Positions 1-64,000 of a stretch of 64,000 nucleotides of DNA are shown piece after piece. Source of the DNA: Sipunculus nudus (lineage: Eukaryota > Annelida > Sipuncula > Golfingiida > Sipunculidae); the NCBI GenBank assembly GCA_026874595.1, contig CM049307.1:93348330-93412329 (forward strand), read 5' to 3'. Made by a program: the position numbers and the translations under genes. Positions within the stretch are counted from its first letter, which is position 1. Each line of letters opens with the position of its first letter. The notes under the pieces are model-generated. The model made no database searches, was not told where the DNA came from, and was given only the letters and a program-made list of their open reading frames with translations.

Positions 1-390
1 AATCATCATATTTTTTTAGTCTTTGATAAAATTTGTCGTGTCAAAGAGAGAAAAAGACTTTGAGGAATGGCCGTGTCTGCGCTTTATCCAATCGATCTTC
101 ATCAAATATGCCTATGTCCCTGAGAATAGTTCAAGAAACAAGGGCTTGCAAAATTACTACCACATTCCTTTTGTACTGAAATAAGTGATCACCTGTGTCT
201 CTCTTTGAGACACCTGAAAAGAGGAGATAATTTTAGCTATCATTATCGCAAAGTGTTTCCTTTCGATTACGAGGTAACGTGTGCCACATTAAAAACCTCA
301 AGGCTTCTATAATAAATGAACAAGTCGGAATGCGGGTGCAAGTATACGGAAGGTAAAGAGACTGAAACAGACTTACACGGCTTTACCATT

Positions 391-392
<2 letters not shown>

Positions 393-431
<39 letters not shown>
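393..431. repeat. (TA)n microsatellite
   Basis: Uninterrupted TA dinucleotides in the left inverted-repeat arm. A (TA)n tract lies at the matching place in the right arm near 8003-8060. Confidence 0.95.
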
Positions 432-436
<5 letters not shown>

Positions 437-504
437 TGTATAGTATATTAATTGGTATATTAGCTGGAAATAGATCTATATATATATATATACATACATA
501 CATA

Positions 505-567
505 GAAAGGGTATACACAGAAAAGTGGTTCACTGCCAGTGAACCACTTTTCTGTGTATACCCTTTC
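505..567. repeat. Perfect 31-bp foldback (hairpin)
   Basis: Positions 505-535 are the exact reverse complement of 537-567, with a single C (536) between them. It is flanked by TATA/CATA simple sequence. The matching part of the right arm (near 7960) has only (TA)n, so the foldback is specific to this copy. It may be a MITE remnant, a cruciform-forming sequence or an assembly fold-back artefact. Confidence 0.85.
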
Positions 568-627
568 CATCTATAAAACAATGAACCAGCATGGCTACTC
601 ATACATCTATACATACATACATACATA

Positions 628-664
628 TACATATATATATATATATATATTAACATATATATAT
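628..664. repeat. (TA)n/(CATA)n microsatellite
   Basis: CATA repeats near 605-630 run into TA dinucleotides. Confidence 0.9.
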
Positions 665-1292
665 GTGAAAACATGTAAAGTGATAAACATCTTCACAGTG
701 CCAGTTAGTGTACCAAATAGTCATTAGGAACAGGTGGAGGTAAAATATTACACGTGTCATCGACAACAGGCCGAATATCCACGCATGTATTCACCTGATT
801 TGATACCCATCACAAATTGAAAATGATATCTATGTGAATGATATAACCGAAATAAATGTTTCATTCCTTGTTTAAATAAAATTCCCTAGGGCATTCACAC
901 TATCACACAAAGTTCCTGTGTTTCTGTATCACGTAGCGTGATTTTGAATTATGCTTATTACACCATTGGCAGATCACCAGTTCTTTGTAAGTTGCCTATG
1001 GTTTGTCTTGAAAAGTACTTTCAATCTGAAAAAAACAGATAGGATTGCCTGTTTGATTCCAATATAACCCATTCAATATAAATACGTCTTTTTTCAAACA
1101 CTACAAATATGTCTTGAAATAACTCATATTGTAACATTTAGCCAATTATTCTGGATAATGTGAGACCTTTAAAAAAAATGCAAGGAATAATATTGGATTT
1201 CGGGCTTGTATATCGGAGGCTCCAATTCTTTATCTCTAACACCGATACATCTTGTCGTAAAATATATACCATATTACAGGTACTGTTACCTA

Positions 1293-1295
<3 letters not shown>

Positions 1296-1339
<44 letters not shown>
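1296..1339. repeat. (TA)n microsatellite
   Basis: TA dinucleotides at the boundary where the two inverted-repeat arms stop matching. Confidence 0.95.
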
Positions 1340-1342
<3 letters not shown>

Positions 1343-1455
1343 GGTTGTTCAAGTTAGACGGCTTATGCAAATCTATAAATGAATTAAACTTATACTTATA
1401 AACAAACATAAAATAAATTCATATAACGCAAGAGCCTACAAGTGATCTACCGCGT

Positions 1456-1850
1456 TCATGTACGACTATAGGAAACAAACATATTTGTCTTGTATCTTGT
1501 TCTTTTCATTTGATGTTCACCAGATTTTTTAAACATTCTAATCGGCATTCCCTTCGGCAAACTCTTGCTCCTCCATAAACCTTTTTTCTGTTTCAGTTCC
1601 TCCAAAGGCTTTCCTGACAGACACTGGTTTTGAAAGATCATCTTTTCCCTCAGACTAGCTGTCACTCGCCTCTGACATAATATCAGCTGTCGTCACGGTC
1701 GCTTACTTGGGCTTGTTTATTTGCATGCAAGGTATTCCTACGCGGTCACGAGGTCTTCGAAACAATGCTTTGATCTGGCCCAAAACCTAATTCTCCACCA
1801 TCGCCTTATTGGACGATTTCGGCATATCATGGTTAAATCCCCGTATACCG
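1456..1850 (-). pseudogene. Possible piggyBac-like transposase fragments
   Basis: Two short minus-strand frames (1456-1665 and about 1738-1850) lie in the part of the left arm that the right arm lacks. One contains SLPKGMPIRMFKKSGEH followed by MKRTRYKTNMFVSY. This loosely resembles the piggyBac stretch with LPK, a lysine-rich run, GE and a later K.V strand. The other contains RRWWRIRFWARSKHC, loosely like the piggyBac R-W-G-I-K-x-W strand. Frames are disconnected and no catalytic Asp can be placed. This is a weak family guess; the insertion itself is well supported by the arm comparison. Confidence 0.25.
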
Positions 1851-2380
1851 TTAAATGTTTAGTATAGTAGATTGTTTCCCATCCTTCCATGCGTCTCTGA
1901 TAACAAAACTTTTTTTTCACATTTCAATGGGCAATTCTGCCTTCCTCATCGAATTACCTTCAATATCAAGATATGGCGCTTTCTTTGATACTTCAAAAGA
2001 ACCAAAACTATCCGAAGATGTTTTTGAAAATGACGGAAGGAATGAGGTTATAGTTGAAGGTCAAATAGTAAACAAAATTAGAAGTCACCACGTCCGCACA
2101 TTTTAGCAACTATCATAATACCCAATAATGAGTAGTTCAAAAATGTCTTTACATATGACGTTACAATGTTCCTTTCGCGAAATGGATGCAACATTTCTCA
2201 GGATATATGGGGGAAATGGGAAATGTGACAGCACTCTCAACAGTTCAAAATCAGAAACAATGGTCACAGTGTGTAATTGTACCTAAAAGCATTTATATAT
2301 TATATATTTTTTACGCCAGAACAGAGAGACTATGCTGGACTACAATGCTATAATGTCTCACACACATGTACATATATACA

Positions 2381-2381
2381 T

Positions 2382-2428
<47 letters not shown>
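2381..2428. repeat. (TA)n microsatellite
   Basis: TA dinucleotides whose counterpart in the right arm is at 5348-5413. Confidence 0.95.
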
Positions 2429-2431
<3 letters not shown>

Positions 2432-2740
2432 TGTAATAAACATGCCATACTGCACACATTTCAGTTGATGTCACATTAATGGCTACAGCTATAGCATTGT
2501 ATGGGTCCGTACAAAAAAAACACCCTTAGTAACGATAAGGTGTTTAATGATTTATAGAGACGTGAAGGTATATGCGCAATAACAATGCTACTATATTTGC
2601 CAGAAGTATTTTATTATCTGATATACACAGCATTGTAACTATTGACAAAGCCTGCTGTAAAATATATCTTGAATACAGCGAAGCATGAAGTATCTAACGT
2701 AATTACAACAATATATTTTAACATATTTATATGCACATCA

Positions 2741-4039
2741 GCCAACACATAAAGGGATGAAACGATATAATAATTTTATGATATTCTTTGTGAGTGCGCA
2801 GCAATGCGTGTCAGTCTACAGATACGTAAAGGCGGGTATGGCGTATTATATATGTGTATACATTTTAAAGCCAATTGGCTGCTTTTGTATTCAATGCGTA
2901 ATTGTACATTTCAGTAAAACGTCAGAACCGCCTTCGAAAATTTAGTTTATTTGGACGAAAATGGATTTTAATGACCAGCTCATAGCTACAAGTAAAATAT
3001 ATTCACATCTTAGATAGCACCCTTAATTTACTTTAATGCTAGCTGACCAAATTATGCATATATGCATAATTCCATTTGGTTTCAGACAACACGATAGTGT
3101 TTGAGCAAACGATTATCCTGGCCTCATTTAGACTTTAGGATGCTTGGTGTGTATATATCACATCACTTGGTTATAACATCCATAAACACCAAAAGGCCCA
3201 CTCTGTTGTGATTGAAAGACCGCTGAGGTGCACAGGCCTCTCATTTTATGTACAATTCGACAGCCCATTATTATTCCTACCGCTGATCGGAGTCTCCCAC
3301 CTAGGACAATATGCTCTGCTCATTGACAAGAGAAGATCGGGGAACAATATAATTGAATATTGTAGAAAATATTTTAAACGCCGACCAATGCCTAATTTCT
3401 GATAAATACGAGTCTGAGATTTAAAATGTGATTATCCGTTAAATAAACTTGTTTGATATTATATTATACTGCAACACGTGTAACTAGGCGTTTAGATTGG
3501 AAACCTTTGAAGCTTATTGTCACGAAGTGAATCGTGTCATGAGGCAGATTTGCCCTAATTTTATATGCTTAAGCAGCTTGTGTCAGCTAGAATTTGTGTG
3601 TCGTAAAATAATGAGGGTAATTAATACAGGTAGCTCAGTGTTGCGTTTTGTCCAAAGCCTATTCATAATTCAGAATGCTTGTGAATATAGATGTGCCTAA
3701 GGAGAATATGGGTCACAGGTATTGTATTAGACTTATGAACACGGATATATCTTCAGGGTAGAAGGGTATTTAAAAGGGTCGCCATTAAGGTCCCCCTCTT
3801 ATAAGGTGTAACAGGCTTTGAAGCCTATTTCGTATTGAGTTTTTAAACCTTTAATATTTTTATTATATCTTCTTTGTTGCTTAGCCACAGCATTTTCTTT
3901 TTTGTGTACCTGAGTGCCAATAAGATGTGATTCCGTTAAACCACTACTTCTCTCCTCCTTTTCCAAGTAAAACCAAAGGCAACCCGTTTCCTTATATGAT
4001 AAGGACAGTTTTTTTCCTAAGGCATCTGTAAGGGGTAAA
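2741..4039. other. Spacer of inverted repeat, no gene seen
   Basis: Unique AT-rich sequence between the arms. It has only short open frames without recognisable domains, and no splice-flanked exon stood out. Confidence 0.6.
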
Positions 4040-4461
4040 TTTATCGGTTGACTGGCTTCTGTGGCCCAGGTGTAGATCACAGGACTCATAGGCAGAACAT
4101 CGTGAGTTCAAATCTCAGCCGAGGCTAAGGGACTTTTTTTTCACGGTCGGACCCCACCCAGGGTGAGCGCTCTGCAGGCTTAATGAGAAGGCCTTTCCAA
4201 CGGGCGTGTTACACTCACAGATGAGTGCGTCTTTCGAAGATGTTTCTTTCGTATAACCAGGCATTGGGGACAATACCTACACACGGCCCTTAGGTGCAGT
4301 AGTCTTCGGGTCTGGTAAACACCAGGATATAAAATTAGAGGGAGCGTGTGATACTGCCCTGTCACTTAGTCCGAATCTGGAATTGAATTCTGCAGATGCA
4401 CATATACTTAGAGTAAAGCTAGCATTAACAAAGGTGGTGCCATCCACACATAAAAATGTTA

Positions 4462-4463
<2 letters not shown>

Positions 4464-4522
<59 letters not shown>
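4464..4522. repeat. (TA)n microsatellite
   Basis: TA dinucleotides inside composite element copy 1; the second copy lacks them at this place. Confidence 0.95.
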
Positions 4523-4527
<5 letters not shown>

Positions 4528-4644
4528 GGGTGATATTGATAATTGATAATTTAAGAAATATTTATAGAAAATGTGGTACTCAGAGTCTAAAGAAACAAAC
4601 TATTTAAAAATGTTGTTTCTTAAATAAAACTGGAATTCGGAAAT

Positions 4645-4805
4645 CCAGTGTCGCCAATCAGGGTCCAGTGCCACAGGTCGGATATCAGTGCCGCCAGTCT
4701 GTGACCGAATGCCGCCAGTTTAGGTCCAATGCCGCCAGTCGGGGTCTATTGCTGCCAGTCGGGGTCTAGTGCAGCCAGTTTGGGTCCAGTGCCACCAATT
4801 AGGGT
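4645..4805. repeat. GC-rich ~20-bp minisatellite, copy 1
   Basis: About eight diverged direct repeats of a unit like GGGTCCAGTGCCGCCAGTC. It is clearly richer in G+C than its surroundings. The related array at 12140-12295 lies in the same place in the second composite element. Confidence 0.85.
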
Positions 4806-5345
4806 CTCGTTCTCAGAAGGTGTAACAGTCTAGGAACCGTATATCGTATTCATGGTTTTGGTATTAAGTTGTTTTAATGGTTTAGTTAAATACAGTTGAA
4901 ATCATCCAACGATTAAAAATTTCCTCATGAAAGGTATCGGATTCATGAGGCATCCCCAGCTTGAAATCCTAAAATGAAATTAAGCATCAATATATGTTAC
5001 TTTAGACAGGTTAATTAAAATAAAGTTAGGAATAATTCGGTTTATTTATATTTGTTATAATGTTTTGTTGTAATCACGTTAGATACTTCATGCTTCGCTG
5101 CATTCAAGATATATTTATCAGCAGGCTTTGTCAATAGATACAATCCTAAATAAATCATATAATAAAATACTTTTGGCAAATATGGTAGCATTATTATTGC
5201 GCATATACCTCTACGTCTCTATGAATCATTAAACACCTAACCGTTACTAAGGGTGTTTTTATTTGTACGGACCCATACAATGCTATAGCTGTAGCCATTA
5301 AAGTGACATAAACTGAAATGTGTGCAGTATTGCATGTTTATAACA

Positions 5346-5347
<2 letters not shown>

Positions 5348-5413
<66 letters not shown>
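5348..5413. repeat. (TA)n microsatellite
   Basis: TA dinucleotides, counterpart of 2381-2428. Confidence 0.95.
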
Positions 5414-5415
<2 letters not shown>

Positions 5416-5953
5416 CTGTATATATGTACATGTGTGTGAGATATTATAGCATTGTAGTACAGCATAGTCTCCGTGTTCTGGGGTAAAACATATATAATAT
5501 ATAAATGCTTTTAGATACAATTACACACTGTGACCATTGTTTCTGATCTTAAACTGTTGAGAGTGCTTTCACATTTCCCGTTTCCCCCAATATATCCTGA
5601 TAAATGTTGCATCCATTTCACGAAAGCAACATTGCAACGTCATCTGTAAAGACCTTTTGAACTACTCATTTTTGGGTATCATAATAGTTGCTAAATATGC
5701 GGACGTGCTGACTTCTAATTTTGTTTTCTATTTGACCTTCAGCTATAACCTCATTCCTTCCGTCATTTACAAACACATCTTTGAATGGTTTTGGTTCTTT
5801 TGAAGTATGAAACAAAGTGCCATATCTTGATATTGAAGGATTGCTCATTGTAATGTAAAAAAAAAACTTTTTTGTTATCAGAGACGCATGGAAGGATGGG
5901 AAACAATTTACTATACTAAACATGTCAAGTGGAAAGGTATAGAAATCGGCGTT

Positions 5954-6186
5954 CATATATGTTAGATAAGCAATTTTTAATGACCATAATGCATGGTAAT
6001 GAACTTTAAACCTTTATTGTGTCAGAGGACATGAACTCAAAATAACCGGGACACTCATAACCATTAAATAACAATGGCACACTCGGAACCTGGATCAACA
6101 TGGTACAAATTCAGATTAACCATTCACAGATACATTACACAATACCATGCATTATGGTCATTAGAAATTGTTTATCTAACTTATAT
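5954..6186. repeat. Small inverted repeat with ~45-bp arms
   Basis: The stretch 5954-5998 (GTTAGATAAGC...ATGCATGGTA) is nearly the reverse complement of 6142-6186 (TACCATGCAT...TTATCTAAC), with about 145 bp between. It lies in the segment that only the right arm has, so it probably marks a mobile-element end or a terminal-repeat structure. Confidence 0.75.
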
Positions 6187-6214
6187 ATACAACCGATTTC
6201 TTTACCTTTTCACT

Positions 6215-6255
6215 TAACACCTGATGAAGAAGCTAAAAGCTTCGAAAGCTCCTGG
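6215..6255 (+). ncRNA. Hammerhead-ribozyme-core-like motif
   Basis: CTGATGA at 6221-6227 is followed by a perfect 6-bp stem-loop (GAAGCT, AAA, AGCTTC at 6229-6243) and then GAAA at 6244-6247. That is the order of a hammerhead core (CUGAUGA, stem II, GAAA). Penelope-like retroelements are known to carry such motifs. An unpaired A separates CTGATGA from the stem, and I could not find a convincing stem III or NUH cleavage site. It is therefore a motif-level call, not a demonstrated ribozyme. Confidence 0.35.
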
Positions 6256-6298
6256 TTGAATTAAACAGTTAGTCAACACTAAGGCGTCTTCATCCTGT

Positions 6299-6302
6299 TA
6301 AC

Positions 6303-6369
<67 letters not shown>

Positions 6370-6376
6370 ATATAGT
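6299..6376. repeat. (TA)n microsatellite
   Basis: Interrupted TA dinucleotides directly after the hammerhead-like motif region. Confidence 0.95.
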
Positions 6377-7862
6377 ATAAACCAGAACTCCATGACAAAA
6401 GTTTGATATACTTTCATATAAATATTCGCAATATCATATACGTACAGAGATTTTTTAACCAAAGTATATTAAACATACCAATACGTTACCTTTTAATCAT
6501 CCTGCTATATCTTGAACCAACTTCAACTTTACTGACCTGACACTCGGACAGCCTCCCAATGCGGCATAATATGGATTATTCCATTTAGTGTCTGATGATC
6601 AAGTACCGACTCTATGTATATCCAATCACCCCAGTCTTGCGACTAGTCCTTGCAAGAGGACATAAATGTAAAAGTCCTATTAACCTGGAATTTAAGCTAT
6701 ATTAACACATATATCCTATATTGACATAAAAAATAACAACATAGAAGGAGTGTGTAGCAGTGCGTGTAAAGAAGCACTCTCTGGCGTGCAGTGTTTATAT
6801 ATGACTGAGGACGAATACAGACAATGAAATTGTAGGTAATTTTTCTTCATTTTTAATCGATCGAATTTTAATACATGAGTTCCCTTGGTTACTTGTTTTG
6901 TATACCTACATTACCTATCACTACACTGACTCCTAACGGCACCGATACGATATCTGACTCTGTACCATGACTCACAGGGGCCCCGCGAATCATTACATTT
7001 TAATTTAAAAGGTTTTCTTATGGAAGATGTTATAACAATAGGACTTAAAGATTATATTAATCCTTTGAATGAACATGTAAAAAACTTGGTTAAGCTTACT
7101 GCACTGTATAAATAACTTCTCCATCATGAGTTACAGAATAAGTCTACCGTTAAGGTGTTGTTCAAAATAATACTCTTCAACTTTCGCAGTAAATTATCCA
7201 TACCATCTGCAGTATGTACCACCATTTCTTTCATTTAAAGTATGGTGAAACAGGTACCATTACCTTTAATATGGTATATATTTTACGACAGGATGTATTG
7301 GTGTTAGAGATAAAGAAATGGATCATCCGATATACAGGCCCCCAAACCAATATAATTTCTTGCATTTTTTTAATGTCCCATATTATCCAAAATAATTGGC
7401 TAAATGTGACAATTTGAGTTATTTCAAGACATATTTGTAGTGTTTGAAAAAGACGTATTTATATTGATTGGGTTATATTGGAATCCAACAGGAAATCCTA
7501 TGTTTTTCAGATTGAAAGTACTCTTCAAGACAAACCATAGGCAGCTTACAAACAACTGGTGATCTGCAAATTGTGTAATTTATATAGTTCAAAATCACCC
7601 TACGTGATACAGAAACACAGGAACTTTGTGTGGAAGTGTGATATCCTAGAGAAATATATTTTAAACAAGACACGAAACATTTATTTCGGTTGTACCATTC
7701 ACGTAGATATCATTTTCAATTTGTGATGGGTATCAAAACAGATGAATACATATGTATATATTCGGCCTGTTGCCGATGACACGTGTAATACGTTACCTCC
7801 ACCTTATGACTATTTGATACACTAGCTGGCACTGTGTAGATGTTTATCATTTTACATGTTTT

Positions 7863-7893
7863 CATATATATATATATATATATATATATGTAA

Positions 7894-7963
<70 letters not shown>
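7863..7963. repeat. (TA)n microsatellite
   Basis: Two TA runs separated by GTAAATACA; one of the longest in the window. Confidence 0.95.
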
Positions 7964-7965
<2 letters not shown>

Positions 7966-8001
7966 CCAGCTAATGTACCAATGAAAATATTATACAATAT
8001 A

Positions 8002-8009
8002 AATATATA

Positions 8010-8059
<50 letters not shown>

Positions 8060-8060
8060 A
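8002..8060. repeat. (TA)n microsatellite
   Basis: Interrupted TA dinucleotides, counterpart of 393-431. Confidence 0.95.
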
Positions 8061-8439
8061 TTAATGGTAAAGCCGTGTAAGTATGTGTTAGTCTCTTTAC
8101 CTTCTGTCTACTTGCATCTGCATTCCCACTTGTTCATAAATTCTAGAAGCCTGAGGTTTTTAATGTGACACACGTTTTGCTCGCAATGGAAAAGAAACAC
8201 TTCGCCATGATGATAGCTAAAATCATCTTCTCTTTTCAGGTGTCTCCAAAAAATAACAAGCAAGAGAGACAGGTTATCATTTGTTTCAGTACAAAAGGAA
8301 TGTGGAAGTAACTTTGCAAGCCCCTATTTCTTGAACTGTTCTGAGGGACATAGACACGTTTGATGAAGATCGATTGGTTAAAGCGTAGACAGGGCCATTC
8401 TTCAAAGCCCTTTTCTCTCTTTGACACCACAAAATAATC

Positions 8440-9437
8440 AAAGACTGACAAAATTGGAATAATGCGATATTTATATTAAGCGAAAATATCACGTTTTTCA
8501 GACGTTAAAACCAATAAGGTCAATTTTTAAAATAAAATAAAAATTAAAAATGATGGTAAGAATTGCACAGCAATAATCAGCCAGCTGAAGTGTACAATAT
8601 TCATGAATATACTTATTCAATAACAGTTTATTCCATTCGAAGCAGATATAGGAAGAAGCTACAATAAAGGAAAACACTCGAGTATACACGAGGCCTGTTT
8701 TGCTTGAACGGGTTAAAACAACTTATTTAATCTGCTGATCCCACGCACACTCCGACCACTGTATTTCATGCCTTAAAAACCATGTATATTCGAGACTCAG
8801 TCATTCAGAATTAAACGTAAAAGTACGCAATTTTACAAATACAACCTCTTGAATACCATGTTTCCTATTTTTTAGACAATTTTAAAATAACCAATCTCAT
8901 CTATTTACTTAAGTTTCAAAATATGAAACGTAAGCTTTTTCATTTGCTTTACGACGATTGGAAATTTTTGTAAAATGTTTTAGTGGCGTTCTAACCTTAT
9001 CTGTTCTATCTTTATATATAAATGGAGAGCGCGTTTTAGTTCTGAATGCTGCAAGACAATTTAAATTATATTATTAATTATTAGTAAATAAAAGCCTTGA
9101 CAAATATATTTTTGATTATAGTTTTTATATACAACTCGTACAAGTATCTCTTTTACAAACCATCATGTACGCTTGTTAGAATTGAGGCCAGGCACCTGGA
9201 GAAACGTGCCAATATTAGAAGTGCTCCAAAGTAGGGTATGTTTAAAGTTTAAGGTCTTATCATTTTCAGTTGATCTGAAGCTTATTTAAATAATATAAAT
9301 ATTATGACTAAGAATGAAAATATACATAATTATTTCAGAAATGTAGGAATGCTTGCAAACTCTGCACATAAAGCGGTCACCTGCACAAAACATATGCCCT
9401 GAATGAAGGGATAAAAGTTCAAATGACCAATTTAAAC
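8440..9437 (+). repeat. Tandem ~1-kb repeat, unit 1
   Basis: Starts at CAAAGACTGACAAAAT and shares ordered blocks with the next kilobase: AGCCAGCTGAA, CATGCCTTAAAAACCATG, TTCAGAATTAAACG, GTAAATAAAAGCC, and TTATTTCAGAAAT at the end. No gene is seen. Confidence 0.8.
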
Positions 9438-10450
9438 AAAGACTGACAAAATATGAAAATTATTGGTATAATGCGATGATTATTAATTGAAAGAAAGACA
9501 TCAAGATATAAGAATCAAGAAGGTCATATTTTTTAATAAAATAACATACCAAAACTGGTAAGCATTGTAAGAATGGCTCAGCAACAATAAGCCAGCTGAA
9601 ATGTACAATATTTATTAATAATTTTGATCGGGTAAAGTTTATTTCTTTCAAAGCAATGATAGGAAAAAGCTTCATTACAGGAACCTACCCGAGTATACAA
9701 GAGGCTTGTTAAAGCAGTGGTTAGGTTTGCTAGAACGGGTGAAAGAGAGTTTATTAATCACAAGATCCTCCACAAACCCCGAACAATCTATTTCATGCCT
9801 TAAAAACCATGCAGGATTCGAGACCCATTTATTCAGAATTAAACGCTAAATTACCCAGTATTACATCACTGTCATACAACCTAAGATACCATGTTCCTTA
9901 CAGACAATATAACAATACCCGATTTCAGCTATTTACTTAAATTTTAAAATATGAAACGTGAGCTTTTTCATTTTGATATAGGACAATTGAAAATTTCTGC
10001 TTAATGCTTTAATAACGTGATATATTTCTATTCTAAGGTATAAACGGAAAGCGCCTTACAGTTCTATATGATGCAGGACATCTAATTTATATTGTTAATG
10101 ATTGGTAAATAAAAGCCTCGAAAAAAAATCTCTTTCGTTGCACTACAACCCATAGTATACGCCTGGTGCTTATTTGTACATTCATAACTGGATCAGAACT
10201 TACAGTTAAAGCAAGACAACTGGTGAAACCTGCCCATGTTGGATGTTATCCAACGTAGGGTATATTTTAGATTTTAGGGCTTAATAAATTTAAAAATTTA
10301 AAGTTGATCTGAAGATTGTATATATAGCTTATCTAAATAATATGATTTATTGATTATGAATGAAATAAGACAAAATATTTTATTGATTATTTCAGAAATA
10401 TAGCAATGATGGATACTTGTTCCAGAGTCAATTCTAGAAGGAATAGCCCT
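9438..10450 (+). repeat. Tandem ~1-kb repeat, unit 2
   Basis: Diverged direct copy of the preceding kilobase with the same block order and spacing and numerous small indels. No gene is seen. Confidence 0.8.
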
Positions 10451-11211
10451 GTTTTAGGTGGTTGATTAAAACCATTAATTCTTCTAGGTGAAAGTGTTCT
10501 TTCTTTAAAGGAAAACTAATTTTTTTATAGTGCAAACATCGAGAATCACATCTGCACAGAAAGCGATCACATATACAAGGGAATATACCCTGTTCTAACT
10601 GGTATGACACCTGCACCTGTAGTACACTCTGAATGAAGAAACAAAATATCTGGAGAAGTTTTTCAGATACCTCCCATTTCTAGACAAGATATATTATGCA
10701 ACAGTATGTTTCTTCAATGTGTTCTGTTAATTTTAGCCGAATAGGGGCAAATTACCGTCACAGTATTTATATATATATATATTAATTTCAAATGATGACA
10801 TGGTGGAATACATTCTAGTAAATATATATATTAATGTGTAGCTCATGTCACAGCCTTTTGATAGGCTGGGATATTATTAAATTTCTTTTTAGGGGATCTG
10901 TCTTTTAGTTTAATTTTTAAGGTCTTCAATATTTTTTTTATATAATAAACATTAACAAAAAAGAAAATAGCTCTTTTTATATAACGCCATATCTTTTCTC
11001 CATGCAAGTAACATTATTGTAAATATAAGAGATACACTTATTTTATTTGTTCAACCCGAAAAACATATATTTGATAAATGGTGTATTAATAAGTTTTAAA
11101 ATTGTTTGAATACACATTATTGTTTGATCAAATATTGCTAATATGCAATCTTAACTGAAACATTCTGAATTCCAAAAAGGTTGAACTTTTGCTAGTTTTT
11201 GTTCAAAAAAT

Positions 11212-11256
<45 letters not shown>

Positions 11257-11559
11257 CTATATAAGTGTATAAAACCCATTTTCTAATACAAAATATACAT
11301 CTTTCACGACACTGTGCTCTTATGTAACTTTTTTATTCCTAGTAAGATTTCTAAACATTACGTGTTGGGTGTGTCTGTATGTTTGTATTAAACTTTATGA
11401 AGGGTGTACCTTCATCGAGGAAAGGTATTTAAATTGATAGTTTGATCTGATGTTTGTTTTACATAACAAGGAAAGCTCATGCGTCACAATGAATAATCAT
11501 TTTTGTGTGCTTTTTATAATATTATTTATTATTTTCTATTAATATATTGATAAACAATT
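10451..11559. other. AT-rich sequence, no gene seen
   Basis: No coding signal or repeat match apart from short TA runs at about 10764 and 11212-11256. Confidence 0.6.
11212..11256. repeat. (TA)n microsatellite
   Basis: Uninterrupted TA dinucleotides. Confidence 0.95.
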
Positions 11560-12460
11560 GTGTGCATCGGCTTCTGTGCCTCTGGGGTAGGACACAGGAC
11601 CTGAAGGCGGGACATCGTGAGTTCGATTCTCAGCCGCGGCTAAGAAAATGTTTACGGTCGGCCCCCACTCAGGGTGAGAGCGCTGCAGGCTAAATGAAAA
11701 GGCCTTCAAAACGGCTTTGTTTCACTCAAAAACGAGTGGCCTTTAAGAGATTCATCGGTCATATGACGTAGCAATTGGGACGATTACCTACACACGGGCC
11801 GTAGGTGCAATAGTCAAAGGGCAAAGTAAACACCAAGGTATGAAATGAGAAGAAGCGTGTGATAATGCACTTTCACGTATTCTGAGTCCAGAATTAAATT
11901 CTGCAGATGCACGGATACTTAGAGTTAAGCTAGCATAAAAAGGGCGGTTCCGGTGTTATATAAAAAGAAAATAATAAAATGTTTATTAGGTGATATTGAT
12001 TATTGAAAAACATTTTAAACACAGATAATTTAGGTAATATATATGGAAAAATGTTCTAGCTAGAACTTTACAAACTTGTTCGTAATAACAAAATATTAGA
12101 AAATGCTGTTATATAAAAAGAAAACGAAATAAAAAATCGAGTGCCGCCATTTGGGGTCCAGTGTCGCAAGTCGGATACAAGTGCCGCCATTTTGGGGTCA
12201 ATGCTTCCAGTTGCGGTCCAGTTCTACCCGTCGGGGTCTAGTGCTTCAACACGGAGTCCAATGCAGCCGGTTGTGGTCCAGTGACGCTATATAGGATCCC
12301 GCTCTTTGAAGATGTATCTGTCTCGAAACCCTATATCGTTTTTGGCTTTGATGTTGTTTTAATGTTTGAGTTGAGTACAGTTGTAGTCATTCAACTATTA
12401 AAATATGTCTAGATTTATAGATTAAGGATTCGTGATACATCCCAAGCTCGATATATGTGT
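11560..12460 (+). mobile_element. Composite SINE-like element, copy 2
   Basis: Same order as the copy at 4040-4975: tRNA-like head with B-box-like GTTCGATTC at 11621-11629, conserved body, minisatellite (12140-12295) and tail. The body contains TTCTGCAGATGCAC and AGCTAGCAT in the same positions. The B box here is closer to the Pol III consensus than in copy 1. No target-site duplication was identified. Confidence 0.65.
12140..12295. repeat. GC-rich ~20-bp minisatellite, copy 2
   Basis: About seven diverged units related to GGGTCCAGTGCCGCCATTT, matching the array at 4645-4805 in position and unit length. Confidence 0.8.
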
Positions 12461-12486
12461 GCAGTATGACATGTTAAATACCATGG

Positions 12487-12491
<5 letters not shown>

Positions 12492-12534
<43 letters not shown>
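12492..12534. repeat. (TA)n microsatellite
   Basis: TA dinucleotides just upstream of the shared block that opens duplicated segment A. Confidence 0.95.
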
Positions 12535-12536
<2 letters not shown>

Positions 12537-12549
12537 TATTTACATTATA

Positions 12550-12960
12550 AAGAACAACCTAGACTAACGACCACCTTAGTTCACCGACCACCTAAAAAAC
12601 GGTTATTTCGCGGTTACCAGAGCACGTTCAACAGGTTGGGGATAGCTTTTGCACTCATGGCCCTACTGTATAATCCCTCTCAATTTCGAGTTTATTTCAA
12701 TCCCGTTGGTGGTCATACTTATCTTCTAATAATCGCTGACATTATTTTGTCCTGGTCAATTCTGACTCTTACGATCATTCTGTTCACAAATAAAAACAGG
12801 ATGATATTGAAAATAGTACAGCAATCATTTTTATTCTCCCTATAATCAAGGACAGATGTTATATTCTAAACTGGGATATACTAGATGGACCTTTGGTCAT
12901 CACTGTAGCTCATAATACTTTAAGTTAGCCAAGCATCTTATCTTAATATAGAAGATGGTT
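12550..12960 (+). repeat. Start of duplicated segment A (pairs with 23110-23400)
   Basis: ACAACCTAGACTAACGACC and the next ~250 bp align with 23115 onward, including GATAGCTTTTGCA and TCTGCTGACAT-like blocks. The opening ACAACCT..TTAACGRCC resembles a pogo-type terminal inverted repeat and is followed by further TAACGACC-like motifs. An open frame at 12432-12845 runs through the (TA)n tract and is not considered a gene. Confidence 0.6.
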
Positions 12961-13126
12961 CACGGTTGTTTCACTGAGCTGAAACCGGCACAATGAGCTG
13001 CCTATCCCTGCCGTCCAGTGACTTTTTCAAATGACTTCCGGTCACATGATCAAGGGATGAGGAGACATTTTTCCATGTAAATTTTCAGACAGTACGTCTT
13101 CCAAAAATTAATCAAGGTAAGAAAAT

Positions 13127-14080
13127 ATGCCTCCTCGAGGCAAAGGCAAACTTAAGACGTGCAACATAAGCGGAGATATAGATACTTTCCTGCAGAAAGA
13201 CGATCCAGACGAACAGGTAGAATTTGAAGTTACTGGAGCCAGTGCATGCAACTTGATGGACTCCCCAATAACAATTGAACAGTTGCAGAAAACCTTGGCG
13301 GACCTTATGAAGGATTACAATGGAAGAATCAGTGAACAGATAAGGGGCTTACAAACTGGTATTACAAAACAGTTAATGGCATTTACAGCAGACCAGAAAA
13401 ATATTAAAGAAAATGTCAAAATTACAGAAACGGGACTTAATGCACTTGACCAACATGTGGCTGTGATCGAAAAGCGTGAACACATGCTATCTTAACAAAC
13501 CGCAGAATTGCATAAGAAGTAACCTCCTTGAAAGGGCAAAACAGACTAAAAGAACTGGAATTAGATAGAATTAGAAAAAAAACCAGGAGAGTCACTCCAG
13601 GGAATGAAATATTAGAATTATTTGGTTAAAAGAGATAGGAACGGCTGGGAAGTGTTTAAATACTGATGCTAGAATAATTTAAACAAATAAGATTCAAGGA
13701 GACGTAGGTGAATAAGAAATTCGCAGTAAAATTGGAAATGCTCACAGAACCGGTAGAAAAGGTCTTGCATTTCATTACTGAACACTGATTATAAACTCAT
13801 TTTAAAATGTCTAGCAAGCAGAATCAAATCTGTTTTACCAAAATTGATTTATGAGGATCAGATAGGTTCCATTAAAGTGGAGAATTAGGGAGAATATAAA
13901 TAAGATCATAACGGTTATAAATAATACAGTTGAACAAGATAAAGAAGGGTATCTAACAACAGTAGGTTTTGAAAAAGCTTTCTACTCCTTAGAATTGCCA
14001 TTTATTGGAAATGGAAGTTAACTTTATCCTTGATAATTTGAAAAATAAGTGTAGTACACTGGTTGTTAGGTAGCAGGTGT
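13127..14080 (+). mobile_element. Decayed L1/Tx1-like LINE remnant
   Basis: An open frame at 13127-13495 begins MPPRGKGK and continues with a heptad-rich stretch (ISEQIRGLQTGITKQ), like the coiled-coil ORF1 protein of L1/Tx1-type retrotransposons. After a degraded gap, 13781 onward encodes NTDYKLILKCLASRIKSV then LPKLIYEDQIG, which matches the reverse-transcriptase block N-T-D-Y-K-I...LA-R-L...I-x-x-D-Q-x-G. Further on, GFEKAFYSLE stands where active elements have a D-F-x-K-A-F-D motif; both expected Asp positions are altered. Stops and frame breaks make this dead. Copy B has no matching block at this place, so it inserted after the A/B duplication or was lost from B. Confidence 0.75.
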
Positions 14081-14229
14081 GCATTAAGTGTAATGTTACA
14101 TGTTGCATGGGTATAATGGATCTGTTATTTTTTAAGGATTAATAACAATGTTTTGCTCTGTGAAAATATAACAATATGGCAACTGACACATCAAGGAATT
14201 GACTTTATGTGGGTGAGGAGTCGATTGTG

Positions 14230-14760
14230 AATTTGATGAGGGTTGAAATAATCGCTTGTGCAAAAAAATGTCATGTACTTAATTACTTGTAAAATATGTC
14301 CACATGGGGAAAGGAATTATATAGAAGAAACTGGCATCAAATTAAATTTCGAATATAAAAACACAAACAAAAATCCACAACAACACTCCCTGATTGCCCG
14401 TTGCCGCATATTTCAACAAATCCGACCATTCCTTCAGAGATTTAACATGCACCAACCTTAAAGACAACGTTCCATCCAGCAAAGACAAATACCCTTAAAA
14501 CGCACATAAAAGGATTCAACAAAGCCTTGGCTTTCTCTCTAGATACCCGGCAGTCAGCATATGACAGACCAGTTATGACGAGACATCAGACAGATTAATG
14601 GGTATGGCTGGCAAGCAAGCCCTGTTGACCTAGGGGAGGGTCACACTGTAAGCTTTGTTTACGGAGAGTCAATCGCTCTAACGAAGGTTACATGAAATGC
14701 TAGATTTAGCAACAATCTGTATATGTTATTTAAATAAAATGATTGTTTGAAATGTTGGCG
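14230..14760 (+). mobile_element. Penelope-like element fragment with GIY-YIG-type motif
   Basis: Frame 14258-14461 encodes NVMYLITCKICP, then NYIEETGIKLN. This matches the GIY-YIG nuclease start of Penelope-like retroelements (V-x-Y-L-I-x-C-x-x-C, then Y-I-G-E-T-G-x-K-L). The usual Gly of YIGETG is Glu here. The frame ends soon after, and the following sequence to the AATAAA-like TAAATAAAATG near 14730 is noncoding. No reverse transcriptase block was seen upstream in frame, so this is a 3' fragment. Confidence 0.65.
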
Positions 14761-14823
14761 AAGGTGTCTCCAATCTTTTTTCTGCTCATTGACTGTCTTT
14801 AGCCAGCACGCGGAGGATTTAGA

Positions 14824-14825
<2 letters not shown>

Positions 14826-14881
<56 letters not shown>
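14826..14881. repeat. (TA)n microsatellite
   Basis: Uninterrupted TA dinucleotides after the Penelope-like fragment. Confidence 0.95.
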
Positions 14882-14883
<2 letters not shown>

Positions 14884-16827
14884 TTAAGATAAACAGTGAC
14901 GCCTTTAAGATAGACTAACTAGTTTATTTACATTCTTAGAACTGAGTGTTCATGTGTGAAACAGCTGTGGGTGCGAGTATATCCTGTTGTCCCAAGGGAC
15001 AATTGCGCCAGCAAGGTTAGGGGCCCTTTCAACCTGGCAGTTACGGAGTCATCATTAATGAACTTGTCTGCATTGATCAGAATTGATGTGTCCACTAAAG
15101 CGCCGAAGGGTGTATGTACTATTTGTTTAAATTACAACTGGGTCGAGAAAAAATACTACGACCATAATATAAAGAAAATTTCTATAACTTTGAAGTAGGG
15201 ACAAACTAAAACGCTTGACAGGTCCAGACGCATTTTAGTTTCTATTAATTAATTTTACCAGAAGTAAACTAACTCAAAGCGGAATTATTAATAAGCTTTG
15301 CTCACTGTGTGGTCTGTCTACGATGCGATATTCTGACAACTCCTGTGAAAGTGTGTTTTAACCTGGTATTAAGGGTCTAGAAAGGAAAACTGAGACATTT
15401 ATGCCTCGACCACCTTACAAATATCCCGATTTAAGCGATCTAATCTAATACTTAAACACACAACTTTCGATCAGTTTTATAAATTTATATTCACCTACCG
15501 TTAAGAAAAATGATTAACAAATAAAATGTAATTAATATATTTAAAGACAAAATGTATAAATCACCATTGGCGTCCATCAGTGACCTATTTGTTGTTAACA
15601 AACAGGCAAGTTCAGGGGAGTAATCCAACGTATTTATTTTGGGTCCACAGTATGATTGTATTTCTTTTGCCTATCAGTGTACCAGATATACTGATGGCAC
15701 TTTTATCATGCCTAGTGGCAGTACGTTTTCGCTAAATGTACGCTTTGATAAACTGAATTTGAATCTAAACATGGATTTCTACACCAATGGGTACCAATTA
15801 AGCCGTCAGCCATGAATCTGATACCACATAATACCAGATGAAACCAAGAAAATACCAAGAGAAACCCACCAAAATTTTATTTTAATTTTCTCCGATATCT
15901 TATTGTATTTTGACAACCAGTTGTTTGGTTTTATGTTTGTTGAAAGCACCATTCTAAATGTAAACAGAAGAGTTTGGGAATTACACCAATAAAAACAGAA
16001 ACAACCTTTAAAACATACGTGATCGTCCTATTCTACCTCCTTTTCTTATGTATATCGTTGCCCGTTTTCACCCCAAAGATAGCTTTACATAAAAACTTTA
16101 ACAAATTCTTGTATAATAAATTAATAAGGTAAAATTGAATATAAGTCCGACATTCTTGACTGTATAATTTTCCCCTTTTCTTTCTGAATGTGGATGCCAA
16201 GATAGGTAAAGTGAATCTGGTCAGAATATAATGAAAAACAATGCCTTACTGGTTTCAAACGTCCCTATTATCATCCAGTGAATTAAAATAAAATGTTGCC
16301 CTCTTAAAGCCCTAGATTAAACAATTCACCTGGATAACAGCATCCCCTTAAGATACAAACAAATAATTCAACAATTAATTCACTATTATTAAAACGCTCT
16401 GTAAATCAATAATCCATGGAATGTTTGCTTATACGGCTGTCGTCAAATCCAGCAATGATGGCAGAATGATCAGGCTAAAAAAATAATTATTCTTTATTAT
16501 AGTATTTATTACCACTTCCCTGAACTATACAAGTAGAATATATATATATATAAATATATACAAAAGAAATTATATCCATGTGTTTTTCGCAAAATTAACT
16601 ACTATCATTCTCAGTGAGATGATAAATACTTTGTAATGTATGAACAAGGTATAACATTTAAGCAAACATTGAAAAAATTCTGCTTCCCATCTGTAAACGC
16701 ACTGCGGCACAATATGTAAAAAAAGAGCGTTCAAATTTCTCTCGAATCCAAAGTTATTTTTTTTTAATTATATATCATTTAATTAACATCGATCTCAAAG
16801 TTTGAATGAGTCTACCTTTCACTTTAC

Positions 16828-17106
16828 CTTAGCAATAGATTTGCCAAGTCAAATTAAACCCTTTGTATGTCGAAGACTCGTCTGACGAGAATGTGATGAA
16901 TATTTGCCAATTCAAATTAAAGCCTCTGTAAGCCGCAGACCCATCTGACGTGAATCTGATTAGTATTTGATTTCCAGTGAAATTAAAGGAGCCAGGCTTC
17001 CCACAGTCATCCAGTGAGGCGATCAGTCCCGCTGAGCTTGTCGCGCCGTTGTATATACTGACGAAATCATACAACTGTTCCAGGCAAAAATCGATGAACT
17101 GTATAC
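16828..17106 (-). CDS. CUB domain exon 2, copy A (terminal exon with stop)
   Basis: Second half of a CUB domain, a secreted or extracellular beta-sandwich module used for protein or glycan binding. The exon starts after TTTGTAG at 17107 and encodes IQFIDFCLEQLYDFVSIYNG, then LIASLDDCGKPGSFNFTG, then the last strands ending in FNLTWQIYC and a stop at 16829-16831. Visible CUB marks are F-x-x-F-x-LE, YDxVxIYNG, the DDCG cysteine and the final F-x-L-x-W. The exon is 63 nt longer than copy B because the last 21 residues are tandemly duplicated (RGFNLNWQI then KGFNLTWQI). The stop TAA lies just before a donor-like GTAAAG; copy B has CAA there. It is either the natural 3' end of the gene or a truncating mutation. 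Confidence 0.75.
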
Positions 17107-17494
17107 CTACAAACTAAATTGATAAATCAATATAGCTCAAACTGATGGCTGAATGTACATTTAATTAATAAATTCAAACTGAAAATTGATGGTATTTGGG
17201 CGTTTATAGAACGAAAACTTTATGCGATTGACAAATTGGTCTTATTCGATCAGAGTCGTAAGTTCCGTTATATATATATACCGCAAACGGAATCTTTATA
17301 ATGTTATTCCATTTACGGGGTGATAATCAAAAATTCGTGGTGATCTTTATTTCCAGATAGTCTTTAGGCCAGGTAAAAAGTAGCGTAATTATACCGTATA
17401 CTCGGTATATATATTCGGTCAATAAGTATGCAAAGTATACATTAAAAAGTGACATAACTAATGTCGTGCTAGGACATATAAACCGATGTCCTAC

Positions 17495-17625
17495 GGTGTC
17501 ATTGTCGCCCGTTATACGGCATGTGCAGGAGTAGTCGTTGGGGTAGTCGTTGGGGTAGTTCGGAGAAGCTATCCAGCCGGAACTTTGGTCGCGGCAATCA
17601 ACAGCGTATGGTTGGAAACCACATG
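17495..17625 (-). CDS. CUB domain exon 1, copy A
   Basis: First half of a CUB domain. The acceptor TTGGCAG precedes 17625. The exon begins in phase 1 and encodes CGFQPYAVDCRDQSSGW, then IASPNYPNDYPNDYSC and ITGDNDT. The SPNYPNDYPN segment is the CUB signature, here with an extra PND. The position of the CUB Trp (C-x-W) is Cys in this copy (CTC rather than CAW as in copy B). The donor is GTAGGA at 17494. The exon ends in phase 0 while the next exon starts in phase 1, a one-base mismatch also present in copy B. Confidence 0.75.
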
Positions 17626-18555
17626 CTGCCAATGACAATTTCAATCAAAGTTACTTTTCAATTGTGTCACTATTCAATCTAACCGTCCATCAAGTTTCAT
17701 CGAACAAATTGGTTCTCATGATCTAGCCACCCATGGTGTGCTGGAGGCTCCTGCGAGTGCAGATGTGCCTCAAGAATACCCACATAATAAATGTTTGTTT
17801 TAAAAGGAAGCACTAACTAAAATTCTACCTGCCATGTTTCTCATCAATCAATTATTAATTGTACGGTCCAATCAACAATGTCTGTCCATGAACAATATGA
17901 ACACTCAGAAGATACGGGCTTATAGATTATTTTGTCATGTAACTCAATTAAAATGTTGCCATCTTTATACTCCGTTTAAGACACCAAAAGAAATAACCAG
18001 GAATTGACCCATTTTTTCTAAAGCTCTGGGACGATGATTTATGGAATGGATTATATATGGGATCATCGAATCCAGTTGTGATGTGAATAGTCATACTACA
18101 TATTGAAGTTTTTCTTTGATAAAGTATTAATTACAGTATCGCTTGATATTTATGAAGTTTATATATATATATATATGTTTGTGTGTGTATGTATATATAA
18201 GTCAAACCCAAGTTTTGTCTAAAAAATATAATTACTTTCATTCTCAGGGAAATGAAATATACGCTTTAACCAATGACCAAAGCTGTAATATTAAAGCTGC
18301 TCAAAAATACGCAGGCATTTTTTATTCGCTCGTTTCGGTTTGATAAATAATTTCCTGACAAGATAGAGACCTTCTAACCTGAATACTGTGACGAATTAGA
18401 TTTGTTTTGTTTTGAAACTATTTTAGATTGAATATTTTTTTTTTCTCATGAAAGACCCTCTGGTGTCCAATTAACATATAAGACCCTGTCGTCTCCAATT
18501 GACATGAATCAGGGAGTGATTAACTAGAGCTCAATACGCCATGAATCTTGCTTAC

Positions 18556-18615
18556 TTGTTGCCGCTGGAGTTGTGATTGGAGGCACGGAGGTGGCCGGTT
18601 TGGTCGTTGGGGCCA
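18556..18615 (-). pseudogene. Thr/Pro-rich linker exon, acceptor mutated
   Basis: A 60-nt unit encoding APTTKPATSVPPITTPAAT, with a good donor GTAAGC at 18555. The base pair where related exons have acceptor AG reads AA (CCACAA), so it is probably not spliced in as is. It lies between the 19.7-kb linker exon and CUB copy A. Thr/Pro-rich linkers of this sort are usually O-glycosylated stalks. Confidence 0.6.
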
Positions 18616-19179
18616 TTGTGGAATAATAATCATACCACAAAGTTTTATCAAACCCAAATGCCAATAGTCATTTATAGAAGTAGCCACTGGAGAAAAAAAT
18701 AGGAGATCATCTATGATTCAACACAACGCTATAATCATGTACGGAATTAATATCTCCAATTGTGATTATCCTCTTGTGCCCCGGAAATCCGGCTTTACTT
18801 TACATGCTTGATACGTCTTTTAGCTGCTTTTTTTAAATATTTGAACGAAACAAAATTAAATAAATCAAAAAATAAAATGCATCGGTCACAATGTATTGAA
18901 CCATTAATTATCATATCAACAGGATTCCTTTCTTCCCTTTACCTGATAAACAAGAGCAGCATTCTTTTTTATTTCATGTGCACAGATCTCCAAATAAACA
19001 AGGCGTATGTAATCATTACATAAATAAACTTCCCTCTGTGATCTTCAGATAATTACTTTAAAACATAATACATCATTCCATAGTTTCAGAGGGATCAATG
19101 TAAAGACGTGTTGCCATATTTTCTCTGTATATTCAAGGTTTAGAAACAACAGCAAGTTAGTAGTTCTACATATTTCTTT

Positions 19180-19480
19180 ATTGTACCCCGCTCCGCGAAT
19201 GTGGAGGACATTGATTTTGATTTGTCTATCTATCTCTGTCCGTCTGTCTGTCTGTCTCTCTGTCCGTCAGTCAGTTTTTTTCGTTTCCGGGCAATACCTT
19301 TCCTAATTTTTATCTGATCTCGTTCAAATTTGGATCAGTCTTTGCTCTCATACATACCAAAGTGCATCTGTTTAAGTCTCCACATGACATAATTTTTATT
19401 TTTAAGAAATTAACATGAATTGACAACAGACAAAAACAGTTTAGAATTTAAAAAAAAAAAAAACCTTGATATTGAATGAT
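19180..19480 (+). repeat. Dispersed repeat with (GTCT/GTCC)n tract
   Basis: TACCCCGCTCCGCGAATG leads into GTCTATCTATC/GTCCGTCTGTC simple sequence, then CTGATCTCGTTCAAATTTGG. A related layout (short unique head, GTCCGTCC tract, then a body mentioning 'caaaatt' blocks) is seen at 46172 onward. It is absent at the equivalent place in copy B (near 29290), so it looks inserted. Confidence 0.5.
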
Positions 19481-19728
19481 GACATTGAAATTGTAAGACA
19501 AAATATAATCAGGAAGCTTAGAAGGATCAGGAAAGCAACTTTAAAATCATAAACTTTGTCAGATATTTTTATGAAAATCACATGGAAGACAACACACCTA
19601 TCCACTCAATCGAAAATAATAATTATTGTTTTGTTTTAAAACGATTCCAACCTATATGGCTTCAACTAACATTAATCATGTACAGAGAGTGATCAACTAG
19701 CGCTAAATACCACATGTATCCTACATGC

Positions 19729-19788
19729 CAGTTGTTGCTGGAGTTGTGGTTTGAGCCACGGTAGATGTTGCTGTGATCGTTTGGGCCA
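19729..19788 (-). CDS. Thr-rich linker exon (60 nt, phase 1-1)
   Basis: The acceptor CCTACAG precedes 19788. The exon encodes AQTITATSTVAQTTTPATT (19 full codons, plus 2 nt at the start and 1 at the end), so it can be included or skipped without a frame change. Its closest relatives in the array use GTATGC as donor; here the intron begins GCATGT, a GC-AG type donor or a decayed one. No cysteines; likely an O-glycosylated linker upstream of CUB copy A. Confidence 0.6.
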
Positions 19789-20720
19789 CTGTAGGATAAT
19801 ATACATACAACAATCTTTAATTAAAAACAGTTGCCGATAATCACTTATAGCATTACTATCCTCAATTCGTTTTCTCTATCCTATCCCAAGAAAACAACAA
19901 TCAATAGAAAGCTCAGAAATTAGCATCCATTTATATTTCCAAAACTGTTGTAGCAATGGTTGTAGCCTTCATGATCTAATTAAATAATTAGAGAATGCTA
20001 ATATTAAAATAACCCACCTACGTATGTAAACATAGGCTTAAATATCATGTTTTAAAAGAAATGAAACGTGAAAAATTCTGGTCATTTGTAAAAAGCATAT
20101 TTATATTTTGCATTCAAAAGAATTAAAGAGCTTGTAAACATATTCATTATACTACATATGATTGAGTACCTATTTGTGTAAGTTTTCCTATGCAATCAAA
20201 TTCAGAACTTTTAATATGTTTTCATTTTTGTTAGAATTGACTTTTCATAATATAAGGAAACCTGGATTTGAGGGAAGGTAAAATCAAAATTAGTGCCAAA
20301 TTACTGATTTAGCCCTTGCAAAAAAACTGACTAAAAATTGAGGAGGCCTTCTGCTCTAGCCCTATTCTAGCAGACCAAACAGCTATTTGGCCCTTTTCGG
20401 TCAATTTTACGATGTCCTAGCTAATATATTAGAGAACCTATGCAGTAATGAAGAGGATTATATGACGAGTGAAACATGAAAAGTGACAAGAGGTTTTTTT
20501 TTCAATATAAAACGAAAGGATTAAAATATCTCGTTTCATGTTTGGTAGCAGAATTTAAATAAAATAATCTCACTTTACATTATTTAATACTGAAGTGTTT
20601 GTTAATCCACTGAAGGAATGACAACGGATGTTGGGGTCATCGCCAAAGCTTACAATTTCCAAACTGGATCGTATGCAGGGGGGTAGGCTCTTGTTTTTAT
20701 ATCAGTTTTTATATCAGTTA

Positions 20721-22489
20721 TTCTGATAAATGTAAATTCTAGTCTTATCAATAGACAATTTAAGATTCCATACCCACAAAAAATGTAAAAAATAAATGTA
20801 TTTCTTTTCATAGCAGACAAAACAATTGCCACCATTTTTAATTGCATTTCTTTACATTCCTTAATTTAAAATGTTCTTCCTTTAGCATTATTTTTTTAAT
20901 AAGATGGATTCTTATACATTAACATTGTTAACTGTGATACGTTATAAACTAAATATTATTTATTTTACAATTTTTTTCAATATTTTTTGTAAATTATTAA
21001 ATTGAGAAAGAATTTAACTTTTGTTTAATATTTTGATCAATTCTTACATATAAAAATAATATTTACATATTTTTACACGTACAATTGGTATAACCCGACT
21101 TGGTCGTTCTTTTGTATCAGCTTTGCATTGCTTTTGTGGTGGCCTCTATCACAGATTAAAAAATCGCTCTCTGGTTCCATGCAAAAGTTTAATAACTGTG
21201 CCAACTGATGCGGCTTTACTGACACTCTGGGTAACATGGTTTTTAATAAAAATGAGATCCAGTGAAAGTACGGCTAATTGACTTACCATTGAGGAATGCT
21301 GCAAATACAATATTGTGTGACACATTTGCGAGCCAGAGAGATGTTCAGACAAATGTTCTGAAGCTAATTTAAAGAAGAACTGAGCAAATGTCCACATAGG
21401 AGGTGATTGTATATTGTCGTTGCATAGTCATTAGTAAATTAGATTTGTATGACAGAAGACAAGACAATAAAATGAAATATAGAGGAATGGATAGAAGAAT
21501 TGGAATCACTTCTCAGTGCCTGAAAGAAAGGATCACTATCGCTATATGGAAGAATAATACAGGGTAAAAACCTCATGTCTATGTTTCATAATTCCAATGA
21601 TTATAAATTAAAAGCTAAAAAAAAACATAAGGACTGTTTTAATTTGAATGATCGACCAACAAAAAAAAAACTGTACATATAGTATGACGGTTAAAATCCG
21701 TCCGAACAAAGGATTTAGATAAGCAAAATATTGCCTTGAAAATGATCTAGGAAATACGTACTTTCACTGCTACAGTACCCACCCATAAATCACTAATCAA
21801 CTCGAACTTCAATAATAAATTCATGTTATTTCGAGTATTGTTGCGAAGAAGACTTATCTTGCCAGATGCAGTCCCAATGTTCTATAAGAATATTCTAAAG
21901 TCATTTAAACCGTTCAAAGAAAAGATGTCCCCCACAAAAATGGGAGACGTATGAACTGAATTGATTTGGTATAACCCATGCATGTCAATACCAAATAACA
22001 TGATCCGATTTATTCGGACTGGTAAAATACTGGGATATTTTTGGTGATGACATTTTGTGAATGAGTGTGAAACACGGAACATATTGTGTTAATAAACATG
22101 CAGGTGTATGTCATAAGAATGTGTATGTATATAATTGATTCTTTAAACTATAAATATGCACGGTGCATGGCAGTTTTTTTTTTGTTTTTTTTTTTATTGG
22201 TGGAATTCTGATTAGCATGTATCAATACAATAAATACTTGTCATGCCAATGATCAAATGAACAACAGAACAAATTAATTACATGTGATGCGTTCTGAGGC
22301 AAAAAGAGAAAAACAAATGTTTTGTAGCCATCAAGTGCCCCTCCGGGTCCAAGGTTTAAATGTGAAGGTTTTAAAGGTAGCAAAGAATAATAAATCATAC
22401 GCTAAATCACACTGCGTCATCTTAACCACGCAATCTCGAGTACGAAACAAGTCTTAAAATTCTATTTATCTGGTCTTCCATATTATATG
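20721..22489. other. No gene recognised
   Basis: AT-rich sequence with short open frames only. A minus-strand frame at 21149-21397 shows no recognisable motif. A 26-codon plus-strand stretch near 21487 (RRIGITSQCLKERITIAIWK) faintly resembles the N-terminus of Harbinger-type nucleases but has no continuation. Confidence 0.5.
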
Positions 22490-22625
22490 GTACAATTTTG
22501 CCTAACTACCACATCAGATTTACTCTTTATATCATATCCCGCTTAACCGACTACCTGGATACTGCGGCCACTTAACCGAGGTGCCGTCGCAGGTCTTAAT
22601 TCCGAGGTTTCCCGGTATTACAAGT
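22490..22625. mobile_element. Possible pogo-type MITE remnant
   Basis: TGGTACAATTTTGCCTAAC at one end and the reverse complement of GAGGTTTCCCGGTATTA at the other are loosely alike. Several CTTAACCGA motifs lie between them. The sequence is related in style to the ACAACCTCGATTAACG block at 23115. Ends are too diverged for certainty. Confidence 0.3.
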
Positions 22626-23109
22626 TCATATCATGTTTAAACTCCCCCATTTTTATGTTTGTAGTGTTGTTATGCTTTTTGTCTAAACAGGCAAATGGGT
22701 GCTGATCACGATTGAGATCGAACTGCGATGAATAGGAGTTTTAAAAATGTGGATATTAATCAACTGATTAAACAATTCTAAAATATCAACTAAGAATATA
22801 TTTATAAATTACAAAATCATGGATTTCTTAAAAACAATGGAAGTTATCACGCCCCACAGACAGGTGTACATTACGCATCAGCTAACCTGGAGAGCAACAT
22901 GACTTCATTAACAAATCATAATTTATACCTCCCAAGATCCTCGGGATTAAAATTAGATAAAAGACTAAGATTTTAATTCAGCAGTCTTGAAATTTTAAAC
23001 CAGTCTATATAAATCTACTGCATGACGAACATATCTTTGGTTCTTTTTAAGTTAAGCTGTTTCACGAAAACAGTATTTTAGTATCAAGTGTACGCATCAG
23101 GACATCTAC
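22626..23109. other. No gene recognised
   Basis: AT-rich single-copy sequence with no motif that I can support. Confidence 0.5.
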
Positions 23110-26100
23110 ATTTTACAGTACAACCTCGATTAACGGTCGCCTCAGTTTGCCGATCACCTCCAATTAACGACAGCCACTCATGGTCACTAGGGCACATGTT
23201 CAAATAGGTAAGTGATAGCTTTTGCATGCATTGCATGACAAAAATGTATAACCCGTCTCTCTTTTTCGAGTATACTTGAATCTTTGGTAGAATATCTATT
23301 ATCTGCTGACATAATTATTTATTCTGTTGAGTCTATAAGTTCATATTATCTATGAACATAAACAAACTCCTAGAAGTACTATTCTAGTCGGTAGGACGGT
23401 TCTTCATTTCTTGGCAATTTTATAACAGTAACAAGTGAAGATCTTTCGAAAAAACAAAGAAGTTGCCGGTTGATAAAAAAATAAATTGGGAAAACTTTAC
23501 GCTTGATATAAGGGAATATAATATCAATAATACAGTACTGGTATTAAAATGGACAAACAAAGCATGTAAAAGAAGGAGAGTAAGAAACTTAGTGAGGTAC
23601 TGCGAGAACGGGCTAGGATATTACGAAGAGGAAAATGGCAGTAGAAGATACAGATGAACACTAATGACGACTTATTGTCTCATAGCCCTACGCGTCATCC
23701 CTTGTTAGAATTATGTAGGTAGATATGAAGTAAGTATAATTTCCTTTTTTAATATTAATCTCTTATATTGAAAATGGTGCGATGACATCCAAGTGAAGTG
23801 AACATATGACTTGTCTTCTGGTCACAAAACAGCTGGTTTACACTAATAGACACATCAGATAGCAGCCATGAGTATCCAACTTTTTAGTAATTTATAAGAC
23901 TTCTCTCATATCATTAGGGTCATAATGGCGCTAGCCTGGTAAGCCCTTTTTACCTGGCTATTCCAGGATCATCATATATCACCTCCTCTGCTTTGATGAT
24001 AATCGATGTGTCCTCTTCAGCAGTTAAGGGAGAAAGTGCCATTTGTTTAAATTACAAGTGGTTCATTCCTAAACAGGTTATGACTACGACCATTGAAAAA
24101 AAAGAAAATTTGTATAACTGAAGTCGGGGCAAACTGGAAAGCATCACAGAACAAGACGCATTTCTTTTTAATATAAAACAATTATATGAGAAAAAATAAC
24201 TCAACGCGGAATTACTAATAAGGTCTGCTCACTAGAGTGGTCCCTTCATGGTGCGCTATCTTGAATAGTCCGATGAACTGTGTTTTAACCTGGTATTAAG
24301 GGCCACCATACTTATATTCGTCTTTAAACGACAAAGCTGATTCTTAAACACACGTTTGGTCAGTTCGATTGCACTAAAGCAAACGAGTTTTGATCAATTG
24401 ATCATTTATTATTCAAGTATCCTTAAGAAAAACAGAAAAAAAATTTTCTAAATGATATACTAATAAAATGTAATGAATTGAAAAAAAAACATATTTTTAA
24501 ATATCACCATGGTACATGTATTGTAACCTTTTCCTTGTTAACAAACACGCAATTACTGAGAGTACTCCGGCGTAACCAAATTATGATTAAACTCCCCAAA
24601 ATGTATTTTCTCAACCTGACAGTGTACAACATATACTGATAACACTTTTCATATCCAGTGTCCTTACGCTTTTCGCATTTTTTAACCAATGGGTAACAAT
24701 TTAGCCGTAAACGTTGGATCCAATTTCTTAGAAAATATGAGCACTGTCGTCCTAAAATTGCGAATCGAATAATCCGAAGGATATACCTTTATATTTTGAT
24801 TTATGTCATGTTTTTCACGTTTGATGGAACATTTTATGAAATCTTTGTCTTGTGTTTGATCATCCATCAGACATTTTGTACAGGAAGCGTCACCATTAGT
24901 TGGATTCTACCCTAAACGTTCTCATAGCATTCACTGCAATACGGATGTTGTCAAGCTATTATAAGTAAAGAGAACAAATAGCTCACAATATTCTTTGTTC
25001 AGATACTCGAACCCTTTGATACAGAAGACAATATACTGTACTTGGTTCTTGCTTTTATTAGGATAAGTGATATGTGTAAGCAAACATGAACATGATAGTT
25101 TAACTAAGAAAAATCAGTTACATCCAGTCAGATCCGGTTATTTCATATTTCTCCTTCAAGAGAAAAAAATATTGTTTTATTCGGTTTAAATATCAACTTT
25201 AAATCTTAAACACAGCAAATACCCAGCTTTACTCCAAAAAGTATATATTTTAAATTAGAAGTATTAACACATTGGTACAGAGGCGATCGCAGGTAGATGT
25301 ATTCAACAGTTACTCACTTGCGTTTACATGTTAAGCAGTATAAACGGGGAAACGTCCACATGTAAAAGTAATTGTGCTTCAATTATATTTGGTGAAACAA
25401 ATCACAATGATGTCATTTATATTTAATTCAGCTAAAATTAAGTTTTCAAACAAATTACAACCACGTTTTCATTCAAATGCAAAACAAAGACAGAAACAAA
25501 GTACAAAACGTGTCTTCAATCAGTTTTATTTGTAATAATATATCAGGGTTATATAATGTGATCAAGCATAATTTCTATATAATGTATTTATATGTTAATA
25601 ATTACAATTTATCAATACAAAGAATTATAAAAGAAAACTACGTGCATGGAACAGCATGAAACATGGACATAATGATTCGTTACGATATTTGTTTCGTGAC
25701 GAGATAAAATGCTCTTTCTCATTTGTTAAACATAAGTTTGACAAAGGGCTTTTTTAATTCGTTCTCATACCTATGTCTGAATTTCAAATTTCAAAATTCT
25801 ATAGGTAAGTTGGTTATCAGTTCAACATTGTATACTATTCCTCTTTTCATTCTGAACGTGGATGACAAGATGGATAGAGTTAATCAGTCCAGCATATAAT
25901 GAAAAACACTGCCCTACTGGTTTCAAAATAAGCTATTATAATCCAGTAAATTAAAACAAAATGTTGCCCTTTTAAAGCTCAACATTGAATAATTTATATG
26001 AATAATTATTTTAAGACTAACAAATAATTCAGCAATTAATCCACTATGATTAAAACGCTCTATAAATTGATAATCCATTGAATGGTTGCTTTTACGAATG

Positions 26101-26205
26101 TCGTAGAATCCAGCTGTGATGGTCAGGCTAGAAAACAATTAATTATTTTTTATTTTTATTTTTTAAGTATTTATTACCGCTTCTCTGAACTATAAAAATA
26201 CAATA

Positions 26206-26214
26206 TATATAAAA

Positions 26215-26289
<75 letters not shown>
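26206..26289. repeat. (AC)n(AT)n microsatellite
   Basis: CA dinucleotides run straight into TA dinucleotides. Copy A has only a short TA run here (about 16538-16560). Confidence 0.95.
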
Positions 26290-26294
<5 letters not shown>

Positions 26295-26546
26295 AAGTAT
26301 AACCATGCATCTCTCACAAAATTAATAACTATCATTCTCAGTGAAATGATAAATACTTTGTGACCAAGGTGTTATATTTAAGCATACATTGAAAAATTCT
26401 GCTCCCCATTTGTAAATGTATTTCGGCACGTTATGTAAAAAAGGAGCGTTCAACTTTCTCGGAATGCAAAGTTATTTATTTTCTTTATCATATGTCATGT
26501 AATTAACATCGACATGAAAGTATAATTTATTCTTTTATCAGCTTAC

Positions 26547-26762
26547 CTTGGTCATAGGTCTGCCAAGTCAAATTAAAGCCTCTGAAGGCCGCAGATCCAT
26601 CTGACATGAATCTGATTAGTATTTGATTTCCAGTGGAATTAAAGGAACCAGGGTTCCCACAGTCATCCAGTGAGGCGATCAGTTCCGCTGAGATTGTCGC
26701 GTCGTTGTATATACGGACGTGATCATACCACTGTTCTAAGCAAAAATCGACGAATTGTATAC
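26547..26762 (-). CDS. CUB domain exon 2, copy B
   Basis: The acceptor TTTGTAG precedes 26762 and the donor GTAAGC follows at 26546. It encodes IQFVDFCLEQWYDHVRIYND, LIASLDDCGNPGSFNSTG, and RFMSDGSAAFRGFNLTW followed by QTYDQ, ending in phase 1. CUB marks are F-x-x-F-x-LE, YDHVRIYND, DDCG and the terminal F-x-L-x-W. At 216 nt it is the normal-length version; copy A carries a 63-nt internal duplication. Because it ends with a donor rather than a stop, it probably splices to a Thr-rich exon downstream on the minus strand, possibly 19729-19788. Confidence 0.75.
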
Positions 26763-26914
26763 CTACAAACTAAATTGTTAAATCAATATAGCTCAAGCTA
26801 GTGGGTGAATGTAAGTATAATCAATATTATCATAATAAACAATTCGATGGTATTAAACGTATAAAAATGGATTTTTTTTTTATTGACAAATTGGGCTAAT
26901 TCGATCACAGTCTC

Positions 26915-26918
<4 letters not shown>

Positions 26919-26988
<70 letters not shown>

Positions 26989-26989
26989 T
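26919..26989. repeat. (TA)n microsatellite in CUB intron
   Basis: TA dinucleotides in the ~300-bp intron between the two CUB exons of copy B. Copy A has only a short TATATATATA there. Confidence 0.95.
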
Positions 26990-27065
26990 CGGTCTATTTG
27001 TATGCAAAGAATACATAAAAAGTAACAATACTAATGTCCCGCAAGGACATAAAGCTATGTCTTAC

Positions 27066-27196
27066 GGTGTTAATGTCGCCCGTTATACGCCATGCGCAAT
27101 CGTAGTTGTTTGGGTAGTACTTGGGGTAATCCGGAGAAGTCATCCAACCGGAACGTTTCTGGCGGATATCAACAGGGTATGGTTGGAAACCACATG
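27066..27196 (-). CDS. CUB domain exon 1, copy B
   Basis: The acceptor TTGGCAG precedes 27196 and the donor GTAAGA follows at 27065. It encodes CGFQPYPVDIRQKRSGW, MTSPDYPKYYPNNYDCAW and RITGDINT. The CUB marks SP(D/N)YPxxYPNN and C-x-W are intact, and joined to exon 2 the spacing from W to F-x-LE is the usual one for CUB. The join is however one nucleotide out of frame with these splice sites. A second possible donor (GTATAA after TGGC, 27089) keeps the frame but removes nine residues of the domain. Confidence 0.75.
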
Positions 27197-27735
27197 CTGC
27201 CAATTACAATTTTAATCATAGTTACTATACAATTGTGTCACTGTTCAATCTGACCGTCCATCAAGTTTTCATCGACCTAGTTGTTTCTCTTGATCCGGTC
27301 ACCCATGGTGTGCAGGTGGTTCCCACGAGTTCATTTGTGCCTATTGAATAGCCACTAAATAAATGTTTAGTTTACAAAGCGAGAACAAATTAAAATTCTT
27401 CCTAACATGTTTCTCATCACAAAATTATAATGGTATGGTGCAATCCAAACTTTCTGTACATCAGCACTGAGAAAGCTAAGCAGATAAAGGTTTATAGATT
27501 TTTTGTAATGTAACTTCAATGAAATGTTGCCCTCTTTAGACTCCGTATAGTTCTACAAAAGAAATAAGCGGAAATTGATCCCACATTTTTAAGAGCTCTG
27601 GAACTTGATGATTTATGGAATGGATGTTATACGGGATAATCGAATCCAGTTATGATGGGTAATAGTCATAAAGAAGTTTTTCTTTGACAAAGTATTTATT
27701 ACAGTATCCCTCGATATTAATTAAGTGATTACATG

Positions 27736-27786
<51 letters not shown>
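27736..27786. repeat. (TA)n microsatellite
   Basis: TA dinucleotides upstream (minus-strand sense) of CUB copy B. Confidence 0.95.
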
Positions 27787-28236
27787 TAGTGGTAAATTAG
27801 TGCTTAACGATTCTAACAGTACTCTATTAGCCTATTGCTAAGAGCTTATACACAGAATGTACAACGAAAATGTTCAGTCTAACACATTATAATGTTTTCA
27901 TGCTGTCTTGAGATGGGAACTGTTAAGGAATGGTTGGTGACATTATGCAATTACGTGCCGAAGCACTCGGCCATGATCAAGTTGGGATTATGATTATGCC
28001 TGCATTTGGAAATGAGCTCTGATCTTTTGGTGAGCATTTTTGTTTAGGGAACGTAATGATTTGACCTTTTCTTCCAGGCAAAGATCACAACTTCCACTAG
28101 GGAGCTTTCTAGGGGATGTGCGCTTGAGGGCTCAGTTTATTGATTACGGGTTATTTGCTTTTTGTTGGAGAAAAATGAGCCAAACTGACAAAAAGTTTAT
28201 TTAGCTCTAACAGAAAACAAACAAAAACCCAATAAA

Positions 28237-28241
<5 letters not shown>

Positions 28242-28332
<91 letters not shown>
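28242..28332. repeat. (TA)n microsatellite, ~90 bp
   Basis: The longest uninterrupted TA run in the window. It sits between two blocks shared with copy A, which has only a short run at 18159-18178. Confidence 0.95.
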
Positions 28333-28687
28333 GTAATACCCATCTCTTGTCCCATAAATATAATTAATTTCTTTCCCAGGGAAATGAAAAATACCTCTTA
28401 CATATGATAAATAATATTTAAGCAGGTCAAAAACACTTAATACACGCAGGCACTCATCTTTTGCTCGTTTCTGTTGGCTGCCTAATTTCGTGACACGGGA
28501 AAGACCGTTTAACCCGATTAGCGTAACGAAATAGATTTGTTTTGTTCTGAAACTATTTTTAATTGAATATTTTTTTTACATGAAAGACGCTGTGGTGTCT
28601 AGTTGACATGTAAAACTCAATCGTCTTTAATTGACACGAATCAAGAAGTGATTACCTTGAGCTTAATGCGCTATTAATCATACTTAC

Positions 28688-28723
28688 TTGTTGTCGCCAG
28701 AGTTGAGATTGGAGCCATGGAGA
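28688..28723 (-). CDS. 36-nt Ser/Thr linker microexon (phase 1-1)
   Basis: The acceptor TTCTACAG precedes 28723 and the donor GTAAGT follows at 28687; both are strong. It encodes SMAPISTLATT. It corresponds to the linker unit at 18556-18615 but lacks the first 24 nt and keeps the acceptor that unit has lost. It lies immediately upstream of CUB copy B in minus-strand order and is phase-compatible with CUB exon 1. Confidence 0.65.
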
Positions 28724-30289
28724 CTGTAGAATTATAAACACACAACAAAGTATGATTATACAAGAATGCCGATAATCATTTAAGGGATTAACCAAAGAAG
28801 AATAAAAAACGAGACCATCTAAGATTCAACACAACGCTCTAAAATTATTAATGGAATTATTATCCCTAATTATTAATTATCCTCTTGCTCCCGATAAATA
28901 ATATTCAATCCGGCTATCCATTACCTGAAATCGCCCTTTTGGCTTCATTTTTAAACAATAAAAACATAGATCAGAAAATAAAAAGGCAATGACATTGTCA
29001 TTTCCAATTTAATAAACCACTTATTATCAAATTAACTGGATTCCATTTTTGTCTGATAAATAAAACCAGCAGCATTTCCCCGTTCAAGTGCAACAGTCTC
29101 CACATAAACAAGGCTTATATAATCATTCCGTCATTTTCCTTTCCTTTGCTTTCGTAAGATGATTACTTTATAACACAATAAATCATTTTAAAGGTTTCAC
29201 AAGAATCAAAGCAAAAACGTGTTACCATATGTTCTCCTCATATTCAAGGTCAAGGAACAAGAGATGTTCGTAGTTCTTAATATTTCTTTATTTTTTTCTC
29301 ATAGCCAGTAAATATTTAATGCGAATTTTATGAGGAAAGCATAACACATACAAACAAGTTTATAACTGTATCACTCTAAAAATCCTTGTTGCAATTTTTC
29401 GTGTAGATTCAAGGTAAAAAAAACAAGGGACAGGTGATGACACTTTCATAACTTAAAAATATTTCTTGACCGTTTCTTCATTAAGGAAAAAAAGGAAAAG
29501 CCGAGAAAGCCACTTCTGTAACTATTTCCATTAATCAATCACATCATGGCCATATTATATAAAGATCAGTGTGTAAACATAGACAAAGATATGATATTGT
29601 TAAATAAACGTGGAAAATTCAAGTCATTGGAAAATTTATGCATCAATTTTAAATAAGTATATTTTGCCTTCCAAATAGTTAAAGAATTGTTCTTAGTATT
29701 GTAATCATAATTATTATACTATGTATTATTGAGCACCTATTTATGTAAATTTCTACTCGATAATCACATCTGGAACTAACGCGTTTTGATTTTTGATAGA
29801 ATAAGTTAAAATTCACAATATCAGAAAACTTGGAATCTAGGGAACAAAAAATCAGAATTAGTGCCAAGTTGCTGACTAAGTCATTGTAGACAATTGACAG
29901 GTAATGGAGAGGAGGCCTTTTGCTGTGTACCCCTATTTTAGCAAACCAAACAGCAATCTAGCCTTTACCTAATAATTGTTTAGGTTCTAGCCAATTCATT
30001 AAAGAACACGTATATAGGATATCAGATCATTATATGACGAGGGAGGCATGGAAAGTGACATCTGGTTATCCATTAAAAAAAAAGGGAATTAAATATCTCG
30101 TTTCTTGTTTGGTAGGAAAATTTACAAAAAAAAAACTTGCTTTAATGTGAATTTCTATTATTTTTATATCAAAGTGCCTGTTAATTGACAAAACACTGAC
30201 GACGGACGTTTCGGTCATCGCCAATGCTATTCATTACTGAATGGTATCATATGAATAAGGATAGGCTGTTAATTTGATGTCAGCTGATT

Positions 30290-31180
30290 TTTATCATGCC
30301 TGGATATGCAGAACCAGGTATGATTCTGCCATACTTCCATGGGGCCATCCGTCAGGAAGTCCCGCAACTTGCATTAATCTTTACATTTATAGAAGGGTCT
30401 AGATATTTCTTGCTTGGAATCAAGAAAAGCCCAGCTAAAACTCCCCAGACACCCATAATTTGTCCTAGGATGTAAAACCATTACTTCGAACATACAACAT
30501 TCAATCATTCTGACTGATTAAGGGCATTGAACAAGTACATGTTGAAAAATGTGAGAATATTACGAAATATTTTGAAGTTGGCTTTGATAATATTTATTTA
30601 CAATTTATTCCCATTAGCAAGTTTAACCTGCATGTCTTATGAGAAAAGACCTATCAGTTAAGAGCATTTACCTTTATTAACTTGGAAAAGTGAAAATTAT
30701 AAAACATCTAAGGGACATAATGCAGTCATGGAATCGTTGACGTTATTAGCTACTAAAATATAAATGTAAATGTTGTCAGTTCTTTTTTATGAATATCAGA
30801 CAACAAATAATAAAGACAACAGACCAGTCGACTTGATCGTAAAGAACCATATTTGTTTCTTTTTAACAATTCCCGCATATATATCTTTAACAAACATGAA
30901 ACAGAGTGTGATTTATTTGAGATTAATACGACATGTATTCTGCATACCTGGTGTTGCTGGAGTGGTTGTTTGAGCCACGGTAGTGGTCGGTTTGGTCGTT
31001 CGGGTTCCTGTAGAATAAATGCACAAAGTAATGTTCAATTAATCAAATCGCCAATAATCATTTATAGTTATAGTATCTCTAATTCGTTTTCTCTATTCGT
31101 TCAAGAGAAAATGCAAATCAAAAGAAAACACATTCGACTGACAATACAATGGATTATACTAATAAACGTTCATATCACTT
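30290..31180. repeat. Partial copy R0 of the R segment
   Basis: Colinear with 39780-40000 joined to 40440-40920, and with 33500-33990. It includes CATCCGTCAGGA, CCCAGCTAAA, the TGTTGAAAAATGTGAGAATATTACG block and the Thr-rich exon at its end. It lacks the sequence corresponding to about 40020-40440. Confidence 0.8.
30948..31007 (-). CDS. Thr-rich linker exon (60 nt, phase 1-1)
   Basis: The acceptor TTCTACAG precedes 31007 and the donor GTATGC follows at 30947. It encodes TRTTKPTTTVAQTTTPATP. Splice sites, length and phase are the same as the exon at 40855-40914, its closest paralogue. Likely part of an O-glycosylated stalk. Confidence 0.7.
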
Positions 31181-31404
31181 GCTGAAGTAGTGGTTTGAGC
31201 CACGGTTGTGGTCGGTTTGGTCTTTTGGGTTCCTGTAGAATAAATGCACAAAGTAATGTTTAATTAATCAAATCGCCAATAATCATTTATAGCAATAGTA
31301 TTTCAAATTCGGTTTCTCTATTCGTTCAAGAGAAAATGCAAATGAAAAAACACATTAGACTGAAAATACAACGGATTATACTAATAAACGTTCATATCAC
31401 TTGA
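31003..31404. repeat. Tandem duplication of exon plus intron (~227 bp unit)
   Basis: The ~180 bp after GGTTCCTGTAGAATAAATGC recurs at once (31003-31182 and 31229-31404), nearly identical. The duplication carries the Thr-rich exon with it and so produced the extra exon at 31179-31232. Confidence 0.9.
31179..31232 (-). CDS. Thr-rich linker exon (54 nt, phase 1-1)
   Basis: The acceptor TTCTACAG precedes 31232. The exon encodes TQKTKPTTTVAQTTTSA and ends at a duplication junction where GTGATA serves as possible donor, keeping phase 1. It is two codons shorter than its neighbour at 30948-31007. The donor was created by the join of the tandem duplication, so its use is uncertain. Confidence 0.55.
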
Positions 31405-32236
31405 ATTTCTTTATTCCATTTGTCTGCTTAACGAAAGCAGCAACCTTTTATATTTCAAATCTGGATACATAGAGAAAACATACCGAAAAAATCAATTATT
31501 CATCAGATTCTGTCTAGAACTCTTTGTAATAAGAAACAAACTGTATCATTTCGAATTCGCTTATTTCGCGAAGTAAAAGCAATATAATATAGTAACAATC
31601 ATGTTTCTTGTAAAAACTGAGTTTTCATATTTTTTTATATCTTCTATGACCTTCCTTCTTTCACAGATATAATAAATGCCACCAAGGATATTGGTAAGTT
31701 TTTTCAGACAGTAGGCCTGATTCATAACTTACGCATAAGTCATAAGTTTAGTTATACGTCCCACACAGTTGGATAGTTTCATATTAATAAATCGACCTGC
31801 AAACGGTGATCTTTCTTTAGATATGCGTACACTTGTCAAAATAACACCGACATTTTGAACTGAATGGACTGATAATTGCACGTAGAATAAAAATTATCTT
31901 CATTCTCATTACCTGTTTATGGAAAAAACAGCATTCCTTTTTCAGCGTTTCAGTGAAAAAAAAAACTCAATTGAAAGTATCTCACAGCACATTCATATGA
32001 CTATTTTTTTTCATTTATTCTCTCCGCATGATAAATCAAAACAATTACCATTCTTAATTAAAATCCAGAATGGATACAAAGAACGCTGGATGATGCATGA
32101 CGCAAATATTCAAAACGCTCGTGAAGAACCAGATTTCCTTTTTTTAAACGATTTCAAATTTTGTCCCCATTGTCTCAAGCTTGTATGGATCAGAGAAAGA
32201 TTAACTAGAGGCTAATACGGCGTGTTTCCTCCTTAC
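31405..32236. other. No gene recognised
   Basis: Intron-like AT-rich sequence. The plus-strand frame 31919-32215 (98 codons, KKNSIESISQHIHMT...) has no recognisable domain and is antisense to the exon array. Confidence 0.5.
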
Positions 32237-32296
32237 CAATTGTCCTTAGAGTTGTGGTTGGGGCCACGGTGGTGGCTCGAGTTGTTGCAGGGGCAA
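32237..32296 (-). CDS. Thr-rich linker exon (60 nt, phase 1-1)
   Basis: The acceptor ATTCTTCAG precedes 32296 and the donor GTAAGG follows at 32236. It encodes APATTRATTVAPTTTLRTI with the same 60-nt length and phase 1-1 structure as the others, but is the most diverged intact member. Confidence 0.7.
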
Positions 32297-32526
32297 CTGA
32301 AGAATAATGTACATGAAATCATGCCTGAACACAAAGCCCGATAATCATTTATCAAACGTTTATATCCAATTCACTTTACTTAACTGTGGGCTGAAAAAAA
32401 TAGGCATTTCTTCCGAGCTTAAGACCACATATGGAAACAATTCCCAATAACATTAAGGCGCTATTGTCCCCTATCTGCAGAATCAGAGAATGATAAAATT
32501 AAGTGCTTAACACGTCTCCTGCTTAC

Positions 32527-32564
32527 ATGTTTTGCAGGAGTGGTTGAAGCAATGTTGGTAGCTT
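32527..32564 (-). pseudogene. Short Thr-rich exon-like unit, phase altered
   Basis: Acceptor-like TCAAAG, then codons for ATNIASTTPAKH, then GTAAGC. The end is phase 0 instead of phase 1, so it would break the frame if joined to the other exons. A related, further decayed unit is at 46017-46071. Confidence 0.4.
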
Positions 32565-32949
32565 CTTTGATCAAATTTGTCCTGTGCTATTCTCTACTTT
32601 TAAAATTCATATACGAAAACCCTGCAATTCCCGACCCGTGGGCCTGTACCCTTTCTTGCCTTATTCTTAACAGTTTTGTTACGTGCAGCTAGTTCAATTA
32701 TGCAACTAAAAAGAGGGTTAATTAATAATCGAACATGATCTGAAAGGAATCATTCTTCTAGGCACATTCGATGTTAGTCGTCGAACAAAGGGGACTTGAA
32801 TATTAAAAATAAAAAAAAAAACCACAGACAGTTTGAATTTATAATACTGACAAGCATTCGTCAATGGAAATGTTCTTTATTGCTTAATAAATACAGAAGT
32901 GATTGATTTCTTAAAAATATTATGATAGACTTGAAATGTGTACTCGAAA

Positions 32950-33035
32950 CACATGAACATTTTTTTACGATTGTTTGTGGAATTTTTGTTGTAGAAACGA
33001 CTGGGGCTGTCTTTCTTTTCAGTGCCATTGTAGAA
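32950..33035 (-). pseudogene. Lys/Thr-rich exon-like unit ('TMA' family, member 1)
   Basis: Minus-strand TMALKRKTAPVVSTTKIPQ follows CTTTCTACAATGG. Four copies exist (also at 34225-34300, 41165-41230 and 47765-47855). All read CTACAA or similar where the Thr-rich exons have the acceptor CTACAG, so they look like a subfamily that lost its acceptor before being duplicated. Confidence 0.4.
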
Positions 33036-33924
33036 AGTTTTATAATATTGAAATTAAGTTTGCAAGAATCAATACGATATACGTATAAATGATCTTTCCT
33101 TTTGATACAGAAAAACATAAAATCAGTAAAAGACATGGAAGACCTTTTCTACCAACTGTTGACTACACAACTGGCGTATTCAGATAATTTGGGTAAAAAA
33201 CACCCAAAAACAAGTTATATTAAAATGTCCCTACAGGTGTGATAATTTCGCTGTAATCAGTCAATTAAATGTGATGATTTATATTAAAGCTTTAATTTCT
33301 CAATACTTAAAGCATGTATGATAAATAAATCTTGGATTTTTTTTAAATAACTATGCTTGTTCCTACTTGATAACATGTTTAAGACTCATTTCTGGACTGT
33401 AACTAGCTAAAAGGACATTGCCTATTGCCTATTATACAGTCCTTCTTCCATCGTGATTGCTCTACAAATTTCATCTCAACAGCTCTCTGTTCAGAGCTAA
33501 GATATTTCTAACTGTGGAGCACATGTTGAAAAATCTGAAAATTTTACGAAATATTACTAAGTTGACTTTGATAATATTAATTATAATTTATTTCCATTAG
33601 CAAGTTTTACCTGCATGTCTAACGATAAATGAACTATCAGGTAAGAGCGTTGACCTTTATTAACTTGGAAAAGTTAAAAATTATAAAAAATCTAAGGGAA
33701 ATAATGTAGTCATGGAATCTTGAATTAATCAGGTTATAAGTTTCCAAATCATAAATGTTTTCAGGTTTTTTTATAAATATATAAGGGAAGGACAACAGAC
33801 CAATCGACTTAATCGTAAAGAACCATCTTTGTTTCTTTTATAATAATTCCAGCATATATGTCTGTAACAAACATGAAACAGAGTGTGATTAATTTGAGCT
33901 CGATACGACAGGTATTCTGCATAC

Positions 33925-33985
33925 CTAATGTTGCTGGAGTGGTAGACTGAGCCACGGTAGTGGTCGGTTTTTTTCATTTGGGTCC
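33925..33985 (-). pseudogene. Thr-rich linker exon with 1-nt frameshift
   Basis: Splice sites TTCAG and GTATGC are intact, but an extra A in the ATGAAAAAAACC stretch makes the unit 61 nt and shifts the frame (TQMKKTDHYRG). The R2 counterpart at 40855-40914 is intact. Confidence 0.75.
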
Positions 33986-34224
33986 CTGAAGAATAAATGC
34001 TCAAAGTAATGTTTAATTAAACAAATTGCCGATAATCAGTTATAGCAATAGTATTTCTAACTCGCTTCTCTTTTCGTTCCAGAGAAAACGCAAATTCTCA
34101 ATAAATGTATCAAGCAACCAGGCCAAAATTTGATAAAAAAAAATTGATAAATTCGGAAGGGGTTGATTTCTGAAAAAGAATTTTGATAGACTTGAAGAGT
34201 TTCCTTGGAAACACATGAACATTT

Positions 34225-34300
34225 TATTTCACGATTGTTTTTGGAATTTTTGTTGGAGAAACGGCTGATGCTGTCGATCTCCATCGTGCCATTGTAGAAA
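34225..34300 (-). pseudogene. 'TMA' exon-like unit, member 2
   Basis: Encodes TMARWRSTASAVSPTKIPK then TIVK and a stop. Acceptor position reads CTACAA. Counterpart of 41165-41230 in R2. Confidence 0.4.
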
Positions 34301-34489
34301 ACCTTTGATAAGATTGTAATAAAATTTGGAAGAAACAATACGATAAACGTAAAAATGATCTTCCCTTTTGATATAAAATAACATAAAATCCGTAAAAAAC
34401 AGGAAACACCTTTTCAACCAAGTGTTAATTACACAACTGGCGTAATCAGAGAATTCTGAACAATGTCTTAATCAATGTATCCTGCTCTC

Positions 34490-34549
34490 AGGTCGTTGCA
34501 GGGGATACGGTAAGAGCAATGATGCTTTCTGATTTAGTTGTCTTGGTTC
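34490..34549 (-). pseudogene. Thr-rich linker exon, donor lost
   Basis: A 60-nt unit after CGTAAG that encodes TKTTKSESIIALTVSPATT. The donor GT reads GA, and read-through meets TGA at once. The R2 copy (41420-41479) has the same lesion, so the damage precedes the R duplication. Confidence 0.6.
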
Positions 34550-34734
34550 CTTACGAATAATATAAATCCAACCATGTATAAAAAATTAAATTTTTGTACA
34601 AATTGTCACGTCTAGAAGCAATATCCCAACACTTCAATTATTCATCTTTAAAAATAATATTCACCTGTTAGTGCTTATACCGCTTTACCATAGTATTGTG
34701 ACGAAATAGTTTCATTTAGCCTTGAAAACATCTG

Positions 34735-36328
34735 TACGGTGGCTGATTTAGGACACAGAAAAAAAAAATATTTATCTCGTGATCTCGAGATAACATCTCG
34801 AGATCTCGACATAGAATTTCGCAAAAAAAAAATTTTAGGAAGCAAAAAAAAAAAAAATTTTAGGAAGCAAAAAAAAAAAAATTGAGGAAGCAAAAAAAAA
34901 AATTTTAGGAAGCAAAAAAAAATTTTTAGGAAGCAAAAAAAAAATTTTAGGAAGCAAAAAAAAAAATTTTATGAAGCAAAAAAAAAATTTTTAGGAAGCA
35001 AAAAAAAAAAAATTTTAGGAAGCAAAAAAAAAAAAAATTAGGAAGCAAAAAAAAAAAATTAGGAAGAAACCCCAGCTGGGAATGGGTCTTATAACGTCAC
35101 TTTGACGTATAAACATTTTATCTAAAGGCTACTTGTATACAAGCCACTTGAGCAAGTGTTAACATACAGATAAAAACATGTAACCGAGTTATTGAAAGAT
35201 CACTAGTTGATATTCGTTAGAGCATGGGAAGCAATGCAGTATTTGTCATTTACAGAAATCTGTAATCTCTGAATTGAAGCCAGATGTTTCTGCCGGACGT
35301 CTTTCTATTACGATCGGTGGCAATTTTTGCACCCCCCCCCCCCGACCCATGTTATAAAAAAAACGTGGATATAGACAAAGACAGCGCCTTTACCCATGGC
35401 ATTGGCTCATTTTTATGAAAGATTAATAGATTATGTTTACCTAGATTATGTTTATGATTACTTTTACTTCTTTAATATGTATATGCAGAGTTAGCCTGTA
35501 TTACAAAGATTCTATAAATAAGGCAGGTGAATAGCGACTTTAAGACCAAAGCAGAGCATTTTGCTGAAGAAAAATCATGATGAGAGATGATCGAAATTTT
35601 AAACCGTTTATTTATGAATATAAACATTTATGAAGATAGGTTGATTAAATTAATCTGAGCTATAGTATAAGAGCTATAGTGGATCAAGACTTGGGCTTTA
35701 GGGGCTGATGCAACGCCCCTCCCCGATCCCCCCCCCCCCCCAGCGTACCTACCCGAAAACACAGTAATCAGTTTTAGCATATTTTGATTTATGATAGTCT
35801 AATACATGTTCCATAAAACGACACACCATTTCAATAAAACAAAAGCTGAAAGAAATTGTATAAAAAGCGTGTTTCTATAGGAAGCTCATATTTGTTTGTA
35901 TTCTTAAAATAATAAGGTACCCACAATGCATGCATGCAGACCTAAACATTTCTATTTGAGTGATTTAACAGACATGGCTCCGAATCCGCCGTTCAGGTAG
36001 AATGTTTCAGATTCTTTAGGCTTTGACATCTTCCTTACGGATATGAATATTAAATATTGAATTTATATTGAACTTTTCTTCAACTCGCCTTATCTCAGGG
36101 GATATACAAACTTGATTGATTTTAAATTAATTATATTGTATTACCGTTCAGTTAAACACAGTATACATGGTCTTTGTTTTATAATTGCAATAGTAAGCAC
36201 TCTTAACGTATACTGTCCCCATAAGGTTGCTTTGTTTATGTCAATTCAGCTTCGAATGGTTCGTACAAGTGTGACATTTTTTCTGGAGATCTCGAAAGAA
36301 TTTTTTTTTTGCTTCTTAAAAATTTTGC
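34735..36328. mobile_element. ~1.6-kb insertion specific to R1
   Basis: R2 has the empty site: CTTGAAAACATCTG at 41670 runs directly into ATCCGTTCATAAG, whereas in R1 about 1.6 kb separates these blocks. The insert opens with CTCGTGATCTCGAGATAAC and an AGGAAGC/A-rich minisatellite. It closes with GGAGATCTCGAAAG, T-rich sequence and GCTTCTTAAAAATTTTGC, so its two ends are imperfect inverted repeats of each other. Two long C runs (12 and 14 bases, at 35332 and 35728) lie inside. No transposase frame was seen; a non-autonomous element is likely. Confidence 0.75.
34815..35070. repeat. A-rich ~23-25-bp minisatellite
   Basis: About eleven tandem units of AGGAAGC followed by a run of A and TTTT, with varying A-run length. 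It lies near the left end of the R1-specific insertion. Confidence 0.9.
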
Positions 36329-37124
36329 AAATGGTCCGTTCATAAGTTTTAAATATTTCAATTTTTGCAAGAAAGTTGCATTGACATTAATACATGTAAA
36401 TTCGAGAATCCAGGGAACAAATTAAAGATATCCAATAGGTTAAATCTCTTAAAAAGAATGTAAATATGTAACACTATCATCTGGATTGGTCAAGTATTTG
36501 TAAATAAAACTACCCACATTTACTCAAGCCCGGAAGACAAAATGGTCTCAAAATTGTATAAATCTAAAAGGAGCCTCATTTTTAAAAGAATAAAAGTGCA
36601 ATAATGTTTCAATGATGATTTTCCAAAAATTATCTGGTGTGGTAATTTTTTTAAGACCTTTGGGATAAACATAAACATTATTTTGTGGAACTGTCTAGTT
36701 CTTACATTAACGTAATTTAAGAGAGACCATTACAGAGTTAAAAACACACAAGACATAGTCCATTTGGGTAGCATTGGTCGTGGTTCAACTGAGAATCAAT
36801 CTGTGCCGCCTTTTTCCTCTAACTTCTGAGCGAAAATAGCAACTGTATACAATTGATTTATCCGAAATGCATATCGGATATTGTTAATTTACAATTATTT
36901 CTTGCAAAAAAGGCAAATAACAGATAGTTTCTTAAGAGAATATCTTGAAAATCCCTTTTTACCTGTTCTTACTTGCGGATACAACACTGAAAATTAGCGT
37001 TGTGTGAAATAGTAGAAAAGACAAATACCTAAATTTACACGAAACGGGAAACCAAATCGTCCCAAACTTGTATGAATCAAACTTGAGAGTCAAGATAGTT
37101 AAATATTTTATTTAAAATTCTAAC

Positions 37125-37163
37125 CAGTTGTTGTCAGAGGAGGCGCGGCAGTGTTTGGCGGCT
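37125..37163 (-). CDS. Pro/Thr-rich linker exon (39 nt, phase 1-1)
   Basis: The acceptor CATTCAG precedes 37163 and the donor GTTAGA follows at 37124. It encodes PPNTAAPPLTTT. It is phase 1-1 like the rest of the array. The R2 copy (42375-42413) keeps splice sites and frame with SPNTAAPPPITT. Confidence 0.6.
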
Positions 37164-37664
37164 CTGAATGAGGATAAAGGTGTAATTGTATCCCTTTAAA
37201 TAATAAAAAAATGCAAAAAAAAATGTCTTCCTTGGTAGTTATTCCTTGATAATTTAAAGATAAATGCTATTTCAACAGAGACCAGCAGCGGGTTAATAAA
37301 ACCGTAAGACACAGTTCATCACAGTCTCGCCTCTTTTATTCATCCTTTTTCATCCTCCAACCTCGCCTACCTCCATTAAATGACAAAGTCCTTTTTTCCC
37401 TATTACTTATTAACCTCGTTCATTTACCAACCTCAGTATCCGCCATCCGCAAGGAGTTTTTTACCCTAATGATACGCCTACTTCCTGATTCCAACTTAAG
37501 ACAAGTCGGGAATATAAGTGAAGCCGGTTTGTTATCGCTCGGGCTGAGCTGCCGCGTCTGTGTTTACAACATGTCATGCTTCACTGCTTATGGATCAGGT
37601 ACCCGGTGCCACTAATTAATCAATGACTTAACATCCTTGAGTTGTTTGGAGACAGCTGTCAACA

Positions 37665-38252
37665 GCCGAGTGACCAGGGTTGATTTCACACCTATAGTTG
37701 TTTGGTAAAGTGTCATTTAATAAGGTCAACCACACGAGTAGTTTTGAGTAATTTTTGGTAACACGGGGGCTCAAAGACTTGATTGCCCTGAATGACGCAG
37801 TTTGCTTGACGGAGCGTGCCTGGGATTCCATATGCAGCTTCATCATCGGCAATTGTTGGAAACACAATGGCGTTATATCCAGGTGTGTCCAGCCAAATGA
37901 ACAGATCGGCAAGACGGTCAAGAAGCAAACAGTATCGCATACCGACCAGAACATCGGAACGGCACAGCCTTTGAGCGATCAGTATATCATGGAAACAGTG
38001 ACAGGCAGCGATGGTAGAGCAAGTCCAAACTGTTCCCCTAAAGAAATGCACCCCCCCCCCGCTCCCTCCGCCCATATCCGCCGAAATCCTCAAGGCCATA
38101 CAGGCCGTCTTGAAATATTTCGAGAGCTCCAACTACAGCGAACAGTCCGATATTGACGCATAGGCAGGGTGGAACAAAGAATAATAGCTCTTGTGTCACA
38201 AGGTGGCAAACAGTGCTCCATTACGGAATTCTTTGGGGGCAGACTCGGATGA
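37665..38252 (+). pseudogene. pogo/Tigger-type transposase C-terminal remnant, copy 1
   Basis: Plus-strand remnant of a pogo/Tigger-family DDE transposase. SDQG at 37669-37680 matches the M-D-Q-G motif that includes the third catalytic Asp. After a stop and a frameshift, RAWDSICSFIIGNCWKHNGV matches the conserved A-W-D-x-I...I-x-N-C-W-x-H-A-G block. The C-terminus has KQCSITEFFG, like the Q-x-x-I-x-x-F-F tail found in this family. Internal stops and frame breaks make it inactive. The N-terminal DNA-binding part is absent. It lies antisense to the exon array. Confidence 0.75.
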
Positions 38253-40854
38253 AAGTGAAACGGCACAAGGATGACAATGGAGAATTTTATATTTTGACCG
38301 GATATGTAATGCATGTATATATATGTAAATAAATTGTGCACACTATTTTTCTGTTTTTATTTGTAATTTTGTTCATTCATAGTAAATAAATAAATACAAT
38401 TTGTACACTGTTTTAATTTTTTTTTATGTAGCTAGTTAAAGATGAGCATAATAAATGCATGGCCCGATTTATGCTACCCTTCCAATCCTATTTTGCCCCC
38501 GTATCAACCGCCACCCTTGCTTACCGGCAAAATTTCACCCGGACTCAAGGTGGGCGAATGGAAGAGATTAGACTGTTATATTGTTAAAAAAATGAAACCT
38601 GAACTTCCGGTCACTTGGAAAAGTCAAGCATCTATTTTAATTTGATCATTTTGCATTCCAAATAGCTCAAAATTGTTTTAAGTTTATTTTCACATAATAA
38701 ATTTTACTACGTTTGATTGAGTACTTGTTTGTGTATTTTTTTTTTTTTTTGTAATCTCACCTGGAATTTTTAACGTGCTTTCATATTTGTTAGAATTTAT
38801 TATTCACAATATAAGAAAACATGGGCTCAAGGGAAGGTTAAATCATAATTAGTGCCAAGTTGCTTACTTAGTCCTTGCATACAAGTGACAGGATATTGAG
38901 GCCTCCTGCTGTGCACCTCTATACTAGCAAACTTAACAGCTAGCTGGCCCTTTTGGGTAAATTTCACAATGTACAAGCTAATATATTGGAGAACCTATAT
39001 TGTAAAAGCAGAGAAATACATGAGGAGGGAGTAATAAAAGGTAACAACAGGTTTCAATGAAAACGTGAGGATTTCAATATTAAGTTTTACAGGGTTTTAA
39101 AGAAATTTACAAAAATCTGATTTTTACGGTGATGGAATAACGACGGACGCCGGATTCATCGCCAAAGCCAATCATTGCCAAATGGAATCGTATAATCGGA
39201 TAGGATCTTATTTTTGTGTCAGCTGACCTTCAACCATGCTGAGATATGCAGAGACTATATTTGCTTCTGTTATCCTTCCACCTAGCAAACCGTCAGAAAT
39301 TCTCACAACTAACCAAGCGATCACATATTCATAAAAAAATGCACAATATAAGATAACTTGGATTCAAGGGAAGGTAAAATCAGAATCATTGCCAAGTTGC
39401 TGAATTAGCCTTTGAAGACAATTAACAGGGAATAGAGGTATCATTTTTTCTGGCAAATCAAACAGCTAGCTAGCCTTTACGGGATAATCTTTTTGAGGTC
39501 CTAGCCAATGCATTAGAGAACACGTATAGAGGATAACAGATGATTATATGAAGAGGGAGGAATAAAAAGTGACACCTGGTTATCAATAAAAAAATCAAGG
39601 ATTAAAATATCTCGTTTCATGTTTGCTCGGAAAATTTACAAAAACAAATAGGGTGAATTTCCATTTTTTTAAAGTGCCTGTTAATAGACTGAAAAACTGA
39701 AAAACCCTTAAGCTATTTATTAATTAATTGTATCGTATGTATAAGGATGGGCTTCTTATTTTATGTCAGCTGATTTTTTTTATCATGCCGATATGCTGAA
39801 ACAGGTCTAATTTTGTCATACCTCCATCGGCCATCCGTCAGGAGTTCCCTCAGCTTGCATTAATCGTAACATGTTTAACGAGATATAGAAAGTTCTTGCT
39901 TTAAATCAAGACAAGCCCAGCTAAATCTCCCCAGACACGCAAAATGTACTCTAGCATGTATAACACATGTAAAACAATGCCTTCGAACACACAAAATTTA
40001 ACCATTCTGATTGATTAAGGCAGTTGAACAAAACCAACGATTCCCGTTTACCATGGGATCTCACACTCAAAAATGTACTTCACTACAAAAATAGTACCTC
40101 TCGGCATCTTAAATATATAATAAAAAATACCCCAAAATATGTTATATTGTAATGTCGCTACAGGTGTGATAATTTCGCTGTAATCAGTTAATTAAACGTG
40201 ATGATTTATATTAAAGCTTTAATTTCTCAATACTTAAAGCATGTATGATAAATAAATTTTGGATTTTTTTCTTAATTTACCATGCTTGTTCTTACTTGAT
40301 AACATGTTTAAGACACATTTCTGGACTGTACCTAACTAAAAGGACATTACCTATTGCCTATTATACAGTCCTTCTTCCATCGTGATTGCTCTACAACTTC
40401 ATCCGAACAGCTCTCTGTTCAGAGCAAAGATATTTCTAACTTTGGAGCACATGTTGAAAAATCTGAGAATATTACGAAATATTATCAAGTTGACTTTGAT
40501 AATATTAATTATAATTTATTCCCATTAGCAACATATACCTGCATGTCTAACGATAAATGAACTATCAGGTAAGAGCATTGACCTTTATTAACTTGGAAAA
40601 GTTAAAAATTATAAAAAAAATCTAAGGGAAATAATGTAGTCATGGAATCTTGAATTAATCAGGTTATAAGTTTCCAAATCATAAATGTTTTCAGTTCTTT
40701 TTTTATAAATTTAAAAGGGAAGGACAACAGACCAATCGACTTAGTCGTAAAGAACCATATTTGTTTCTTTTATAATCATTCCAGCATATATCTTTAACAA
40801 ACATGAAACAGAGTGTGATTAATTTAAGCTCGACACGACATGTATTCTGCATAC

Positions 40855-40914
40855 CTGTTGTTGCTGGAGTGGTGGACTGAGCCACGGTAGTGGTCGGTTT
40901 GGTCATTTGGGTCC
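40855..40914 (-). CDS. Thr-rich linker exon (60 nt, phase 1-1)
   Basis: The acceptor TTCTACAG precedes 40914 and the donor GTATGC follows at 40854. It encodes TQMTKPTTTVAQSTTPATT. This is the intact paralogue of the frameshifted R1 exon and a good consensus for the array. Confidence 0.75.
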
Positions 40915-41164
40915 CTGTAGAATTAATGCACAAAATAATGTTCAATTAAACAAATTGCCAATAATCAGTTATAGCAATAGTATTTCTAATTCGTTTTTCT
41001 ATTTTCGTTCCAGACAAAACGCATATTCTCAATAAATGTATCAAGCAACCAGGCCAAAATTTGATCAAGAAATAGATAATTTCGGAAGGGGTTGATTTCT
41101 GAAAATGAATTATGATATACTTGAAGAGTTTCCTTGGAAACACATGAACATTTTATTTCAAGAT

Positions 41165-41230
41165 TGTTTTTGGAATTTTTGTTGTAGAAACGGCTGATGC
41201 TTTCGTTCTCCATCGTGCCATTGTAGAAAA
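41165..41230 (-). pseudogene. 'TMA' exon-like unit, member 3
   Basis: Encodes TMARWRTKASAVSTTKIPK then TILK and a stop; R2 counterpart of 34225-34300. Confidence 0.4.
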
Positions 41231-41419
41231 CCTTTGAAAATATTGTAATAAAATTTGGAAAAAACAATACGATAAACGTATAAATGATCTTCCCTTTTGA
41301 TATAATATAACATAAAATCCGTAAAAAAACAGGAAAGACCTTTTCAACCAAGTGTTAACTACACAACTGGCGTAATCAGAGAATTCTGAACAATGTCTTA
41401 ATCAATGTATCCTGCTCTC

Positions 41420-41479
41420 AGGTCGTTGCAGGGGATACGGTAAGAGCAATGATGCTTTCTGATTTAGTTGTCTTGGTTG
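41420..41479 (-). pseudogene. Thr-rich linker exon, donor lost (R2)
   Basis: Same 60-nt unit and same GA-for-GT donor lesion as 34490-34549. Confidence 0.6.
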
Positions 41480-42374
41480 CTTACGGATAATATAAATCCA
41501 ACCATGTGTAAAAAAAAAAAACTGAATTTTTGTACAAATTGTCACGTATAAAAGTAATATCCCAACACTTCAATTATTCGTCTTTAAAAATAATATTCAC
41601 CTGTTAGTGCTTATACCGCTTTACCATAGTATTGTGACGAAATAGTTTAATTTAGCCTTGAAAACATCTGATAAAATGATCCGTTCATAAGTTTTAAATA
41701 TTTCAATTTTTGCAAGAAAGTTGCATTGACATTAATACATGTAAATTCGAGAATCCAGGGAACAAATAAAAGATATCCAATAGGTTAAATCTCTTAAAAA
41801 GAATGTGAATATGTAACACTATCATCTGGATTGGTAAAGTATTTGTAAATATGATAGTTTTGATGGTTTGCCAAAAATTATTAGGTGAGGTAATGTTTTT
41901 AAGACTTTTTGAGATAAACATAAACATGATTCTGTGGAACTGTCTAGTTCTTACATTCACGTAATTTAAGAGAGACTATTACTGAGTTAAGAACACACAA
42001 GACATTGTCCATTTGGGTAGCATTGGTCGTGGTTCAACTGAGAATCAATCTGTGCCACCTTTTTCCTCTAACTTCTGAGCGAAAATAGCAACAGTATCCA
42101 ATTGATTTATCCGAAATGCATATCGGATATTGTTAATTTACAATTATTTCTTGCAAAAAATGCAAATAACAGATATTTTCTTAAGAGAATATCTTGAAAA
42201 TCCCTTTTCACCTGTTCTTACTTGCGGATACAATACTGAAAACTAGCGTTCTGTAAAGTAGTAGAAAAGACAAATACCTAAATTTACATGAAACTGGAAA
42301 ACAAAATCGTCCCAAAATTGTATGAATCAAACTTGAGAGTCAAGATAGTTAAATATTTTATTTAAAATTCTAAC

Positions 42375-42413
42375 CAGTTGTTATCGGAGGAGGCGCGGCA
42401 GTGTTTGGAGACT
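42375..42413 (-). CDS. Pro/Thr-rich linker exon (39 nt, phase 1-1), R2
   Basis: The acceptor CATTCAG precedes 42413 and the donor GTTAGA follows at 42374. It encodes SPNTAAPPPITT. The splice signals are identical to the R1 copy. Confidence 0.6.
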
Positions 42414-42934
42414 CTGAATGAGGATAAAAGGTGTAATTGTATCCCTTTAAATAATAAAAATTGCCAAAAAAATGTCTTCCTTGGTAATTATTCCTTCAAA
42501 ATTTTAAGATAAATGCTATTTACACTGATATATTTTAACAGAAACCAGCAGCGGGTTAATAAAACCGTAAGACACAGTTCATTACTGTCTCACCTCTTCC
42601 TTTCACCCTTTTTCATCCGCCAACCTCGCCTACCTCCAACAAATGACAAAGTCCTATTTTCCTTACTACTTATTTACCTCGTTCATTTACCAATCTCAGT
42701 ATAAGCCATCCGCCAGGAGTTTTTTACCCTAATCATACGCCGACTTCCTGATTCCAACTTAAGACAAGTCGGGAATATTACTGAAGCCGGTGTGTTATCG
42801 CTCGGGCTGAGCTGACCTGCCGCGTCTGTGTTTTCAACATGTCACGCTTCACTGCTTATGGATCAGATACCCGGTGCCACTAATTAATCAATGACTTAAC
42901 ATCCTTGAGTTGTTTGGGGACAGCTGTCAACAGC

Positions 42935-43514
42935 TGAGTGACCAGTGTTGATTTCACACCTAGAGTTGTTTGGTAAAGTGTCATTTAATAAGGTCAACCA
43001 CACGAGTAGTTTTGAGTAATTTTTGGTAACACGGGGGCTCAAAGACTTGATTGCCCTTAATGACGCAGTTTGCTGGACGGAGCGTGCCTGGGATTCCATA
43101 TGCAGGACCATCATCGGCAACTGTTGGGAACACACTGGCGTTATATCCAGGAGTGTCCAGCCAAATGGACAGATCGGCAAGACGGTCAAGAAGCAAACAG
43201 TATCTCATACCGAACAGAACATCGGAACGGCACAGCCTTTGAGCGATCAGTATATCACGGAAACAGTGACAGGCAGCGATGGTAGAGCAAGTCCAACCTG
43301 TTCCCCTAAAGAAATGCCCCCCCCCCCCTCCGCCCATATCGGCCGAAGTCCGGAATGCCATGAAGACCGTCTTGAAGTATTTCGAGAGCTCCAACTACAG
43401 CGAACAGTCCGATATTGACGCACAGACAGGGTGGACCAAAGAATAATAGCTCTTCTGTCACAAGGTGGCAAACAGTGCTCCATTACGGAATTCTTTGGGG
43501 GCAGACTCGGATAA
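42935..43514 (+). pseudogene. pogo/Tigger-type transposase C-terminal remnant, copy 2
   Basis: Same fragment as at 37665-38252, duplicated with the R segment. It has SDQC in place of SDQG, RAWDSICRTIIGNCWEHTGV, and the KQCSITEFFG tail. Shared stops show it was dead before the duplication. Confidence 0.75.
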
Positions 43515-45377
43515 AAGTGAAACGGCACAAGGATGACAATGGAGAATTTTATATTTTGACCGGATATGTAATACATGTATATGTACGTAAATAAATTGTA
43601 CACACTATTTTTCTGTCTTTATTTGTAATTTTTTTCTTTCAATGTGAATAAATAAATACAATTTGAACACAGTATTCAATTTTTTTTATCGAAGCTAGTT
43701 AAAGATGAGCATAATAATGCATGGCCCGATTTATGCTTCCCCTTCCCATCCTATTTGGACCCCTGATCAACCGCCACCCTTGCTTACCGCCAAAAATTCA
43801 CCCGGACTCAAGGTGGGCGAATGGTAGAGATTGGACTGTTACATTGTTAAATAAATGAAACCTGAACTTCCGGTCACTTAGAAAAGTCAGGCTTCCGTTT
43901 TAATAAGATCATTTTGCATTCAAAATATCTAAAAATTGTTTTTAGTTTATTTAGGCAAAAATAAATTTTACTACGTTTGATTGAGTACTTGTTTGTGTAA
44001 TTTTTTTTTTTTTTGTAATCACACCTGGAACTTTTAACGTGCTTTCATATTTGTTAGAATTGATTATTCACAATATAAGAAAATATGGGCTCAAGGGAAG
44101 GTTAAATCAGAATAAGTGCCAAGTTGCTTACTAAGTCCTTGCATACAACTGACAGGAAATTGAGGAGACCTCCTGCTGTGTACCTCTATACTAGCAAACT
44201 TAACAGCTAGCTGGCCCTCTTGGGTCAATTTCACAATGTACAAGCTAACATATTGGAGAACCTATATCATAAAAGCAGGGAAATACATGACGAGGTTGTC
44301 ATGAAAAGTGACAACAGGTTTCAATGAAAACTTAATGATTGTATAGGGGTTTAAAGAAATTTACAAAAATCTGATTTTTACGGTGATGGAATAACGACGG
44401 ACGCCGGATTCATCGCCAAAGCCAATCATTGCCAAATGGAATCGTATAATCGGATAGGATCTTATTTTTGTGTCAGCTGACCTTCAATCATGCTGAGATA
44501 TGCAGAGACTATATTTGCTTTTGTTATCCTTCCACCTAGCAAACCGTCAGAAATTCTCACAACTAACCAAGCGATCACATATTCATAAAAAATGCACAAT
44601 ATAAGATAACTTGGATTCAAGGGAAGGTAAAATCAGAATCATTGCCAAGTTGCTGAATTAGCCTTTGAAGACAATTAAATGGGAATAGAGGTACCATTTT
44701 TTTCTAGCACACCAAACAGCTAGCTAGCCTTTACGGGATAATCTTTTTGAGGTCCTAGCCAATACATTAGATAACACGTATAGAGGAAAACAGATGATTT
44801 AATGAAGAGGGAGGAATGAAAGGTGACAACTGGTTATCAATAAAAAAATCAAGGATTAAAATATCTCGTTTCATGTTTGCTCGGAAAATTTACAAAAACA
44901 AATAGGGTGAATTTACATTTTTTTAAAGTGCCTGCTAATAGACTGAAAAACTTTGTATCGTATGTATAAGGATGGGCTTTTTATTTTATGTCAGCTGATT
45001 TTTTTATTATGCCGATATGCTGAAACAGGTCTAATTTTGTCATACCTCCATCGGGCCATCCGTCAGGAGTTCCCTCAGCTTGCATTAATCGTAACATGTT
45101 TAACGAGATATAGAAAGTTCTTGCTTTAAATCAAGACAAGCCCAGCTAAATCTCCCCAGACACGCAAAATGTACTCTAGCATGTATAACACGTGTAAAAC
45201 AATGCCTTCGAACACACAAAATTTAACAATTCTGATTGAATAAGGCAGTTGAACAAAACCAACGATTCCCGTTTACCATGGGATCTCACACTCAAAAATG
45301 TATTTCACTACAAACGTAGTACCTCTCGGCATCCAAAATATATAATAAAAAATACCCCAAAACATGTAATATTATAA

Positions 45378-45592
45378 TGTCGCTACAGGTGTGATAATTT
45401 CGCTGTAATCAGTTAATTAAACGTGATGATTTATATTAAAGCTTTAATTTCTCAATACTTAAAGCATGTATGATAAATAAATTTTGGATTTTTTTTTAAT
45501 TTACCATCCTTGTTCCTACTTGATAACATGTTTAAGACACATTTCTGGACTGTGCCTAACTAAAAGGACATTGCCTATTGCCTATTAGAAAA
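45378..45592. repeat. Truncated third R copy, R3
   Basis: Begins with the same CTACAGGTGTGATAATTTCG block as R1 and R2, and stops matching after GGACATTGCCTATTGCCTATTA. It then joins unrelated sequence (about 45593-45700). That breakpoint probably marks a junction of the R amplification. Confidence 0.85.
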
Positions 45593-46016
45593 AATCCCAC
45601 AAAAGAAAATAACTTGTCCTAGAAGACCGCACCGCCGATACGTGTGCCAAATTTGGAGAGTCAGATCAGAGCGGAAGTAGGCAAACAATGGTCTAAGAAA
45701 CTGCACATTAATTATATACATGTCTGAATACAATGCCCGCTAATCATTTGTCACACTGTTATATCCAATTCTTTCTGCTTAACTCTGGGCTAAAAAAGAA
45801 TAGGCAATTCGTCCGGGCTTCAGGTAGCCATTCAGTATTTCGTAGATCATTTCGTTTTGAACCCTAGTATAGTAACGAACAAGAATACTTTTTGCCTGAA
45901 ACCATTAAGACCACACATGAAAACATTTCTTAGTATCGATAAGGCACTACTGTCTTCAAATTGGCAGAATTAGAGAATGCTCAACAAGTGCTTAATACAT
46001 GTATCCTGCCTACATC

Positions 46017-46071
46017 TTTTGCAGGAGTTGTGGTTTGAGCTTGGAGTTGTGGTGGCTTCTTTGATCAAAAT
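46017..46071 (-). pseudogene. Decayed Thr-rich exon-like unit
   Basis: Related to 32527-32564: TCAAAG, then codons for ATTTPSS, then a frame break into QTTTPAKD, followed by GTAGGC. No usable frame. Confidence 0.35.
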
Positions 46072-46171
46072 TATCTAGTTCGATCGTCCCATTTTAAAAT
46101 TCATATACGAAAACCCTGAAAACCTACTGTCTCGATGGGCCTGTATCTTTGCAAATCTTTTACTTAACAGT

Positions 46172-47465
46172 TTTTTAGCTCAGCTGACTATAAGTCAGTG
46201 AACTATAGTCGTGGTCTATTGTCCGTCCGTCCGTCCGTCCACCCGTCTGTCCCTCCGTCTGTCTGTCCGTCTGTCAGTTCGTTAGACTAGCACGTGTTTG
46301 AAACCGTTAGACCTACGAATCCAAAATTCGGCATAATGTTAGATGTCCCCAAAATTTCTCACCATACCTTGGGTCAAGACGACTTTGTTCCTTTGATATA
46401 TTTCGGAAAAACCTCAGATTTCCTTTAAAAACACATTATCACACTGTTTTTCTTAATATTTGCCAGAAGAAATCTCCTAGATATATCCTATATACATGCA
46501 AGAAATTAAGTTCATTTATATATTTTCTTTAAGTTATGGGCCCAAACATAATTGAGCTTGTAAAAAACCGGAAAAATATTTACATGAAACATTTTGAAAC
46601 TAGAGATTATTTTCCAAAGTATATAACTTTGTCTTATTGAGATTCAATTGTTTACCCAAAATTTGATCTGAATTTTTTATTTTTTTTATTATTAGCATAA
46701 AATAAAATCAGTATCTTGAATCTTGCCCAACTTTGACTATGGTACGTTTGTTTCCTGTGAGTACTATTTATTTAATTTTCACAACATGAAAACATAAGTA
46801 TGTAATTTGTTTAAACCTGAAATTTTAAAATAAAAGCTTGAAAATTAGGCTAGTTATTGATTTTTTCTTGAGGCCCCGTTGTAATCATTTGCTTTGTCCA
46901 GATGCAAGGTCCCACTCCTGGTCACTGGAAGTCAGCTAAGCCAGGTTTTCTGATTTGTTACAGTCACATTAGGAGATCACCTGCTGTGACAGTTGTACTG
47001 TTATCCTCGTATCATCAACCCGATCCCCACCCCCATCCCCTGCAAACCCAACCCTTCAAGTATTATACAATAATTGTTATTGTTTTCACTGTATCCGCTT
47101 AATTGTAATGCTGTTTCCACTGCATTTTTAAATCCAAAAAAATATATTCAATTAAACAAATGTTTAACTACTGAAATGTCAACAGTTATCCAAAAAGCAA
47201 ATTAATGATCATGGTAAGGGACCAGATCGTTTGTTCACAAACTGCTCACATGCTTCAGTTTCAACATTAGGAAACACATGATCAGGTCACAAAATATGAT
47301 TTGCAACAATTTCTTGCTCATCAATACAAACCAATCATATAGACCAACCATGGCTTATATGATACCTCTTCCTCTTACACTTTATCTCCATTTGATATTA
47401 TTCAAGATTTTTACCTTCAAGGTCAACTTAAGCTGTACAATGTGACCCATGGGTCCCTTGTTTTT
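46172..47465 (+). mobile_element. ~1.3-kb dispersed element with GTCCGTCC head
   Basis: The related segment near 32665 has the empty site: TTAACAGTTTT runs into the CAGCTAGTTCAATTATGC block. Here TTAACAGTTTT is followed by 1.3 kb beginning TAGCTCAGCTGACTATAAG, a GTCCGTCC/GTCTGTCC tract, and a body ending AATGTGACCCATGGGTCCC TTG. Then the shared block resumes. The first GTCC tract and 'aaattt' body resemble the repeat at 19180. No coding capacity was seen; non-autonomous. Confidence 0.75.
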
Positions 47466-47764
47466 AAGTTCAGCTAGTTCAGCTATACAACTAAAAAGAG
47501 GGTTGTTTAATAATCAGAATATGACCTAAAAAGAATCATCCGTTTGGTATATATTCCCTGTTAATCACCGAACAAAGAGGATTAGGATATCAGAAAATTA
47601 ATTTAATATACTGACAAGCATTCGTCAATACAAATGTTCTTTATTGCCTCTTCCTGCGTAAATGTAACAAGTAACTATGCCAAATTAAACCCCGATATTG
47701 ATAAATACAGAAGGAATTGATTTAAAAAAAGGAAATGATGAAAGACATGAATTTAAGGGAGTAG

Positions 47765-47855
47765 TTGGAAACACATGAACATTTTCTTAACCGGAATCTT
47801 TGGAACTTTCGTTTTAGAAACAGCTGGAGCTGACGTTCTTTTTGGTGCCATTGTA
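47765..47855 (-). pseudogene. 'TMA' exon-like unit, member 4
   Basis: Encodes TMAPKRTSAPAVSKTKVPK then IPVKKMFMC. It follows CCTACAATGG with no AG acceptor. It is just downstream (minus-strand sense) of the PAN-like exon, and is the least damaged of the four copies by reading frame. Confidence 0.4.
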
Positions 47856-47959
47856 GGTAAGTGGGTAGAAGTAATAGTAGTAGTAGCAGTTGTATATCAT
47901 AAGAAATAATATAAACAGTGGTGGTATTTCAGAACTTTGTGACAAATTAACGTGCTCAC

Positions 47960-48217
47960 CGAATCGATTGATGTATGCTGTGGACTCTGCCATAAATTGG
48001 ACATCAAGAACTGGAGACAAGAGAAGTTCACAGGTCCCGTTGTTGAAGGCGTTTAGAGCAGGGCATGCTGGCAGCTGATTGCATTGCAACAAACATTCCA
48101 TTGGCATGGTGCCGCACCGTGGCTGTTTCATTTCGATTAGGTTTGTTCGTGTGGCCAAAGCTCTCGATTCCTTTCGTCGGTTGTAATGCCGGCCTGTTGT
48201 AGTCATCGCAAGTGTGT
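47960..48217 (-). CDS. PAN/Apple-like domain exon (258 nt, phase 1-1)
   Basis: The acceptor TTCCATAG precedes 48217 and the donor GTGAGC follows at 47959. The 86-codon exon encodes TLAMTTTGRHYNRRKESRAL, then CGTMPMECLLQCNQLPACPA, LNAFNNGTCELLLSP and a tail ending in INRF. The cysteine pattern C...C-x-x-x-C...C-x-A-x-x-F-x-x-G-x-C-x-LL resembles PAN/Apple modules of molluscan secreted proteins, which bind proteins or carbohydrates. One potential N-glycosylation site (NGT) is visible. The exon is the most 5' recognisable one on the minus strand. No signal peptide is seen in it, so the first exon lies further upstream, toward or beyond the satellite. Confidence 0.65.
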
Positions 48218-48729
48218 CTATGGAACGGAAAGCGATGACATGATCAGATAAATTATAATAATTCATATATACTCTCATATACACATCAGGCTGGGTAAAA
48301 GTCAGTTTTCTTACACTGGCTGACAGTGAATAATTAATGTATCCTTTAATTATATATGAACAGTGTTTAAAACTTGCTTTATCATGTCATCAAAATTTGT
48401 AAAATTTTTTTACAACCGGAATCGAAAATTAATAGCCAACCCTCAATATACACACTCCCAGCCCTCTGTGCGCCCTCGACAGTTGCACTTTCCTCATTTA
48501 TACGTCACAGAACACACTCACACACGCAAACACATCAGAGTTTAGCTCTGCATCTGCGACTGAATTTGTAAATGATGAGAAGAAATAGAATAATGATGAA
48601 ATATGATTATTTCTTAAGTCCCCGTCATCATATTTCTGGTGGGTTATAAATATTCTAGGGATCATTTGACAAAACAAAGCATTGTCAATGGTTGTACACT
48701 CCAGGCCTGAAATTGTTTGTTTGTCTTTT
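48218..48729. other. Gap between PAN-like exon and satellite
   Basis: About 0.5 kb of unique sequence. No signal-peptide exon, TATA box or other promoter element could be supported on the minus strand. Confidence 0.5.
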
Positions 48730-50550
48730 TGCTTGCATGTAATACTTGTAATGCATGTAATATATTTAGTATTACTATGTCTGCCTTTCCGTCTGTCTGT
48801 CTTTTGCCTGTCTGTCTGAGGGTTATACTCAGATTCAAGTGTCGAGTGCTTGGTCAGTCTTTGTACTGTCTGTCTATCTGTTTCTCTGTCCCACTGTAAT
48901 TTATACTAAGGTTCAACTGGACGAGTACTTGGTAAGTATAATTTGTGTATGCTTGTCTGTTAGTAATACTCAGACTCAAGTGGTCGAGTATTTGGTAATT
49001 ATTACTACTGTCTGTCTGTAAGTAATCCATGGTCTCAAATGGTCATGTACTTGGTCAGTAGTATTACTTTCTGTCTGTGTGCCTGTATGGATCTTGTAGC
49101 TAAATGTTCCCCGAATATTAATATTATTTTGTGATTATTACAAGAGACTGACAGCGCTGATTGCAAAACTTGTACGACAGGGTAATCTACACGCAAAGTG
49201 ACAGAAGTAAACTAATATTACTCATCATAACGTTAATTGTATAATGACAAAATGATCATATCCTCATTTGGACATGGACAAGTGTTGATGTGCCCTGACG
49301 GTTGTTTCATGATTAAAATGCTGATAAATTGCAGTTAAATGTCAGAAGTCGCAAAGGCTTGGCGGGGGATAATAGAAGTTTTCATAAAAACTCATATTGT
49401 TAACATATCTCATTTGCTGCGGGAAGTGTGCAGAAAGTGTGCGAGAAGGCGGAGAGAAGTCTGCGCAAAATACTTATTATAATTATTATTACTGTCTCTC
49501 TCTCTCTATTTGTCAGTTTGTATGTCTGTTTGTTAGCAATACTCAGACTCAAGTGATCAAATACTTGGTCAGTTAAATTACCGACTGTCTGTCTATTGTT
49601 TTTGTCTGTCTGTAAGTTGTACTCGCACCCATGTGGGATTGAGTACTCGATAAGAATTATTACTGTCTCTCTGTCTGTTTTCTGTATTATTTTTGTCTGT
49701 CTGTCTTAAAAAAATACTCAGACTCAAGTGGTCAATTACTTTGCAAATATTATAACTGTCTATCTGTCTGTCTGTAGGTTATACGCAGGCTCAGTTGGTC
49801 GAGTACCTTGTAAGTTTTATTACTAGCTTTTTGTCCGTAATTAATAGATACTCAAGTGGTCGAGAACTTGGTAAGTATTATAACTGTCTCTGTTTCTGTA
49901 TGTTTGTCAGTTTGTATGGGTGTTTTTTGGTAATACTCAATACTCTAGTGGTCAAATACTCGTTCAGGATTATTACCGTTTATCTGTCTATCAATTTTAT
50001 CTGTATGGAAGTAATACTCAGACTCATGTGGTCGAGTACTTGGTAAGTATAATTACTGTCTGACTGTCTGTTTGGATGTCTGTGTGGAAGAAAAAGTCAG
50101 ATTAAAATCGTCGAATACTTGGTAAGTATTATTACTGACTGTCTGTCTGTAGAAATACTCCGAATCAAGTCCAATTATTGCTAAGGATTATTACTATCCG
50201 TTATAGGTAATACTCGACTCAAGTTGTTGAGTACTTTGTAAGTTTTAATACCGTCTGAATACTTAGACTCAGTTGGTCAGACGGTCTAAATTTTGTAAGT
50301 ATTATAACTGTCTGTCTGTTTATTTGTATGTCTGTCTGTAAGTAATATTTATTTTCAGGTGGTCAAATACTTGGTCAGTATTATTACTGTCTGGCTATTT
50401 GTTAGTAATTCTATGACTCAAGTTGTCGAACATTTGGTAAGTATTTTAACTGTTATCTGTGTGTCTGTGTCTGTGTAAATAATACTTAGACTCTGGTGGT
50501 CAAACACTTGGTCATTATTATTACTGTTTGTCTGTCTGTCTGTAAGTAAT
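48730..50550 (+). repeat. Diverged edge of the GTCT-rich satellite
   Basis: About 18 recognisable monomers of the satellite that fills the rest of the window, less alike than those further in and with irregular spacing. Each has a GTCTGTCTGT-like stretch, AGTAATACTCAG, then CAAGTGGTCGAGTACTTG or a variant, then GTAAGTATTATTACT. Interrupted by unrelated sequence at about 49085-49475. Confidence 0.9.
49085..49475. other. ~390-bp insertion within the satellite edge
   Basis: Non-satellite sequence (GACTGACAGCGCTGATTGC..., a GGCGGGG block, and GCGAGAAGGCGGAGAG) between satellite monomers. No coding signal or terminal repeat was identified. Confidence 0.7.
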
Positions 50551-53500
50551 ACTCCGACTCAAGTGTTCGAGTACTTATTAAGTATTATTACTCTCTGATT
50601 GTTTGTAAGTAATACTCATACTCAAGTGGTGAGTACTTGTTATTGTCTGTCTGTCTGTCTGCCTGTCTGTCTGGAAGTAATACTCACACTCAAGTGGATG
50701 AGAACATCTTAGCTATTGTAACTCTGTGTGTGTGTGTTTATATGTCTTTCTGTAAGTAATAGTCAGATTAAAGTCGTCGAATACTTAGTAAGTATTATTA
50801 CTTACTGTCCGCCTGTAGAAATACTCCGAATCAAGTTTTGGAGTACTTGGTATATATTTTACTGTCTGTTTTTCTGTCTATTAGTAAGCAATACTCAGAC
50901 TCAAGTGGTCGAGAACTTTGTAAGTATTAATACCGTCTATATGTCTGTAAGTAATACTCAGACTCAATTGTTCAAGCAGTCAGTATTTTTAAAGCATAGT
51001 TACTGTCTGTCTGTCTATTTGTATGTCTGCCTGTAAGTAAGATTGATTTTTAGGTGGTAAAATACTTGGTCAGTATTATGATTGTCTGGCTGTTTGTAAG
51101 TAATTCTCAGACACAAATGGTCGAGAACTTGGCAACTATTATTAGTGCCAAGTACGTGGTTGTGTACTTAGTCAGTATTATTACTGCCTGTCTGCCTGCT
51201 TGTATGTCTCTCAGTTTGTTGAAGTATTAAGACTCAAGTGGTCGTGTACTTGGTAAGTATAATTACCGTCAGTCTGGCTGTTAGTAATACGCTGACTCAG
51301 GTTGTCAAATACTTCTTAGTATTATCACTGTCTTTCTCCTTGAAAGAAATAGTCAGTTTCACGTGGTCGAATTATTGCTAAGGATTATTACTGTCTGTTT
51401 TAGGTTATACTCAGACTCAAGTGGTTGAGTACTTTGTAAGTTTTAATACCGTCCCTGTGTCTGTAAGTGATACTCAGACTCAATTGATCAAACGGTCAGT
51501 ATTTTGTAAGTATAATTACTGTCTGTCTCTCTATTTATATGTCTGTCTGTAAGTAATTTTCATTTTCAGGTGGTCAAATACTTGGTCAGTATTATTACTG
51601 TCTGGCTGGTTGTAAGTAATTCTCAGACTCAAGTTGTCGAACATTTGGTAAGTTTTATAACTGTTTCTCTGTGTGTCTGCCTCTGTGTAAATAATTCTCA
51701 GACTCAGGTGGTCAAATACTTGGTCATTATTATTAGTGTCTGTCTGTTTTTAGACTGTCTATAAGTAACACATATAGTAAAGTGGTCCGGTACATGGTAC
51801 GTATTATTACTGTATGTATGTCTGTCTGTTTGTAATACTCAGGCGAATGTGGTCTAGTACTTTGTAAAATTTATTAATGTCAATTTGTCTCTAAGTAATA
51901 CTTAGACTCAAGTAGTCAAGTAATTGCTTAGTATAATTACTGTCTCTATGTCTGTCTCTGTGTCTGTTTGTATGCCAATTTGTAAGTAATACTCAAACTA
52001 AACTGGTCGAGGACGAGGTAAGTATTATAACTGTATGTCTGTTTGTTTCGATGTCTGTCAGTCTGAGTGTAGTGCTTCGACTCAGGTTGTCAAATACTTG
52101 ATCAGTATTATAACTATCTGTGGGTCAATTTGTATACCCGTCTGTTAGTTATACTCAGACTCGGGTGGTCAAATACTTGGTCAGTAATTTTGCTATATCT
52201 CTGCCTGTCTGACTGTGAGTAATACTCACACTCAGGTGGCAAATAATATTTTAAGTATTATAACTGTCTGTCTGTTTGTTATCTCTTTGTGAGTTGTTCA
52301 AAGACTTACCTGGAGGACCCCTTGGTAAGTATTACTACCGTCTGTCTTTCTCTCGGTAAGTAATACTCCGACTCAAGTGTTCGAGTACTTATTAAGTATT
52401 ATTACTCTCTGTTTGTTTGTAAGTAATACTCATACTCAAGTGGAGAGTACTTGTTATTGTCTGTCTGTCTGTCTGCCTGTCTGTCTGGAAGTAATACTCA
52501 CACTCAAGTGGATGAGAACATCTTAGCTATTGTAACTCTGTGTGTGTGTGTTTATATGTCTTTCTGTAAGTAATAGTCAGATTAAAGTCGTCTAATACTT
52601 GGTAAGTATCATTACTTACTGTCCGCCTGTAGAAATACTCCGAATCAAGCTTTGGAGTACTTGGTATATATTTTACTGTTTGTTTTTCTGTCTATTAGTA
52701 AGCAATACTCAGACTCAAGTGGTCGAGAACTTTGTAAGTATTAATACCGTCTATATATCTGTAAGTAATAATCAGACTCAATTGTTCAAGCGGTCAGTAT
52801 TTTGTAAGTATAATTACTGTCTGTCTGTCTATTTGTATGTCTGCCTGTAAGTAATATTGATTTTAAGGTGGTCAAATACTTGGTCAGTATTATTATTGTC
52901 TGGCTGTTTGTAAGTAATTCTCAGACACAAAATGGTCGAGAACTTGGCAACTATTATTAGTGCCAAGTACGTGGTTGTGTACTTAGTCAGTATTATTACT
53001 GTCTGTCTGCCTGCTTGTATGTCTCTCAGTTAGTTGGAAGTATTAAGACTCAAAATGTCGTGTACTTGGTAAGCATATTTCCGTCAGTCTGGCTGTTAGT
53101 TATACGCTGACTCAGGTTGTCAAATACTTCTTAGTATTATCACTGTCTTTCTCCTTGAAAGAAATAGTCAGTCTCACGTGGTCGAATTATTGCTAAGGAT
53201 TATTACTGTCTGTTTTAGGTTATACTCAGACTCAAGTGGTTGAGTACTTTGTAAGTTTTAATACCGTCCCTGTGTCCGTAAGTGAAACTCTGATTCAATT
53301 GATCAAACGGTCAGTATTTTGTTAGTATAATAACTGTCTGTCTCTCTATTTATATGTCTGTCTGTAAGTAATTTTCATTTTCAGGTGGTCGAATACTTGG
53401 TCAGTATTATTACTGTCTGGCTGTTCGTAAGTAATTCTCAGACTCAAGTTGTCGAACATTTGGTAAGTTTTATAACTGTTTCTTTGTGTGTCTGCCTCTG

Positions 53501-56500
53501 TGTAAATAATTCTCAGACTCAGGTGGTCAAATACTTGGTCATTATTATTAGTGTCTGTCTGTTTTTAGACTGTCTATAAGTAACACATATAGTAAAGTGG
53601 TCCGGTACATGGTACGTATTATTACTGTATGTATGTCTGTCTGTTTGTAATACTCAGGCGAATGTGGTCTAGTACTTTGTAAAATTTATTAATGTCAATT
53701 TGTCTCTAAGTAATACTTAGACTCAAGTAGTCAAGTAGTTGCTTAGCTTAATTACTATCTCTATGTCTGTCTCTGTGTCTGTTTGTATGCCAATTTGTAA
53801 GTAATACTCAAACTCAACTGGTCGAGGACGAGGTAAGTATTATAACTGTATGTCTGTTTGTTTCGATGTCTGTCAGTCTGAGTGTAGTGCTTCGACTCAA
53901 GGTTGTCAAATACTTGATCAGTATTATAACTATCCGTGGGTCCATTTGTATACCCGTCTGTTAGTTATACTCAGACTCGGGTTGTCAAATACTTGGTCAG
54001 TAATTTTGCTATATCTCTGCCTGTCTGACTGTGAGTAATACTCACAGTCAGGTGGCAAATAATATTTTAAGTATTATAACTGTCTGTCTGTTGGTTATCT
54101 CTTTGTGAGTTGTTCAAAGACTTACCTGGTCGACCCCTTGGTTAGTATTACTACCGTCTGTCTTTCTCTCTGTAAGTAATACTCCGACTCAAGTGTTCGA
54201 GTACTTATTAAGTATTATTACTCTCTGTTTGTTTGTAAGTAATACTCATACTCAAGTGGTGAGAACTTATTATTGTCTGTCTGTCTGTCTGCCTGTCTGT
54301 CTGGAAGTAATACTCACACTCAAGTGGATGAGAACATCTTAGCTATTGTAACTCTGTGTGTGTGTGTTTATATGTCTTTCTGTAAGTAATAGTCAGATTA
54401 AAGTCGTCGAATACTTGGTAAGTATCATTACTTACTGTCCGCCTGTAGAAATACTCCGAATCAAGTTTTGGAGTACTTGGTATATATTTTACTGTCTGTT
54501 TTTCTGTCTATTAGTCAGCAATACTCAGACTCAAGTGGTCGAGAACTGTGTGAGTATTAATACCGTCTATATGTCTGTAAGTAATACTCAGACTCAATTG
54601 TTCAAGCGGTCAGTATGTTGTAAGTATAATTACTGTCTGCCTGTCTATTTGTATGTGTGCCTGTAAGTAATATTGATTTTAATGTGGTCAAATACTTGGA
54701 CAGTATTATGATTGTCTGGCTGTTTGTAAGTAATTCTCAGACACAAGTGGTCGAGAACTTGGCAACTATTATTAGTGCCAAGTACATGGTTGTGTACTTA
54801 GTCAGTATTATTACTGCCTGTCTGCCTGCTTGTATGTCTCTCAGTTTGTTGGAAGTATTAAGACTCAAGTGGTCGTGTACTTGGTAAATATAATTACCGT
54901 CAGTCTGGCTGTTAGTAATACGCTGACTCAGGTTGTCAAATACTTCTTAGTATTATCACTGTCTTTCTCCTTGAAAGAAATAGTCAGTCTCACGTGGTCG
55001 AATTATTGCTAAGGATTATTACTGTCTGTTTTAGGTTATACTCAGACTCAAGTGGTTGAGTACTTTGTAAGTTTTAATACCGTCTCTGTGTCTGTAAGTG
55101 ATACTCAGACTCAAATGATCAAACGGTCAGTATTTTGTAAGTATAATTACTGCCTGTCTCTCTATTTATATGTCTGTCTTTAAGTAATTTTCATTTTCAG
55201 GTGGTCAAATACTTGGTCAGTATTATTACTGTCTGGCTGTTTGTAAGTAATTCTCAGACTCAAGTTGTCGAACACTTGGTAAGTTTTATAACTGTTTCTC
55301 TGTGTGTCTGCCTCTGTGAAAATAATTCTCAGACTCAGGTGGTCAAATACTTGGTCATTATTATTAGTGTCTGTCTGTTTTTTAGACTGTCTATAAGTAA
55401 CACATATAGTAATGTGGTCCGGTACATGGTACGTATTATTACTGTATGTATGTCTGTCTGTTTGTAATACTCAGACGAATGTGGTCTAGTACTTTGTAAA
55501 ATTTATTAATGTCAATTTGTCTCTAAGTAATACTTAGACTCAAGTAGTCAAGAAGTTGCTTAGTATAATTACTGTCTCTATGTCTGTCCCTGTGTCTGTT
55601 TGTATGCCAGTCTGTAAGTAATACTCAAACTCAACTGGTCGAGGACGTGGTAAGTATTATAACTGTATGTCTGTTTGTTTCGATGTCTGTCAGTCTGAGT
55701 GTAGTGCTTGGACTCAAGGTTGTCAAATACTTGATCAGTATTATAACTATCTGTGGGTCAATTTGTGTACCCGTCTGTAAGTTATACTCAGACTCGGGTG
55801 GTCAAATACTTGGTCAGTAATTTTGTGTCTCTCTGCCTGTCTGACTGTGAATAATACTCACACTCAGACGGCAAATAATATTTTAAGTATTATAACTGTC
55901 TGTCTGTTTGTTATCTCTTTGTAAGTTATACAAAGACTTACCTGGTCGACCCCTTGGTAAGTATTACTACCGTCTGTCTTTCTCTCTGTAAGTAATACTC
56001 CGACTCAAGTGTTCGAGCACTTATTAATTATTATTACTCTCTGTTTGTCTGTAAGTAATACTCATACTCAAGTGGTGAGTACTTGTTATTGTCTGTCTGT
56101 CTGTCTGCCTGTCTGTCTGGAAGTAATACTCACACTCAAGTGGATGAGAACATCATAGCTATTGTAACTCTGTGTGTGTGCGTTTATATGTCTTTCTGTA
56201 AGTAATAGTCAGGTAAAAGTCGTCGAATACTTGGTAAGTATTATTACTTACTGTCCGCCTGTAGAAATACTCCGAATCAAGTTTCCGAGTACTTGGTATA
56301 TATTTTACTGTCTGTTTTTCTGTCTATTAGTAAGCAATACTCAGACTCAAGTGGTCGAGAACTTTGTAAGTATTAATACCGTCTATATGTCTGTAAGTAA
56401 TACTCAGACTCAATTGTTCAAGCGGTCAGTATTTTGTAAGTATAATTACTGTCTGTCTGTCTCTTTGTATGTGTACCTGTAAGTAATATTGATTTTTAGG

Positions 56501-59500
56501 TGGTCAAATACTTGGACAGTATTATGATTGTCTGGCTGTTTGTAAGTAATTCTCAGACACAAGTGGTCGAGAACTTGGCAACTATTATTAGTGCCAAGTA
56601 CATGGTTGTGTACTTAGTCAGTATTATTACTGCCTGTCTGCCTGCTTGTATGTCTCTCAGTTTGTTGGAAGTATTAAGACTCAAGTAGTCGTGTACTTGG
56701 TAAATATAATTACCGTCAGTCTGGCTGTTAGTAATACGATGACTCAGGTTGTCAAATACTTCTCAGTATTATCACTGTCTTTCTCCTTGAAAGAAATAGT
56801 CAGTCTCACGTGGTCGAATTATTGCTAAGGATTATTACTGTCTGTTTTAGGTTATACTCAGACTCAAGTGGTTGAGTACTTTGTAAGTTTTAATACCGTC
56901 CTGTGTCTGTAAGTGATACTCAGACTCAATTGATCAAACGGTCAGTATTTTGTAAGTATAATTAATGCCTGTCTCTCTATTTATATGTCTGTCTTTAAGT
57001 AATTTTCATTTCAGGTGGTCAAATGCTTGGTCAGTATTATTACTGTCTGGCTGTTTGTAAGTAATTCTCAGACTCAAGTTTTCGAACACTTGGTAAGTTT
57101 TATAACTGATTCTCTGTGTGTCTGCCTCTGTGAAAATAATTCAGACACAGGTGGTCAAATACTTGGTCATTATTATTAGTGTCTGTCTGTTTTTTAGACT
57201 GTCTATAAGTAACACATATAGTAAAGTGGTCCGGTACATGGTACGTATTATTACTGTATGTATGTCTGTCTGTTTGTAATACCCAGACGAATGTGGTATA
57301 GTACTTTGTAAAATTTATTAATGTCAATTTGTCTCTAAGTAATACTTAGACTCAAGTAGTCAAGTAGTTGCTTAGTATAATTACTGTCTCTATGTCTGTC
57401 TCTGTGTCTCTTTGTATGCCAGTCTGTAAGTAATACTCAAACTCAACTGGTCGAGGACGTGGTAAGAATTATAACTGTATGTCTTTTTGTTTCGATGTCT
57501 GTCAGTCTGAGTGTAGTGCTTCGACTCAAGGTGGTCAAATACTTGATCAGTATTATAACTATCTGTGGGTCAATTTGTATACCCGTCTGTTAGTTATACT
57601 CAGACTCGGGTGGTCAAATACTTGGTCAGTAATTTTGCTGTCTCGCTGCCTGTCTGACTGTGAGTAATACTCACACTCAGGTGCCAAATAATATTTTAAG
57701 TATTATAACTGTCTGTCTGCTTGTTATCTCTTTATGAGTTGTTCAAAGACTTACCTGGTCGACCCCTTGGTAAGTATTACTACCGTCTGTCTTTCTCTAT
57801 GTAAGTAATACTCCGACTCAAGTGTTCGAGTACTTATTAAGTATTATTTACTCTTTCTGTAAGTAATAGTCAGATTAAAGTCGTCGAATACTTGGTAAGT
57901 ATTATTACTTGCTGTCCGCCTGTAGAAATACTCCGAATCAAGTTTTCGAGTACTTGTATATATTTTACTGTCTGTTTTTCTGTCTATTAGTAAGCAATAC
58001 TCAGACTCAAGTGGTCGAGAACTTTGTAAGTATTAATACCGTCTATATGTCTGTAAGTAATACTCAGACTCAATTGTTGAAGCGGTCAGTATTTTGTAAG
58101 TATAATTACTGTCTGTCTGTCTATTTTTATGTCTGCCTGTAAGTAATATTGATTTTTAAGTGGTCAAATACTTGGTCAGTATTATTATTGTCTGGCCGTT
58201 TGTAAGTAATTCTCAGACACAAGTGGTCGAGAACTTGGCAACTATTATTAGTGCCAAGTACGTGGTTGTGTACTTAGTCAGTATTATTACTGCCTGTCTG
58301 CCTGCTTGTATGTCTCTCAGTTTGTTGGAAGTATTAAGACTCAAGTGTTCGTGTACTTGGTAAGTATAATTACCTTCAGCCTGGCTGTTAGTTATACGCT
58401 GGCTCAGGTTGTCAAATACTTCTTAGTATTATCACTGTCTTTCTCCTTGAAAGAAATAGTCAGTCTCACGTGGTCGAATTATTGCTAAGGATTATAAATG
58501 TCTGTTTTAGGTTATTTTTAGACTCAAGTGGTTGAGTACTTTGTAAGTATTAATACTGTCTCTGTGTCTGTATGTAATACTCAGACTCAATTGATCAAAC
58601 GGTCAGTATTTTGTAAGTATAATTACTGTCTGTCTCTCTATGTATATGTCTGTCTGTAAGTAATTTTCATTTTCAGGTGGTCAAATACTTGGTCAGTATT
58701 ATTACTGTCTGGCTGTTTGTAAGTAATTCTCAGACTCAAGTTGTCGAACACTTGGTAAGTTTTATAACTGTTTCTCTGTGTGTCTGCCTCTGTGTAAATA
58801 ATACTCAGACTCAGGTGGTCAAAAACTTGGTCATTATTATTAGTGTCTGTCTTTTTTTAGACTGTCTATAAGTAACACATATAGTAAAGTGGTCCGGTAC
58901 ATGGTACGTTTTATTACTGTTTGTATGTCTGTCTGTTTGTAATACTCAGACGAATGTGGTCTAGTACTTTGTAAAATTTATTAATGTCAGTTTGTCTCTA
59001 AGTAATACTTAAACTCAAGTAGTCAAGTAGTTGCTTAGTATAATGACTGTCTCTATGTCTGTCTCTGTGTCTGTTTGTATGCCAATCTGTAAGTAATACT
59101 CAAACTCAACTGGTCGAGGACGTGGTAAGTATTATAACTGTATGTCTGTTTGTTTCGATGTCTGTCAGTCTGAGTGTAGTGCTTCGACTCAAGGTGGTCA
59201 AATACTTGATCAGTATTATAACAATCTGTGGGTCAATTTGTATACCCGTCTGTTAGTTATACTCAGACTCGGGTGGTCAAATACTTGGTCAGTAATTTTG
59301 CTGTCTCTCTGCCTGTCTGACTGTGAGTAATACTCACACTCAGGTGGCAAATAATATTTTAAGTATTATAACTGTCTGTCTGCTTGTTATCTCTTTGTGA
59401 GTTGTTCAAAGACTTACCTGGTCGACCCCTTGGTAAGTATTACTACCGTCTGTCTTTCTCTCTGTAAGTAATACTCCGACTCAAGTGTTCGAGTACTTAT

Positions 59501-62500
59501 TAAGTATTATTACTCTCTGTTTGTTTGTAAGTAATACTCATACTCAAGTGGTGAGTACTTGTTATTGTCTGTCTGTCTGTCTGCCTGTCTGTCTGGAAGT
59601 AATACTCACACTCAAGTGGATGAGAACATCTTAGCTATTGTAACTCTGTGTGTGTGTGTTTATATGTCTTTCTGTAAGTAATAGTCAGATTAAAGTCGTC
59701 GAATACTTGGTAAGTATTATTACTTGCTGTCCGCCTGTAGAAATACTCCGAATCAAGTTTTCGAGTACTTGTATATATTTTACTGTCTGTTTTTCTGTCT
59801 ATTAGTAAGCAATACTCAGACTCAAGTGGTCGAGAACTTTGTAAGTATTAATACCGTCTATATGTCTGTAAGTAATACTCAGACTCAATTGTTGAAGCGG
59901 TCAGTATTTTGTAAGTATAATTACTGTCTGTCTGTTTATTTTTATGTCTGCCTGTAAGTAATATTGATTTTTAAGTTGTCAAATACTTGGTCAGTATTAT
60001 TATTGTCTGGCCGTTTGTAAGTAATTCTCAGACACAAGTGGTCGAGAACTTGGCAACTATTATTAGTGCCAAGTACGTGGTTGTGTACTTAGTCAGTATT
60101 ATTACTGCCTGTCTGCCTGCTTGTATGTCTCTCAGTTTGTTGGAAGTATTAAGACTCAAGTGGTCGTGTACTTGGTAAGTATAATTACCTTCAGTCTGGC
60201 TGTTAGTTATACGCTGGCTCAGGTTGTCAAATACTTCTTAGTATTATCACTGTCTTTCTCCTTGAAAGAAATAGTCAGTCTCACGTGGTCGAATTATTGC
60301 TAAGGATTATAAATGTCTGTTTCAGGTTATATTTAGACTCAAGTTGTTGAGTTCTTTGTAAGTATTAATACTGTCCCTGTGTCTGTATGTAATACTCAGA
60401 CTCAATTGATCAAACGGTCAGTATTTTGTAAGTATAATTACTTTCTGTCTCTCTATGTATATGTCTGTCTGTAAGTAATTTTCATTTTCAGGTGGTCAAA
60501 TACTTGGTCAGTATTATTACTGTCTGGCTGTTTGTAAGTAATTCTCAGACTCAAGTTGTCGAACACTTGGTAAGTTTTATAACTATTTCTCTGTGTGTCT
60601 GCCTCTGTGTAAATAATACTCAGACTCAGGTGGTCAAAAACTTGGTCATTATTATTAGTGTCTGTCTTTTTTAGACTGTCTATAAGTAACACATATAGTA
60701 AAGTGGTCCGGTACATGGTACGTTTTATTACTGTTTGTATGTCTGTCTGTTTGTAATACTCAGACGAATGTGGTCTAGTACTTTGTAAAATTTATTAATG
60801 TCAGTTTGTCTCTAAGTAATACTTAAACTCAAGTAGTCAAGTAGTTGCTTAGTATAATTACTGTCTCTATGTCTGTCTCTGTGTCTGTTTGTATGCCAAT
60901 CTGTAAGTAATACTCAAACTCAACTGGCCGAGGACGTGGTAAGTATTATAACTGTATGTCTGTTTGTTTCGATGTCTGTCAGTCTGAGTGTAGTGCTTCG
61001 ACTCAAGGTGGTCAAATACTTGATCAGTATTATAACAATCTGTGGGTCAATTTGTATACCCGTCTGTTAGTTATAATCAGACTCGGGTGGTCAAATACTT
61101 GGTCAGTAATTTTGCTGTCTCTCTGCCTGTCTGACTGTGAGTAATACTCACACTCAGGTGGCAAATAATATTTTAAGTATTATAACTGTCTGTCTGCTTG
61201 TTATCTCTTTGTGAGTTGTTCAAAGACTTACCTGGTCAACCCCTTGGTAAGTATTACTACCGTCTGTCTTTCTCTATGTAAGTAATACTCCGACTCAAGT
61301 GTTCGAGTACTTATTAAGTATTATTACTCTCTGTTTGTTTGTAAGTAATACTAATACTCAAGTGGTGAGTACTTGTTATTGTCTGCCTGTCTGTCTGCCT
61401 GTCTGTCTGGAAGTAATACTCACACTCAAGTGGATGAGAACATCTTAGCTATTGTAACTGTGTGTGTGTGTTTATATGTCTTTCTGTAAGTAATAGTCAG
61501 ATTAAAGTCGTCGAATACTTGGTAAGTATTATTACTTACTGTCCGCCTGTAGAAATACTCCGAATCAAGTTTTCGAGTACTTGGTATATATTTTACTGTC
61601 TGTTTTTCTGTCTATTAGTAACCAATACTCAGCCTCAAGTGGTCAAGAACTTTGTAAGTATTAATACCGTCTATATGTCTGTAAGTAATACTCAGACTCA
61701 ATTGTTCAAGCGGTCAGTATTTTGTAAGTATAATTACTGTCTGTCTGTCTATTTTTATGTCTGCCTGTAAGTAATATTGATTTTTAAGTGGTCAAATACT
61801 TGGTCAGTATTATTATTGTCTGGCCGTTTGTAAGTAATTCTCAGACACAAGTGGTCGAGAACTTGGCAACTATTATTAGTGCCAAGTACGTGGTTGTGTA
61901 CTTAGTCAGTATTATTACTGCCTGTCTGCCTGCTTGTATGTCTCTCAGTTTGTTGGAAGTATTAAGACTCAAGTGGTCGTGTACTTGGTAAGTATAATTA
62001 CCTTCAGTCTGGCTGTTAGTTATACGCTGGCTCAGGTTGTCAAATACTTCTTAGTATTATCACTGTCTTTCTCCTTGAAAGAAATAGTCAGTCTCACGTG
62101 GTCGAATTATTGCTAAGGATTATAAATGTCTGTTTTAGGTTATACTCAGACTCAAGTGGTTGAGTACTTTGTAAGTATTAATACTGTCCCTGTGTCTGTA
62201 TGTAATACTCAGACTCAATTGATCAAACGGTCAGTATTTTGTAAGTATAATTACTGTCTGTCTCTCTATGTTTATGTCTGTCTGTAAGTAATTTTCATTT
62301 TCAGGTGGTCAAATACTTGGTCAGTATTATTACTGTCTGGCTGTTTGTAAGTAATTCTCAGACTCAAGTTGTCGAACACTTGGTAAGTTTTATAACTATT
62401 TCTCTGTGTGTCTGCCTCTGTGTAAATAAAAATCAGACTCAGGTGGTCAAAAACTTGGTCATTATTATTAGTGTCTGTCTTTTTTTAGACTGTCTATAAG

Positions 62501-64000
62501 TAACACATATAGTAAAGTGGTCCGGTACATGGTACGTTTTATTACTGTTTGTATGTCTGTCTGTTTGTAATACTCAGACGAATGTGGTCTAGTACTTTGT
62601 AAAATTTATTAATGTCAGTTTGTCTCTAAGTAATACTTAAACTCAAGTAGTCAAGTAGTTGCTTAGTATAATGACTGTCTCTATGTCTGTCTCTGTGTCT
62701 GTTTGTATGCCAATCTGTAAGTAATACTCAAACTCAACTGGTCGAGGACGTGGTAGGTATTATAACTGTATGTCTGTTTGTTTCGATGTCTGTCAGTCTG
62801 AGTGTAGTGCTTCGACTCAAGGTGGTCAAATACTTGATCAGTATTATAACAATCTGTGGGTCAATTTGTATACCCGTCTGTTAGTTATACTCAGACTCGG
62901 GTGGTCAAATACTTGGTCAGTAATTTTGCTGTCTCTCTGCCTGTCTGACTGTGAGTAATACTCACACTCAGGTGGCAAATAATATTTTAAGTATTATAAC
63001 TGTCTGTCTGCTTGTTATCTCTTTGTGAGTTGTTCAAAGACTTACCTGGTCGACCCCTTGGTAAGTATTACTACCTTCTGTCTTTCTCTCTGTAAGTAAT
63101 ACTCCGACTCAAGTGTTAGAGTACTTATTAAGTATTATTACTCTCTGTTTGTTTGTAAGTAATACTCATACTCAAGTGGTCAGTACTTGTTATTGTCTGT
63201 CTGTCTGTCTGCCTGTCTGTCTGGAAGTAATACTCACACTCAAGTGGATGAGAACATCTTAGCTATTGTAACTCTGTGTGTGTGTGTTTATATGTCTTTC
63301 TGTAAGTAATAGTCAGATTAAAGTCGTCGAATACTTGGTAAGTATTATTACTTGCTGTCCGCCTGTAGAAATACTCCGAATCAAGTTTTCGAGTACTTGT
63401 ATATATTTTACTGTCTGTTTTTCTGTCTATTAGTAAGCAATACTCAGACTCAAGTGGTCGAGAACTTTGTAAGTATTAATACCGTCTATATGTCTGTAAG
63501 TAATACTCAGACTCAATTGTTGAAGCGGTCAGTATTTTGTAAGTATAATTACTGTCTGTCTGTCTATTTTTATGTCTGCCTGTAAGTAATATTGATTTTT
63601 AAGTGGTCAAATACTTGGTCAGTATTATTATTGTCTGGCCGTTTGTAAGTAATTCTCAGACACAAGTGGTCGAGAACTTGGCAACTATTATTAGTGCCAA
63701 GTACGTGGTTGTGTACTTAGTCAGTATTATTACTGCCTGTCTGCCTGCTTGTATGTCTCTCAGTTTGTTGGAAGTATTAAGACTCAAGTGGTCGTGTACT
63801 TGGTAAGTATAATTACCTTCAGCCTGGCTGTTAGTTATACGCTGGCTCAGGTTGTCAAATACTTCTTAGTATTACCACTGTCTTTCTCCTTGAAAGAAAT
63901 AGTCAGTCTCACGTGGTCGAATTATTGCTAAGGATTATAAATGTCTGTTTTAGGTTATTTTTAGACTCAAGTGGTTGAGTACTTTGTAAGTATTAATACT
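50551..64000 (+). repeat. Higher-order satellite, ~1,815-bp unit, 7.5 copies
   Basis: Using ACTCCGACTC as anchor, units begin near 50551, 52365, 54181, 55997, 57810, 59473, 61287 and 63101. Spacing is 1813-1816 bp except one of 1663 bp, where about 155 bp is missing near 57850. A second anchor (TTGTATGTCTCTCAG) gives the same periods. Each unit has about 26 diverged ~70-bp monomers. Corresponding monomers in different units are nearly identical while monomers within a unit differ, which defines a higher-order repeat. The array continues past the window end. Short frames with repeats such as SNTQTQVVEYLVS arise from the satellite; I do not call them genes. Confidence 0.95.

Follow-up and report, generated by a model that had tools for sequence, protein, structure and literature searches.

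The closest precedent for the exon arrays described below is the SmPoMuc genes of Schistosoma mansoni, with which they share recent tandem amplification (PMC2576457). The repeated SmPoMuc exon is 27 bp long and the protein is a mucin, whereas the exons reported here are 54 or 60 nt long, precede lectin or CUB domains in a large animal genome, and reach about 59 units in one array. The expression of SmPoMuc is proved by cDNAs, whereas the present arrays are described from genomic sequence. In both, a short in-frame exon lies in a tandemly repeated genomic unit, here of 909 bp or 5.3 kb.

The SID linkers of human DMBT1 (gp340, SALSA) are Ser/Thr-rich. This secreted recognition protein has copy-number-variable SRCR units, which are in-frame tandem units that vary by unequal exchange and are followed by CUB domains, and in these respects it resembles what we propose below (PMC4851238). 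In DMBT1, the variable unit comprises a binding domain plus its linker and unit number varies between individuals, whereas here the linker alone varies and the differences are seen between loci of one genome. Schistosome micro-exon genes (MEGs) offer a further likeness in their short symmetric exons over long introns and their secreted products, but MEG exons differ from one another, whereas here a single exon type has been amplified many times beside globular domains (PMC10526429). Expanded bivalve C-type-lectin repertoires also include many lectin genes with added domains, among them CUB, but in the part of the source cited here there is no mention of PAN combined with lectin or of arrayed stalk exons (PMC10140915). 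At the level of titles and abstract openings, we found no description of arrayed stalk exons preceding lectin or CUB exons, which is no proof of absence.

Results

Stalk exons in the window

On the minus strand of a 64,000-nucleotide stretch of the Sipunculus nudus genome, here called the window, eight homologous short exons, at 18.6 to 40.9 kb, are bracketed by a PAN-like exon and CUB domains of two exons each (Table 1). A profile built from the eight copies recovered all of them strongly (E values of 9.9e-15 to 1.1e-29), all on the minus strand, a partly circular result in that the same eight trained the profile. An independent rule-based scan of 16.0 to 48.5 kb (pyrimidine-rich acceptor, 24 to 99 nt, open phase-1 frame, T+P+S of at least 45%, donor of at least 6/8) gave five hits on the minus strand, one of them only 39 nt long and lying inside a 60-nt exon, and none on the plus strand; on 60 first-order Markov simulations the same scan averaged 0.03 hits, with no simulation reaching 4. 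Nine more matches to the profile in the window are weak (E values of 1.3e-4 to 4.8) and are remnants or chance. Scanning the window for Rfam families and tRNAs returned no match.

An earlier, sequence-only reading of this DNA had described at least seven intact Thr/Pro-rich exons of phase 1-1, spread over 29 kb of one strand between CUB and PAN-like modules. That description is right for the most part: the exon type, strand, phase, and CUB modules hold, but the intact count and the span do not. AG..GT sites together with an open phase 1-1 frame occur in five of the eight strong copies; the other three are broken, so seven was an overcount, and the strong copies cover 22 kb. The stalk copies in the window arose by segmental duplication, the duplicated segments being offset by about 5.25, 6.93, and 9.6 kb, and their common splice sites therefore reflect descent.

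Table 1. Positions of exons and of the duplicated unit within the window, listed from high to low coordinates.
Feature	Positions	Strand	Support and remarks
PAN-like exon, 258 nt, phase 1-1	47960..48217	-	Acceptor atag, donor gtgagc; PAN assignment weak
Duplication unit of ~5.25 kb, two copies (36613-40363, 41861-45587), 92% identical	36613..45587	-	
Stalk exon, 60 nt, intact	40855..40914	-	Profile, splice sites
Stalk exon copy, 61 nt, frameshifted	33925..33985	-	Profile, splice sites
Stalk exon, 60 nt, intact; internal AG permits 39-nt form	32237..32296	-	Profile, splice sites
Stalk exon, 54 nt, open, atypical donor gtgata	31179..31232	-	Splice sites
Stalk exon, 60 nt, intact	30948..31007	-	Profile, splice sites
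Stalk exon, 36 nt, sites intact	28688..28723	-	Profile, splice sites
CUB-A exon 1, phases 1 (start) and 0 (end)	27066..27196	-	Spliced model matches Pfam CUB, E 1.8e-19
CUB-A exon 2, phases 0 (start) and 1 (end)	26547..26769	-	C6 paralogue 91% identical
Stalk exon copy, 60 nt, open, donor gc not gt	19729..19788	-	C6 copy L059 has gt donor
Stalk exon copy, 60 nt, acceptor aa	18556..18615	-	C6 copy L061 has same defect, L060 does not
CUB-B exon 1, donor gtagga	17495..17625	-	Spliced model matches Pfam CUB, E 6.8e-21
CUB-B exon 2, 63-nt internal duplication, TAA end	16829..17113	-	

Stalk-exon arrays elsewhere in the genome

The stalk exons of the window form the weak margin of something larger. 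A 17-base signature of the stalk exon has 152 matches in the genome versus 3 for the reversed signature, which served as a control. Whole-genome queries gave 29 matches for one stalk exon and at least 40, among the matches listed, for another, together marking at least 63 distinct places.

Within this one genome, stalk-exon copy number differs strongly between loci. At C2:93.53-93.86 Mb, successive C-type-lectin terminal exons are preceded by at least 1, 17, 7, 1, 8, and 1 stalk copies. The 5.3-kb unit, traced through a 300-base piece, is present in eight copies at C6:15.92-15.96 Mb versus two in the window, and at C6:16.056-16.108 Mb about 59 units, every one of 909 bp, form a single array. 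All eight exons read in a 7-kb piece of this last array are 54 nt long, in frame, and intact, in units that are 95.7 to 99.9% identical, and each 909-bp unit apparently holds one such exon. Three stretches of C2:93.585-93.762 Mb contain 15 profile hits, 13 of which are intact 60-nt exons (one of the others is cut by the end of its stretch, and one is short and weak); among 21 further copies in short pieces, AG and GTA.. sites are present in 19, the donor is atypical in 1, and the acceptor is lost in 1.

The earlier interpretation is partly supported, in that the stalk exons do make up a modular family, with a symmetric structure (phase 1-1) in which any combination keeps the frame, and their copy number differs between loci. 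Since the exon sits in long arrays next to lectin or CUB domains, stalk length is probably set by exon copy number.

Selection on stalk and PAN-like exons

Mean dN/dS among stalk exons was 0.78 for 15 copies and 0.75 for 13 intact copies, and the three codon positions barely differed in divergence (0.228/0.197/0.231 and 0.141/0.118/0.136, respectively), so that protein-level constraint is weak. Constraint residue by residue is weak, and only the T/P/S/A composition of the stalk looks held: these residues make up 0.80 of the stalk exons versus 0.74 ± 0.017 in simulations, none of 2,000 reaching the observed value, in a comparison that covers full-length copies only and ignores shared descent. 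Divergence is 0.12 to 0.14 in the stalk exons versus 0.19 to 0.20 in the flanking intron.

A dN/dS near 1 across intact copies had been named beforehand as evidence against the sequence-only reading. The stalk exons come close to such a value, but the PAN-like exons show clear constraint in their substitution pattern, with dN/dS below 1 in all 36 pairs of nine paralogues (median, 0.32; the set leaves out paralogue L032, which is out of register). The eight pairs that include the window copy all fall at 0.20 to 0.53.

PAN-like exons and their lectin neighbors

For the window exon, the PAN identity proposed earlier is plausible only. Searched against Pfam, this exon had no match at an E value of ≤10 and hence none at the profile cut-off for a PAN/apple domain, but weak matches occur among its paralogues: of 26 compared, PAN_1 matches four, PAN_3 one, and PAN_4 one (best E value, 0.01). 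A PDB search with the exon gave no match, and one with the family profile gave a single unrelated chain (E value of 0.042). The AlphaFold model of the exon has a mean pLDDT of 52.5, too low for use of the fold. Inspection by eye of an alignment of 13 paralogues revealed no signal-peptide exon upstream of PAN.

The genome has 118 listed matches to the PAN-like exon family. Downstream of 30 of the 50 best PAN-like exons, a C-type-lectin terminal exon lies within 60 kb on the same strand and before the next PAN exon; the corresponding controls were 9 upstream on the same strand and 2 and 2 on the opposite strand. The lectin terminal exons of three genes, which are half-domains, matched PF00059 with E values of 8.2e-5 (23.7 bits), 6.8e-4 (20.8 bits), and 9.2e-4 (20.4 bits), one of them above the cut-off of 22.6. 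These neighbors lend weight to the earlier idea of a secreted recognition protein.

CUB exons

Four cysteines and the Trp of a C-x-W motif are characteristic of CUB domains. Both spliced models from the window match CUB (PF00431), at 70.5 and 75.1 bits, above the Pfam cut-off of 21.4. By eye, CUB-A has the four cysteines and the C-x-W Trp; in CUB-B, a Cys replaces the Trp and there is one additional Cys. The dN/dS of CUB exon 2 is below 1 in 14 of 15 pairs. A search of viral contigs found no relatives of CUB or PAN.

Discussion

We consider it fairly probable, judging from exon structure and neighborhood, that these exons encode a mucin-like stalk module in PAN/lectin/CUB recognition proteins, its length set by exon copy number and altered by tandem duplication. 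The short exons would be copies of one symmetric module of about 18 to 20 Thr/Pro/Ala-rich residues, probably an O-glycosylated spacer. This module would be common to a family of extracellular recognition genes, placed ahead of either a C-terminal C-type-lectin exon or CUB domains, and many relatives would start with a PAN-like exon. Because exon phase is 1 at both ends, the gain or loss of a genomic unit would alter stalk length without breaking the frame, and tandem duplication, by adding or removing units of about 0.9 to 6.5 kb, would allow fast changes in stalk length between paralogous genes. The window is probably a small, partly decayed locus with the order PAN, stalk, CUB-A, stalk, and CUB-B/C, and it is plausible that a single gene comprises its PAN, stalk, and CUB exons, presumably transcribed and spliced together. 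Alternative splicing, which the sequence-only reading had also raised, might conceivably be a mechanism.

An alternative hypothesis, to which we give a little less than an even chance, is that PAN and CUB lie in separate genes, the window PAN exon heading a PAN-lectin gene without its lectin exon and the stalk-CUB gene having another first exon. Among the 30 best PAN exons, 26 have a lectin exon within the next 60 kb, but the window copy has none until 84.7 kb on, past another PAN exon, and the C6 stalk-CUB paralogue has no PAN among the 118 matches listed. However, PAN and stalk/CUB exons in the window share a strand and have compatible phases, the nearest strong stalk exon is 7 kb downstream, and no other candidate head came up across 184 kb in a search limited to PAN, CUB, and stalk queries. 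The window might instead be a pseudogene graveyard of drifting, segmentally duplicated stalk-CUB fragments, with the working genes at C2:93.53-93.86 Mb and C6; we regard this as possible but on balance doubtful. It would account for the three broken stalk exons, for the stop codon of CUB-B, whose C6 counterpart is frameshifted, for CUB-C, which ends in QRR-stop and has lost its donor, and for dN/dS values of 0.77 between CUB-A and CUB-B and 0.80 over the domain between CUB-A and its C6 copy. Apart from the state of CUB-C, these features also count against our main reading, as do the donor gtagga of CUB-B, the dN/dS of 1.27 in exon 2 between CUB-A and its C6 copy, the weak protein-level constraint on the stalk exons, and the missing PAN matches, both at the C6 stalk-CUB locus among the 118 listed and for the window exon in Pfam. 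Yet CUB-A and the PAN exon are intact, the low dN/dS of the PAN-like exons extends to every pair with the window copy, the stops could be true C-terminal ends, and the CUB exons gained no frameshifting indel versus 17 in the flanking introns, from which they also differ in diverging less.

It is also conceivable, though quite unlikely in our view, that the exons are passengers in units that multiply as repeats with dispersed elements inside, the exon being neutral filler, spliced in but functionless. The 5.25-kb unit does contain a repeat dispersed genome-wide at 81 to 91% identity, and the stalk dN/dS would suit such filler, but nearly all array copies on C2 and C6 preserve splice sites, frame, and length, and the stalk exons have diverged less than the flanking intron.

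Extending the stalk-module reading, we speculate that one amplified exon (at least 150 copies, perhaps several hundred) could serve a lectin/CUB recognition family as an interchangeable ruler. Unit number would set the reach from the cell surface or matrix, unequal exchange would vary that number between individuals, and skipping of symmetric exons would add isoforms, so that the presentation of binding domains, not the binding sites, would be diversified; taken as a whole, this proposal is rather unlikely.

Recognition diversity in invertebrates is usually sought in binding domains; here, it is the spacer that multiplies. With arrays that range from 1 to about 59 copies next to lectin and CUB exons, this single exon type would, if expressed, offer a clean natural series for the effect of stalk length. 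The near-identical arrays also lend themselves to testing directly whether copy number varies between individuals. At C2:93.585-93.610 Mb, five copies are 99.3 to 100% identical over 301 bases, and seven C6 copies are 96.2 to 100% identical.

Stalk exons across the genome

The most striking part of the stalk exon family, the short Thr/Pro-rich phase 1-1 exons, lies well outside the window, in an array at C6:16055650-16108356 (C1, C2, C6, C11 and C17 are contigs of the Sipunculus nudus genome; the window is C2:93348330-93412329). Among the listed matches to a 17-base stalk signature, at least 48 fall in this tandem array, spaced about 909 bases or small multiples apart. At 909 bp per unit, the array could accommodate about 59 units, each apparently with one 54-nt stalk exon. 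In the piece that we read (C6:16076001-16083000), seven units were 95.7 to 99.9% identical, and all eight exons read were 54 nt long and in frame, with good splice sites.

Searches covered 1,426,538,692 bases in 153 contigs. A 163-base query spanning one stalk exon matched 29 places and a query with another copy at least 40 (40 scored among 329 candidates), for at least 63 distinct places combined. Allowing at most one mismatch, the signature had 113 forward and 39 reverse matches, most of which were not read as exons, versus 1 and 2 for the reversed pattern used as a control. A 9-kb piece at C6:16.134 Mb contained nine stalk profile matches. At C6:15.92-15.96 Mb, a 300-base piece taken from the 5.25-kb unit of the window occurs eight times in succession, against twice in the window itself; the spacing is about 5.3 kb, with one step of 4.3 kb. 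Seven of the C6 stalk exons are 96.2 to 100% identical across 341 bases, and five at C2:93.585-93.610 Mb are 99.3 to 100% identical across 301 bases, near-identity which indicates that amplification is recent, provided that the assembly is correct. The 300-base piece (window 38055-38354) recurs as a dispersed repeat on many chromosomes (81 to 91% identity), and it travels inside stalk exon units.

Gene layout in the window

Features of the window and its left flank
Feature	Position	Strand	Remark
PAN-like exon	47960-48217	-	5'-most of window series
Stalk exon homologues (8 clear)	40.9, 34.0, 32.3, 31.2, 31.0, 28.7, 19.8, 18.6 kb	-	
CUB-A, two exons	27196-27066 + 26769-26547	-	between sixth and seventh stalk homologues
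CUB-B, two exons	17625-17495 + 17113-16829	-	downstream of eighth stalk homologue
CUB-C (third CUB), open	5.5-6.2 kb past window left edge		
Duplication pair	36.6-40.4 kb vs 41.9-45.6 kb		92%
Duplication pair	33.2-34.7 kb vs 40.1-41.7 kb		93%
Duplication pair, in pieces	16.2-20.7 kb vs 25.8-30.3 kb		68-83%

A rule-based exon scan gave five hits on the minus strand (one nested) and none on the plus strand, with a mean of 0.03 in 60 simulations; the set thus exceeds chance. The sequence-only reading had counted at least seven intact linker exons over 29 kb, which is too many, as flanking AG and GT plus an open frame occur in five of the eight homologues. A profile scan returned eight strong matches in the window, the same copies that had trained the profile.

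Each CUB domain begins and ends in phase 1, whereas its two exons meet in phase 0; CUB-C has a stop where the other CUBs carry a donor. Self-comparison of the window revealed nested segmental duplications, the most diverged of which contains a stalk exon and a CUB jointly. CUB-B exon 2 carries a 63-nt in-frame duplication (window 16839-16969) in common with its counterpart at C6:15975789, which additionally has a frameshift.

Neighbors of the stalk exons

We surveyed all 79 lectin-exon matches and the best 50 of 118 PAN matches. For 30 of these 50 PAN exons, a lectin terminal exon follows on the same strand no more than 60 kb downstream and ahead of the next PAN exon; the controls gave 9 upstream on the same strand and 2 and 2 on the opposite strand. 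The lectin label comes from half-domain Pfam matches, one of three of which was over the Pfam cut-off. At C2:93.53-93.86 Mb, stalk runs of at least 1, 17, 7, 1, 8, and 1 copies precede lectin exons (about 4, 17, 7, 2, 8, and 3 when unread signature sites are included), as do two copies at C6:17.49 Mb and one at C2:97.85 Mb. In two places, the window and C6:15.87-15.98 Mb, it is CUB exons that follow the stalk exons. Downstream of three copies at C2:92.60 Mb, and of four at C6:16.06-16.13 Mb, neither a lectin nor a CUB match was found nearby.

Elsewhere, a frameshifted lectin terminal exon (L019:3009-3380, minus strand, in a fetched genome piece) lies downstream of a truncated PAN exon, and the two are probably a dead PAN-lectin gene. 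CUB exons also form large clusters at C6:25.26-25.45 Mb, C11:28.6-28.8 Mb, C1:50.7-50.9 Mb, and C17:22.1-22.2 Mb, where most are split at a profile position similar to that of the window CUBs.

Constraint and the status of the window locus

Among nine PAN paralogues, dN/dS was below 1 in 36 of 36 pairs (median, 0.32; range, 0.20 to 0.53). For CUB exon 2 it was below 1 in 14 of 15 pairs (0.25 to 1.27), the highest value being that of CUB-A and its C6 copy, which have 11 differences; over whole domains it was 0.77 for CUB-A versus CUB-B and 1.08 for the C6 copy of CUB-A versus CUB-B. Stalk exons gave 0.78 (15 copies) or 0.75 (13 copies selected as intact), diverge by 0.12 to 0.14 versus 0.19 to 0.20 in introns, and are biased toward T, P, S, and A relative to a simulation that ignores descent. 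These values fit a spacer in which composition outweighs sequence, and they also fit weak constraint.

The window may hold a working PAN-stalk-CUB gene. It may instead be a decaying relic, as the broken stalk exons, the stop in CUB-B and a dN/dS of 0.77 to 0.80 at CUB-A would suggest, but the CUB-A and PAN exons are intact, and the CUB exons have no frameshifting indels versus 17 in the flanking introns. The window PAN exon may also belong to a different gene, because it is not followed by a lectin exon, as 26 of the 30 best PAN exons are.

Proposed mechanism and comparison with known systems

The unit structure, phases, recent copies and neighbors were all observed. In the most likely mechanism, each genomic unit contributes one symmetric stalk exon, and therefore unequal exchange between adjacent units, using their hundreds to thousands of bases of homology, would add or remove units and shift the stalk by 18 to 20 residues with the frame preserved, possibly as a polymorphism. 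If spliced and secreted, the product would combine a head domain, which is PAN-like in many of the genes, with a stiff and probably O-glycosylated stalk, and would terminate in a lectin or CUB part with a presumed binding role.

The SmPoMuc genes of Schistosoma mansoni use the same genomic device, with repeats of roughly 1 kb, each with a 27-bp exon, in up to about 20 copies (PMC2576457). DMBT1, a secreted, CUB-containing recognition protein, is described as having in-frame units that vary in copy number (PMC4851238). Among the titles and abstract openings listed by literature searches, we found no description of this combination, an amplified linker exon adjoining lectin and CUB ends in which one array reaches about 59 units.

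Other features of the window

An open frame at 13121-13495 (plus strand) had no Pfam match above the cut-off; by eye, it resembles the first open frame of a LINE. Upstream of the PAN exon, a TATA-like block (about 48480-48520), conserved in an alignment of 13 paralogues, is a possible promoter. From 48900 to 64000, and on into the adjoining fetched pieces L009-L010, runs a higher-order tandem repeat whose units, about 1.8 kb long, are made of pieces of about 60 bases, and similar short repeats are also found upstream of other PAN exons.
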